This document shows positions 1 to 64,000 of a stretch of DNA of 64,000 bases, in pieces. The first letter of the stretch is position 1; every line of letters begins with the position of its first letter. Origin of the DNA: Kalaharituber pfeilii (taxonomy: Eukaryota > Ascomycota > Pezizomycetes > Pezizales > Pezizaceae); contig WHUZ01000016.1 in assembly GCA_015179045.1 (NCBI GenBank), forward strand, positions 682,001 through 746,000, read 5' to 3'. A program made the translations under genes and the position numbers. A model generated the notes under the pieces. The model saw only the letters and a program-made list of their open reading frames with translations. It ran no database searches and was not told the DNA's origin.

Positions 1-940
1 TCGTGTGAATCAAGTGTCGGCCGGCACCCTGCGCTGATCCTACACTTTGACTGCAAGCATGGACTAAGCCCTTCAAGAAACAGATTATTGAAAAAGGTCG
101 TCACAAGAGTAGAGGTTTGATATATGTGATAGAAAATTGGCCGTACTTCATAATTGAAAAAGAGCCCAGCAGATTTCATTGTAAAAAGACTCAGAAGCCG
201 AGCTCAGAGGTGTACATGTAGCAGGCATTTTGAACTATACCGAATACACGCACCCATTGGCTGCTCTTGGGAACGAGATCCTCGGCTGTCGTGGTGAGCT
301 ATGCGTTCTTTATTTCTTGTCACCGAAAGGCAGCTTCAAATGATCAGCATAGTAAACATTCTCCTGGGCACGAGGTCAAGCATTCTCTCTTGGGCACGAT
401 CCGAGACCCCTGCTGTCGGCAAGCTTCTCATTGCAGCGAGCAGCCGAGCATAAGCTTCCGACTTCAGCTTGAGACGTGGCTGATCGCTGCTGATGAAGAC
501 TCGGCATGTTGAAGTGAACTTAAGAGCACTAGGTGGAGCGACTCGGCTCAGAATTCTTGTTTTTGCAGCCGTGGCCAACATATGGTAGGGCCAGCATCAG
601 AGCTGCAGCAGAGCCGCATTGCCTCAAGGAGGTTGCACTCCACTTTTCACTCCACAAACATGGTCGCCCCCGACAAGGCTGGATCGTCAATGTAGTTACA
701 CAATTAAAAGAGTTTCAAATCTATCAGCCACTCAGGTTCCAATGTCTGCCGCCAGCAGTTGGTCAACAGATTCAGATCTGCATGCTGACTGATAAAAGAA
801 CAGAACAAGCTTTAAGAAACTGAACATTAATTCCAGTCAAATTATGAAATTCGACAAAGCACAATATTTACCGAAGCAAAAAATTTTAGAGTTATCATGC
901 AAGCGAATTGGATGCAAACACCTGCTCGCAGCCGACGGCC
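1..940. other. Non-coding stretch, no recognisable gene
   Basis: Only short open frames without family resemblance are visible here. The stretch precedes the decayed DEAD-box helicase gene and could contain its eroded 5' part or promoter, but I could align nothing upstream of about position 941. Confidence 0.5.
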
Positions 941-2265
941 TCATCATTCGCTGCCTTGGACGTCTCGAAATGGTTTGTTGATTCTCTGGCAGATGTGGCC
1001 ATCAGGAAAACACACCGCAATTCAAACCGCTTGTATTGGGCCTATCCTTAAGGTATGTGCTGTGCCAATTTCTAAGTGTTGCAAGAAGCGCCAGATGGTG
1101 CCGCTGCAGGCAGGATTTGCTGCCGTATTGGAGGTTCTCAGACTGGCTTAGGGAAAACAGTCCGTATGGAATCTTTGCACTCGCATTAACACCCACAAGG
1201 TTAGTTCTTTGGTACAAAAGCTTATCTGTCAATACTAATCACCCGTCGAGTTATTGTAGGGAGCTAGCGTCTTCAGATAGCATCATACGTTGGGATCCCC
1301 ATAAAATATAAAACTATGTGGGGTGTGCGTATGAGAAGCAGGCTATCCCAGAAAGGCTTGCCAATCACATAAGGTCTTCAAGAGAAGATACAATATATGA
1401 GCTTTGACGGGCAAAATTTGTAATGCTGGCTGAAGCAGATAGGCTTCTTACGGGCCCTTTTGCAGAGGATCTTGAGGAGTGTTTAGTGCGGTTCCATCCG
1501 CAGAACAGAGGTCAAAATCTACTGTTGTCTGCAACATTATCTCATGAAGTTCGCTTAAAAGAGGGAGAAATCCAGTTTTGATTTGTGATAATGACTGACC
1601 AATACTTGTAAGTAGTAATGTTACAAACATGGTACCCACGTAACATTCGCATTCTTAGGATCTCAATACCTCCCACTCACTCTCTTGCAATAATATCTTT
1701 TTATACCCATACCCGCTCGTGAGGTGTATCTACATACCTTGCTCAGCATGCCTAGATATGAGAGGAAATTAGCCATGATATTCATGAATTGTACATATTC
1801 AGCTAATCTTCTCATATACACCCTCAAGCTTCTAGGGCATAAAGTTATTGTGTTACATTTTCATCTGCAGCAAGTGGACGTATGACTCTCTTGGGTGCTT
1901 CCGAGCACAAGCTGCTGGAATACTAACAGCAACTGATGTTGTTTCCCTTGATCTCGATATTCCTGTTATTGAACTAAGTATCAATTTTAATATGCCTCGA
2001 GATCCAGAAAATTATATTCACAGAGTTGGGCGTACGGCAAGAGCAAGCAAGCAGGGAGCCAGTAACATTTGTTACAGAACATGATGTGCTGCTTTTGGTT
2101 TTCGAGGAAAGGGCTGAAAAGAGGATGGAGAAATATGAAGACGACGAGGGTGTGAGCCTGGAGGGTAGAGTCGTCAGAGAGGCCTTGCAACTCTTCAGTG
2201 AGCGGAAAAGGGAAGCAACCATGAATATAGATGGTACTGATGGAGGGTGCACGGAAGAAGAAAAA
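941..2265 (+). pseudogene. Decayed DEAD-box RNA helicase gene (closest to DBP8/DDX49)
   Basis: Helicase motifs appear in the right order but in shifting frames. They are: a Q-motif region at about 941-1050 (SSFAALDVSKWFVDSL, then TAIQTACIGPILK after a frameshift); motif I as GGSQTGLGKT near 1133-1162; motif Ia as FALALTPTR near 1171-1199, which continues as ELASS after an apparent intron (about 1200-1258, with branch point TACTAAT); motif II as MLAEADRLL near 1423, where DEAD has become AEAD; motif III as LLSATLS near 1520; and ATDVVSLDLDIP...YIHRVGRTARA near 1930-2045. After a further frameshift comes a C-terminal part with EGRVVREALQ near 2160. DBP8 family proteins act in 40S ribosome biogenesis. 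The lost catalytic Asp, several frameshifts and internal stops argue against function. The retained introns show it decayed from a genomic copy and not from a retrocopy. DBP8 is essential in yeast, so an intact copy should exist elsewhere. Assignment to DBP8 rests on recalled C-terminal similarity. Confidence 0.82.
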
Positions 2266-4152
2266 TTAATGTCGCAGACAGTCAGATATATGCTTGTCCT
2301 TGACCTACATGGGGTTCTGGATGAGCATCAGAAAGTCATACGTTTCTTGATTGTGGAATTCGTAACTGAGAAAGTATCATAGTTATTCATGCTAGCTAAT
2401 ACAGATATGTATATGGTTCAAATATATCATGACATAATGACATAGGACTTCTGGCGCTGTTGTATCGACATGGTGGTCACAGCTGCAATTACACAAACAG
2501 TTCCTATGGCCATGACTGTGTCACATTACCACTATTCCTCATGACTTTGAGTTGCATAAAGGTATGCGTGGTATGACTTGAGGTTATCAGCGAAGCGATG
2601 ATGTTGGGACTAGTAAAATACCGTGACCTGATGTTGCTTGCTCCATGATACACCACTATCAGTAGGTCACGTACTAGTACCTCTCCTGCGGCCACCTTGA
2701 TCGCCACTGCATAACCTGGATTAAGGTGCCAGTTTTATTTGCTGCCGCAGAGTTACTATACTTTCTATTCGCACGCATGGCAGCTTTGTATCAAGATAGT
2801 AACTAGTAGTTATCATATGCCTGGTCTCGTGCGCAGTTCAGCGCAGCACATGAAGACCGGGATGCTTGGGCACGGAATGTTCGCGTACGCCAAGAAGATG
2901 TCGAGGCGCCGATTGCCCACGCATCGGTATGCGAGCATTACTCACTTAAAGTTGCTTGCATGAATCGAGAAAAAAAAACGTGGAATTGAGACCAACAGCT
3001 ACAGTACCGGTAATAGCCGACATTCAAGCAACGGATCCATATCGGGCAACTACTGTCGAACCCAAACTCTATTAACGGGCATATGTATGCCGCACTCCAA
3101 GTGCGTTGCGTTGGGGCGGGGAGGGCTGCTTCCGCGTGCAAAAGAGGGGTCTTGTTTGTATCGGGGACTGGGGGCTATGCAGATAGATTGGCTCGAGCGA
3201 GAACAATTTAATTGCCGTTCTGTCAAAGCTGCTGCATATCGCGACCCTGACTGTTGACGCCTGGGGTGTGGCGGGCTGGCGGAGGCAATGCACAGGCAAT
3301 GCGCAGAGGCACGAAATAAGGCAGGGTTCGCTTGGGGGGGGGGCGGCTGGTGCCGTTGGGGCATCCCCGTCGCTTCATTGGCTGGTGCGGGCTCTGCGGG
3401 CTCGCAGCGCTGATTTTCAGGGCTGGTACAGGCGCTGCAGCGCTGCTCGGTCCCTTCGCCTGGGATGCCTCTTGCCTTCGCTAACACCGCTCGGAAACGA
3501 TATTCCCAAGCCGTAGGCAACGTTGAATTGTTGTTCCACAGCAAATTAGAAAGTGTAACTAACTGAATAATCTAAGAGGAGCAATACAGTTCATAATCGG
3601 AAAGGGAAGCAGCTGTTGGGCCCCTTCTTTGTCGATTGCTGTTGCCCCTCCTCCCTCCCCCTCCTCCCCCCCCCCCCTCCCCACACCCACGCTCCCCCCA
3701 AAGAAGCTCTTACTCCTGAGCTGAACGCGAGCCCCCCTCCCCCAGCAAGAGCGACACTCGGAAAGTCTCGGCGTTTCCTTTGTGCTTCTCTTTCCAGCCT
3801 CTCATCCTGCTCTCACTACGACTTTCGCGCACTTTCAGTCCTTCCCTTTATTGAGTGGTTCACTCCCCACTTTTGCATAGTCGGTCCTTCTGGTATTGCT
3901 GCCGCTGCTACTCCTTGTTGGTGGTGTTGCCGTGTGAACGTCTGCGATAGCCCATATCTCGCAAGGGGGAATATATTTGACAGGCTACACCCTTCTTTGT
4001 CGACCCAGCCACGGGACAGCCTGCATTTTTCGGAACGCTTTGCCCTGTCCAGCTGGAAGCAGCGTAGAGACCCCCACAGAAAGAAAGCTTCGACCCAGCC
4101 CAGTCGTTGAGGGCAGACCTCAATTAAATCACAATCCTAAAGACACCTCTCA
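2266..4152. other. Intergenic region and F-box gene promoter
   Basis: No gene is recognised. About 3240-3470 is a GC-rich island with a G run near 3334. A strongly pyrimidine-rich tract with a long C run lies at about 3636-3690, roughly 460-515 bases upstream of the F-box/WD40 start codon. CT-rich tracts of this kind are common in fungal promoters and 5' leaders, so this is probably that gene's promoter or leader. Confidence 0.5.
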
Positions 4153-5988
4153 ATGCAACAGCAGCAACAACAAAGGAAACGGTCGCTTTCCCTCGCAGCC
4201 GGAAAGCTCTCATTCTCTGGGGCACACAGCATGCGTCCGAAGACTTCTGGGGTCGAGCTACGAGAAACACAAGATGGTTGGTACGAGAAGTCCACTGGAT
4301 TTTGCAGCCTGCCAATAAGACGAACCGGGGAGAGCGTCCGGAGGCTTTTACGGAGAGCATCCCAATCATTTAAATTTCACCCCAATAGCAACGGGAAATT
4401 GTCCATGTTCTCCCCTATTACCGAGAAGAGGGGCGAAAAAGAAGATGGGTCAACATCATCTCTGATGAAAGGAAAGGTTAAGTCAGTGAATGGTGACAGC
4501 GAGTCCGGCTTCTTCCAGGACGACAATGATTGTTTCTATGCTTCGGACACCCTGGCAGTCAGAAGAGGTATGGAGACTGCTGAGGTTCTCTAGTTACTCT
4601 ACAGAATATCACCGGCTGACTTTTTCAGATTTTGTGAAAACACTACCGTCTGAATTGACAACCCATATTTTCTCGTTTTTGGATCACCGAACGCTGTTGA
4701 ACTGCGAGTTGGTTTCGCATCTTTGGAGGGATGTTGCAAGGTCACCCCATGTCTGGCGCGAAACGTTCCAGGCTGCACACGGGCCATGGAAGTCGAAGCC
4801 AGGGAATGATTGGAAAAGGATGTTCCAAGTCTGGCAGAATCTTGACTATCAGTGGGAGCATGGCAAGGTTACGGAAAAATATTTGAGGGGCCACACGGAC
4901 AGTGTCTACTGCGTTCAATTTGACGAGTAAGAGCATCCAAAACCATGCACTCAGAGGTTAAGCTAATGTTGAGGCAAAAGTGAGAAAATTATAACTGGCT
5001 CTAGAGATCGGACGATAAAGGTCTGGGATATCAAGACGGGTGTCTGCATCAAAACACTCGGTTATGGTCGCAAGAATAATGCTCTAGACCTTGCTGCTTG
5101 TAGTGCCATTGCTGGAGCGCGGTCCAGTTCCACAGTGGGGTACCATCGCGCTTCCGTCTTGTGTCTCCAGTTTGACGACGAGATTCTGGTATCTGGTTCT
5201 TCAGACTTCACCTGCATTATCTGGTCATTGCCATCATATACTCCGGTGAAGAGGTTATCGCACCACACGGCAGGGGTGTTGGATGTGTCATTTAACAAGA
5301 AGCATATAGTGACTTGTTCTAAAGACCACACAATATGCTTATGGGACCGGGCAACAGGCAATGTCATTCGAACGCTAACTGGGCATTGTGGGCCTGTCAA
5401 TGCTATTGTATGTTGTCATATGTATTACTATATATATTTCGTTCTAACGTTTTCCGCAGGTGATTCGAGGAAACCTCATTGTTAGTGCATCTGGAGATGC
5501 ATTGATCAAACTCTGGAACATCGACACCGGCAAATGCATTCGGGACTTCGTTGGCCACAACAGAGGGTTAGCCTGTGTTCAGTTTAGTGAAGACGGTAGA
5601 ACAATCGTCTCTGGTGGAAACGACAAGGAGATTCGGATGTGGGATGCCCGGAGTGGAGAATGCCTGCGCACCATGACAGGCCACGAAGAACTTGTCAGGA
5701 CGCTCCACTTGGACACACAAAATAAGCGGATTATTTCCGGTTCCTATGATCAGGTTTGTTAATATCTGTTCCAATTGTGATTAGAATTGTAGCTGACATA
5801 TATGCTAGACTGTTAAAGTCTGGGACGCAGAGGATGGAAAACTGATTCTGGACATCCGGAAGTACCATGCAAGCTGGGTTCTTGCAGCTAAAGCGGATTT
5901 TAGGCGAATCGTAAGCACAAGTCAGGACAACCGGACCCTGATATTGGACTTTAGCGCTGGGCTTAAGGGTCTCGAGCTTCTAGAATGA
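4153..5988 (+). CDS. F-box/WD40 protein, beta-TrCP/FWD-1-like SCF substrate receptor
   Basis: Five exons: 4153-4567, 4629-4926, 4981-5407, 5460-5753, 5809-5988. All junctions are GT-AG, phases agree, and the protein is 537 aa. A basic, low-complexity N-terminus (about residues 1-135, starting with a Gln run) is followed by an F-box (about 138-185, DFVKTLPSELTTHIFSFLD). Then comes a seven-bladed WD40 propeller (LRGHTDSVYCVQFDDEKIITG, VLVSGSSD-type strands, LIVSASGD, IVSGGNDKEIRMWD, IISGSYDQTVKVWD). The family recruits phosphorylated substrates to SCF ubiquitin ligases through Skp1. Blade order and sequence resemble beta-TrCP; the Neurospora relative FWD-1 directs turnover of the clock protein FREQUENCY. 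A MET30/SCON-2 type receptor is a less likely alternative. The gene stands alone, about 2 kb from its neighbours. Confidence 0.9.
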
Positions 5989-6422
5989 ATCTTCATTCAT
6001 GCGCTGCCTCTTTTACCTCCCTTTCTTTCCCGTTGCCATTATTTATATTTGTTCCCAAATAGACTATGATGATTGTGTATCCCTGATACCGTTGGAAATA
6101 TTGGATAAATACCTTTTTCCCCCCGTTTTTAGTTTTAGGGTGCTTACGTTCTACTGTTAGCTTCTTTTGGCCCGTGATGCTTTGGGTTGCTATTTTATTT
6201 CTTAACTTTTCATTTTCATGTAGATGTGGTCTCATTTTTATTCGCTTGATTTATATGCACTGGAAAACTATAAGACTTAGCAGGCGTTCTTCGTGTTTCT
6301 ACTCTATTTGATATTATACTAGTTTTCTAAGTATTGCTGTCTTTTGTCAAATTGTCTGCTATGGCTGGACGCTGCTCATATGAAAGATACTTGTTTTAGT
6401 ACTGGTTATACTCTTCAAGATT

Positions 6423-6460
<38 letters not shown>

Positions 6461-8934
6461 CTCGCGACTATTTGTTATGCTATTCAATTGATCCTTGACC
6501 TAATCTCTACATTCTTGCGAGATTGGATCTTTCTTTGTTTTTTTCCCAGACAATCGGGGAATCGAGTTGCTAAGGCGGTTTGCAAAACTTTTTTTGTAGG
6601 CAGTGGAGCAGGAAGGGAAGCCGAAAGAAAGGCGGGAGCATAGCCGCGATAATACTTTAAATCAAGAATTGTTGCCGATTTGCTTCAGTATTAATGTGGG
6701 CTCAAGCTGTCCAGGACAATGCTTCCGCTGAACCTTTTTTTTTTTTTTTAACTTTTTTTTTTGGATACTGTCCTTTCGTTTGCGTGACTACATCCACCTC
6801 GGAGTTGGGAGTTTGAAGATACAGTTATTACACCATATACCCGAATAGTCCAATCAACTTCATACCTGCCTTGTTAGACTCCTCAATTGCGTACTGATAC
6901 CTACATGTCTATCAGAGAACAAAAAGATATATATTACATGATATCTCTTATTTACTTTTTGTTGCTTATAGTTACGAATCTTCTTACAACTTGCCCTTTT
7001 GCCACCCTGGAGATGGTGGATTGTGCAGCTACTCGGGGGGCGGACGATCTTCAAAGCCATTTTCGTATGACGGGACGGAATAATACGGTGCAGGGATATA
7101 TCTTGCTATACATGAACACAAGGGGCGGAGGCATACGGAGTACAAACGTCTACCAAGTTTTTCCATAAATTCCTACATGGCGTGCGTTTACAGTCGGCTC
7201 CCGCAGTTTTGGCGGTATCCATATCAGACTTAGTGTGTGGTCGGCACTAAAGTACCCAGCAGCCTTACCTTAACCCCAAGATCTACGGCATAAAAAAGGT
7301 TTTGGGAAGAACGGAAAAGGAAAACGAAAAACTACTATCAAACAAGAAAAATCCTCAGAGATTCGAGGAAGAAATTTTTTTTTGTTGGGGACCTGCCGAG
7401 AAGTAACCAATCCGAAGCCTGGGCGTCAGGGGCTGTGTCGGCAATTTTGGGCTAGAGATTATTATGATTTCCAAATAACAGACTTGGTAAACAAGCAAAA
7501 GCTCTGCTTGTTTCACGTGACAGCATTGAGTTTGTGTATGCATTGGAAACCGACTTTTTTTAATATACATTCTCTAACTGCCCATATATCCCAAACATAC
7601 ATTTACCCGCGTTCGAATGTCTCCAAGGTGCATATATATATATATTATCATGTATGCTTCCGAACATTGTAGAGTCACTTTGACCTCTCCCTCAGCCGCT
7701 GGCATTCGGTTCCCCCCTTCGAATTGGGGGAGGGGGGAGTGATGATAGAACTCATCCTTTAACCCACCAACTAGAATCCAGCAAAAACTCCACACACACA
7801 CACATATATATATATACAGTATATCACTAAACTACCCGTCACGCTACATTCCAGTTTGCCACGCTCAAACCCGTGGCTGCTACACAAACGCCATGCCAGT
7901 ATGCCATGTATTAGGCGATAATACAGTAAAATGCCCCCTCAAACTTGCATTGCAACTCCTCTACTCTCTCACCCTCCCTGCTTCGTGTAGTACATTAGCA
8001 CCCCACTTCAACACCACTATGAAATAGGTACCCTCCGATATCCAAAGGGGCTTACACCAGAGAAGGATGGCACGAGACAAGATGAATGTTTTTTAGCTTC
8101 TTCCGCCTGATTCGATACTGTCAATAGACGGAAAAAGAAGACCAAGCAGGGTTCATCTCACGTTTAAAACACGTGACCCTGCCAATTTACCTCGTCCCCA
8201 ACTCGGTTTATAGAAATTCCTTCCTTAGTTGTCTCGTTCCCCACAGGACTCCTCTACATGTCCTCTTCCCTCAATTGGAGATTTCTCATGTATGAATACA
8301 TTGCGTAGACATTTTAGGTTGATGCTCTTATGCATGTCAACTGATGCAAGTCGCACATCAAGTTTCTTAACACCCACAAAATATAAATAAATCAAAAAGT
8401 CGTTTTCTTTTAAAAGCAAATCCAAGTGTGATTGGCTGGATCTGGTGAGCTACTTCTATTCAAATTACTCCTCTATGCAACATGGGCCCGCCCGAATATG
8501 CAACGCTAGCAAATGTGTACCTTAATATACGCAAGGCAAGCACCAAACCGCCCTTGCAAATTGTGATGTGTGATGTGGAAGCAGCTTGAAATCACCAATG
8601 ACGTTGTCAAAGCAGAAGCCGAAGATATTATGCCCCCTAAAACTAAAAGTATAAGAGACATTAAAATAAAAACAAACAAAAAAAAATCAGAAATCAGAAA
8701 AGAAGAATAAAACAAAGGACAATAGGAAAGAGAATATAAAGAAAAGAAATAAATGGTAACCCCTATGCGACTCCTCAATACATAATCCCCTTTATCATGA
8801 ATCATGCTTCATCTTCCTGACAACCCTTCCCTTCTTTTGTCTTCTTCTGCTTCCACTCTTACATGCAGATACAGAAATCGCTTTTTTCAACATCACCACA
8901 ACAGAGAGATCGTAACATCACGTCATATAGACCC
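5989..8934. other. Intergenic region with poly(T) and microsatellites
   Basis: No gene is recognised. The AT-rich stretch just downstream of the F-box gene probably holds its 3' UTR. A run of 35 T occupies 6426-6460, shorter T runs lie near 6736-6762, and CA/TA dinucleotide repeats lie near 7791-7816 and 7631-7645. The final part, up to 8934, is the 3' side of the minus-strand EB1 gene. Confidence 0.6.
6426..6460. repeat. Homopolymer run, 35 T
   Basis: An uninterrupted T run about 440 bases downstream of the F-box gene stop codon. The length may be unreliable because homopolymers are prone to sequencing error. A retroposed poly(A) tail on the minus strand is possible, but no adjoining retroelement is visible. 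Confidence 0.85.
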
Positions 8935-10059
8935 CTAGAACGTCTCTTCATCATCCACTGCTGGTGCATCATTAGGTATCTCAAAGCCTTCCTCCGTACT
9001 ATACAGGACTTTCTGGATATCCTGAGCAAGTTGGATCTCCCGAGGAATGTGAGTCTCATCCTCAGAAACTGGGACATCTTCAGTGACTTGCTGCACAAGT
9101 AGCTCGATATCCCGTAATTTGCTGAAGTAGAAATCTCGCTCTCGTTCTAACCCAGATACAGTCTCTTTCAAAGCGTTAATTTCGTTTTGAAGTGCTGATA
9201 CGTTGGCCCCAAGAGGGACTCCTCCTCCTAGTGGAGTTCGGGTCCTGGCTGCGCCGACAGTGGGAGTGGTTCCGCGTTTCACAGCAGCGGAAGCAGCACG
9301 AGGCGGCGGCGCGGTAGAGCTGCTGGTTGGGACCTGACCTTTTCGTCGTCCAACAGCGTCATATTCACCACCTGGGTAGAACTGATCCCAGTATCGCTTG
9401 GTCCATTGGAGAAACTCGAGGTTATCCTGAAATTTGCACTTTACTAGTCTCTCGACAGGCAAGGGGCGATCAATTCCACGCTGGGTGAAAACATCTGCAT
9501 ATAAGGAGATTAAGTTAGTATTCACTACGAGCGCTCGCGTAGTTAAGATTCCCACTACTCACTTTGAAGAACCTTAAAGTTGTTCAGATAGGCATATTCG
9601 GTGTTCACGTTGAACTTGACCTTGTGCATGGGAACATCCCCTGTAGAGTTGGAGAGAAGTTAATTAGCAATTTGAGTCTTACCACCTGTATTGGAATATA
9701 CAAACATACCATAGATGGAGTCAAATACCTGCGTCAGCGCAGCACTAGATTTCTAGTAATCAGTACAATGCACGTCCGCCGTTTCAACGCAAATAATGTT
9801 TTCATGATTTGATCGTGTTTTGTAATGGTAGAAATGAATGCATGCCGTGGATGCTGTTGTCACGAGAGAAGAGGATAGAGCGGAGGAAGCAGCTACTAAC
9901 CCAGTTCCCAACTGCTCAACCTTGGTGATGTTCAGTTGCAAAAGGTTGTTGATCCAATTTAATAGTTCTTGTCTGGTTAACTGTTGTTTAGTCCTAGCTG
10001 AACATTTCCATTATCCTCCTCTAAGGAGGTTGATGCATCCCTTACCTGGACTCCCCCAT
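8935..10059 (-). CDS. EB1-family microtubule plus-end binding protein (Bim1/Mal3)
   Basis: Five exons on the minus strand: 10059-10046, 9972-9901, 9744-9710, 9640-9563, 9494-8935. The protein is 252 aa. Exon 1 is only 14 nt (MGES plus two bases) and is joined in phase to RQELLNWINNLLQLN. The N-terminal calponin-homology domain (about residues 1-115) carries family signatures KVEQLGTG, VPMHKVKFNVNTEYAYLNNF and LVKCKFQDNLEFLQW...YWDQFYPGGEYDA. A Ser/Pro/Gly-rich basic linker follows, then the coiled-coil EB homology domain (about 150-200, containing FYFSKLRDIE). The acidic tail ends in EETF, matching the C-terminal EEY/F motif read by CAP-Gly proteins. EB1 proteins track growing microtubule ends and recruit partners to spindle and cytoplasmic arrays. 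The length is typical of fungal members. The family assignment is very secure; the first exon is inferred from phase and conservation. Confidence 0.95.
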
Positions 10060-11722
10060 GATTGCTGTTTTTCAGTTGAATACGGAATAGGAGGGTTTTG
10101 CTTATATCGGAGCTTGCGGTAACGGGCCGACTAGGTGTTGAGCGTGGAGGAGTGCAGTTGCAGCCAGGGAATCAGGAAGAGACAAGGTGATGGCAACAGT
10201 GCTGAATGAGTGTAGGAGATTGGAAATGGGGCTTGAAGTTAGGGTAAGTGTCGGAGCACAGATGATGGCCGCACGGGTAGCACCAAGAAGGCGTTACTTC
10301 TAGGGGATGGGATCGTGTGGGGCGTGGGGGGCGTGGTTGGAGGGGGAAATAAATCTGTGCCAAGCCGTCGATATATGGCGTTCTTCTCCTACCCGACGGG
10401 CGACACTGGCCCGCACAAGGCCAAGAATAAGAGGCAGATTTGTTGCCAGAAAACCCACGATTCTTAGATATATACTTGCAGCTTGGAAAGGTCAAAGTTA
10501 GTCTGGCAAAAAAAGGTGTGCGTATGCAGGCCCCCTCACAGAACTGGATGTCTTCCACGTCCTTTGAATGGTCCTTACATTAACACGCCTCAGTCAGGTG
10601 ATCTCCATGCATTACAACACCCCAAGTAGCATCACAATACGTATTGTGAAAATATAGTAAAGTAAAAAAAAAAAAAAAACAAAGTAGATATGAAATAAAG
10701 TAAAGTAAAGTAAAATAAAATATGAAATAAAACAAAACGAAACGAAAAATAAAATAGAAAAAAGGCAAGAAAGTAAACATTTTATCTGAGCATAGCCAGG
10801 AACAAATCAACAATAATCAACGTGGCTACTCCCCACATGCAATGCCTCTGCGTCGAGTGATAGGGATCTGCCTGATCAGCCTATGTGCTAGTTGCTTTTA
10901 AGAAAAACTACATAAACATAAACAAAAGAAAATTTTAAAGTTTACGAGAAAAACGTGGTTAGTAAAAGCTCACTGTCAAAGCATTACGATACTCAATTTG
11001 CAGAGTACTTGCTGTCGTACGAGACACACAAGCAGCTGAACACTGCACTGAAAAGTATGCCCGTCATGCTGCCAAGGGATAGAAGATAGAGAGAGAGACC
11101 CACATTTACAGGCGTTTCCTCTGGTACGAACGCATGCGTTTTCAAACTCAAGCCTATAGTCCACCTCAAGTTGTACAAGTAATATATAGACTTCAGCTGA
11201 GCCGTGTTATGGAAAACGACGTGCTTTTCTTACAGGCACATATTCGATTCTATCATCAACAGCGACTCAAAACAATTCGCTGTTGTGGAAGTTCATGCGA
11301 GCTCATAGTTTAAAATCCTTGAATGAATGTAAAATGCCGTGCTCTCCTATGTATGTTAGGGGACCTCTATATGAATTACACAGCAAAATTTCTGAACACA
11401 ATACCAATGAGGGGCCTGAGCCTGTTGAGGATAAGAATTGTTATGGGAATGTAAGGAAATAAATTAATGCAGTCACCTAACAAGAATAAAAATGACTCGT
11501 TTAAAGCTGTAGAATTGAGTTTACATAACTCTGTTGGCTATGGTATCATACCGGTATCACCTCTATCTACAAGTTTGCAGCATTGTACGAAGTGAAAAAT
11601 CAATATTGCCTTCATCAAATATAACCGAAATACTGTCTAGCTCAAAAACCCGCAATTAACGTCATCAACAGTATAGAGACAGGAAAAGTATAAGCTGAAT
11701 TGTTCCCTCAACTCACGAACAA
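10060..11722. other. Intergenic region between two minus-strand genes
   Basis: No coding evidence is seen. It contains an A-rich tract (about 10661-10760, with AAAGT/AAAAT-type repeats) and the promoter side of the EB1 gene. The last few hundred bases before 11723 are AT-rich, as expected for the 3' UTR of the co-chaperone gene. Confidence 0.55.
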
Positions 11723-13478
11723 CTAAAATCCAAAGCCACCAGGGAAGTCAGGCCCTTGCCTCCTCCGGCCTCCGGCACCCCCAAATGGTGCACCTCCACC
11801 AAACCCGCCAAACCCTCCATTGTTCATCATATTGAATAGCACCGACGGATCGATGCCGCCCATGCCACCGTTCATTCCACCGAAACCGCCATCCATGCCT
11901 CCAAATAAGTCTTCCGCATCTGGCGGTGGATTATCATATGCTGCGCGTTTCTGAGGGTCGGACAATGTTTCATAGCTATGGCAACGTTAGATGTACGAAT
12001 CTAGCATTTGGGTGACTCCATAGAAGAACTTACGCTTCGCCAATGTCCTTGAACCTCTCTGCTGCCTCTGGGTTATCAGGGTTCTTGTCTGTGACGCAAC
12101 TATGTTAGCAATATTCCAAGTACATAGAACACATATGAACTAACCTGGGTGATGTATTATTGCCATTTTCCTGTACGCCTTCTTAATTTCACTTTCTGAT
12201 GCATTCTTTTCCACACCGAGAATCTTGTAATAGTCTTTCCTCTTGCTCTTCTTCAACTCCATTTCAGCATTCCTGAGCTCTTTTCGCAGGCTTGCATCTT
12301 CTGGACTTGACTCAAGAACAGCCTTGTACTCTCGGACTGCCTCCTCCCAATTCCCTGATTCTCCAAGTGCCTTCGCTCTCGTTTTGCGTGCTTTGGTATA
12401 TGTTGGATCAAGCTTGAGGGCTTCATCGCAATCTCCAATTGACTCTTTCCAGGCTTTAAGCTACAAAATATCAGTATGCGTGCCTTATGTGAAAAAGACG
12501 AAGATCATTTACCTTAGAGTTCGTAATAGCACGATTCTGATATAATTTTGCATTTGTGCCCTTATTCTCCGGGTCCACAGCTAGTGCCTCAGTGTACAGT
12601 TCTCTGGCAACCTTATAGTCACCTCTCTTGAAGGCCTCGTTACCTGCCTCCTTCTTCTTCTCCAATTCTCGTGCCCGTTTGAGATATATTCTTGCCATTT
12701 TCATATCCGGGTCGCACCTTAATGCTTCCATGAAATGCGCTTGCGCCTTGGCATTCTCTCCTTGGGCGTACAAAATTCGCCCTCGCAACACAAGGGCATC
12801 TGGGTCCTGTGCGTTCTTCCGTAACAGTGACATTGCAACATTTTGTGCCTCACCAAGACTATTTGGGTTATTAAGCTTGAGATTGGCTTCTCCTCGCAGA
12901 ATTTTCCAGCGTTTTGGAGGATCAACTCCGCTACCTAGTCCCTCCTCAGCACGTTCAAGAGCATGCAAAGCCATTGAACCATTCCCCATTTCAAGACTCT
13001 TCTCCGCTGACTTGATGTGCTGTGCCATCTGCAAGGCAGGCGCCTTATCCTTTGCAGATACAGGTGGCGATATTCTTGAATAGGTTAACAGCGCATCATC
13101 AGGCCTACCCAATGCAGTCTGGATTCTACCCATCCGCAGTAATGTCTTTGCCTGGTTTGGCAAATATCTGTCCGCCTCTATACAGTCTTCCAGGGCGAAG
13201 TCATATTTATTTGCGTACATGTAAGCTGCAGCTCGGTTTGATAAATAGGTAGGATTTTTTGGTTCAACATCTATGGCTTTGGTGTACTGCTCGATGGCCT
13301 TGGCGTAGTCCTTTTGTTTGAAATACTTATTTCCAGCCTGTTTGAACTGCTCGCCGTCCACCGACGGGATCGTCGGGGAGGTACCGCCGGAAGCTGGTGC
13401 ATTGATGCCATTAACTGATGGGGTCTTTTCAGCACCATTGCCGGGGGCCTTGCTGTCGATATCTATAGGGTCGCTCAT
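11723..13478 (-). CDS. TPR and J-domain Hsp70/Hsp90 co-chaperone (DNAJC7/TPR2-like)
   Basis: Four exons: 13478-12513, 12460-12145, 12088-12034, 11975-11723. The protein is 529 aa with consistent phases. Several TPR units begin at about residue 48 ([21 protein letters not shown]) and a second cluster starts near 285 ([20 protein letters not shown]). The J domain follows at about 397-461 ([24 protein letters not shown]), with the HPD motif rebuilt across the exon 2/3 junction (IIHHP joined to DKNP). The C-terminus is a Gly/Phe/Met-rich tail. Proteins of this design hold clients between Hsp90 and Hsp70 and stimulate Hsp70 ATPase through HPD. I chose the start at [13 protein letters not shown]. 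An upstream in-frame Met at 13670 would add a 64-residue, less family-like extension that could be a targeting peptide. Confidence 0.93.
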
Positions 13479-14722
13479 TGATAGTGGCAGCGAAGGTCCG
13501 TTGACGTAGAAAGATGGTGAAAGTATGTCACCTAATAGACCTTCGTGCGATGGCAGTTGGCTGCGTATATGGTGGGTGTTGGCAATGCTATGGCTCCACA
13601 GAATTGGTGGTAGAACGAAGGCCAAGGCAGCGAATGAGCTGAAGTATTTGGTTTGACTGGTTCCAGGCAAAGTCTAGAGTGCTCGGGGATCCCCTCCGTG
13701 TGTTTGTGGCTCCCAGAAGAGTGGGGTGGCCAACTCTCTGCCTCAACGATTAATTATGAAAATTTGCGGATGTCGAGTGGAGCGGTTTAGTCAGGACCGT
13801 ACTGGAAATTGAGCTACAGTCAGGCCGTCCGTCTCGTTGTGCTCTTGCAGCGCAGCTCTAGCGGGGAAGGTGGAGGTCCGGTGCTGTCAGCATACGTGAC
13901 CGGCGTCGAGCGGCGGGAGGCAGCTTTAGAAGAAGGCGAGGTATGCAGGCAGCAACAGCAGCAGCCCGACCGAAAAAAAAAAAAGGGGAATCGACCACGG
14001 AGTGGTGTCTGCCGGCTAGTTAAGTGTGCCTTGGGTGCTCGTAGGGACTGGGAAACGGGGACTAGAAGGTTCCATCTGAAGCTTGAAGGACGGGGAGGAT
14101 GCTCCTCAACCTGGCAGCGACAGCGGCGCGGGCATCAACCTCAGCAGCAAAGCAGCGCAGCAGCAGCAGAGTGCGCGGAGCCACGCCAGCTGCGGCATTG
14201 GCTCAGCGCCGGCGGGAAGCCGCCTGTCCGGTGATCTGATCTGCATGCCTGGTGCGCTTATGTTACATTTCGCGCCCTTTGGCTGGCGCAGCCACAACTC
14301 CAGCCAGGAGATGTCGAGGCTTCTGCCCTCTTGGGGAGCCTTGCAATGTCTGCTTGTGGATCATCTTGATATGCTTATTCCAAGTTTCACAAATGGGAGT
14401 TGGGTAACATAGAAATACAAAAAAAAGTCTTGTAAATAAAGCAATGAGGCCTCAAGTAGCAGCAACAAGAAGCAGTCTCGTTAACAATACAATACCATGA
14501 CGCCTGAGCAAAATGACGAGTACATTACGGATTGGAATCTCTCTGACATAGTATATTCATAGCAGAACCCACAAATCCCTCTCATGAATGTTATATGAAG
14601 CTACTTAAACAGGAATAATAACATATGGGCATAAGCAGAAAGTTTATAGTTTGGAAATGATCATAATTGTTAATATAACAAAAAAAGAAAAAAAAAAGGA
14701 AACCAATAGTGTCAACCCAAGA
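13479..14722. other. Intergenic region with GC-rich island
   Basis: Upstream region of the co-chaperone gene. About 13850-14240 is GC-rich with CAG/GCA repeats and an A run near 13974. Open frames here are a product of base composition and show no domain. The last part, near 14680-14722, lies just downstream of the Rua1-type gene's stop codon and is AT-rich. Confidence 0.5.
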
Positions 14723-16633
14723 TTACCTCCAGCTTCTCTCTGACTTGAGATTATTGGATGATAAGGAACCAGTCGCCGTGGAAGCAGAAGCTCCCATATC
14801 CTGCTTCGCCTTTACGACAGAGGAGGCAGCTAAGGAGGCAACAGCAGCAGAGGCAGCAGTCTTGTTGTGGCTACTCTCCCGCCTTCTTTTGGGGGTATCT
14901 TTGATCTTAGGATGCGTATGGCACTGTACATAAAACTGTTAGTACTCATAGTTCATAAAAATGGCCATATAAAGAGAAAGTACTTTGTATGCGTGCCTGA
15001 ACCAAGTTGTTCCTTTCTTCTTGTTGCTGACCAAGGCTACCCACTCATTGCAGGAGTGGCACAGACCCTCCCAAACATCCGGATTTCCGTCCATTCTTCT
15101 GACCTCCTTTGGCTCCACAAATTGTTGTCCCGTAGCTGCGCTTATACCATGCGTAAATGACTTGTCATACCAAAATGCGGAATTCTTGAGAACAAGCCAT
15201 CTCCCAGGTTTACAGATTCCGCACCACCCTTCGCGCTTGTTTCCATGCCCTCTGACCCACCGTGGTGTGTAAAGATCCCCTTCAAATCGGAGGTCTTGTT
15301 CATGGGGTTTCATATCCGGATCCTCGGGGTTCATATCTTCTGGGGGAGGAGGAATCTGCTCTTCCTGAAGGGAGGAATATAATTCTGGAGGATCGGTCAA
15401 GTCTGAATAGTGGCTGTGGCTCGGTTCCACATTTGAGCCAAGAATGCCTCTGAAGGAAGGATAACCCATCATTGATGGAGGCATATTCTGTGTTTCGATA
15501 GTTGAGCTCGGAAGGAAGCTACCTGAAGGGGGATAAGCGTGGGAATGAGGTATCAATAGCTGATTCGCAGCAAGAGAAAGTTGATGCCCCTGTAATTGAG
15601 AATGGGTGTGTGGATGAGGGTGTTGGTGAGGGTGAAGATGTACTGAGGTGCAAGTAGGAGAAGTACGATGAGAACGAACATCTCCGTGTGACTGGGGATA
15701 AAGGGAATCAATCTGGGATGTAAGGTATGCTGCTGGTTTGGAATTACTAGAATAATATGACCCAGTCGACCATCTTTTGTTCCTTGGGCTTTCCATAATA
15801 TATGGAGCAGACCTTGCTGAGGGACGAGGAGATGGTGAGCTTCTGCTGCGGCTTCCAGAGCGAACTTGAGGCCGAGCAGTTTGCCGAGGGGACATAACAG
15901 GAGAGAGGGGTGTCGAAGAGAGACTAGAACTCATTGAAGTATGGTGAGAGTACTCAAGAGGAGGTGGAACGTCATACGAATGTGAGCATTCATCAAAACT
16001 ATCTGAGGACGTTTGTACCAGCGCCTCCTGACTAGACAATGATGTAGAAGCATCTGACAATCTCCTCGAGTTTACAATTAGGCCAAGGGAATCGCTTTCG
16101 AAGCCACTTTGGGCCGAATATGGAAAAAATCGAGAGGAGTCAAGGAGAGCCGATTCGTCACCGCTTCCATAACTTGATCCTAGCCGGGTTACGCCTGAAT
16201 CTAAACCTCTCAAGATACTATTGTAGTCCCCTCGGGGTTTGTTCCAGGATCCGACTGCCGACATCCTGTCAAACCTGCTCTCTTCTCCATGATAACTGAC
16301 CTGCCTGTTCCACTCACCGTCGATGGGGGAATCAAATGGAGCCACAATCCCAACTCCATGCGGTGCTATGGCTTGAGCATCAGGAAGACCTAGCACACTG
16401 GCATCCCAAGCTGGTGCTGTTGTTGAATAATCCTCGGGGAGGGAATATGTGAATGTTTCAGTCACTGCTGGTTGTGCTTTATCGGTGCCAAGCTGAGGTG
16501 TGGGCGGCCAAATAGTGAAGTTCTCTGGCAATTCTGATCCTATATCGATGGGGGTGTAGCGAGGATACTGTTCATTCGCACGAGTTGTCATCATGTAGTT
16601 CAAAGAGGGTGATGTCGTGTATGATGTTTTCAT
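14723..16633 (-). CDS. Rua1-type zinc-binding transcription regulator
   Basis: Two exons: 16633-14984 and 14923-14723. The protein is 616 aa. The N-terminal two thirds are low-complexity, rich in Ser, Pro and Tyr, with a His-rich stretch near residues 335-355 (HLHPHQHPHPHTH). The conserved C-terminal domain (about 450-565) has RWVRGHGNKREGWCGICKPG, then WEGLCHSCNEWV and WFRHAYKCHTHPK. The last Cys-His group is completed across the intron. This CxxC...CxxC...H/C pattern matches the C-terminal domain named after Rua1, a Ustilago regulator of glycolipid synthesis. The basic tail (KDTPKRRRESS) could be a nuclear localisation signal. The specific targets cannot be predicted. Confidence 0.85.
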
Positions 16634-19600
16634 GATTGTGGAATGTTTCGGTCTACATTGCTTTCAGCTCCCAGGCTCTTGAAAACTCGAACATTCATTC
16701 TATTCTTTTGAACAGAGCTCGACTTACTGAATAACATCCATTGTGTTCTCTATTGCATCAAATACTGGAAATTACAAAGGAACTGTTGCGATAACCAATA
16801 TTAGCAGTTATATCAATCTTTATCACAATCTCAATTCGCCTTTAGTTTCAGACCATAGAATCCTTCTCCTCCTAGTAGGTAATCAGAATGGGAGAATGGA
16901 GATGACTAACTTACTGATGTTTACAGAATCGAAATAATGTAACGGGCCCGCCGAATGAAGGTTGAGCGTCAATGCAAACAGCTGAAGAACGGCAGAGGTG
17001 ACTAAACGAGTGTCGATGATATCAAAAGCAGAAGTGAACGTAAATCCACGGAGTCACAGCCAGCGTGACCTTATCAAAATTCCGAAATGAAAGGAAAGCG
17101 TTAAAAACGGAGACAAAATCTCTCAAAGTAGAGAAGGGAATGGATGAGATCAATCCAGCAGGACCTCATCAGGTTTACCGGGGGGGTGGGAGACCGAGAC
17201 TAATAAAGGTATTCCATTGCCAGCTTTGGACCCAAATTCGTGTTTCCCAAAACCTTGCCCATCGTGCAGGGCTTCGATCCTTGTCACTGGAGTTGGTGCA
17301 GGGTTCACCTGAGCGAGAGATGACGGGAAAGTAGTGTAAGAACGAGTTTGTCGGAGGGATTCATACGCGCTTGGAGAAGAGAAGAGCTCGAATCCACATC
17401 TCATCTTCTTACTTCACGAGAGCGGGGGCTGCAGGTGGTGTTCGCTTTTGGCAGCGGCGTCTAAACGAGAAGCAGAGCCGCCGGGATAGTGCACCTCCCG
17501 GTTGCCATCACCACCACTGGGATATAAACAGGGCTTCGCAAATTCCCCACTGAGAAACAGCCTAGTCGTGAGTGGGGAGTTCGCTCTTCGAAAAACTCTC
17601 GGTGCCTTTAGCTATAGATGACTCCTTCCATGTTCAGTTGCCGAATCACTTTCTTACTTTATTTTCTTCCTCCTGCAGCATCCGTAACAGTCCGTGAGTT
17701 GAGATTACTTCTCTCACTGCTCAGTGCCCGAGCTCTCTTGACAAAGACATGACACAAGTAGACGGTGTGCACAAAATGCTCTGGAGAGCGAAGCAAGTAT
17801 CGCTCGAGGGAAGGCCGTATACAAGCCGAGAAGCAGCCGCTCAGTAGGCAGCTAGCGAGTGCCACAAGCGTGGGCACGTAGTTTCGAATGTAGCAGCCTG
17901 CTCGCTGCGACAGGCGGTCCTCCACCTGCACATCCTGACACGAAGATGAAACTGGGGGCTGCGTGGGGTGGAACGCGAGCGGGTGTGAGATTTTTGGACG
18001 GGGGTGCAGGCCACCAGGATGCTGGGACGGGACGCAGAAGGAGGATGGCAGCCAGAGGCAGTTCGGGCCAAGGCTTCGGCTGATGCTCGCTGTCTGTCCA
18101 TTCCGAAACAACGACCGACAACGGGGAAGGGCCCACCGCCTTGCTCAGCACGCGGCCGCAGATATCACCGCAGCGTCCGTTCATAGGGCCAGACTAGACG
18201 CTTCTGGGCCTATCTCCACGCTCGTTCCAGCCCAGTTTTGACAGACAAATTGCCCGCGTGCCCGATTCTGGACGGATGAATTGTGCGGCAGCAAGCATCT
18301 CCTGGCCGTCCATTCACCACTCAGCAGGCAATGCCCTCTCGTGCAAGTGCTCAGGTGTGTATCGACGCCTGAGGCTCCGGCCCTTAAGTTCTCCAGCGCT
18401 CCCGACATACAAGTACTTGACCCCGATGTACGGCATGGCAACTGGATCTATCAAGGGTACATCGGGATAAGTTGCGAGGTGTAGATCCTCAGACAAGACA
18501 TACCTCAACCCAAATCAAGAGTGAACAGTCATCAATTGCTAATATGTATCTCCACACCACTTGCAGGGTGTCATGAAACAGGTGGAGCTCTTCAGTGCAA
18601 GTATGATGTAACAGAATGAGATACCCTTCATGTATGCAGGATGAGTTTGGAGGATTTCGACTATAGTCTTGCTGTACATATTCTACCGAGCTACCTTGTG
18701 TTAAGAGACATGCATTGAGTTGCATCAGAACCCTTCTCTCCTCCTGGGTGATTAACCTGGTTGCAAGCGATATACAGTAGCCAGTTTTGCGCTGGTAATC
18801 TTCTACTTCACGTAAGTAATGTATCGTCTTCAAGACAGCAGCTACCTGTCGATATTTCTGGGATTCACTCTTATGTCAGAGCTCGGTACACCAGTCACCT
18901 TACTAATTAGGAGGACCAGAGTTACGTACACAGCAAGATTCATTTGGTACATGCAGAAGGCATCAGCGAGCGCTTAGGTTGTGCCATTTCATACTATCTA
19001 AACAACGATATTATTAATTCATCCATTCATTCCATGCATAGAGGATTGCAGAACTCGATTAATAGCCAATAAATTTCACCGCCTAGTTTAGGCGAATTCA
19101 CACTGCAATATCCACTTTGCATCTTGCATTCGCATGAATCGGCATTACCAACGTGCCATGGGAGCTGAGATTGAACATAACTATGTGTGTTAGGAAAATA
19201 CAGGTATGTTTGCATGTTGCAGCAGTATGTTATGCATGGCTTTATAAGCATCTGGTACAAGTCTTTCTGCTTCAAGAAGATAGTCCGAAAGCGATATATT
19301 AAAGGAAAGCGATCGCTATCGACTAACGTACTCGATATGTGGTAAACTGGCAGGAGACTAGTTTTTCACAGTGAGTTCACAGTACTTACTTAGTCTGCCT
19401 TCCTAGTGGTTATTGCTGCATTCTAACCTCACGGCTTGAAGATTTGGACGCTACTACCTATCCTTTCTATGTCCATTGTAGGTATATATCGCATCCACGA
19501 CATGACTCCGATATGCAACGTGGCTGGGGTCGTGGAGCTTTCGTCAAATATAAAATCAAACAGTGAATGTTGTGCTATTGTACCATTCTTCAGTGTAATG

Positions 19601-22059
19601 TTTGCAAGCTAATCTCATATTGCAAGCCGCACGGCCGTACATGAAGAGAGGGGGAGGGATTTCTATTGTGTATATAATATTCTTTTACGCACGTCAGCTT
19701 GACTACAGCACGTGACACAAGAAGATTGGCACGAGAGCAACGTGCTTGGTAGTTAGTATCAGGGGAGAGGCAGTTCCAATACCAGTTGGAGTTCTCTGGA
19801 TATAAATCCAAAGAGTGTCACACTTGACACTACTGTACCACTGAAATCGACATGCGAGTGGTTCATGCATATACCTGTGTCGATGTTTGGGCAATCGGAT
19901 GCATTGCGTGCATACCAGAGATGCATTAAGCTGCCTGTGCCTCAGGTACATATCATCAGTTAAGTACATGTACTTACTTGTCAGTCCCTCAACATCCACC
20001 AGATTTTATTTTGAGCGTGCATGTCATAGGAGAAATGCAGCCGGTACCGAGTAAGCATGACAGACCGGCCAAATCTGAAGTCGAAAACTGCAGCTGTTAG
20101 TTACTGTACCCGGAATTCCTCAGGCTGAGTGGGCCTCGAGGTAGAAAAGGTGTTAGGCTAGGTCGATGTAGTACAATTTAGCGGCGCGCTTCCCAAAGTC
20201 TCTATGTAGCCCTGAAGGCTCGTATTCACATACAAATATCCATGTGCGATCCAGAACACCAAACGACTAACAGCTACTAAGTACACCTATAAATATCTGT
20301 GTCACCTTGACACACACAGGCTCCGTTTCAATCTAAAGTTTCTTAGCTACAGCTGCATTTATCAATGACCCGGTTCGCTACGTACGTGAATTCTTCGTGC
20401 TCCCGGCTTTCTTCACCCAGATTAGGGTTTCTCAGGCATGCAGGATGCTTGATGATTTCGATCAGCTCTTGAGCTTATTCCGCGCAATCCCGCTTCCGCA
20501 CAGTTAACTGCTTATGTAAGAGTACGTAGCTTATTTGAATCGGTATATAGATATGTCACTTCAAATATCTCCGCCAATCGTAAATTGCAAGACTCAAACT
20601 ATCCTCTGCTCACATTGTGCATGTATCTACTAAGAACTATATACTATGGCTTAGGTATATACATACCGGTAGCTCGTTCAACCCTTGTCAGTCCGGCATA
20701 AGTTACTCCATACGCCGATGATCCATCCCCACAGTTCAGATGCTTTTCAAACGTTTCTAAGCATGATGAGATGTCAGTCACATAAAGCATGGACGTTTGT
20801 TCAATTGTTACCTCAGTTATGATCGAATTGAAGATAGTTAAAGGTAAAAACAATAATCAGAATTATATAAAGTACTGGTACTCATCTTGCTGATATTTCT
20901 CCTATTATGCAAACAAGATTAATCTACATCGAACGCAGATGCAAGCTTCTAATATAAGACGGTCAGGGGCAACTTAGTAATTGAGTAAGAAAAAAGGTCA
21001 TCATGTACCTGTAGGCATGAAGCGATCTCGCTTGCTTTAGCTCAAGTACTTTGATGCGGGGTAAATCCTCCTGGCCACTGTGGTATATATGCGATATTCG
21101 CAGCCTATTATAGCTACTCTAGTAACTGAATTCTTCAGAAGCCAAATAAAGGATACAGAGGTTTCTTCTCCGGTGAAGTTTTACTTAACGAATAATGTTT
21201 ATCCAACGTAACATGTTTAATCATTGAGCAACAGCACGCGAGTGCCCTACCGTTCTGCAATGAGGTCTCCATCTCACACTAGCGGTGGTTTGCGATGCAG
21301 TCCATTCTCCTAAATCTCCTGCAGAAAAAATATTTCTAGCTTTCATACAGTATATGCTAGCACTTGCGAACATTTTCATACAGGAAACCTAGCCATAATG
21401 TTATATATGCCAGAGCAAACTATATATGACATAGATTTGTTCATTGAAATATCATAGGCCGATCTACATAAAAAAATACTTGTGGTTGCAGGTCTAAGAA
21501 AGATTGTAAACGCACTAGCTCAATTCAACCGACTTCCGAGAAGAGAGAAATGTGGGACACTATTTAGCTTATTTAATTTACCTCGGTCACAAGACCAATA
21601 CTTAGTCCCTCTACGGTACACCTTCATATGCATTAGGAGTACCTACAAAAGAACATACATCCTATATCTGTGACCATGTATGCATCATTTGTTTGCTTAA
21701 CGGAATATATATAAGATCACATACATGGCGCACGTAACTCAACCCAACTGCGGCCCGGCAGCGGGGCGTGAACTGTCCTGTGCTGTCAGCTTATGTGGAC
21801 CTCATATATATATACTGGTGACGATAGATGATTACGAAGGTTGTAGCCGTGGTTGCTTACGCTCGTTACAACACGGGCCCAGCTCAGATGGGGTGGAAAT
21901 TCTTCGTCCCCCAATCCAAAATTCCAAGACCTTCCACCTGGCATGAGAACCTCTTCCACATCAGTTTCACAAATCTGACCACAACTGTTACCCTGAATAT
22001 CTGAATAGTCGAATGCTAAGTATTATTCACCAACACTTTATAAACTATCAGTACAGTTC

Positions 22060-22760
22060 TAATTCTAAAAGTCGGGCCAACTCGTCTATCAATGCAGCAT
22101 CAGATTCAGAAAAAAGTTTCTTCCCAGACCAGCCAAGCTGTGGCACTAGTAAGGCTCAACGTACTACATAGCCGCGAATGTTGTTTTCCCCAAACGAATT
22201 GTTGAACTCAAAATCCATAAGAATCCCTTTGACTACGTTCCTGTGCAACCTCAAACGCTGCTGATCTTAGTCAAATATTACTGAATTACATTTGAGCGAA
22301 CAATCCACAATCTAGAACTGCCTGATGTCATTTTTCGAATTAGAAATCATACATCCATCAACCTTTAACCAGAATTGGATGCAATAATGCTGAAAAATCT
22401 GACGCCCATTCATAACTAGTCTCATACCAAGCCCGCGCACGTGCCCTAGGGGCTTGGTATGAGACTAATTCATAACCTGTTCGGAAAACCATTCATCCCC
22501 AAATAGTTGACACAAAGCTCTGTCATTTACTGGAGGAAGCTGATAAAAGTCACCTGTAAGCAGCACTACCTTTGATCCTCCCAAAAGGAGCAGAGCTACT
22601 ATGGATCAGGCCACATTTGCCTTAAATCTCAGCAATGATATCATACTGAATTCGAGGATAAGGCGCTGTTTGTGAGCTGATAACTGTCGCAGCTTGCTTG
22701 AGTACCGAGCCTGTGATCTGCGAACACCCACAATCCTCGTGTACTGTACAAACAAGTGGG
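22060..22760 (-). pseudogene. Relic of a PIF1-like helicase (Helitron or helicase-family mobile gene)
   Basis: On the minus strand the reading gives RLILEFSMISLLRFKA (a decayed Walker B; the family usually reads IDEISM). It then gives LLTGDFYQLPPVNDRALC, the hallmark segment after Walker B in PIF1-like helicases. After a small insert it continues as GRQIFQHY and a later RNVVKGI. Several stops and frameshifts interrupt it. PIF1-like helicases of this kind are abundant in fungal genomes, often as Helitron-linked or multi-copy genes. I cannot tell which class this fragment came from, and only about 0.7 kb is recognisable. Confidence 0.72.
22417..22467. mobile_element. 51-bp palindromic insert with 9-bp target duplication
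   Basis: Two perfect 18-bp inverted arms (22417-22434 and 22450-22467) start with TAGTCTCATACCAAG and surround a 15-base loop. Exact 9-bp direct repeats ATTCATAAC flank it (22408-22416 and 22468-22476). It interrupts the PIF1-like relic and puts an in-frame TAG directly after the duplicated site. The arms share TAGTCTC/GAGACTA ends with the other small inserts in this window. It is either a very small mobile element or two transposon ends left after internal loss. Confidence 0.85.
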
Positions 22761-22778
22761 GTGGGAGGGGACCTTGTG

Positions 22779-22981
22779 TACCGTATTATTTTGAATTTTA
22801 GAACCTGGCGCTAGATGGATGAGGTGTAGGTGAGGAATCTACGTATGTATATCTCACTCTGCTTTGACCTTGTATCATGCTTCATTCAGGTGTAGCATCA
22901 TAACCCCTGCTGTATGCCAAACCGAGTTCAGTAGATTTCAACCATCTAGCGGGAGGTTCTAAAATTCGAAATAATACGGTA
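22779..22981. mobile_element. TA-flanked MITE (about 203 bp) with 40-bp inverted ends
   Basis: The left end (22779-22818) and right end (22942-22981) are imperfect inverted copies of about 40 bases. Each begins with TACCGTATTATTT and runs into TTTTAGAACC and a CTAGATGG-like segment. TA lies at both borders, as expected for Tc1/mariner-type insertion. No coding capacity is seen. It lies next to the PIF1-like relic. Confidence 0.8.
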
Positions 22982-25185
22982 GGCAATCCTGCATTAGGTC
23001 ACCGAGACAAGAGTGTATCCTGCTTGGCACAAGGGGTGAACCCTGGCGTCGACTGTTGCAAGTAGTCTCATTGACGCAATAATAATAGCTTGGTGCTTGG
23101 AGATGAGGGTAAGCGACCATATAGCTGTTGAACGACTACTCACATACACTCAAAGTTCATTTGATATTAATCTCTACCACAAAGGAGCAATTATGTTCGT
23201 TGAACAAGCATTGTTATCACCAATTACAAGAACCATTCAAGGCCCAGCAAAGCCTGTAAGTGAGATGTTCTATGACCAGGTCTGCTAAGCACGGAAAAAC
23301 TCTTGGATATACATGTTAATCAATCAGGTAGAAACGTGAGGATTTTAAATAAGTAGTGAAGTATATTTGGGAGCTGACGTGTTATCCAGTAGCAGAGAGC
23401 AGTGCCACCTTATCGCCAAACTTCGCCAAAAAGCGAGATTTGGACTCACGCAAGAGTATCCTTTCAAGCCTCTTATGTACAGCGCATGGGATGAATATTC
23501 AGTCAGGAAAGAGGTCAACTTGTCCACGCATCTCAGAAGTTGCACTTGAAGGCCGAGTCGATTGCTAACAAAAGATGCAGCAAATTCGTTCTTCCATAAA
23601 AGGAAACTCAATTTGTATCTGCTATGACTTATTTGGAGCTGAGATCACTTCCTAATGACTCAGGTGCATACAAGTGGAGGAAATGCCTTTGCCTACTCCA
23701 CCAGTTGGAAGTAGCTACGAGCTCAGGTCCACGGCTGTGTCTCGGCGTTTGGGCTACCAGCCTGATTCGAGAATTTTATGAACCAAGCTCTCCTCTCATC
23801 AGCAGCTGTTCATTCACAACCGTCGGAGTATATCGATCCGCCCACAAGGGTATATGGGCGAATTCACAGCAAGCAGCAATTGGGATGGAATCCAAGAATC
23901 TTGCCCATCTTGACTTTCAGCCCGGTTGGGGCACCATTGAGGTTCCAATAACGAAAATCATGTTAGATGTAAGAAGTACACGCGGCCCAAGTCACATTGC
24001 ACGATACATGCAGCCTGCAATTCATGTTTTCCCCCTGACAAGTTACCCCTTGCAGCTTATGTTTATAGAAATCACCCCAAGCAACTCAGCTATATTCCAC
24101 GAAGCAAAGTTTGGCCAAAAGAAAGTCAAGGATGAATTAGTGCTATATAAGAAATGTACACCTAGAGCTCCACTTCTCACACAGCCAGTGGTGGTACACC
24201 TTCCTAAGCGAGTTACATATCGTGGCCTGGCTACATACGCTGAAGATTCCTATTTCCTCGACATCGCAGGGTGCAGAAACGTGCACCCGTATGTATAGCT
24301 TGAAGCGAATTGGGAGTGTCGTTCTCATTAGTTGCAGTCATCCTGAAAGCTATGTACGTATCAGAAAGTGATTTCGAGTATACCTCTAATCATGCTTATC
24401 GGAGAACGACAGGAAATCTACCGCTCTAATCGCACAATATCCTATCCAATGCGCTACTTAAAACTACATAGTTGCCATTTTCAGGTCCTTAAGACTAAGT
24501 AGAGGTAGATCACTGTACTAGCGTGCAATGGAATGCACGACCTTTTCCGTTGGCATTAGCTTTAGGATTTCGCGCTGCTAGCTTAAGGGGTCGCTCCGGA
24601 TAGCCGCTGTCCGCTGTTACACAAATATAAGGTTAAGTACGCTAGAGTAAAGTATGTAGTATGAACTAATCTATTTCCATACTTCCTATCGTTCAGATGG
24701 GTGAAGTTAATGCCACATGTATAAGCATAAATGCAAGCGTGTAACCGGACGGTCGGCAAGTAGCATAGAGCTGTCGAAGTATACATAAGTTCTCAATCTA
24801 GGTAACTGAGCCTCTATCTCAGCATTCACTATACCATTTCAGTGGTGATGGGCACTCACTTTGATATATCCATTAGCCCAATCCTGCTGGCATTTAGATT
24901 CTAAGGTTTCGCGCTACGGAAGGCCCTCAAAGCACTTACCGATGCAACCAGACTATCAGTTACCTACCGTTTCCAATCAGTCTACGGGCTTGCGCTCTGG
25001 TGGAGGAAGAACTGCCCGATTGCAGCGATTGAGGTGCCTAGTCTAGAGAGACTTTGTACCAATTGCACCTCTCGCGATTGGCGTAGGAGGCTTCGATATT
25101 TCATACGTTATTTCAACACTACGAACTGAAGCCAAGGAGGTTCCTCGATACTAGTACTAAGCTGCGAGGTCGCTAGGAGTAATCT

Positions 25186-25200
25186 CTGGTTACGAGCCTA
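25186..25200 (+). repeat. Solitary copy of the GGTTACGAGACTA family (diverged)
   Basis: CTGGTTACGAGCCTA differs by one base from the common 15-base end. I could not find flanking 9-bp direct repeats, so it may be old or a chance match. Confidence 0.45.
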
Positions 25201-27787
25201 GTCTATCTATGTGCTGTTGTAACTATCCCACTTCTAGGTAGAGCATGCATGAATTTCCCAGCTTTGTATATTGATATTCACCGATCTGAGCTAACTGACT
25301 GAGATAACATTTGTCCATAATTACAGTGCAAATATGACTCCATCGAGCTGTAAGGTAAGATGTTTTCCAGAGGAGGATCAAACATAGGGATATTTGAAAA
25401 AGCAGACAGCTGAGAACAATCCCAATCTCTCTATGAATTCTGTGTAATCCTGAAATTCACCTATTACTCTGATGATACTGTGTGCTACTTCCGTTTCTTT
25501 TCCTGCCACTTGCTTTATTGATTCCGGTTCTACCCATCATTTTTATTCTCACCTGTCTGCTTCTTTGCAATATCTCTATATTTAATCCTAAAATTAGGAG
25601 CAGAAGGCAGATATGGGGGACAAAAAAAATACTATTGCTGCTCATAGAATCGGGGACAGTCATTTTATCAGGAAAGAACAATCTCCGGAAAACAGCTCAT
25701 CTTACAGTTTAGTGGAGTCATATTCACACCGCCATTAGGGACAAACATTATCTAGTCAGTCAGTTAACCTAGATCGGTTTCTGGGTGAATATCAACATAC
25801 AAGGTTGTTTTATTTCGGCAGAAAATTCTGAAACTCATGCTCAACTTAGAAACGAGGCTCTAGTACTTATGTGCGTAGGCATATTCCGTAGATCTGTGGA
25901 TACCTAAGAAGTATTGATGAGCTCGTGACTTCGGGTGAATTGAGACTGGTGGAGAATACCTTTGTAATTGCTCGTGGACAAACATCTCTCCCCGAAAGTA
26001 CTTGATACATGTGACTCCCACTCTATCCAATGCGACCCATTTGCTCCAAAAAAAACCACAATGCCACCTGCATGGAACCTTCCTTCCAAATAGCCGGGTC
26101 ATTATACCGAGTACTATTTACTCCGATTCTCCCCCCATTCGATCCCTCCCTCCCTCCCACCCTTGCATTCAGAATCCCCCCGGGGCCCTCTCCGAGTTTG
26201 TCCAATTTTTTTTTTCTTTTACTAAGTAAAAGTATGTTACATGTATATACAGTGCTGGAGACATACATTACTAAAAGCGTCATAGTCTATATGAAATACT
26301 GTACATTTCTAGTATACACAGTCCAACGTAAATGATACATTGGCATGTTATGTTCCTCACGAACTTTTGGTTATTTATCAAATCACGTTTTGCCGAAGGT
26401 TTTAATCTCTCTGCCCATCCCCCCCGCACCTCTCTCTCTCTCTGAAATGAAGGATGACAGGCTCGGTTTTTTCCAAGAAGCTACTGTGCTGGTAGCACGC
26501 TTCCGATAAATTTATTAATTACTGAGTTGGACATCGAGAAAACTCGTATAAGGGGTTCTCCTCTGGCCAGCTTTCAGACAGGCTGTATGCACGTGGCACA
26601 ACGATTAGCATAGACACTCTCTAGATATACCAGTTCAAAATCAAGGCAGCTATGAACTCTACTCACCGCCGTAAGGTAATATGGTTAGCCTCAAGGCACT
26701 ATGATAGCGCTCAAGGTCGCGTCGCCGAGGTCTGATTACATTTCAGGAACCTTCTCAATCAAACATCTGAAACAAGACACATATTGCAATTTCACAAAAA
26801 CTGAATTCTTGCAGCCAGCCAGCTACATAAATGTCTTTGTTGATACCTCCACTTCAGATTTTTCAAAAAAAAAAATAAAAAATAAAAATAAAAATAAAAA
26901 TAAGGTAAATACAAGAAAAGGTAAAAAAAAAAAAAAAAAAAAAAAAGGCCGCCCAACGCCCCATACCCCATTTCCAGTCACACTTCTACAAGAAATTCCC
27001 CACAAACCCAACTCCTTCTTCCTTTTCCAGCTCCCCGACTTGCTAGGTCGTAATTTCGTTTCTCATGACATAGTGGAAAGGACCCGTGATATGCTTCGCG
27101 GATCTTGACCGGGAAAAAAATCCTTTGGTCCTTCAACGGGGTAATTCTGTTTACCTTTTTCTCTCTCTTTTTTTTGTTTCTTTTCTTGCCTGTTTTTCAA
27201 ATCGGGCGCGAGCAAACCTGGCTCGAGTAAATTTGATACGAAAGGAGCAAGGAGATCGAGCACAGAACAGTAAAGGAAAGGATATATAGACAGAAAGGAT
27301 CCACAATAGCCAGTTTGCGGTAGAGTAAGAAGAAAAAAGGAACAACAGTCAATCAAGACTGAGAAAGAATATCAAGAAATTGAAAAAAAGAAACCAAGGG
27401 TATTTTCTAAACCCACACTATGAATGATACACTCCCAAGTGCCCATGCTCTTGTATCAGTTATCCAGTACCAGTGAGCTCAAACCAAGTAATCAACCTAC
27501 AGAAGATCCATTTATTCTGCACGTTTATTCCAGAACGTATAATAACTTTCAATCCCATAGCCATAAAATCCTACTGAAAGAATGTAAGACAATCCAGCAA
27601 GCTCGAAGTAAGTGAGAGATAAGTAAAGGAGACAAAAGAAGGAGGTAGAAGTAAGAAAGCCTGGGAAAAACAAAAGTTGAGGTTGAAATACAGGCGCAGC
27701 CCTTTAGTTACGAAAGGAAATGACAAACCGAATCTAATTCAATTCAAGCAGCGAAAGTTGAATCGAGTAATCAAACCCATTTTGATT

Positions 27788-29867
27788 TCACCAGGAGAAC
27801 GCCTCCTCGATAAAATCAATGTTCGCTTTATGGGTACGACTCCGAACAAAAGCTCGAACATCATCACTCAATGAGCCGGATCCACAGACTACTAGATGTG
27901 TTAGTATGCAATCTTTGAGTTTTGTTGAGTATAACACGTACCTGTTACTGCCATAGTCCCTGCTTTGTTCTCAATTTCCATATCTAATAAAGTTCCAATG
28001 TTTGGTTTTCCAGGGAACATTTGAACAGTCGAGCTTGGGCTACGGATCTCCTTTGTGCTCTTGGGCTTGGTAACAAACAGCATGATTTTGAGTACTTCTC
28101 TCCTCTTTTCCATAGCAAGAATGGAAGTCATCCACGGTCTAATCCACTCCAAATGCTCCGGACTTTGAATGATCCAAACAAGTGTCACTCTCCGAGCAGC
28201 TACAGTACCATCCCGGTAACCCTGAACCAAATGTTGTATATACGGAACTTGGTGAGTGATACCGACACCTCCAGCGATGAGAACGCAGGTGCCATAGCTG
28301 TCGAGGGAATGGCTGACTCCATATGGGCCTTCGGCAAAGACAGTAGTTGAGAAAAGTTTATCCGGGGAGTTCATAGCCTTCCTGTATAGCGAGTCTGTGA
28401 AGCCTGTCCTACGGCGAATAATAAAGGACATGGTTGGCTTCTCCTTAGTCATAATATCTTGTCGATGTAAGGAGAGCTCCTTGTCACCAAACTTAATGAC
28501 GTCCTTCGACTCGCTCCAAGCAACTGTAAACGGGTGAGAAGTCCATAGGCCAATAGATGGCATATAAAGATAAGCATGTTGACCGGGACGGAATTTCCAT
28601 GGGCGAGGCATGGTTACAGTCACCCTAACTGCATCACCAGCGAGGGCTTCCACTGTTGCGCGAGCCATTTTTGTTGAAACGTTCCGATAGATAATCCAGA
28701 TTAATCTCAGGAACCTATCAGCAGCCCAAACTCCAATTGTGGCCTTCAAGTAAACAAACCAAGCCTCGCCGGAGAGAGCAAGATGATACCAGAGGGTGCC
28801 GACCATCATACCGACAAGCAAAATATGGGCAGTCAAGAAAGTTTCGTAGAAGGCATGGCGTAAAATAGACGGTGAATGGAGTCCTAAGATAGCACACGCA
28901 ACAATAGACTGAGCAAGACAATATTAGTACAATATTCATTGATCATGGTTAGTATGCAGTCTTCTTACAATGAATCCCATTTGGAGAGAGTAAGAAGTCT
29001 TGATAGTGACTCCAACTGAAGCCCAACCAGCTACAAGTCCATTAGCTTGACTTCTTCGATGACACGCAACATACTAGCCCAAGCTAACTTACTAATATCT
29101 ACTTTGTTGATAGTATAAGCAACCACGTGCGCAAGCGATTCCAGCACAACAATCCTGCCCAGCCAGCGGTGGATCAGGTTGTAGCTGTCAAATGAAATCT
29201 TCAGAAGCCCAATCAGAGGGTTGTTCCGCCCAGCAAGAATAAATAGTGGAACCATGTTGATAACAGCCATAACACCAGTTCTGCTTCGGATTTCTCTGAG
29301 AACGTTGGATCGGGACTGTGACCAATCTATGCTGAGTGTGCAGAAGGCAAAATTGACCCCGAGAAATGCGATAAGAAAGAGGCCCTGAAATCGAGTGGGC
29401 AATGTTCCAACATTGATGGCCCGAGAGATGCGGAATTCCCTGTTATGGCGCTTCGCGAATAATGGTGCCCAAAGTATCTCACGCTTGACCACAGGGAAGA
29501 TATCACTCTTAGGAGTAGCCCAATATTGCTGCTTTTCGTTTCCAAGGCACAGTAGAAGTCGCAGCTTTGCTTGCAAAGCATAGGCAATTTTGTACGCCAA
29601 GGTTGCGCCCACGACACCGGCAATGGAAACCATGCACCATTTGCTATTAGGGAAGAGGTCAGCCGATGTTAAGAACGGAAGGAGAATTATGGCTACTCAC
29701 CTGTAATTGATGTTTTTGATATCTGATGGAGTAAGCGCATCCGAACGGCCACCACTACCACCTCCACCTCCCCCACCCTGAGGCGCCGCTCCCATGACTG
29801 TACCAATGAGCAGAAATAAAATGCCCAACAGCAGTTCCCCTCTGTAGCCCATAGTGTATGCATACAT
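27788..29867 (-). CDS. Ferric reductase, FRE/NOX-like transmembrane flavocytochrome
   Basis: Five exons: 29867-29701, 29643-29093, 29030-28969, 28908-27942, 27888-27788. The protein is about 615 aa. A hydrophobic N-terminal segment (ELLLGILFLLIGTVMGA) acts as signal or membrane anchor and is followed by a Gly-rich run. The ferric-reductase membrane domain carries heme-ligand candidates in HRWLGRIVVLESLAHVVAY and AHILLVGMMVGTLWYHL. The FAD domain has FRPGQHAYLYMP and HPFTVAW. The NADPH domain has AGGVGITHQVPYI and ends with VTVCGSGSLSDDVR, completed across the last intron, and the family-like C-terminus FIEEAFSW. Such enzymes reduce Fe(III) or Cu(II) at the cell surface for uptake. Start choice is uncertain: ATG at 29867, or 29852 (MGYRGELLL). 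No transporter gene is adjacent. Confidence 0.92.
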
Positions 29868-30122
29868 GATTCTAAAATGAATGTATACCGACTTCCAATG
29901 CCTCAATCACTGGTGTCGTAGAGTTGAACAGAATATGAAGAATGACAGCTGAGTCGAGGTGAGGATATATGTCAAAGAAGATGATGCTGCAGGTGCTGGC
30001 GTTAGGACAGCGGAGAGCGAATGTTTGTGCTGCGTTTGAGCCGTGGCGGGCAATCCCGAATATCGCAGACCGATCTTCTAACCGCAGGGAGAGACGAAAA
30101 AAGAATGTCGGCGGATTGTGGT

Positions 30123-30141
30123 GGGGGGGGGGGGGGGGGGG
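30123..30141. repeat. Homopolymer run, 19 G
   Basis: G run in the GC-rich island upstream of the ferric reductase gene. The length may be affected by sequencing error. Confidence 0.8.
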
Positions 30142-30454
30142 AAGCGAGGGTGTCGGAAAGGGTGCAGTTAAGTGTTGCCGAAGGGCGGAATTGCGGCTGT
30201 AAAGGTGCGCAAAAGTTGTGCTCTTTGTCTGGCCGGGCACACTATTCGGGCTGCTCCTGGTCTAGCGCTCCTGAAGAAAGAATGACTGCGTCCCGCGCCG
30301 AGGTTGGTATGGGGACTGGGGGACTGGGGGAAGACAGGAGGGGCCAGCGTTTCGGCCGACTGCGGGTGAGGGGCGCGGTGGGAGGGGGGAGGGGGAGAGG
30401 GGAGGAATGGCAAGCAGCGGGGGAGGGCACGCATTAATACGGTGCCCTTGCCGG

Positions 30455-30535
30455 TCTGCCTGCCCACCTGCCCACCGCCCACCTGCCCACCTGCCCACCG
30501 CCCACCTGCCCACTGCCCACTGCCCCCTGGCCCAG
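30455..30535. repeat. CTGCCCAC/CGCCCAC minisatellite
   Basis: About ten tandem units of 7-8 bases of the form CTGCCCAC or CGCCCAC. Long open frames overlapping it on both strands come from base composition. Confidence 0.8.
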
Positions 30536-31191
30536 GGTGCACTGCGCTGTCTGGAAGCTGAGCGCCGGCGGCATGGGCGCGTGCGGGGCGTGTGCGCGCG
30601 GGTTGGGCGGACACGCAGCGAAAACGAGCGCAGCTGGCCCCGGCGGGCGCATGGCTGGAGGCTGGAGGCTCGAGCCTCGCTGGCGGCCGGAGAGGGCGCG
30701 GTCGTGAGGGGCGGCCAGCGCTGCTGGCCTCTCGCCGGCCGCAGCGGCAGGCCCAGGGCAGCAATCAGCGCTGCAGCTGGACGAGTCTTTCGTTTGTGGT
30801 CGATGGACGCCGGCCGCGCACGTCCCGTCGCCCCGCCGCCGCGGCCCAGCAACGCCCAATCGCCGCCCCGCTCTGTCTAAGGCGGCAGCCTGTCCCACAC
30901 AAGGAGGCTCCGGGCCATAGCATCGCAAGCGTGCCCATTCCTGTCCCACGAACCTCGTGGTGTTGGCACATCGATATCTTTGCGCACTTACATAGCTGGG
31001 TGAAGAGATTTCCTACACGAGGAAGCTCCTTTGATCATCTCGATAAGGAATGCTCGAGCAACATCGCTGAAGCTCACTTTGCACCCTTCGGGGCAACATC
31101 GTTATGCCAGGCACACATTCGGCTGTTCCTGCAGTTCTGATGGTGGGTGCAGCTTAATTTAGATTCGTCAACTCGAGCCGAGCTAAAGAGT

Positions 31192-31234
31192 AAAAAAAAA
31201 AAGAAAAAGAAAAAGAAAAAGAAAAAGAAAAAAA
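31192..31234. repeat. (AAAAAG)n microsatellite
   Basis: An A run followed by about five hexanucleotide units AAAAAG, between the GC-rich island and the AT-rich desert. Confidence 0.85.
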
Positions 31235-31974
31235 GTAGAACAACCTCGTATCAGCTTGCTTACAGGACCGCAGAATGTTCCAATTTCTATGGCCCTGCTG
31301 AACTTGCTGATCCTACCCCTGCAGAGTCATGGCCCAGGAACGGTGCCAAATCTTGGTGGCTGAAACGTTGGCGCAACCGCACGATTGACGCGATAAGTTG
31401 GTCACTATTTTAGCGAACGGTAATGGGAACGCCTATCGCTCCCCTCTTTAGCTGAATGTCCAAACTGTCTGTGTGCGACTCAACGTGAAACAATTGATCT
31501 GCGGACTCTCTACCCAGCACCGATTTATCCAGTCTATCATACGTATCATACTTCATTAATAGCAGAGTCAACGCTACAGGTGGAGGAAACTGTGAAGACG
31601 CTTCTCCAAAATCCACAAAGTACAGTAAATGTTATGAGCCTATCCATTTGGCAGCCTTCGGAGCATGTCAATATCACGATCGAAGCATGTTTATCACAAG
31701 ACAATAACTATGTAAGAATCACTAAGAGAAAGAAATGCTCAGGAGCAGAGTAATCTCCCCTCTGACCCTGCGGTCCACACGGACGGACATTACGTCGGCA
31801 TGGGTTTGTTAAAGATATAGTCATGGTCATTTACAAGTTTGGCAAGTCAAATTGCTTTCGAGCATTTCCTGGCATCCTACGCACTGCGTGTTCTCGTGCC
31901 CAGACTTTTATCTCCGGCCTTCAGCCGTATGCAGTGCGCATAATCCGATTGTCGCCCGATATTTATGATATTAC

Positions 31975-32010
31975 TACGAGACTAACTAAGTCTGGCTGGT
32001 TACGAGACTA
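31975..32010 (+). mobile_element. 36-bp insert of the GGTTACGAGACTA family
   Basis: The insert starts and ends with the same ten bases TACGAGACTA and contains CTGGTTACGAGACTA at its right end. Flanks TGATATTAC (31966-31974) and TGAAATTAC (32011-32019) match at 8 of 9 positions, consistent with an ageing 9-bp target duplication. Confidence 0.65.
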
Positions 32011-32400
32011 TGAAATTACTTACAATGTCATCAAGTAGTTGTCAATTCGCATGGATGTGAATCCCGGGGAACGCTTACTAGAAGGTACTCCGTAGCTCTA
32101 CTGGAATATGCCAACCCGGTAGACGGTAACATCTAATGCATGGGAAAAACTTATTGCGAATATGAGACTAACCTCGCACCTTTTTTCGGTACTTACAGTA
32201 GGTAAAATTCATGTACTGTAGAGTACGTTCTGCTGTGTGAAAAGCTTGTCATTCAGGGACAAATGCCAGGATACCGAGTACCAGGATACCTCTATGCATA
32301 AGTGGTGGCAAGCTAAATCAAATTCCTATCATAGCCTAACTAGACAATTTGTTTATCCTCCCCTTTCCTGAATTTGATGCTAATTCTCTATGTTTTCCTG

Positions 32401-32425
32401 TAGTCAGCATCTGGTTACGAGACTA
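32401..32425 (+). mobile_element. 25-bp insert of the GGTTACGAGACTA family with 9-bp duplication
   Basis: The insert is TAGTC, five unrelated bases, then CTGGTTACGAGACTA. Exact direct repeats GTTTTCCTG occupy 32392-32400 and 32426-32434. It has no coding capacity. Confidence 0.85.
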
Positions 32426-33530
32426 GTTTTCCTGCTGGATCCACCGACTTCGAGAGCCATGCAACACATGCATACCAATCATCCTTCGTGATATCGCAAT
32501 GATCACTTAACATCTTTATCTCCACTCAGCTAGCGTTTCAGGGCATACATTATCTGTATCTACATACTCGCAATATCAATGTTAAATTGAGGCAGCACTA
32601 GCATGTGTTAAATAATTCTTTCTTGTTTTTCAACGAAGTCTCGGTATTAATTAATTGTGCTTCGGATAATCTTTGAATTATTCGCGGGGCTACGTATAAG
32701 TCCGAATTTCCAGAAACTGTTGTTTCATATAAATAAGGCTAGGCCCTTACTTAACCGGGATAAGCACTTTGAGGGCAGTCTCGAACCAGACTACCGCTTA
32801 GTGCACGTGGCGTAAAGAAACCTTCAACGGCCACTAATCTGGTGTTGGGTGGAAATCGTGGAGCATAAGTAGTTAGAACACCTGAGTGGGTCGCAACTAC
32901 TCTATTGACATCTAGTGGCATAGATGATGAGGTTATTTTGAGTGCTGGCCACGGCAACCCGGTCGACAATAATGACAGCACTGCGGTTTGTGCCATATAC
33001 TAGTTTCGTAGCCAGCCATATATAATTATATAGAATCTACATCCTAATCCACGGACCAACTGAAGGATTACTACAATTGAGTTCTAACAGCTATCGCCTA
33101 GCGATTCACTCCAATAGCACGGAATATAACAAGAAAAAGCAATATCATAATTCGGCTTCATTGTGCGTTGGTGATGCGTTGTTTGTTGGGGCCTGGATGA
33201 AAGAATATCGTGCCAGATATTGATGGTGCCTAGTAAGGTTCTTGACGCGGTGTCACCAGGAGGGTCAATAGGAGGAACACATTAGTAGATACAGGTCACT
33301 TCAGGGCTTCTGGCTCAGCAGATTGCTAAGGGAGCTTGGTGGGTTGAGATGAGGCCTGAGCGCAGAATTAGATGATGAAGCACTAGGAGAATTGGATAGT
33401 ATCTACCCAACACAGGAATCACGGCGACTCAGCATTGGCTGAACTAGGCATGCCCCGTGGCATACGTGCCGTGATCGTTCCCATGCTGGCGTTATCTAAC
33501 TCACCATCTGTCATATGGGATGGTTATTTA

Positions 33531-33543
33531 TAGTCTCATGCCA
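33531..33543 (-). mobile_element. 13-bp insert TAGTCTCATGCCA with 9-bp duplication
   Basis: Exact direct repeats GGTTATTTA flank it (33522-33530 and 33544-33552). Read on the minus strand it is TGGCATGAGACTA, a variant of the family's common end and close to the arm sequence of the 51-bp insert at 22417. Confidence 0.8.
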
Positions 33544-35500
33544 GGTTATTTATGCATGTCGCTGCTGGTGCTGCCGGAGTTGGGGATGCTGGTGTTGCTG
33601 GCAATTGGAACTGCTATTTTGTGCTAGTTCCGTGCTTAGGTTCAAGAGGCTGGAGTTGTGCCAAGAATTGAAGACCTATGCCTTTGCTGAAGTTGAATGC
33701 TGCTGTGGTCTCTAGTGATGGAGGTAACCACAAGTACCATGGAGAGGTGTAGAATTGAGGGCTCCGGTTTGATTCTGAGCAGTGGAAGAGGGTTGTCCAG
33801 CATCTCACTGAGATGGACTACAATGCTCCGGTTCCATATGACTAGATTCTGGTGGAACTAGAACAATCTATCTTTTCTCTACTGTAGAGACAACTATTCA
33901 AAATTCATGATATCATATGAGAGGGGGGATCCTTCTATTATATGGAGAATCGTCATCAATTTCCCCCTCTACACCAATGTACATATAGCGGCTCATCTAA
34001 TGATTCTTGAATTCTGTAACCTCAACTAATAGTACTTTTTATGTTACTTCTTTAGTTAACGTACATCTACTCCCTTTCCTACCGACATGTCTGGAGCTAT
34101 AGGGCCGAACATTCTTCATGCAATGATTCTTTGTCTCTTTGATGTGCTTACTTGCTGGTCGTCTATTCGCTTTGTTTCGCCCGCATGGCTATGCTGAAGG
34201 GGACGAGGCCATAGTCCTGTAGTCTCGTACACCATAAACACTGACAGAAGTATTACACACAGCTAACTTGGCTTCGCGAGCCATCGATGTTTACAAACAC
34301 AACGATAAGATCTAAATATCATAGTTTACAATCCGATACTAACTGGGTAATTTAGATGAATACTGACTCGAAACCAGATGTGGGGAATGACAGAGGTAGT
34401 CCCATGAGACTCAGCACACCTGAGCTTGTAAGGCTTTGTTATTGTCGAAACAGGTTGACTGTACTAGTATCGCATAGTGTCGCGATATATGTAGTTGAGC
34501 GGACCTCCCTTTGTGAGCACTTTCAGCACGTTTCGAGGGGGAAAAAAGTCCACCATCAATAAAATAGAACGAAAACTATAGAAAACTAATAGACCACCCA
34601 AGTCAACATTAGAGATTTCAAATTGGTTTCCAGAATTTAAATTGAAGCGTATTGGGCCAAGTTTTGCGTTTTTGGTAAGGGGGATGCCCGTCTTGGCTGC
34701 ATATTCTGGCGACTTCAAGGGACTTCAGTTCAATGGGTTATACAAATACGGTAGCCTGGGCACGAGAACAGGCTATATTAGCAATTAGATTCGGGATAAA
34801 AGGAATTGAGAGTTTGATCATATGGAATTTGGAGTATTACAGTCCATCTTTTTTAGAAAGATGCTTGAAACCCTCTTCACCGCAATACTCTACCTCTCCA
34901 GGCCTCTTGTAGTAACCTTCATCATTAGAGACAACAGATATATCACTTCGCCAAGCTGTATGTCAGTTTGAACCATCTCCATGTCGTTGAACCTACCAAC
35001 CCTGCAGCAGCCTCTCCAATCCCCCAGCAGCTACTTGAACCGCCTCACTAGCAGCTTTTCTGGCAGCACGCTACTCCTTGGGATGTTGACTACTTCCATG
35101 ATTTTTTCTCTGTTTTCTTTTTTTTGGTTTTTACCTATTGTTTTCATTTTATCTGATATTTTTTTTTCCCCTTATAACATATTTCTGCATTTGAGTATCA
35201 AGAAAGTTTTGGGTATATATTGGTTTTAGATGGACACGTCTATAGCATTGTGGGTGGAGGAAGCCTTGCTGAGTTGGACTGTTCAGTCCAAAGCAAGAGG
35301 TTGTTTCCTTTTCAAATAAGTTGTGCGTATATGGGGATTGTGGGTACATGGGGTTCTGCGTGGTGACTGAGCTTCTGTCTATGCTATATATATCTCAATG
35401 CCCTGAATTTGTGCCCTATCAGTTTCTTTGTTCAGCCACGGCTGACCTTACTGTGTATCGATTAGACTCCATGACAACAGCTCAGGGGCGGGGGTTAAGA

Positions 35501-35804
35501 GAAGGGAAACAGAGAAGTGGGTAAGAAAGTTGAGGGAGTACCGAAGGCAGCCTGTGTGAGTGGTAGAAAGGAGAGAACACTTTTCACAGCAGTTCGACAC
35601 AACGAGTCTCCGCTAAGGCCAAGGGGAGGAATAACTCTCTGTTGCCGGCCATGAAGGGAAACAGAGAAGTGGGTAAGAAAGTTGAGGGAGTACCGAAGGC
35701 AGCCTGTGTGAGTGGTAGAAAGGAGAGAACACTTTTCACAGCAGTTCGACACAACGAGTCTCCGCTAAGGCCAAGGGGAGGAATAACTCTCTGTTGCCGG
35801 CCAT
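35501..35804. repeat. Perfect tandem duplication, 2 x 152 bp
   Basis: Positions 35501-35652 and 35653-35804 appear identical base for base. There is no coding evidence; short antisense frames simply repeat. Identity implies a very recent duplication or an assembly artefact. Confidence 0.9.
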
Positions 35805-37025
35805 TGTACATGTCAAACACAGAGCATTCGGGAAGAGTAAATCATGGACAAGAACATTAGTATTGCCACTGGACTTTTGGCCCTTCGTTCCTCCGCCGTA
35901 CTAATGTAGTACATCAAGTACCTAACGTAGAGGATACAGGTTCTTGTAAGTGATATGCAGGCCAAGAACGTATGCCTTATCATGCTAACTTGTTACTACA
36001 GGCCGAAGTTGTGCACTGTGCTCGAGTACTTTAGGCTCTCATGTTACAGATCTTGAAAGAGCTCATATCCAATCGAAATCAATACATGAAAACCTATCGG
36101 TTGTAAAGTGTACTAAACTTCGAGATCCAAAATCCTCTAATGGAAAGTGAAGTACACACTTTAGTCTTGGTACTAGAACAAAGTATAACCAAGTAACAAT
36201 ACGGTTTGTGATTGGTTTATATTTACGAGCAGCCGGACCTTTTATTTTCCTTGCATGTTTTACAGTGCAAAACCTATGACTGAAACTTGAGAACGGTATC
36301 GCTCGAATTCGGTGGGCAAAACCTCTGCGATTTTGATGGCAGTGAGAATCACGATCTAATAGCCTAGCCATTGGCTGGAGACCTTTAGATACCAATATCT
36401 ATGCACTAAATGGTTTTCTATGAAATTTTGGGTAGATGTGATTACAGTTTCGGTTTAATCAACGCCTCGAAGGTCGCTCACAATCACGTCCCAAAGCATA
36501 TTACAGACCTGGCATATACCTATGTATGTCGGGAGAATTGACCGTCTCCTTCTCATTCACCACATTGTTTCCTGCCAGCATCTCGAGATTAATACTTTCT
36601 GAAGTCTTCAAACTTTGATCTTTACTAGAAGTCAGATCTATTCACCCACCGAAGTGCTCACACTGTGGTTCCTACCTAATTTGGCTGGCATGTAGAATTT
36701 GTACATCAATCCATGATAACACTTACTATTACGAAACCCATGTTTGCTTGCTCAAGATCAGCTACGCCACATGCACTTTCAAGCCCCTGTTGTTTCTCAA
36801 AATAGAGAAGCTCAAGCGGCACAAGGAAAGCCTTGCAGGATTCCTTGCAGGTTTCATCAATTGGTTACTTTCTACCATGGAGGCTGGCGTGTCTGCCTGC
36901 ACTTTTGTTAAATAGGATACAGAGAGAGCAAAACCCATGATCATTGAACAGCAAGAATTGCAATTACTTTCAGATATTCTCAGACCTTGCTCTGCAATAA
37001 CAGTGCTCCACCCGAGGCTATAGTG

Positions 37026-40000
37026 ATGGGGAGAATCAGGAATAAAGTCAAGGATATCTTCAGCAGGGCTCGCTCGAGCTCGAAGGCCCCCGGGTCCCCT
37101 CTAACCCAGCAGTCACCTGCGCTCACCGCTTCTGCAGTGGAGCCGAGCCCGAGTCCCCTAACTCGGGTCTCATCTTCCAACAGTCTTCCCCATACCGCTG
37201 TGTAAGTCATGCCAGAGTGTCCTTCGTATTTCCAAATTCAATGTATGCAGGGCAACTGAATACTAACAGCCATGAAGCACCACACTGTCCAGTGCAACTG
37301 CCCCTCCCGCTTGTGTCGTCCATACTGGGCCACATGTAGTTTCCTCCAACTCTCATTCTACCTCGCAGCACTTTGACCCAAAGAGTAGTTCTTCTACAAG
37401 CGGTACTGCCGGTGCTGGCAATACAACTTCGCAAACACCCAATGCCCCTACAAGCTCATGGAACAACTTGGTTGTAACACCTATCGCATCTCTAAATGCT
37501 TTGGCTGGTCATGAAATTTTCCAGGAACAACTCTCTAAATGCCAGAGTGCACTTACTGAAGCACAGAGAAGAGCATTTTTGGGTGCATCAGCAACCAGCA
37601 TATTAGACATGATAGCAGAGCTTGATAATCAGCATAGCCAGAACAGTATTACACGGAAATATGCCACAAAAGTCAAGGACTTTTTACAGGTTGCTGACAA
37701 CTATTTGAATGCCCTGGGAATAATTATTCAGCATAGCCCAGAATTTTCCTCTCTTGTTGTTGGAGGATTACGCTTCTTCATTGATGTAAGTTTATATTAT
37801 GGGTCCAAGCCCCAACTGGCTCCCTACTCTTGCTTTCTGTTATGATTCTGATTGTATCTATAGATTGGGAAGCGATATACAGATTTCTTTGATAAACTAG
37901 AGGAAGCAATGGAAAAATGGATGCATTATCTAGGATATGTCTCAAAATATGCAGAGCTGTATTCCCACTATGATGAGGTGAAGAAAGTAAGCTAAACTGC
38001 CAACCAACTTTGCAATACTTATGCTTATCAGAGGTTCGCAGGCCATATGTGTTGCATATGGTGACTTGATTGAGTTTTTGAAGTATATTTATGAGCTTTT
38101 TATGAGTGAGACAGGTGCACTTAACAGTATGTCTGCAATTTTACTTCTAGCTCATTCTGGTTTGGATTCTCATGCATATTCTGTACTTAGGTAAAATCTC
38201 GGGTACATTGCTTCTTCGACAGTTCACACAGCCACTGGAAACCAACATTGCAGCATTCATGGCGAATCTCAATGAACACATCACGTTTGTAGAGAAAATA
38301 ACTGACATTCTGGAGAAGAAACGGCAGTGGCTCAAAGAAAAGCAAGAAGCCGAAGAGAAAGAATGTGAGTCTACTTTTTCTGGCCAAGAGCAGGTATTCC
38401 ATTAACTTACACCTCATAGCTCGCCGACGAGGAGAGATTTTAGCATGGCTATCAAAACTAGAACCAGAGAAGGACCTCGAACGGATATATATGAAGAGGC
38501 ATAATGGCACAGGGATGTGGTTTTTGAATTCATCTGAGGTCAATGAATGGTTTCAGCAGGATAAAAAGTCTCTGCTTTGGTGCTATGGAACTGGTAAGAA
38601 GCATTTTGATTCAATTGGTATTGAGGTACTGACAAATACACTTATAGCTGGTGTTGGAAAAACTGTATTGGCGTAAGTGGATCAGTCCTCACTTCTGAGA
38701 CTGAAACAGAGCTCTCCAGACTAACCATAGTACTCATGAAAGCTCCACTCTCCTCAAAGATATTATCTCAAAACATCAAGGCAATCCTAGTATAGGAATA
38801 TGCTTCTTCTTCTTCAATTTTCAAGCCGCAGATATTCAGAAGCCAATTCAACTCTTCGCCGTGTTACTTAAACAGCTTTGTCGTTCTCAGAAAGAAATTC
38901 CTCAAGGACTTCAGGCATTGTATACTAAATGCCATTCAAATGACATATCCCCTACTTTGCTTGAACTGCAGCAGCAGTTTGAGGCTGTTAGCTCTTTCTT
39001 CGATGAAGTGTTCTTAGTTATTGATGCATTTGATGAGTGCCATCAGGATGATAGGAAGGAGATTCTGAATGGCATAACAAGACTCTTTCAGAATTGTTCT
39101 GCAAAACTCAAGCTTTGTGTGACAAGCCGTCCAGAGAAAGATATAAAGCATGCTTTTACATCCTCAGGCTTTAGCACAATCAAGATAGAAGCCATGAAGG
39201 TAGATCAAGATATCTCCAACTTCGTGCAGCATCAACTGCAAGTCCGCACACATGAGTATTGCACACTTAATGATGAAATCCGCAATGAAATTGAGCATGC
39301 ATTAGTATCGAAAGCAAATGGCATGTAAGTTGAATATATCCCTCTGTTGACATAGATGTTCATTGCTAAGATTAGCAAGGTTTCTATGGGCAAAATGTCA
39401 AGTGGATGAAATGTTTGAACAGCCTTCCATAGCTGATATCAGGATTGCTCTACAATCGCTACCATCGGATATCGATGAAACATACCAGCGCATTGTAGGC
39501 AAAATTCTCAAACAGACGTCAGCCATGAGGGCTCTTGCTGCATGGGCATTGATGTGGGTGATTACAGCAAGAAGACCTCTTAGTCTTGTGGAGTTTGCGC
39601 AGTTGGTTGCCACTAATCCAGATAAACTTGTGCCCCTTGATGAAGTCAGGACAAAGTACTTACCCCAAACAGTTGTCCATTCCTGCTGTGGCTTTATTGA
39701 AGTTGAGGAAAATATAGTGAGACCAATCCATTACACGGTACAGGAATTCCTTGTAACGGAATGGCCCTGGCCCAATGGGTGGGACCCGATAAATGCACAT
39801 GTACAGATAACACAGTCCTGTCTTCAGTATTTGAGCGAGCTCAATGGTTTTGGTGTCTATCGAAGGTTTAATAAACGGAGGATACGAGATCGAATTCCTG
39901 ATGTTCTCAACTTCACTGGAGAACTCTTCGACTATGTTGCTACTTCATTGCCATATCATGTCAAGTCGTGTCCAGCAACGCTGCCTTCTACTTTGAAATC

Positions 40001-43000
40001 GCTACTGCGGGATACCTTTTCTGAGAGAGAAAGTCAGGAGCTTCTCCGATCCACGTTGTACGGCTGGTACATTGATCATCAAGATTCGAAAGTGCCAATA
40101 GTTCCAGCTTTCAGGTACTTCGCGGTTCTTGATATGCTTCCTGTCTACAAACAAGTTTTTTCCGATCACATACTGGAAGGACTCAACAAATCTGTGAGTC
40201 TTGCTGATGCAGCAAGCTCAGGATCAATTCAGTTGGTGAAAGGTTTGCTGGATCTTGTCGCTGATGTTAATTTACGAGATGTTGATGGGCATCATGCACT
40301 TTATGGAGCAATCAAAGGTAAAAAGCCAGAAATGGTGAAGTATTTATTGGATGAAGGTGCAAGAATAAATGCTATCTCTAAAAACCTAACACCAATTGCA
40401 CAATGCACTTGGAATGGGTTAGTGGAGATAGCTCAATTGTTGATCGACAGAGGGGCCAATCTCACTGTTCAAGAAAGTCGTGCTGTCACAGTTCGCAAAC
40501 CGTTTACCACGAGTCCTTTACATCTAGCTGCCACATATGGCCATGAGGCTATATTAAAGCTTTTACTGGACCAACAGCTTGACATCAATATGCATCAAGG
40601 TCATTATGGCAGTGTACTGCAGGCAGCGATAGAAGGTGGACAAGAGATAATTGTGAAGTACCTAATAGAGCTCGGTGCTGAAGTAAACACGCAGGGAGGG
40701 GAATATGGATTCGCTCTTCAAGCAGCAGCCGAGCACATGAACACTGCCATTATGAAATGTCTACTAAATGCTGGAGCAGACGTTAACCTTGTTGGTGGAA
40801 GATATTGGACTGCTTTGCAAGCCTCCGCCAGGAGTAGAGAGGAATCTGAATCTAAAGTCAAATTGCTGTTGGATGCAGGGGCAGAGGTCAACGCTGTCGG
40901 TGGAGAATACGGGACTGCCTTACAAGCGGCGGCTGCATGTATTGGAAGGAAGTCTATAGTCAGATTGCTGTTGGATGCCGGAGCGGGTGTCAACATTGTG
41001 GGTGGAAAATATGGAACTGCCTTACAAGCCTCTGTCGGGGCTCTAGACAAGTCTATAGTCACATTGCTGTTGGATGCTGGAGCAGATGTCAACATTGTCG
41101 CTGGAGAATTTGGGACTGCCTTACAAAGCGCCATTGCGTACGGCAGCAAAACATATATAATCAAATTGCTTCTGGATGCCGGAGCAGATGTCAACATTGT
41201 GGGTGGAAAATATGGATCTGCCTTACAAGCCGCTGCCATCCGCAGGGACAGGAATCATGAACTCAAAATGCTGTTGGATGCTGGAGCAGATGTCAACCTT
41301 GTCGCTGGAGAATTTGGGACTGCCTTAACAGCTGCGGCCTTCGTTAGAAACGAATCTGTAGTCAAAATGTTGTTGGATGCCGGAGCAGATGTCAACGTTG
41401 TGGGTGAAGAATATGGGACTGCCTTACAAGCCGCTGCCTTGAGAGAAGACAGATCTATAGTCAAACTGCTGTTGGATGCCGGAGCAGATGTCAACGTTGT
41501 GGGTGGAGAATATGGGACTGCCTTACAAGCCGCTGCCTTGAGAGGAGACAGATCTATAGTCAAACTGCTATTGGATGCCGGAGCAGATGTCAACATTGTC
41601 TGTGGAAAATATGGGACCGCCTTGCATGCCGCTATTGCCGAAAAAGAGGAATCTTCAGTCAAAATGCTGTTGGATGCCGGAGCAGATGTCAACTTTGTCA
41701 CTGGAGAATACGGGACTGCCTTGCAAGCCGCTTCCTGGAAAGGAGACGGATCTGTAGTCAAACTGCTGTTGGATGCAGGGGCAGAAGTCAACACTGTCAG
41801 TGGAAAATACGGGACTGCGTTACTAGCCGCCGCAGTCTCTAAAGAAGGGGAATCTGTAGTCAAATTGCTATTGGATGCTGGAGCAGAAGTCAACATTGTC
41901 AGTGGAGAATATGGGACTGCCTTGCATGCCACTATTGCTGCCCAAAAAGAGGAATCTGTAGTCAAAATGCTGTTGGATGCCGGAGCAGACGTCAACTTTG
42001 TCACTGGAGAATACGGGACTGCTTTGCAAGCCGCTGCCTGGGTAGGAGACGAATCTATAGTCAAACTGCTGTTGGATGCAGGGGCAGAAGTCAACATTCT
42101 CGGTGGAAAATACGGGACTGCCTTGGTAGCCGCTGCCTGGAATAGTTACGCATCTATAGTCAAACTGCTGTTGGATGCAGGGGCAGAAGTCAACATCTTC
42201 CACAGACGATATGGGACTGCCTTGTATGCTGCCGCCTTCAGAGATGATGTGGTCAAGATGCTGTTGGATGCAGGGGCAGAAGTCAACACTGTCAGTGGAG
42301 AATATGGGACTGCCTTGCAAGTCGCTGCCTTGAGTGGAAGGGAGTCTTTAGTCAGATTGCTGTTGGATGCTGGAGTGAATGTCAACACTGTCAGTGGAAA
42401 ATATGGGACTGCCTTGCAAGCCGCTGCCTTGAGAGGAGACAGATCTATAGTCAAACTGCTGTTGGATGCAGGGGCAGAAGTCAACATTCTTGGTAGAAAA
42501 TACGGGACTGCCTTGATAGCCGCTGCCTGGAAAGGTTACAGATCTATAGTCAAACTGCTGTTGGATGCAGGGGCCGAAGTTAACATCGCCAGTAGACGAT
42601 ATGGGACTCCCTTGCACGCCGCTGCCTATCATGGAGGGGAATATATGGTCAAAATGCTGTTGAATGCAGGAGCAGATGTTAATATTATCAGTGGAACACA
42701 CGGGACTGCCTTGCAAGCCGCTGCCTGGATAGAAGACAGATCCGTAGTCAAACTGCTGTTGGATGCAGGGGCAGAAGTCAACACTGTTAGTGGAGAATAT
42801 GGGACTGCCTTGCAAGCCGCTGCCTGCAAGGGAGGGGAATCTGTAGTAAAAATGTTGTTGGACGCAAAGGCAGATGTCAACCTCGTGGGAGGGAAATTCG
42901 GCACTGCCCTACACGCAGCGGCATCCAGTCACTGCCTGCAGGGCTTCATGATACTTCTGGAGGCAGGCGCAGATGTACATACGACAGCGGGGCAGTACGG

Positions 43001-43271
43001 GACTGTTTTGCAAGCTACCGCATGTACGTCCTACTTCTCCCGGGAGAATGTCGAAAAAGTGAAGGCGTTGCTTGAAAGGGGTGTTGATGTAAATGCGAGG
43101 GGTGGAGAGAATGGAACTGCACTGAATGCGTTGGAACGACTGTATGATACAGTGATGCAACCGAGAAAGCCTCCAGCAGTTTACGATTGGGGTCATGGTA
43201 AGGTCGCGATCGGGAGGGCCATAAAGATGTTGAAGGATCATGGTGCAGAGGCGGGGGCATGGAGGGCTTGA
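37026..43271 (+). CDS. NACHT-ankyrin STAND (NLR-like) receptor with about 29 ankyrin repeats
   Basis: Nine exons: 37026-37201, 37278-37785, 37864-37986, 38042-38126, 38191-38364, 38420-38593, 38648-38672, 38731-39324, 39371-43271. The protein is 1919 aa with consistent phases. A Ser/Pro-rich leader is followed by a helical N-terminal domain typical of fungal STAND proteins (about residues 120-300, GGLRFFIDIGKRYTDFFDKLEEA). The NACHT NTPase region follows. It has W-FLNSSEVNEWF, then a P-loop GTAGVGKT at about 413-420 encoded largely by the 25-nt exon 7. Walker B is VFLVIDAFDE (about 515), followed by SRPEKDI. Ankyrin units of about 33 aa run from about residue 896 to 1880, with consensus GTALQAAA...VKLLLDAGADVN. 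Such proteins act in non-self or heterokaryon recognition: the repeats sense a ligand and the N-terminal domain signals. The exon 8/9 acceptor (39370) is my choice; 39355 would leave a 31-nt intron. Confidence 0.93.
40180..43130 (+). repeat. Tandem array of about 29 ankyrin-coding units (99 bp period)
   Basis: The 99-bp units lie inside the NACHT-ankyrin gene. From about 40870 to 42880 they are nearly identical, for example around the repeated GTTGGATGC and GGGACTGCC words. Differences concentrate in the stretch coding for 5-8 residues before VKLLLDAGA and in the residues after VN. Unit lengths vary by one to three codons. The pattern indicates recent expansion and exchange between units. Confidence 0.9.
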
Positions 43272-43609
43272 GACCGCAGGTTGCTATATGCATGAGTCAG
43301 GCGTCTCTTTAAATGACAAGGCCCGTCTGCAGATGCGGATACTGGGGGCGATATGGGATCGTACGCTTTCTTGACATTTAAACCTGAGCCAAAAGCCTGT
43401 GCGTAGCAATTTGATCCTTAGCTGAGCCACTTTGCACAAAATAACGAGCTCCCTCTCTCTATCTACATACCTGAAGAGGGGGTACTTGGACTCAAGTATT
43501 TCAGTCCCGATATTCCAAATTCTGTAAAATTGAACGTTGGGAAAATGTGGCGATCAACACGCACACACAAAAACCACAAAAAAATAAATAATTAATTAAT
43601 CAAGTAAAT

Positions 43610-43648
43610 AAAGAATAAAAATAAAAATAAAAATAAAAATAATAAAAT
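43610..43648. repeat. (AAAAAT)n microsatellite
   Basis: About six units of AATAAA type, shortly after the NACHT-ankyrin gene. Confidence 0.75.
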
Positions 43649-43691
43649 TCATGACGGTTATAAACGTACTTTATTCGGCCACAGAAACTGA

Positions 43692-43706
43692 CTGGTTACG
43701 AGACTA
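43692..43706 (+). repeat. Solitary copy CTGGTTACGAGACTA
   Basis: An exact copy of the family's 15-base end, without a flanking 9-bp direct repeat that I can see. It may be an old copy whose duplication has decayed. Confidence 0.6.
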
Positions 43707-46491
43707 TCCAGTAATAATACTAGCCTCATTGATAATGCTGGCGACAGCAATGGACGCACCAGGATATAAGTGCTAGGCATCGTCCACACGCCACGACACC
43801 GACCCGCTATGGCACCAGTGGATATCTCAGGAGTACTTTGAATCAAGCAGACGAGATTCGTGTGGGAGGCTGGAGGAGATGGTTAATTAGTTGTACGTTT
43901 CTGAATCTCTGTACTTTTTCTTTCTTCACCTTAAATGATGGATTTAGTTAACAAGTTGGAGTAAGTTGAGGGTAATGTAGCTGAGTTACACCACGCCTTA
44001 CCATCCTCCTGACCTCCCACCCACTATCCTCCCCGAAATTTTATTTACCTCTGCTTCCACCTCTTCTGCTGATGTCTGTAGGACTTCTCCTCCCTTGTAA
44101 GGCCATACGGCCATTAGCAACCCCTTCTCCTCCTCGATTTCTCCTTTGACGTCTTTTCCCTCCTTAGCATGACCACTTCCTTCCTCCATCCTATTGCGTC
44201 AAATTTGAAGCCACGGTGTCACAGGCAGAAAATATGATAGGACTGGATTTTAGGGAGGTATATTATCCATGAGTATAACCTTGAATTATTTCGCGATTTT
44301 CTGATTATGGTTTTGTTTCATATCGTTTCGGCTGCGGGGCACAGTTGGGACTCGTCGAACTCAAGAAGTAAGTGCGCTAAGAAGCCACTCAACTCGTACA
44401 ATCGTACATCTCACCAGCACACTATCTACTCGCCTACTTACTTCCCAAACTCAACTATACCTTCGCTCCTTCCAACGTCAGAAGCCTCTTTACTTAATAC
44501 TTCGCATTGTACTCTAGTCTTCATATACCTTGAACTTACACTAAAAACCTACCCTCAATCAGCGCCCAAGACAATGTATTCTACTTCTGCAGGCCTCTCC
44601 AGTTGCCTCTGATTCCTTTTCCCCCCCTCCACCATCCGCACCTAGCTCACTTCCCCATTCCCCTCTGCAACGACATCTCGTCCGCTTGAGAGATCGAATC
44701 CCACAGCTTCCCTTTCCTTTCCAACCTATACATTATTTCTTCTATCTACGAAGTTTACAACAAAGGTGGAAACTTCCCAGTCCATTACTCACACATCTCC
44801 ATTGTGCCACCCCCTGGATACGCCGTAACCGCCCTAGGCGCAGTCGGCACCGAAAAAGCAAATATTAGAACCGGGATTGCAAAGGAGTCAAACCTGAATA
44901 TGCTCCATGATATGGTGCATTCAGATTTGGCAGTGGGAATTCGAGAAGCCTACGCGCAGTAGATGGATATGTACATTGGGGAGTACGTTAATACAAACTT
45001 GCCCTTCCTCCTACGATACAATCCATCATCGTAACCCGCAGTTAGGGAAAGCCACCATTACAGCGTCGGATGTAGAAAGTAGAGGTAGGGCAAGAGGGTC
45101 ACTTTACCTTGACTCTTTTGTCATGGAAAATAGTATATTGTTGCTCAATTGCCTCAACTCGTTTGAATCTTACCCCACAGGTCTATAACGAATGAGACAA
45201 ACTCTCGCATAGTTACATAGGAGAATTTCATATCTGCGGAAGTAAGAATGCTGGAGACGAGACCCGGAAGGAGGAATTGTAGGGAATGGCTTGGGTTTTG
45301 TTGAGCCAATGATTGAGAATGGGTGGGGGGCATATAAAATGGTAATTAGGAGATATATCTCAAAAGATGGAAGCAATTGGGACGATAGGAGCAAGTGATA
45401 AAGGAGGATTGGAGCTGGTGTCTGAGTCCCTGAAAGTGGCATTTAGGAAGCCATGACAGCGACAAATTACCAGTATGACAAAGGGATTGAGGCCTCAGGG
45501 AAATTATTGAGTATTTTTGATTGTGAGTATCTAAAAGTTATATTGGATATGCTATCATGCCGGATGTATCAAGATTGCAATCAATAACAGTAAGGAAAAA
45601 AAGCGACTCAATTGAGTTGCAGCAGCGTCATCGCAACCGTATGTTCAAGCTGCTTCCAACAATTCTTTTATATATATATATATTTCCCATCGCTGGTAGC
45701 AAATTATTCTTCATGAGAGTTCTCAGTCAAGTTCTAAGGAAAGAAATGCCTAAATTTGGAAATCTTAAAAGAGGGAAGCTTTTTGAAGATGATAGCTTTG
45801 TATATCATGTTACACCATCAGTCAGATGCTCGGTTGGAGTGGGGGAAGAAATGGGACAATCCGATAGGTCCCAAGTTGCATATACAACGGGGAGTTCGAT
45901 TCTACGTTTGCTGCATGTAGGTTAACCCTCAACCGACCGTTCACTAGCTTGCTAATGGCTAATAACTAAATCAAAAATATTATACTAATGTAGGTTTGTT
46001 TCAATAGAGCTGAACTATTCGCTTAGCAGATACAGTCAGTATAAAAAATCATTGGACATTGAGTGTCAGGAATTTATCACCACGGAAGTATTGCACTGAT
46101 GAAGTAGAGATCAAATACTCATCTAAATGGATTGTTTATTTAGTGTTTTTGTCAGCAATCTGAGTTAAGCATTTGAATATACGCTTTCCTATATCAACGT
46201 AAGTTGACTAAATGTCTGCCAAGTATCGGTACATTGACTAGCTATGATCTACTGTCAGTTAAGCAATAGCAGAGATATCGCAAATACAGCAGCATCTAGT
46301 CTTGTGCCCAGCTACTACTAAGCAGCACCTACAAGTATCCCACAGTGTTGCGCAGTAAAAGTGTTGCAATACTGAAATAAAGTTGGCAATAGTTGATTCT
46401 AAGGCTTAAGGGTCTCACAGAGTTGTGATATAGCAAGCCCACTACATAAATTTTATATGTTTGAAAAAGAGAGTCTAGTTAGCACTACAGT

Positions 46492-46505
46492 TAGTCACGA
46501 GACTA
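46492..46505 (+). mobile_element. 14-bp insert TAGTCACGAGACTA with 9-bp duplication
   Basis: Exact direct repeats CACTACAGT flank it (46483-46491 and 46506-46514). The insert reads as TAGTC from one end plus ACGAGACTA from the other. Confidence 0.85.
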
Positions 46506-46556
46506 CACTACAGTATCAAGAGCAGAATTATGCTTGAGAATAAAGTAGGGTTGAGC

Positions 46557-46575
46557 TAGTCTGGTTACGAGACTA
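46557..46575 (+). mobile_element. 19-bp insert TAGTCTGGTTACGAGACTA, first of two tandem copies
   Basis: Flanked by GGGTTGAGC at 46548-46556 and 46576-46584. The ends TAGTCT and AGACTA are inverted copies. Confidence 0.87.
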
Positions 46576-46584
46576 GGGTTGAGC

Positions 46585-46603
46585 TAGTCTGGTTACGAGA
46601 CTA
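46585..46603 (+). mobile_element. 19-bp insert TAGTCTGGTTACGAGACTA, second tandem copy
   Basis: Identical to the copy at 46557. It shares the GGGTTGAGC repeat at 46576-46584 and is closed by a third GGGTTGAGC at 46604-46612, giving target-insert-target-insert-target. Confidence 0.87.
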
Positions 46604-46824
46604 GGGTTGAGCGGTCATGAAGTTATCGTCGCCCCGAGCTGTCATACCTGACTGTACAAAGGATATATGTACTACGCTCGACTGCAGTACTGTCGTCTGT
46701 TTGCCCCGACCCACTTGCTGACGTTTTCTATGTACACCTACAATACACCAAGGTTTTAACCCACGCCTGTTGCATAACTTTATATTGGAAAAACAGAGAT
46801 GCTTTGCACTAAGCTACCATTAGG

Positions 46825-47006
46825 TACAGTGCCTCGTCAAAAGCTCTGGGGATTAGGCAATATTGGGGTCAGTGTATCATGCAATATGCAGATTGAGTCT
46901 GTATTTGTTGATTCCTTTGCCAAATGTAAGCCTTACGATAAATGCAGACTCGATCTGCATATTGCAAGACACACTTATCCCCCAAGACTTTTGAAGAGTC
47001 ACTGTA
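46825..47006. mobile_element. TA-flanked MITE, 182 bp (TACAGTG family)
   Basis: Inverted ends match at about 23 of 27 positions, each starting TACAGTG and containing TCAAAAG and TGGGG. A second inner inverted pair (GCAATATGCAGAT near 46880 and its complement near 46960) makes the whole element a potential hairpin. TA at both borders fits Tc1/mariner-type insertion. No coding capacity. Confidence 0.82.
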
Positions 47007-47321
47007 CTGTAATTACTGCCTAATCGTCCCCATTTTTCCTTTACAACATGTACCATTACCTTCTTTTGGATTGATTCCGCCCCTTGTGTAGGACCCCCTA
47101 CTTATCCCCTACTGAATTTCCCCGATGTTCGTTCTACTCAGTAAAGCAACAACCCATCGTACAGTATCAGCTCATCCTTAATTAGCACACAAATATAGAT
47201 TGGACGGGACAGTTACGGTGCCAGCCAGGACAAGTGGCCCCCGCCTTTTGTGCAGCTTGCACCCATGCGTGGCTAGCGCAAGCAAAAAATAGCATAAAGT
47301 GGACGTGAACACCCCCAACTA

Positions 47322-48107
47322 CAGTCAGACCTTGCTATACTGAATACGTAAAATTTGGCCCTTTGTTTTCACTATAGCAAGGTTTTCAGTATAGAAAATT
47401 CTGGCAAATTAGTCATATAGTCTTGGCAGCTGAGTTCGGAGTCTTTGCTGAGCTTCACTACTAATTCAGACTTACTATTAATGGAAATAGCCACATTGAG
47501 AAATCAATTCGAATGGGACGGTGGTGGAAGGATGAGTAGGAATGGAAATAGAGGCGTAAGGAGCAGTGATAGTGGGGAGAAAAAAAATAAATTAAAAGTA
47601 ATCAATAGTATAGTGACCCGTAAAAAGTCCTTGGGATTAGGCTTGCATGATAAACTTGCCCCAATATTGCCCAATCCCAAAGACTTTTTATGGGTCACTG
47701 TAGATTGACATCCGTGATCAGGGCTCTAACAGTCGAGATATCTACTAGCTAGCGGCAACAATTGTACCAGCAATATACCCGGAAGCAACGGACACTCACA
47801 GCTTGGTTTAAACCAACCACTAGTGCTTAGCGACATAATTGCTGTTTTCTGGGCTGCTCAAGAATCACCGGTGCGCAGGAGGCAAGGCAGTAGCAGGTGG
47901 GGTTTCTATGGATTTCATTAGCATGTTTTCATTATAGCAAGAACAATTTGTATGTAGATAAAAACAACTTCCTCTAGATTTTCTTTCATTACACTATTTG
48001 GTGCGATTTCATTATAGCAAGGTCAAATTGTGTGGGGATGGAAATCCGAGAGCGTGGTGTGTTCATTATAGCACTATAGCGAGGTTCATTATAGTAAGGT
48101 CTGACTG
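47322..48107. mobile_element. TA-flanked element, 786 bp (CAGTCAGACCTTGCTATA ends)
   Basis: The inverted ends begin CAGTCAGACCTTGCTATA on the left and CAGTCAGACCTTACTATA on the right and are bordered by TA (47320-47321 and 48108-48109). Variants of the word TTCATTATAGCAAGG recur inside near 47370, 47923, 48006 and 48062. The element holds no transposase frame and carries a nested MITE at 47609-47702. Ends and TA duplication point to a non-autonomous Tc1/mariner (pogo/Fot-like) element. Confidence 0.85.
47609..47702. mobile_element. Nested TA-flanked MITE, 94 bp
   Basis: The ends TATAGTGACCCGTAAAAAG and TACAGTGACCCATAAAAAG (inverted) match closely and continue into TTGGGATT. It belongs to the same family as the element at 46825 (shared CAATATTGGGG) and is inserted within the 47322-48107 element. 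Confidence 0.82.
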
Positions 48108-48466
48108 TACACACTTCAAACAAGCTCGACATCCCTACCCTCCTCATCCTACGACACGCCATCCCACGCCGGTATCCGTCTTACCTGCTCATTGTTGCCA
48201 TCTTTGATGCATTCCTTTTTTCCTTGTGTTTCCCGTAAAGTCAGGAAAACTCCCAAAGAGAACCGAAACAAGGATCTGCAGAACCGACACGAATGCAAGG
48301 CAGAAAATACAGGGATGCATTACATCTTTAGAGATCTACATGCATCGACATCCATGTCAAGTATGCCTACGAGCAGCGTCACAGTAACAGCATCTTCACC
48401 CCAGCCAGCCTCCTCATCTGCCATTTCAACACCCGCTGCGACCAATATTAGAGAGTTTTGGCATAA

Positions 48467-48569
48467 TTTTCCCCGTAATGCTGCGCCACACTGTTGCCGT
48501 GACAACGGTGGCCTTGTTTACAGGAAACTCGGAGAACTTTGAAAAAAATCCCCGTGATTACGGGGAAAA
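48467..48569. repeat. Possible short inverted-repeat element (TTTTCCCCGTAAT ends)
   Basis: A perfect 13-base inverted pair at 48467-48479 and 48557-48569. The word TTTTCCCCGTAA recurs alone at 48711. No clear target duplication is seen, so mobility is unproven. Confidence 0.4.
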
Positions 48570-49725
48570 CTGCACATCTTGGAGCAAATGCCCGCAACTA
48601 TTTAATCAAGTCAGATTGCCTTCAAAATTTGTATAGAGTTAATACCTATTGTGAAAAACTGCCTTACAAATTTCTGTCTTGATCCAATTTCACAGACACC
48701 AGCAGAACCATTTTCCCCGTAACCTTTATTCACACAATTGTCATGCCTCCAAGGCATCCAAGAATAACCCCTTCAGCATATGCCACCTCTCAAATAGGTA
48801 TGCCAAGCTCAGAAAGACTAGAAAAAAGGAACTCTGCAAGCTGAACCTGCTTCAGCAAGTCTGAATTGTTTTCTCTGCCAATTTCTTGTAGATAAGCCAC
48901 TGTGAGTACTTGGAAGAGAGTACTGCAGGCTGAAACTGCTGCCTGTAGCTGCGAAATGCTGTAGGTGCATGTGCATGGTTAATGGCAGGTGGATTTGTTG
49001 CAGTAATTGGTACGGAGATATGAACGGGAAGTGGGTGCCAAACCTCTCATTTGCGCAATTCCCGCTAAGATGACTAATGCAATACGGGAGAATATTTATG
49101 AGGAAGTTGCCAAAGCTCTCCAATTTACGGACTGCAAAACATAGCTTCATGGTCTGCCAGTGTAACTTCTAGAAAGGCATCAAGTGATCGGGAGGCACAG
49201 ACGGAAGCATAAAGAGCTAGCAACGCAATTCCCCCATGAGCGAAAATCGATTAAGCCGCATCGACCTTAAAGTTACGACCAAAAACCGCTGAAACTGTCT
49301 TCTTGGGCCAGATTTCACTGTTACTTCGCTCCCTACTGCCTCCGCTCAATCCACCTCAATACTTTGCTTTCACTGCAACTGGAACTTTCACATACGACAC
49401 GAGAATGTTATCCTAGGTATCCAGTTGGGAGAAGAAGAGTGTGGGGCTGTATCAAACAAAGATAAGCTTAATTACAAACCACAATCAAAAAACAATTTAT
49501 CAGGTCATAAGGTTAAAAATATTAGCAGGTTTTTTCTTGCAAAATAGCCTTGATCATATATGTATTAGCCCTAATAGAATCGTTCTGGTCCCCTTGGGAA
49601 TCATCTGTAGTTCCTGAGAGGCCCCGGCCGCTCGAGAGATCAGTTGATCCGCTCGAGAATTAGTATAGAAAGAAATAAACCATACAAATGTACATCTCTC
49701 AAGGTCCAAGTACTCGTACAATTAC

Positions 49726-49740
49726 CTGGGGACGAGGCTA
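49726..49740 (+). mobile_element. 15-bp diverged insert CTGGGGACGAGGCTA with direct repeat
   Basis: Direct repeats TACAATTAC flank it (49717-49725 and 49741-49749; the match extends to ten bases). The insert differs at three positions from CTGGTTACGAGACTA. Its intact flanks alongside a changed core suggest a sister subfamily and not simple decay. Confidence 0.7.
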
Positions 49741-50415
49741 TACAATTACCTCATCTTCTGTACTATTAAGCTAATGTTCACGAGATGACTGAACAAAAGT
49801 GCATAACAATTTATTGAGCATTTTTGAGAGTTTCTGATGCATATGCATCGCTGACATTGCCTAAGTGCTGCTGCCCCGTTGCTTGTATCCACCATATCAC
49901 CAAGTCAAAAGGAATGTGTGCATAAAATTATCTTAATTTTCGTTGAAAACGCTTTCATGACTTAGGGTGGAAAAGGCTTCATATTCCCGACAGGGCCTAA
50001 ACGGAATTGTTCACGTGAGAAGAAAACTACAACCAACCAACCAACCAACCCATAACCGTGTTCACTTGAGCTCAAGTTCGTCCCCAGAACTCAATTGGAT
50101 CAAATTATAATGAAGTCCCAAAACCACCCTTAGAGATAGATCGTATACCATGAACATTCACCAACCTCTGTAATGAAGTTCAAGGAATATATATATATAC
50201 CACTTGAAACTGCTGTATAACGGGAATTGTTGATAGATAGTTTGCCGTTGAGGATAATAAATGAGAAACACAAAACCACACATGCAAAAACACAAGATAG
50301 ATAAAAGCCGTTAGGGGGGAAATAAAATGCATATCAACAAAAACTCAAAAATATCAACACCCCCACACAGTCTCAAAACGAAAAAGAGAAAACAAAAGGA
50401 GACGCTAAGAAAAAG

Positions 50416-52838
50416 CTATCGCTTATCCTCCACAAACCCAATCCCCCCAATCGCCTTCCCCATTGAACTACTTATTCCCTCCAACGCCAACCCAGATAAC
50501 TCCCCCTCTACCCCAGCCAGCCCACTATCCACTGCATTTCCATCCACAATCTCCAGGCTCTCCTCCTCCCTATTCTGCTCCTCTTCCTCTACCCCTACCT
50601 CCTCCCCCTCATCCGCTTCGGTATCATTTGCTTGGTCATCAATACCTTTATTGAAGCCTCCTACGCTCAATAGCTCCGCCCCTTGTTCCTCTCCCCAAGA
50701 GATAGACCCACTTGGTCCATACCTCCCATTCATCTCCTCATCGGTCCTGCACCAACTTTCGCTCCACCACCTCGTGCACCCTACCCCTTTCGGAAACAGC
50801 ACCGACCATCCCCCCTTATCCCGACTATCCTCCATCTTATCATACTTCTCATTCAGCCACATATGTCTCCTTCCCAAGAAGTAGTCCCACACACTTCTCG
50901 TCCTCGACGCAACCTTGAAATCCACCACCCGTTCCTTCTCATTATTAAACAAAAACGTGCCATACTGGCAGGAGTATAGATGGTAAAGTAATCGCCTAAG
51001 GAACCGCTCATTGAACTCGAATCGTGTGGGGTATTGGTACATAATCTGGTAGGTTGCGTCTAGAAACTGGTGAAAAACTGGGGATATTTCTTTGATATTG
51101 ACTCCTCCCGTCGACTTTGGGTATTTGGACTTGTTCTCCCCAACAAGGATGGAAGAAGACCCTTGACCCAGCAAATCCACATCAGAGTCAACTCCCTGAT
51201 CAGCTGAAGCGGGGCTCGCCCGCCCATTGGCCTGGCTAGTAAAGAACATTTTCGCTTGGGAGAATGCTTGTTCGAGTCCACCTCCACCACCGCCTCCGCC
51301 TCCGCTACCATTACTTCCTCCACCATCATTTCCTACTTGGGAGAACCATTTGTCGTTACTCAAAAACCCACTTCGATCCCGGAAGCGGTGACCAAAGCTC
51401 ACCCAATCCTTTTCTACCAGAACCATGAAACCCTCTATTGTGCGATAATATGGATCCAAGCAAAGCTGAGCTAATGCCGCAAGCTGGCTTGTTCTGTCCC
51501 ACCCATCACTGCAATGGATTAACACATGACTATGCTCGACAGCAACCTGCCGCACAATTGTATGCGTTCCATCTAGTAATAACCCAATATGCTTCAACCA
51601 GCCAGATTTTGCCAAAAGCTCTCTATTTGGAGGTAGTGGAGTCAAATCTGAATCCTTTATCGCCTCTATCACCTTGGCGAGGGACTCTCTCATCACGTGG
51701 ATGTTGTCAATGCCCAGATACTGCTTTGTACAATTTCGATAGTTGTCCATATTTTCTGAGCCGAGCCCCATAGCTTGCATGGCATATGCATTCACAGTTG
51801 GTCGGGCATCGACAATTAAGTTACGCTGTTGAGCGCCGTAGATGACTTGCGATTTAGCTGGCTTGTCTGTAGACACGCATTCGTCCAATGATGTAGTGGA
51901 CCGCGAAGGCGAGTCATCATCCCTGTATGAACGAGTAAAGGAGCTTGCTTGTGTGCTTGAGAAAATAGCTGCAACAAGCTTTTCGTCCTGGGGTGACCGA
52001 TTCCCCTTCAGCCCTGTAAGAGGCTGACTACTCCGGGTGATGGTACAGTTGTTGATAGGATGTAGGTAGGTGAGTACTGGGATTCGAGCCCTCGAACGAT
52101 ATTTCCCCGCGTAATTCAGGACATTATCCGAAATATTAGCTGGTACAACCAGATGTGCTGGGTATGTTGGACAAAACTGCATTGTGCTTCCCCGTCAGCT
52201 TAACATATCTCCCAACCAATAACCCCAGACACACAGGCAGCACCGGTACCAACAGTATAGGTATTATTTATCTTTGAGATCCTCCAATCTTTTGTCCTCG
52301 TCCCGATTCCCATTCGTTCATACTCTCGTATTGCATCATAAATTTTCCACCCATTTACCGCCCTTTCCGGCGGAGGGGGAGTGAAATAGAAGGCATATAG
52401 CTTCTCCAGGCTACCGCCAACAGTCAAGGCTCTGATGCTCTCAAAGACATCTCGACATTCCCGGTCGTTGTTGAAATGAAACGTGATGAAGTTGAAATCT
52501 CTACAGCGAATCCGCAGCGCTGCGAGCCCAGCCGCAGACATGGGGTGCCTTGTAACTGTCTGGATTATAGGATAGGTTATCCACATTTCCATTTGTGCTG
52601 AGTTCTTTGGGGGCTCCGCCCCTGGCGCAGGAGATGCATAGCGAAAGATCAAGTGGTGAGGAGTGAGATGGAGAGTCCCAGGGGAAGCGACTCCCCGAGT
52701 CACGACCGAGATGTCTTCGACCTTTGCAAGTGCGGCCATTGTCAGTAAGAGCAAAGAGTAGCCCACACGAGGCCGAAAAAAGAGATGAGAACAGACGGAA
52801 GCGCAGCTCGCTACCTTTGCAACCCGAATGTGCTCCAT
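50416..52838 (-). CDS. Myotubularin-type phosphoinositide 3-phosphatase (Ymr1-like)
   Basis: Proposed exons: 52838-52815, 52721-52254, 52176-50416. The protein is 750 aa. Exon 1 codes MEHIRVAK, joined to VEDISVVTRG; the 93-nt first intron is in frame and free of stops. An N-terminal PH-GRAM domain (GTLHLTPHHLIF, about residues 20-150) precedes the phosphatase domain (FCPTYPAHLVVP...NYAGKYRSRARIPVLTYLH, SSQPLTGLKGNRSPQDEKL). The catalytic CX5R motif is HCSDGWDRTSQLAAL at about 387, followed by YYRTIEGFMVLVEKDW and FGHRF. A Gly-rich insertion and an acidic C-terminus follow. Ymr1 removes the 3-phosphate of PI3P, and of PI(3,5)P2 in the wider family, controlling endosome, vacuole and autophagy traffic. 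The second intron's donor (GTTGGT) is non-consensus but needed by phase and conservation. Confidence 0.93.
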
Positions 52839-55539
52839 CTCCTCCAGTGCAGTATCTAGCTAGGATAGTGTAGCTGTGATGACGCTGGGATGGAGCCGCT
52901 GGCGTGTTTCTCTGCCCGCCTGACGCTTCTGCCTAGCCACCGGAATCCGCCGCTCGCAGTATGACCGTGCCTGTGGCCTGTTGAAGGGGAACCAGTTTAC
53001 TGCTTCAAGGTGCAAGTTATATGGGCTAAGATGGTGCATGAGCTCGCTGCTCCACGGGTATTCATCGGCGTGGGGATTAGCTGAATGCATACAGCGCGGC
53101 AGGGTGCCATCACAGTGCAGCCAATAGATACGGTGTCCCAACGGATTTTGCTAGGGAGGTGCAGCTAGCGGGAGGCTCACCTGCTGCCCCTAGCGGGGGC
53201 GGGCGCGGGCCAGAGTGGCCGCGGCTGCAGCTCAACAGAAACACTGTACCGGCGCAGAGCGCTGGAATAACACCTGCAACGCCGCCTGCTTGATCCTGCT
53301 TCCTGTGGCGCCGCTCCCTCTGGCACTCTTCCGTCTCCCGTCCACAATCCACGGGGGCGCTGGATGCCGCGCGGGCAGAATGTGCACTCGTGAGCAGCGT
53401 GCCGCATCTCTTGCCGCAGCACGGAACCTGGGCCCGCGCACGTGGCGGGTCAGATAAGATGCGATAAGATTAGAGATTAGATTGCCCGACGCCCGGGCGG
53501 ATGTAACCGCGGTCTATGCTTGGCACTTTGGAAGTGCGCAGTCAAGCAGATTTTAGAAAACAGCTGCAGCATTCTTACGAAGGTGGCTAAACCGCGACAG
53601 TCACCGGTCGTTAGGCCAAAGAGGCGGGGCGGGGACGGTGTATGCAATTCCGCCTGCTAAGAGAGCAGGGCCTGCATGCGTATATGCGCAAATGAGCCGT
53701 TTGCATGGACAGCCGAGCATGCTGCGGAACGACGGCTACGTAGGTGGGCTACAGTGAGAGCGCACAGAGAGAGAGGGAGGAGTTACCATAAGGCGATTGG
53801 GTAATTTGGACAGAAAAGAAGCGTCTTGGTATCTATACTGCAGTGAACAAAGTGCTGTCACAGGGAACGTAAACATGAACAATATGGATTAATATATATT
53901 TTTAATAAATAATAAATATCAAATATATATCAGTGAGAGATCTATAATGTTAGCTATAGGTTCCTCAAGTCACAGTGGAGCTAGTGTAGACTTAGCTACT
54001 TGATATTTGGATTACACTTAATCAGGAATAAGCTCACTTCTCAAGGCAATGAATTTCATTCACAACGAGATTAAACACGAAAGGTCCAGGTACGCCTCTC
54101 GCTCTGCTTTACACTCTATAAGTATTGCTTCAGTTTTTCGCTACTATGAGCACAGCTGCGACTTTTTAATGCATACTGTAATGGGTATACCTACGAAACT
54201 GAACAAATTTCAAGAATACGTATGTATAAAAGTCACCCAACAAGTGATAAAAAGCAAGTGGTAATTACATGTACTCTAGACTAAACTATTCTGAGTAATT
54301 TCTTGCTTACTAAAGTTAACCACATAACTCAGTTTAAGCCTCCCACCAAAATTCACTCCTCTTAACTTTAGATAGTTTTTTTACAAAAATTCATCATAGA
54401 TTAATTCTTTAATCAATTCTCTTCATATCTGAGCAGTTTGACGTTTTTGCAATCTTTTCCTTGTTGTTCACCGGTTGGCGTTAAAATTTAGAATCAAAAT
54501 GTGTCGATTAAAGAAGTCTGCAGCCATATGGTTGGGGACATCTACGGAGGTGGGCGGACATTTGGTTTGATGACTAAGCGTTAGATAAGTAGTAGTTACA
54601 CGCCCCCTCTTTCATGCTGCCACGCCATTTTCTTCCACTGCCATCCCCCGCCCTACAGTACCAATCCACCGATGGTTGTTTGCTGCTCCTCTACTTGCGT
54701 ACTTGATACCTGTTGCATCAGTCGCACATATCGGTTGCTTCAACCTGTTCAGCCACCCTATCACTTGAATTAAAGAATTGATGATGATGGATATAGTGAA
54801 GGATTAACTTATGGTACTAAGGAGTTTCGTTCACATATGTATGAAAGTCATAGACAAGTACCAGATAAAATGAAGTGATGGAAAGGGGTATATAGGGGAT
54901 GTACTTTATATATACTATTCTATTTCAGGTTAGCCATTTTATTTTGGGTTAGATCAATATATACTATACCATAATTAGTAGTTATTAAAGGTGGACAATC
55001 TAACTGATTCCTATATAAAACTTTTCATCTTTGATTTTCATATCGCTAATACAAAAAATTAGATAAATAGATATTGCTCTATAGAATTATTTTTCATTCA
55101 CTAAGTTACCAATGTATAGCACAAAACTAATTTTATCTATTTATTTTAGTTGTGATTTGAGTGTTGAAGTTGATGCGAAATTTACTCCGCGTACAGATAC
55201 CAGCAGCAAAAAAAACCCTCCACATGCAGAAGCATGCAGAATACTAAACCGCAACGGGCATAAGTTCCTACGACATGTGCCCCTCCTGTAGCCTTGGTGG
55301 GGACCAGTGAGCCAGATCATCAGCCTCACACGTTGCATACTCCGATCCCTTGAGCTTATAACTGCAATAGTGATTTTCTAAACGGCCTTGCTGGTTCCTG
55401 GAGACCGGCGGATTGGTTTTACTATATTATTCCTAGTCTCTCTCGAAAGAAGCATCAAACCCCCAGCTCAAACCATTCTCGACAGCGAGCTTCAGCTCCG
55501 CATTCATATATAAACCCAATTTGAATCTCCAAGTTCACA
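52839..55539. other. Intergenic region with GC-rich island
   Basis: About 53100-53460 is GC-rich and lies upstream of the Ymr1-like gene. The remainder to 55539 is AT-rich with no recognised gene. A TATATAAA box lies near 55506, about 30 bases upstream of the following gene's start codon. Confidence 0.5.
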
Positions 55540-56762
55540 ATGTCCACCCCTAACGGCACTGTCCACGACCATAATGGCACTGTCTACGAGGTTTGCTTCC
55601 TCCAACTCCAGCCATCTCCTCCACACTCTTTGCAAACCACCCTCAATAACAAGTCAAACTTACCGCACCTACTCCTCAGGGCGCCTCCCCCAAAGACCGC
55701 CTCTTCAGAGCCTCTAGCGGAAACGAGACGGGACTTTTTGAGGAAATTCTTGAAGAATTTTCGGACGCAGAAAAAAGGATCGAGTTCCTTAACGAGTCCC
55801 GAGACTTTTCAGGAAACACGGCGCTTCATTTGGCAGCGCTGAATGGTAGTTGTACGTCCATCCCGTTCACCTCCCCAGAGAAACTCTATTGAATCGAAGC
55901 AAGCTAATGATACTTCATGTATGCTCACCAGGCCACCTCCTTGACAAACTTCTCAAAGCCGCAGATATCGAAGTCAATCCACTCAACTCCTCGGGGAACA
56001 CGCCGCTACACGTGGCTGTCGAGTATTACGCCGCCCACTGCGATAGCTACGAGGGCCATATTCGCGGATTAGGTATCGTAGAGATGCTGCTCGAGCAAAA
56101 GGCTGATCCACGGTAAACCCTTATTCCCACTACTCTCTCCTCACACCCCCCCGAGCAACCAAAAAGTCGTCCCTACGCAAACGTCTAGAGAGGACGTGCA
56201 ACTGACAATCCCACCTCATCGACCCAGAATACAAAATAACAACAACAACAAACGTCCCATCGACCTCATCGACCTCTCCGACCCCGGCAAAACGGAACTG
56301 AGAGAGCTCCTAGAAGATGGTATTGAAGCAATAGAAGCAGACGAAGCAGAAAAAGCAAAAGACGCAGAAGCAAAAAAAGCAAAAGAAGCAGAAAAAGCAA
56401 AAGAAGTAGAAAAGGCAGAAGAAGCAGATAAAGCAAAAGAAGCAGAAAAAGCAGAAAAAGCAGAAAAAGCAAAAGAAGCAGAAAAGGCAGAAGAAGCAGA
56501 AAAAGCAAAAGAAGCAGAAAAAGCAGAAGAAGCAGATAAAGCAAAAGAAGCAGAAAAAGCAGAAGAAGCAGATAAAGCAAACGAAGCAAAAAAAGCAGAA
56601 AAAGCAAAAAAAGCAAAGGACCTCGACGTGGTGGAGGAATCTGATGGCGAGGATGCGGGGCCGGGCTCCGCATCCCCGTCCGATGACGGGGGTGCGGAGC
56701 CGGGGCCGGTGGTGATGCCGGATAATGATGAACCGGGATGCGGGGCTGAGGTTGGCATCTGA
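55540..56762 (+). CDS. Small ankyrin-repeat protein with Lys/Ala/Glu-rich tail
   Basis: Four exons: 55540-55590, 55680-55851, 55932-56112, 56228-56762. The protein is 312 aa with consistent phases. The N-terminal half carries two to three ankyrin units (GNTALHLAALNGSCHLLDKLLKA and GNTPLHVAVEYYA...VEMLLEQKADPR). The ankyrin region closes with KRPIDLIDLSDPGKTELRELLED, a cap resembling Yar1-type small fungal ankyrin proteins. Yar1 is a chaperone of ribosomal protein Rps3, but whether this protein is an orthologue is uncertain. Residues of about 170-270 are a charged helix built from EAEKAKEAEKAEEADKAK-type repeats, then an acidic Gly/Pro-rich tail. The repeated codons make this part prone to length change. 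Confidence 0.82.
56330..56625 (+). repeat. GCAGAAAAAGCAAAAGAA-type coding minisatellite
   Basis: Repeated codons GCA-GAA-AAA-GCA and variants encode the Ala/Lys/Glu helix of the ankyrin protein. Units of 9 and 15 bases are mixed. Antisense frames covering it read as Phe/Cys/Leu runs and are not genes. Confidence 0.85.
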
Positions 56763-58006
56763 GTAGAGAGTTATGTAGGTGTGGGCAAGTAGGCAAGAGG
56801 GGCGGAGGGAGGAGGGGAGAAAAGGGGGCATGCAAAGGAGCGGCGGATAGATGAAAAGAGTAGATTGGCGAAGTGAGAGAAGGCTTTGAGTTTCTTGCTT
56901 TTGCTTTGTTTTTTGTAGTTTTTTCGTAAATCTTTCCTTTTTCCTTTTCGTATTTGCTTTGTCAATTTGGCTTTGCGAGATTATATACCGTCAACATCAT
57001 CATATATTGATACATAAACCCATACATGACACTATAAATAAGAATTTGACAGTATTATCAGCAAATAAAAAAAGAAATTACATAACTAGAGCAAGTGCAG
57101 AGGAGAGAGCTACCTCTCCCAGTTGAACGTTCTGGGTACGTACGATATCATATATAAATAATGTTACATACCCGCTAAGAACTGTCCCCCAAGCCATATA
57201 CCCTCATCGCCCTAATATTCTCACCAGAGCCAGGAACTGCCTTCTCGGGGGTACCCCCGCTACTTTGCACGTTAAAGTAGCGGTTTTCGTTTCACTCTTT
57301 CCCCGCCACAAGTCACTCTACGCTCACGGGTCACTTCGCCCCCCCCTGGAGAAGTCAAGAAGTTTCCGTTTACGTAGATATACTTCACTTGTGGAACGCA
57401 GCGGCGAGCCATTGGAGCCCTATGGCAGTGGAAATAGGGAACAGCTAGCGTATGTGGCATCTACGACGACCACACGTAGAACTGACTGAGAGACTTGGTG
57501 CGTTGCTCCGGGGGAGTACTACCATCCAGTTTTGTGTTGGTATGGGAAACTTCGGATGGGGGTAGTGGGTAGTTTGGTAGGTGCTGAACTAACAGTGAGA
57601 CAAGTTTGGAGGGTTGTCTAGTAGAAGGTCACAGGGAAGGCACGTGCCGACAAAACTTTATCTCCTCTGTCCCACCCGCTCACCCACGATACATAAGAAA
57701 TTCTCACATCACACGAACTTTTCCCATAAACATAACCCCAAAACCCTTCCCTTTTTCCGCAAGCCGTATAGCTAAGCCCTAAGCCAAGCAAGCAAGAACT
57801 AAATAGAAATGAAAAAATTGCGGTAGTATCCACAAATATATCGTACTGTATTTGACGAGAAAGTATCAAGACAAAAAACCAGAAACGAAAAAAAAAGATA
57901 GTGAAACCGTAAAATAGGAAATGAACACCCAAACTAATTGATGATATGGAAGAGAAGGAGGAAGGTAAATGACAAGTAGTTTTTGTAATGGTGCAGAGTT
58001 TTTCTA
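56763..58006. other. Intergenic region
   Basis: No gene is recognised. The start is probably the ankyrin gene's 3' UTR. The end, close to 58006, lies downstream of the ribosomal protein gene stop codon. Confidence 0.55.
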
Positions 58007-58980
58007 TTAACCCTTCTTCTTGGACACACCGACGGTTCGGCCCTTGCGACCTGTTAGGGGAGTAATGTTAATATATGCAGTTACTTGGAATGAAAGCGGA
58101 GGGAGAGGAGACCCAGAGATGAAGGATACAAGGCGAGTACAAAACCACAATAAAGCAAAGCCTTCGCTATCCATTTCCATCTCTCACCTCCCCATCCGCC
58201 CAAACAAGCAACAGGATCCCACGTACCAGTAGTCTTGGTGTGCTGTCCCCTGACCCGCAAACCATAGTAGTGTCTGAGACCTCTGTGGCACTTGATCTTC
58301 TTCAGCCTCTCCAAATCCTCACGAAGCTTGCTGTCAACACCGTTCGCCAAGATCTGAGAGTCCTTGCCATCAACGATATCGCGCTGCCTGTTTAGGAACC
58401 AGGTTGGGATCTTGTACTGGGTCGGGTTCTGGATGATCGTGACGATACGCTCGAGTTCTTCGGTGGTGAGCTCACCGGCACTGTTACCCCCCAAGCCGAA
58501 GTATCAGTAACCAGACCCATCCCTCTGAAATGGATAGATGGGATGAGGAATCAGAGGGAGAAATGAGTGTTGGTGTGAGCCGTACCGCTTGTTGAGATCA
58601 ACATCAGCCTTCTTGCAGACCAAATTAGAGTATCGACGCCCGACACCCTTAATCTTGGTCAAGGCGTACATGACCTTTTGCTTTCCATCGACGTTTGTGT
58701 TCAACAAACGCAAGATGAACTGGAAATTCGACTTTTCGCCCGCAACTAGAGACTATAACCACCGCCAAAGCACACGCTCGTCAGCACCCAGTATTTCCCG
58801 AACAGAGTAAAACTTCTTAGTCCTCTCCTGCCATGCTCCTTCTCCTTCCCCAATTCTTCCATTACCACTGCCATCGTCACCCCCAACCTTCCCACCTCCA
58901 TCCCACCCCCAGTTCCCATTCTCAATGCACCTCTCCCGACACAGACGAATTTGAATATCTGACAATAATTCACATACCAT
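58007..58980 (-). CDS. rps18: Cytosolic 40S ribosomal protein uS13 (RPS18)
   Basis: Four exons: 58980-58978, 58752-58586, 58480-58227, 58050-58007. The protein is 155 aa, the family's usual length. Exon 1 is just the ATG, followed by a 225-nt intron and then [25 protein letters not shown]. The sequence continues as [31 protein letters not shown] joined to [19 protein letters not shown] and [20 protein letters not shown]. It ends [13 protein letters not shown]. Near-perfect match to eukaryotic RPS18 makes identity certain. uS13 sits in the small-subunit head and contacts tRNA and the inter-subunit bridge. A start codon separated from the body by an intron is common in fungal ribosomal protein genes, where the intron is often regulatory. 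Confidence 0.97.
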
Positions 58981-60265
58981 GCTGGGCAACCTTTCCTTCT
59001 CCTTCTTAAAAGCCTAATCTGCGTTTTGCTGTCTCGGCTTGCGTTGGCGTTAGGTGGGTGTATATCAACGTTGTCACAAGTGCCTTAGATCAAAACTTCT
59101 AAAACCAAATGATTGTGTCGGTTTGCCCTCTCACAATTTGTGCGCGCTGACTAAGTCTTGCATCCACAAATCTCTGTTGCTGAATTAGCATAGACAGGGG
59201 GGAAAGAGGAGAGCAATGTGACGGCTTGGTAGGGCTCGGGAGCCCTTATCAGTTTCGATCAAAGCGATAGGATGGAGCGCCAAGAGGAGCTCCGGGGAGA
59301 GCTTTAAGCAAGGTGCGCGGATTGTTTTAGAACTTCTCGGGGATATCATAGTCTTTTCTTTAGGACGGACTGAGCCGAGCAGGAGCTACAATGTCCGGGC
59401 TGTGTCAGTGCTCTGGAAACGTGCAAAAGGTCTGAGTTGCGTTCATGCTTGATGGCGATATTAGATCGAGCAAATTGAACCCAGGAGATAACACGGGGAG
59501 ATTCACCCCGCGATAAAAAGTTTATCGATAATCATCCTTCATTTCAAAGAGAAGTTAGTACCTGATCATGATACGTACCAGCATGCTATTCATCAGACAG
59601 CCGTAAGCTACTGTCGGCTTTAAAGAAGCTGTCTCAGACCTTCACCGTAATCACTGGGCTGCTCTGTTCTCAGTGCCTATATGCAGCTTCTCGAGCATCC
59701 ATAAACTGTACCTTGCATATGAACGGCGCTGCAACCTAGCAAATCTTCAATCTCCTAGCTCACCTCAGCTGAAGGGTTACAAGCACCTCTTCGTCCTAAT
59801 CACAGCTGCTCCATGTCTACCATCCTCCCTACTGCCCCCGTCTTCCTCAGAGCTCCCTTCCCAGCACTCCGGGCCCCGTCGCCAACTGCCTGGTACGGTT
59901 CAGCCTTCCTTTCCAAATGGGAGCATCGAGGGGCACTTGGACCCTACGGCCTCGTCTCCACCGAGACAGAATGCTCAAGCTCAGCAAGCGTTAAACCCCC
60001 ATTGACCCCCTCCCCTGTGAGCCCGAGCGGTGGACCAGGGCCCTGGATTAAACGCAACGGCTCACCCTTTAACAAACAAAAGGAACCCTCCAGTTATCCT
60101 CCTGACCTGCATTCATCTTAATACCAGGGAAATTATACGGCGCCAACAGTCAACCAGTTTCGAGCTGCAGCAAGCTTGTGTCTACAAGTTCCACCAAACC
60201 TACGAGCCTATCTACTGCATTCATACATCCCAGAGCAGATCAATCGCCAAGCTTCCAAATCACAA
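58981..60265. other. Divergent promoter region
   Basis: The region separates the minus-strand ribosomal protein gene from the plus-strand dioxygenase gene, so it holds both promoters. Short open frames near 59673-60121 have no domain and probably lie in the dioxygenase gene's leader or upstream region. Confidence 0.5.
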
Positions 60266-61275
60266 ATGTTCTCCCCAATCAGCGAGTATAACGACGATGA
60301 CTCCGCGTCCATCCAATGGCCTCTCTCCCCCGTATCGGACTCCGAAAGCGATTTCCCATCGTTCTCCTTTCGTCGCAGCTTCTCCAACGCAGCAAACATC
60401 AATCTGCCCACGAGCCTTTCCACCGCAAAAATTGTCGCCCTTCCAAACTCTGCGTACTACATTCCGAACTTCATAACTGCTGAGGAGGAAAGGATTCTCT
60501 TAGACAAGGTAGCATCATCGCCCTTCACGTCATTCAACCTCAGCTACCAATCCCTCCCCTTGACCGGAAATTAATGACCATTCTAGATTGCGAACGCTCC
60601 AAAACCACATTGGACCCAACTCTCCCACCGCCGTCTCATCACTTATCCATCTGCGCTGACTCCTAACAACATTCTCCTTAATAACCCTCTCCCTCTATGG
60701 CTCACAGCTCCATACATCCCTCGCATGCAGTCCCTCAACTTATGGGGTAAAGCTCCCCACGGCCAGCCTAACCATGTCTTAATTAATGAATACAAACCTG
60801 GTGAGGGCATCATGCCGCATGAGGACGGCCCAGCGTACCACCCGATGGTCGCCACGATCAGTCTCGGAGGGTCTATAGTGTTAGATATCTTTGAGAAAGA
60901 CGGCATGAGGAACCCCGAGGAGAAACGGGTACCTGTATTCAGGATTCTGCAAGAGCCACGAAGGTGAGTAATAATCATTGCACTTAGGGTCACAATTTTG
61001 TGAATGGAAGCTCTGAAGTTCTGACTTGTGTGTGGTGTCCCGTTAGCCTCCTTGTGACAACTGGTGAACTCTATACCTCACATCTCCACGGCATAGCTGC
61101 TGTTGAAGTGGATGAGAACCTTGGCCCGCAAACGATTGCGAACTGGGAACAGCTTGGAAGTCGAGAGGCATTCAAGGACAGTCGCAATGCGAGAACTCTG
61201 CGGACAAGCTTAACATATCGAGATGTATTAAGAGTATCAAATCTTGGTACTAAACTTTTCGGGCGTAAAAATTGA
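60266..61275 (+). CDS. ALKBH6-like Fe(II)/2-oxoglutarate dioxygenase
   Basis: Three exons: 60266-60508, 60587-60963, 61047-61275. The protein is 282 aa. A variable N-terminus precedes VALPNSAYYIPNFITAEEERILLDK. The catalytic double-stranded beta-helix has NHVLINEYKPGEGIMPHEDGPAYHPMVATISLG, which supplies the HxD iron ligands (HED). The distal His ligand follows in TSHLHGIAAVEVD, and the 2-oxoglutarate-binding RxxxxxR in RTSLTYR. Order and spacing match the AlkB homologue 6 group. The family performs oxidative demethylation or hydroxylation; the substrate of ALKBH6 is not well settled, and nucleic acid repair or tRNA has been suggested. I chose the ATG at 60266 because it starts a compact N-terminus. 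The frame is open further upstream without another family feature. Confidence 0.93.
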
Positions 61276-61441
61276 TTTGATGGCTGAATTCCGTCTTCTG
61301 GGATATCATAGACTCGAGCTAGTGCGGTAAAGATCATTTTTCACAAGACCATGTGACTTCTCATTACAGGAGCATAAAATTTTATTCCATCCATCTTCTG
61401 TGTATTAGTTATACGACGTAATGTACATTATCAAGATTTCA

Positions 61442-62572
61442 TCAGTAAATATATGGAACCATTTTCCACCGGCCTGTCCAGCACACAAGAAGTTAGCCCA
61501 GTTGACTGGAATGATGATACGCAAAAGAGGCGGAAATCCCCCACCTTTAACCTTGTCCTCACCAAATTTCGTTTTATACCACTCATAGCAGTGGCCTGCT
61601 GTGACTCCAAGATTTACCACGACAAAGATTGTTGTGCATAGCATAGTCTTATTCAGAAGCTGCCCATTGGGCGCTGTCAGTACCGTCAATGCAACGTATA
61701 ACATGCATTCGGCAAAATAATGGGGGCATATGATGTAGCGAAAAATGGGGGCTTCTGGTAAAGAGTATTTCCGGAGTGTCGAAAGATAGCGATGGCAATC
61801 ATTCTGAAGCCCTGAAGCAAAGATGAACAATGGCAGGGCAAGTGTCGTCTTCCACGTAGGAGCTGTGACTGGCGATCGACCGAACAGTTTGCCTTTGAAA
61901 TCTGGATGAATAAGAAGGGTCCCTGTCTCAATGTTAAGTGCGAAGTCGGGGAATTTTGACAGGCGCATGAAAATCCCTACCTTTTCCCTCGACCCAGATA
62001 GCCATTCCAGTTGCTACATAATAAGCAAGTCCTAATAAATAATGGACAAACCACATTTGACTATTTGACTTTTTTGAAACGTAGACCGTCTCGTAATACC
62101 GGCGCACGCCCTGGGCAAACATGCACAGCCAGGCGAGCACAATTTGATCCATGCTTTGTGTTGGGTTCCGTGTATCACTCGGTTGGCCGAGACTCAATAA
62201 AAACCGTAGGAGGGGGCCATGGGTGAGGATCTGATAGCCCCACAATAGAGAGGATGCAATGGAGATAACATAGAAGTGAGAGAAGTATCTATGTGGGACC
62301 TGAATCTCTGCCAGAGCATCTAGAAGTGGAGTTGAGTTAGGCTGGTTGGGTGTTATGCCAGGCTTTGCCGGCTGCGCTAGCTTTCCATAGGGCAAAAGGC
62401 GAGTCGACACTTGCGGGATTACGTTGGCTAGAAGTACCTGCAACGAGATCTGTGTCAGTTACAGGCAAGAATTTCGGCGGTTGATTTGGAGAACAACTAT
62501 AGCCGCTGCAACGATATAAAAGCACTGGAGATACCCTGAAAGTGTGAGCCAGCCGTAGTCCGCGGATTCCAT
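61442..62572 (-). CDS. Polyprenal reductase (Dfg10/SRD5A3-like steroid 5-alpha-reductase family)
   Basis: Proposed exons: 62572-62498, 62437-61981, 61922-61545, 61473-61442. The protein is 313 aa. Hydrophobic segments run throughout, indicating a multi-span ER membrane protein. Signatures are VPHRYFSHFYVISIASSLLWGY, RRYYETVYVS, HYLLGLAYYV, then the reductase C-terminal domain with FRYIICPHYFAECMLYV, NLGVTAGHCYEWYKTKFGE and the terminal GRWKMVPYIY. The terminal part is recovered only by splicing the last 32-nt exon. The family takes part in dolichol synthesis for protein glycosylation. The first donor (GTTGTT) is tentative; the other junctions fit well. It is convergent with the dioxygenase gene, with 166 bases between stop codons. 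Confidence 0.9.
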
Positions 62573-62896
62573 CGCCTTATCGGCTGTCATTGCTGTCAAG
62601 AAAGCAGATGATCCTCGCGTGATGAGAGATCGGAGACCAGCCTATCGAGAAATTGGGCACGAAGCTGTCGAGAAATGGGATTGTTGGGTACCAGCTTTTA
62701 ATGATTGGGATTTTAATATGGCACGGGTTTCTTCTGCGACCAAACTACCTCGGTTTATCCCACAGCCATCGAGTCTACTTTGAGGAAGTACGGCAGGAGA
62801 GGAGAAAGAGGAAGGAGGAAATGTCGAGCAGATCAGCATATGCTGGGCTAGATTACATATCAAACGGCCGCCACCCAAGGGTTTCATGGTGCGAAC

Positions 62897-62910
62897 TGGT
62901 TACGAGACTA
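62897..62910 (+). mobile_element. 14-bp insert TGGTTACGAGACTA with 9-bp duplication
   Basis: Exact direct repeats GGTGCGAAC flank it (62888-62896 and 62911-62919). Only the right-hand end of the family is present. Confidence 0.85.
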
Positions 62911-63548
62911 GGTGCGAACTTGGTATTCATCTTCTTTTCGATTCCCCTCATTGCATTAACATTTCGTCTGGGGCAGAATCCCTATATAGTGACAATCATC
63001 AGTATTCACTAATACTAAAGCTCCGCCCCAAGCCAAGTTTTTACAGTGTACTGTATCATATTTGTATTCTGAATTTGATCTGTCCAGGAAGTTAAAGGGC
63101 ACATCCGCCATGCATGCTTGTGAAGCAAGTTCCAACTGACTTGTATACTTGGTAGGTCTTGCCCCAGGTTGCCTTGTTAACTCGTGATTGTAGAACAGAC
63201 CGCACCAACCAGTCTTGCTTGACCTTGAGCGAGCAGAGCAGGGAGGGGACGCGGGGATAACTTGCAGTATATAATAAGCGGAGGGAACTCGAAAAAGCAT
63301 GCAGGGGACCCAGGCCAGTCCTGTTTTCCGTGAAGCTGCACTTTCGAGCGAGTAGCTGCAGTGCACAGCAATAAATGGAGAATGCGGGCGCTGTGCGAGG
63401 GTAAGCCTTCGAGGGGTTATGCAACAAGACGAGGGGGGGGGGTCAGCAAGCATTGCTTGCGTGTGACAGTTTGCTTGGCAGCAAGTGGGCGAGGCTTCAG
63501 ACGGGGGGGGGAGCAGTAAGAGTTATGCGCACTAGGCACGACAGAGCG

Positions 63549-63550
<2 letters not shown>

Positions 63551-63620
<70 letters not shown>
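63551..63620. repeat. (CAAG)n microsatellite, about 17 units
   Basis: Uninterrupted CAAG units. Open frames on both strands across it read as simple peptide repeats. Confidence 0.92.
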
Positions 63621-63622
<2 letters not shown>

Positions 63623-63850
63623 GAGCAGGCAGCCACAGCTCATGATGATCAGGGCGGCATCGTCCCGCAACTTTTCAATTTTGGCATGGAAATATATTTA
63701 TGGTTTTGGGGCATTCTTTGTTGCATATCATATCTGCTCTACTAATGGGGGTGAGCCGGCACACTTTTTAATTGCAGCCAGGATACCTGCGTGTGTGGGG
63801 GCTAGGCAGGGCGAGGCCAAACCGAGCATAGCCTGCACAAGGGGCGGGGC

Positions 63851-63905
63851 GTAAAGCAGGCGTAAAGCAGGCGTATGATAGAGCAGGCGTAGAGCAGGCG
63901 TATGT
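63851..63905. repeat. 11-bp minisatellite GTAAAGCAGGC
   Basis: Four units of GTAAAGCAGGC/GTAGAGCAGGC type, one with a short insertion. Confidence 0.75.
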
Positions 63906-64000
63906 ATGCAGTCCGGCAGCATCAACTTACTCGGGGACGGTAACACACTGAGTAGAGTACAGTACTGTACTTACCGCAGGCTAGCTGGGAAGGCAGGGCA

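Follow-up and report, generated by a model that had tools for sequence, protein, structure and literature searches.

Probable excision footprints of a helicase-carrying DNA transposon family in the genome of Kalaharituber pfeilii

The genome of the desert truffle Kalaharituber pfeilii contains very small inserts between 9-bp direct repeats. These tiny inserts are very probably excision footprints of a DNA transposon family, the excision itself being something that we infer from what stayed behind. The family has inverted ends of the form TAGTCTCGTAACCAG...CTGGTTACGAGACTA and 9-bp target duplications, and comprises MITEs of 78-132 bp as well as larger elements of 3.2-10.1 kb. An earlier note on this DNA had offered two explanations for the inserts: either a transposon with ends like TAGTCTCGTAACCAG had left them behind as excision footprints, or they were a new kind of mobile DNA of very small size. 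The first is supported. Since each insert matches the terminal part of a larger element, and the 14-15 bp class is one-ended, a new mobile class is not needed. Large elements with the same ends and 9-bp duplications, which the note had suggested looking for, exist in the same genome, and so do the MITEs.

Footprints and MITEs as such are known kinds of sequence. Unusual features here are how many scars there are, their one-ended 15-bp form in which both duplications stay, and their association with a lineage that carries a helicase. Apparently hundreds of scars persist in this genome, and they may be a record of the way in which a helicase-carrying transposon of a little-studied kind departs from its site. 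If this reading is true, the scars predict the cut position and the repair route, mark past transposition at places from which the elements have gone, and can seed tandem repeats flanked by 9-bp duplications.

Results

Inserts in the window

The window is the whole stretch of 64,000 bp that was analysed, C68:682001-746000 of the 78.0-Mb, 360-contig assembly, and positions given without a contig or locus name refer to it. All eleven sites described in the earlier note are present where it had placed them, eight of them as inserts between exact 9-bp duplications. No strand is assigned to these inserts. The one at 22417-22467 (22408..22476 with its flanks) is a 51-bp palindromic mini-element of the TAGTCTCATACCAAGCC subfamily, and its duplication, ATTCATAAC, occupies 22408-22416 and 22468-22476. 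The 25-bp footprint TAGTCAGCATCTGGTTACGAGACTA at 32401-32425 (32392..32434, duplication GTTTTCCTG) has a length that recurs at five other ends in the 57-end sample described below. One-ended footprints are found at 33531-33543 (13 bp, TAGTCTCATGCCA; 33522..33552, duplication GGTTATTTA), at 49726-49740 (15 bp, CTGGGGACGAGGCTA, with a variant end; 49717..49749, duplication TACAATTAC) and at 62897-62910 (14 bp, TGGTTACGAGACTA; 62888..62919, duplication GGTGCGAAC), and a two-ended footprint of 14 bp, TAGTCACGAGACTA, at 46492-46505 (46483..46514, duplication CACTACAGT). Two identical 19-bp footprints, TAGTCTGGTTACGAGACTA, at 46557-46575 and 46585-46603, lie between three copies of GGGTTGAGC (46548..46612); as they form one tandem array (duplication-insert-duplication-insert-duplication), they are not independent.

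Also in agreement with the earlier description, the 36-bp composite insert at 31975-32010 (31966..32019, no strand assigned) has flanks that match at 8 of 9 positions (TGATATTAC/TGAAATTAC), and two single ends on the plus strand, CTGGTTACGAGCCTA at 25186..25200 and the exact end CTGGTTACGAGACTA at 43692..43706, have no visible duplication.

Searching the window for exact 9-bp repeats that flank stretches of 12-59 bp starting with TAGTC or ending with GACTA gave 8 hits, which are seven of the inserts and, as the eighth, the tandem array taken between its outermost duplications. In 60 dinucleotide shuffles of the window the mean was 0.03, and no shuffle gave more than 1 hit. The insert at 49726 is outside these hits because its end reads GGCTA. 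One possible case absent from the earlier note is a 24-bp footprint, TAGTCTTGTGCCCAGCTACTACTA, at 46297..46320 (no strand assigned, flanks 8/9), a weak candidate when control motifs give 2.7 hits per 339 kb.

Abundance of the end in the genome

A genome-wide scan, which the earlier note had proposed, showed that the pattern extends throughout the genome. The 15-bp end CTGGTTACGAGACTA has 777 exact copies and its reversed control has none. Only 80 of the 777 copies continue as the 27-bp class-1 end and 48 as the class-2 end. A 25-mer ending in GACTA occurs 139 times, and the 80 copies of it that continue as AAG are the class-1 set; the 19-mer has 48 copies. The 19-, 25- and 27-mer classes are impure, with some members misassigned: C2:708904 (L017 3905), though listed with the 80, is a scar of 25 bp with a duplication that starts with AG, one 19-mer (on C18) is the terminus of an 84-bp element, and the 25-mer at C212:586278, outside the 80, is the terminus of a MITE. 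Among the 48 class-2 ends at least two, C1:305314 and C1:539737, are 30-bp scars. The sister end TAGTCTCATACCAAGCC, which defines the subfamily of the 51-bp insert at 22417, has 169 copies genome-wide. In a motif scan over 339 kb there were 51 hits, whereas 25 control motifs matched in composition averaged 2.7 (range 0-6); the 51 hits are not a density, most of that sequence having been chosen for holding the end.

Target duplications and insert lengths

The flanks were studied at 57 exact ends. The window contributed 6 of them, a set of 20 loci of 10 kb each another 31, and small loci, with which the coverage of the ends on contig C1 becomes complete, the remaining 20. A duplication was accepted if it had 9 bp with at most one mismatch and lay within 200 bp. 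By this definition 41 of the 57 ends have a duplication (27 exact, 14 with one mismatch), as against 0-4 of 57 for decoys in which the left 9-mer was shifted outward by 10-36 bp (eleven offsets, each testing all 57 ends). The earlier note would have given up its claim if copies without a duplication were more frequent than expected by chance. Although 16 of the 57 ends do lack one, the excess of the other 41 over the decoys is such that these 16 do not refute the claim. Loci L054 and L067 do not extend far enough for a MITE partner end to be visible, and L059 has a decayed duplication (7/9); the clear exception is L015, an 84-bp element with two exact ends and differing flanks, and the others are unexplained.

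The inserts at the 41 ends, where the two tandem arrays (the second is at L017 8538) and the MITEs are each counted twice, are 14 bp (4 ends), 15 bp (15), 17 bp (1), 19 bp (5), 25 bp (6), 30-31 bp (3) and 36 bp (1) long, and six further ends belong to three MITEs of 78, 82 and 132 bp, two ends each. Lengths of 16, 18 or 20-24 bp do not occur among the 41. The commonest class, 14-15 bp, accounts for 19 of the 41 ends and contains one end only per insert. On contig C1, 21 of all 28 exact ends have a duplication, and these are 19 scars of 14-30 bp plus both ends of one 78-bp MITE. Two assignments are less straightforward: the 15-bp case L018 4959 also permits a reading of 23 bp flanked by an exact duplication, and a 19-bp case in L021 differs from the two-ended 19-mer.

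With a 15-bp probe, scars in which fewer than 15 bp of the end remain are under-counted, and 14-bp scars were detected mainly where the duplication begins with G. We therefore considered whether the mode at 15 bp is purely an effect of the probe; this is true for the shorter scars, but it does not apply to the drop between 15 and 16-18 bp.

This drop is informative about a different origin of the inserts, namely that the interior of the elements was lost in place by replication slippage or abortive gap repair, without excision by a transposase. The 25-bp and 30-bp scars keep subterminal sequence, as such internal deletions would, and the 25-bp product is consistent with joining at the 5-bp repeat GACTA. 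However, the one-ended scars fall off abruptly, with 15 ends at 15 bp, none at 16 and one at 17; both duplications are kept, and the second end was lost exactly at its border with the duplication, which is too frequent for random deletion. We regard internal deletion as improbable.

Larger elements with the same ends

The three MITEs of the sample are in L012 (132 bp, exact duplication), L014 (78 bp, 8/9) and L016 (82 bp, 8/9). By end pattern alone eight elements of 66-84 bp with exact ends were found, one of which is the 84-bp element of L015 that has no matching duplication. In being short and having ends and duplication length in common with larger elements, these sequences are MITEs in the usual sense.

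When the 128 listed class-1 and class-2 ends were paired, ten inward-facing neighbours 1.5-12 kb apart were obtained, together with one ++ pair, one -- pair and no -+ pair. Five of the ten inward pairs were examined for duplications, and all five have exact ones of 9 bp: C317 (3244 bp), C112 (5881 bp), C79 (6531 bp), C296 (9616 bp) and C314 (10128 bp). The duplications of these five elements are TGTAAAACC, CCTCTGGCC, GAATTTAAT, GCGGAATAA and CTCGCTACG. The longest inward pair, C335, spans 10.7 kb. The 27-bp inverted ends of C317 and C112 are identical.

Empty sites and the possibility of direct micro-insertion

Locus L020 contains a paralog of the repeat around the scar L026 5032. At the place where L026 reads GATTTTGCC, 15 bp, GATTTTGCC, L020 has a single GATTTTGC(C/T), thus it lacks exactly one insert plus 9 bp. 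This empty site shows that insertion took place. The tandem array of L017 also lies in a pair of paralogs; there one copy is without the insert and the border has further differences. We saw no site at which one copy has the full element and another has a footprint.

Taken alone, the L020/L026 empty site does not separate a scar from direct micro-insertion, i.e. from 13-30 bp end fragments, freed by a transposase and inserted with a 9-bp stagger, which would make the inserts tiny mobile DNA and not scars; the empty site fits such insertion equally well. Identical 15-mers and 25-mers are found at unrelated sites with intact 9-bp duplications, the ratio of scars to duplication-flanked MITEs on C1 is 19 to 1, and the tandem and nested cases could be explained as repeated insertion. 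Against this, cut-and-paste transposases join both ends of an element, and the one-ended 15-mer lacks the second end needed for joining. Moreover, the inserts match terminal parts of elements with a duplication of equal length, and microhomology (AG/CT, GACTA) explains the 19- and 25-mers. Micro-insertion in this form is very improbable, and the reading as very small mobile DNA is unlikely.

Genes inside the large elements

Eight of the ten inward end pairs enclose a gene for a RecQ-like superfamily II helicase (0.03 expected), compared with none of the two same-direction pairs. The open frame in the 3.2-kb element corresponds to the C-terminal part of a 798-aa RecQ-like helicase, which has the Pfam domains DEAD, Helicase_C and ResIII and whose best NCBIfam match is recQ_fam, below the cut-off of that model. 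There are 32 match rows for the helicase genome-wide. Three of the eight paired helicases (C317, C335, C296:309826) are 86-100% identical to the query, and the other five are part of a nine-row group at 34-45% identity. The same group includes C298, C101:814644 and C43, each with a single listed end facing it 3.5-4.3 kb away, and C35, far from any listed end. Most of the remaining copies, at 75-95% identity (e.g. C303, C246, C34), have no listed end nearby and could be members of a sister family.

No transposase of the family was found in the sequence examined, which included two probed stretches of the C146 element and the flank tips of some of the longer copies. The two C146 probes, which presumably lie just outside the helicase gene, contain no open frame of note. 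The longer copies (9.6-10.7 kb), which are C296:305408-315023, C314:259697-269824, C336:65244-75805 and C335:172919-183625, have space for a second gene.

The inward pairs without a helicase are C321 and C112, the latter with a Tc1/mariner-type DDE_3 gene. We considered this DDE_3 gene of the 5.9-kb C112 element as the transposase of the family and rejected it: among its 12 near-identical, near-complete copies, just the one on C112 is inside a listed pair. It is probably a nested element. Tc1/mariner elements duplicate TA, and the duplications here have 9 bp. The KDZ transposase domain had no matches in the genome, and its controls were equally silent.

We also considered assigning the ends to the Mutator-like elements (MULEs), which likewise make 9-bp duplications. 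The duplication length agrees, and MULE domains occur at 71 places in the genome. Not one of the 71 is inside any of the ten end pairs, however, and the 20 MULE loci that were searched contain no exact ends. According to passages of PMC5225508, the mosquito MULE Muta1 has duplications of 8-9 bp, similar to those here, but its excision is mostly precise, about 90% when the donor duplications are present. We consider a MULE origin quite improbable.

Relation to AcademH

AcademH DNA transposons were reportedly described by Kojima in 2020. Among other helicase carriers KolobokH has a TTAA target duplication, which does not agree with the 9 bp found here. KolobokH was considered because passages of PMC10799480 trace DEAD and Helicase_C domains to AcademH, KolobokH or Helitron. 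In the same passages AcademH is reported in Ascomycota, and in part of PMC10045372 its duplications are given as 9 or 10 bp, those of AcademX as 3 or 4. The family described here thus resembles AcademH in the DEAD/Helicase_C superfamily II helicase, the duplication length and the ascomycete host, as far as these excerpts describe that group (PMC10045372, PMC10799480). Since the duplication length and the helicase, encoded within eight of ten end pairs, point there, and terminal inverted repeats are present (27 bp on C317 and C112), we lean slightly towards the family being AcademH or a close relative. What differs is that we found no Academ-type DDD/E transposase in the parts of the elements that were read. 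Our literature search, mainly of titles and abstract openings with some passages, found nothing on excision by helicase-encoding (AcademH-like) transposons and no description of excision scars of the AcademH group.

Possible route of excision and repair

If the inserts are excision footprints, a transposase would cut the element out and the break would be rejoined in such a way that both 9-bp duplications stay, together with one end, or with one end and a few bases of the other. It is conceivable that the cut is staggered, with the 5' strand cut about 15 nt inside the element, which would leave 15-nt tails at the donor site; we suggest this tentatively, because one-ended scars drop above 15 bp and both duplications are kept. 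A 19-bp scar would arise if the AG that terminates one tail paired with CT at positions 5-6 in the second tail. Scars of 25 and 30 bp, which keep more than 15 nt of one end, cannot be derived from 15-nt tails alone; they might result from partial gap repair before joining, or from a second cut position. Tandem scars may have formed by later slippage between the 9-bp repeats.

It is useful to compare these scars with those of the Drosophila P element. Portions of PMC2895639 describe 17-nt 3' tails and repair products that include 2-bp microhomology joins with the duplications kept, thus P resembles our case in the retained duplications, the residual inverted-repeat sequence and the microhomology joins. 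The P element has, on the other hand, an 8-bp duplication and 17-nt tails, whereas 9 bp and about 15 bp are found here. Near-full two-ended joins are common after P-element excision (Table 1 of PMC2895639, in the portion seen) and its products often keep most of both ends, whereas here usually one end is kept and no near-full two-ended join is present among the 57 ends. Stowaway MITEs, judging from excerpts of PMC4561436, are likewise small and leave short pieces of their ends behind when they excise; the difference is that 13-15 bp of an end and the full 9-bp duplications stay here.

A few further sequences could be scars. Four possible scars of 7 and 11 bp are within the range of control motifs (0-7). 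A near-end in L047/L049 appears by eye to be an old 39-bp scar, with flanks that agree at 6 of 9 positions and differ by three transitions. The second probed stretch of the C146 element contains another possible scar of 24-26 bp, with a 9-11 bp repeat on both sides.

Distribution and arrangement of the putative scars

The window contains six exact 15-bp transposon ends in 64 kb, whereas 0.64 would be predicted from the genome-wide frequency of this terminal sequence (777 copies per 78.03 Mb). The scars, i.e. the short inserts read as excision footprints, may be clustered in the genome, with the caveat that the window had been picked out for its scars. In all fifteen 15-bp scars of the sample the duplication adjoining the retained end starts, as judged by eye, with G or C. 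The same 15-bp end served as the sampling probe, a circumstance that may account for part of this bias only.

Two arrays were found in which 9-bp duplications and scars alternate (duplication-scar-duplication-scar-duplication), one at 46548-46612 of the window and the other at 8529-8585 of the sampled locus L017. Both may be minisatellites that arose via slippage between the 9-bp repeats. At about position 4947 of another sampled locus, L022, two scars look nested: what appears to be a 13-bp scar of the TAGTCTCATACCA subfamily, the older of the two, encloses one of 15 bp that is flanked by an exact duplication of its own. Two 11-bp inserts, TAGTCTGGTT(G/A), located at L011 5321 and L012 5946, are both flanked by exact 9-bp duplications; they hint at a third end type, but their count is not above that of control motifs.

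Other transposon-related copies and features of the window

The DDE_3 (Tc1/mariner-type) transposase fragment occurs in 12 near-complete copies (C112:2212443 and 11 elsewhere in the genome), which are 98-100% identical, and perhaps this family was active recently. On contig C303 (105568-122046) the helicase C-terminal region is present four times, in opposed pairs, within 17 kb.

At 38861-43271 of the window, a long ankyrin-repeat frame comes after a NACHT-like fragment (protein names assigned by eye), with a 99-bp unit repeated 21 times in an array, and there is a perfect tandem duplication of 152 bp at 35501-35804.
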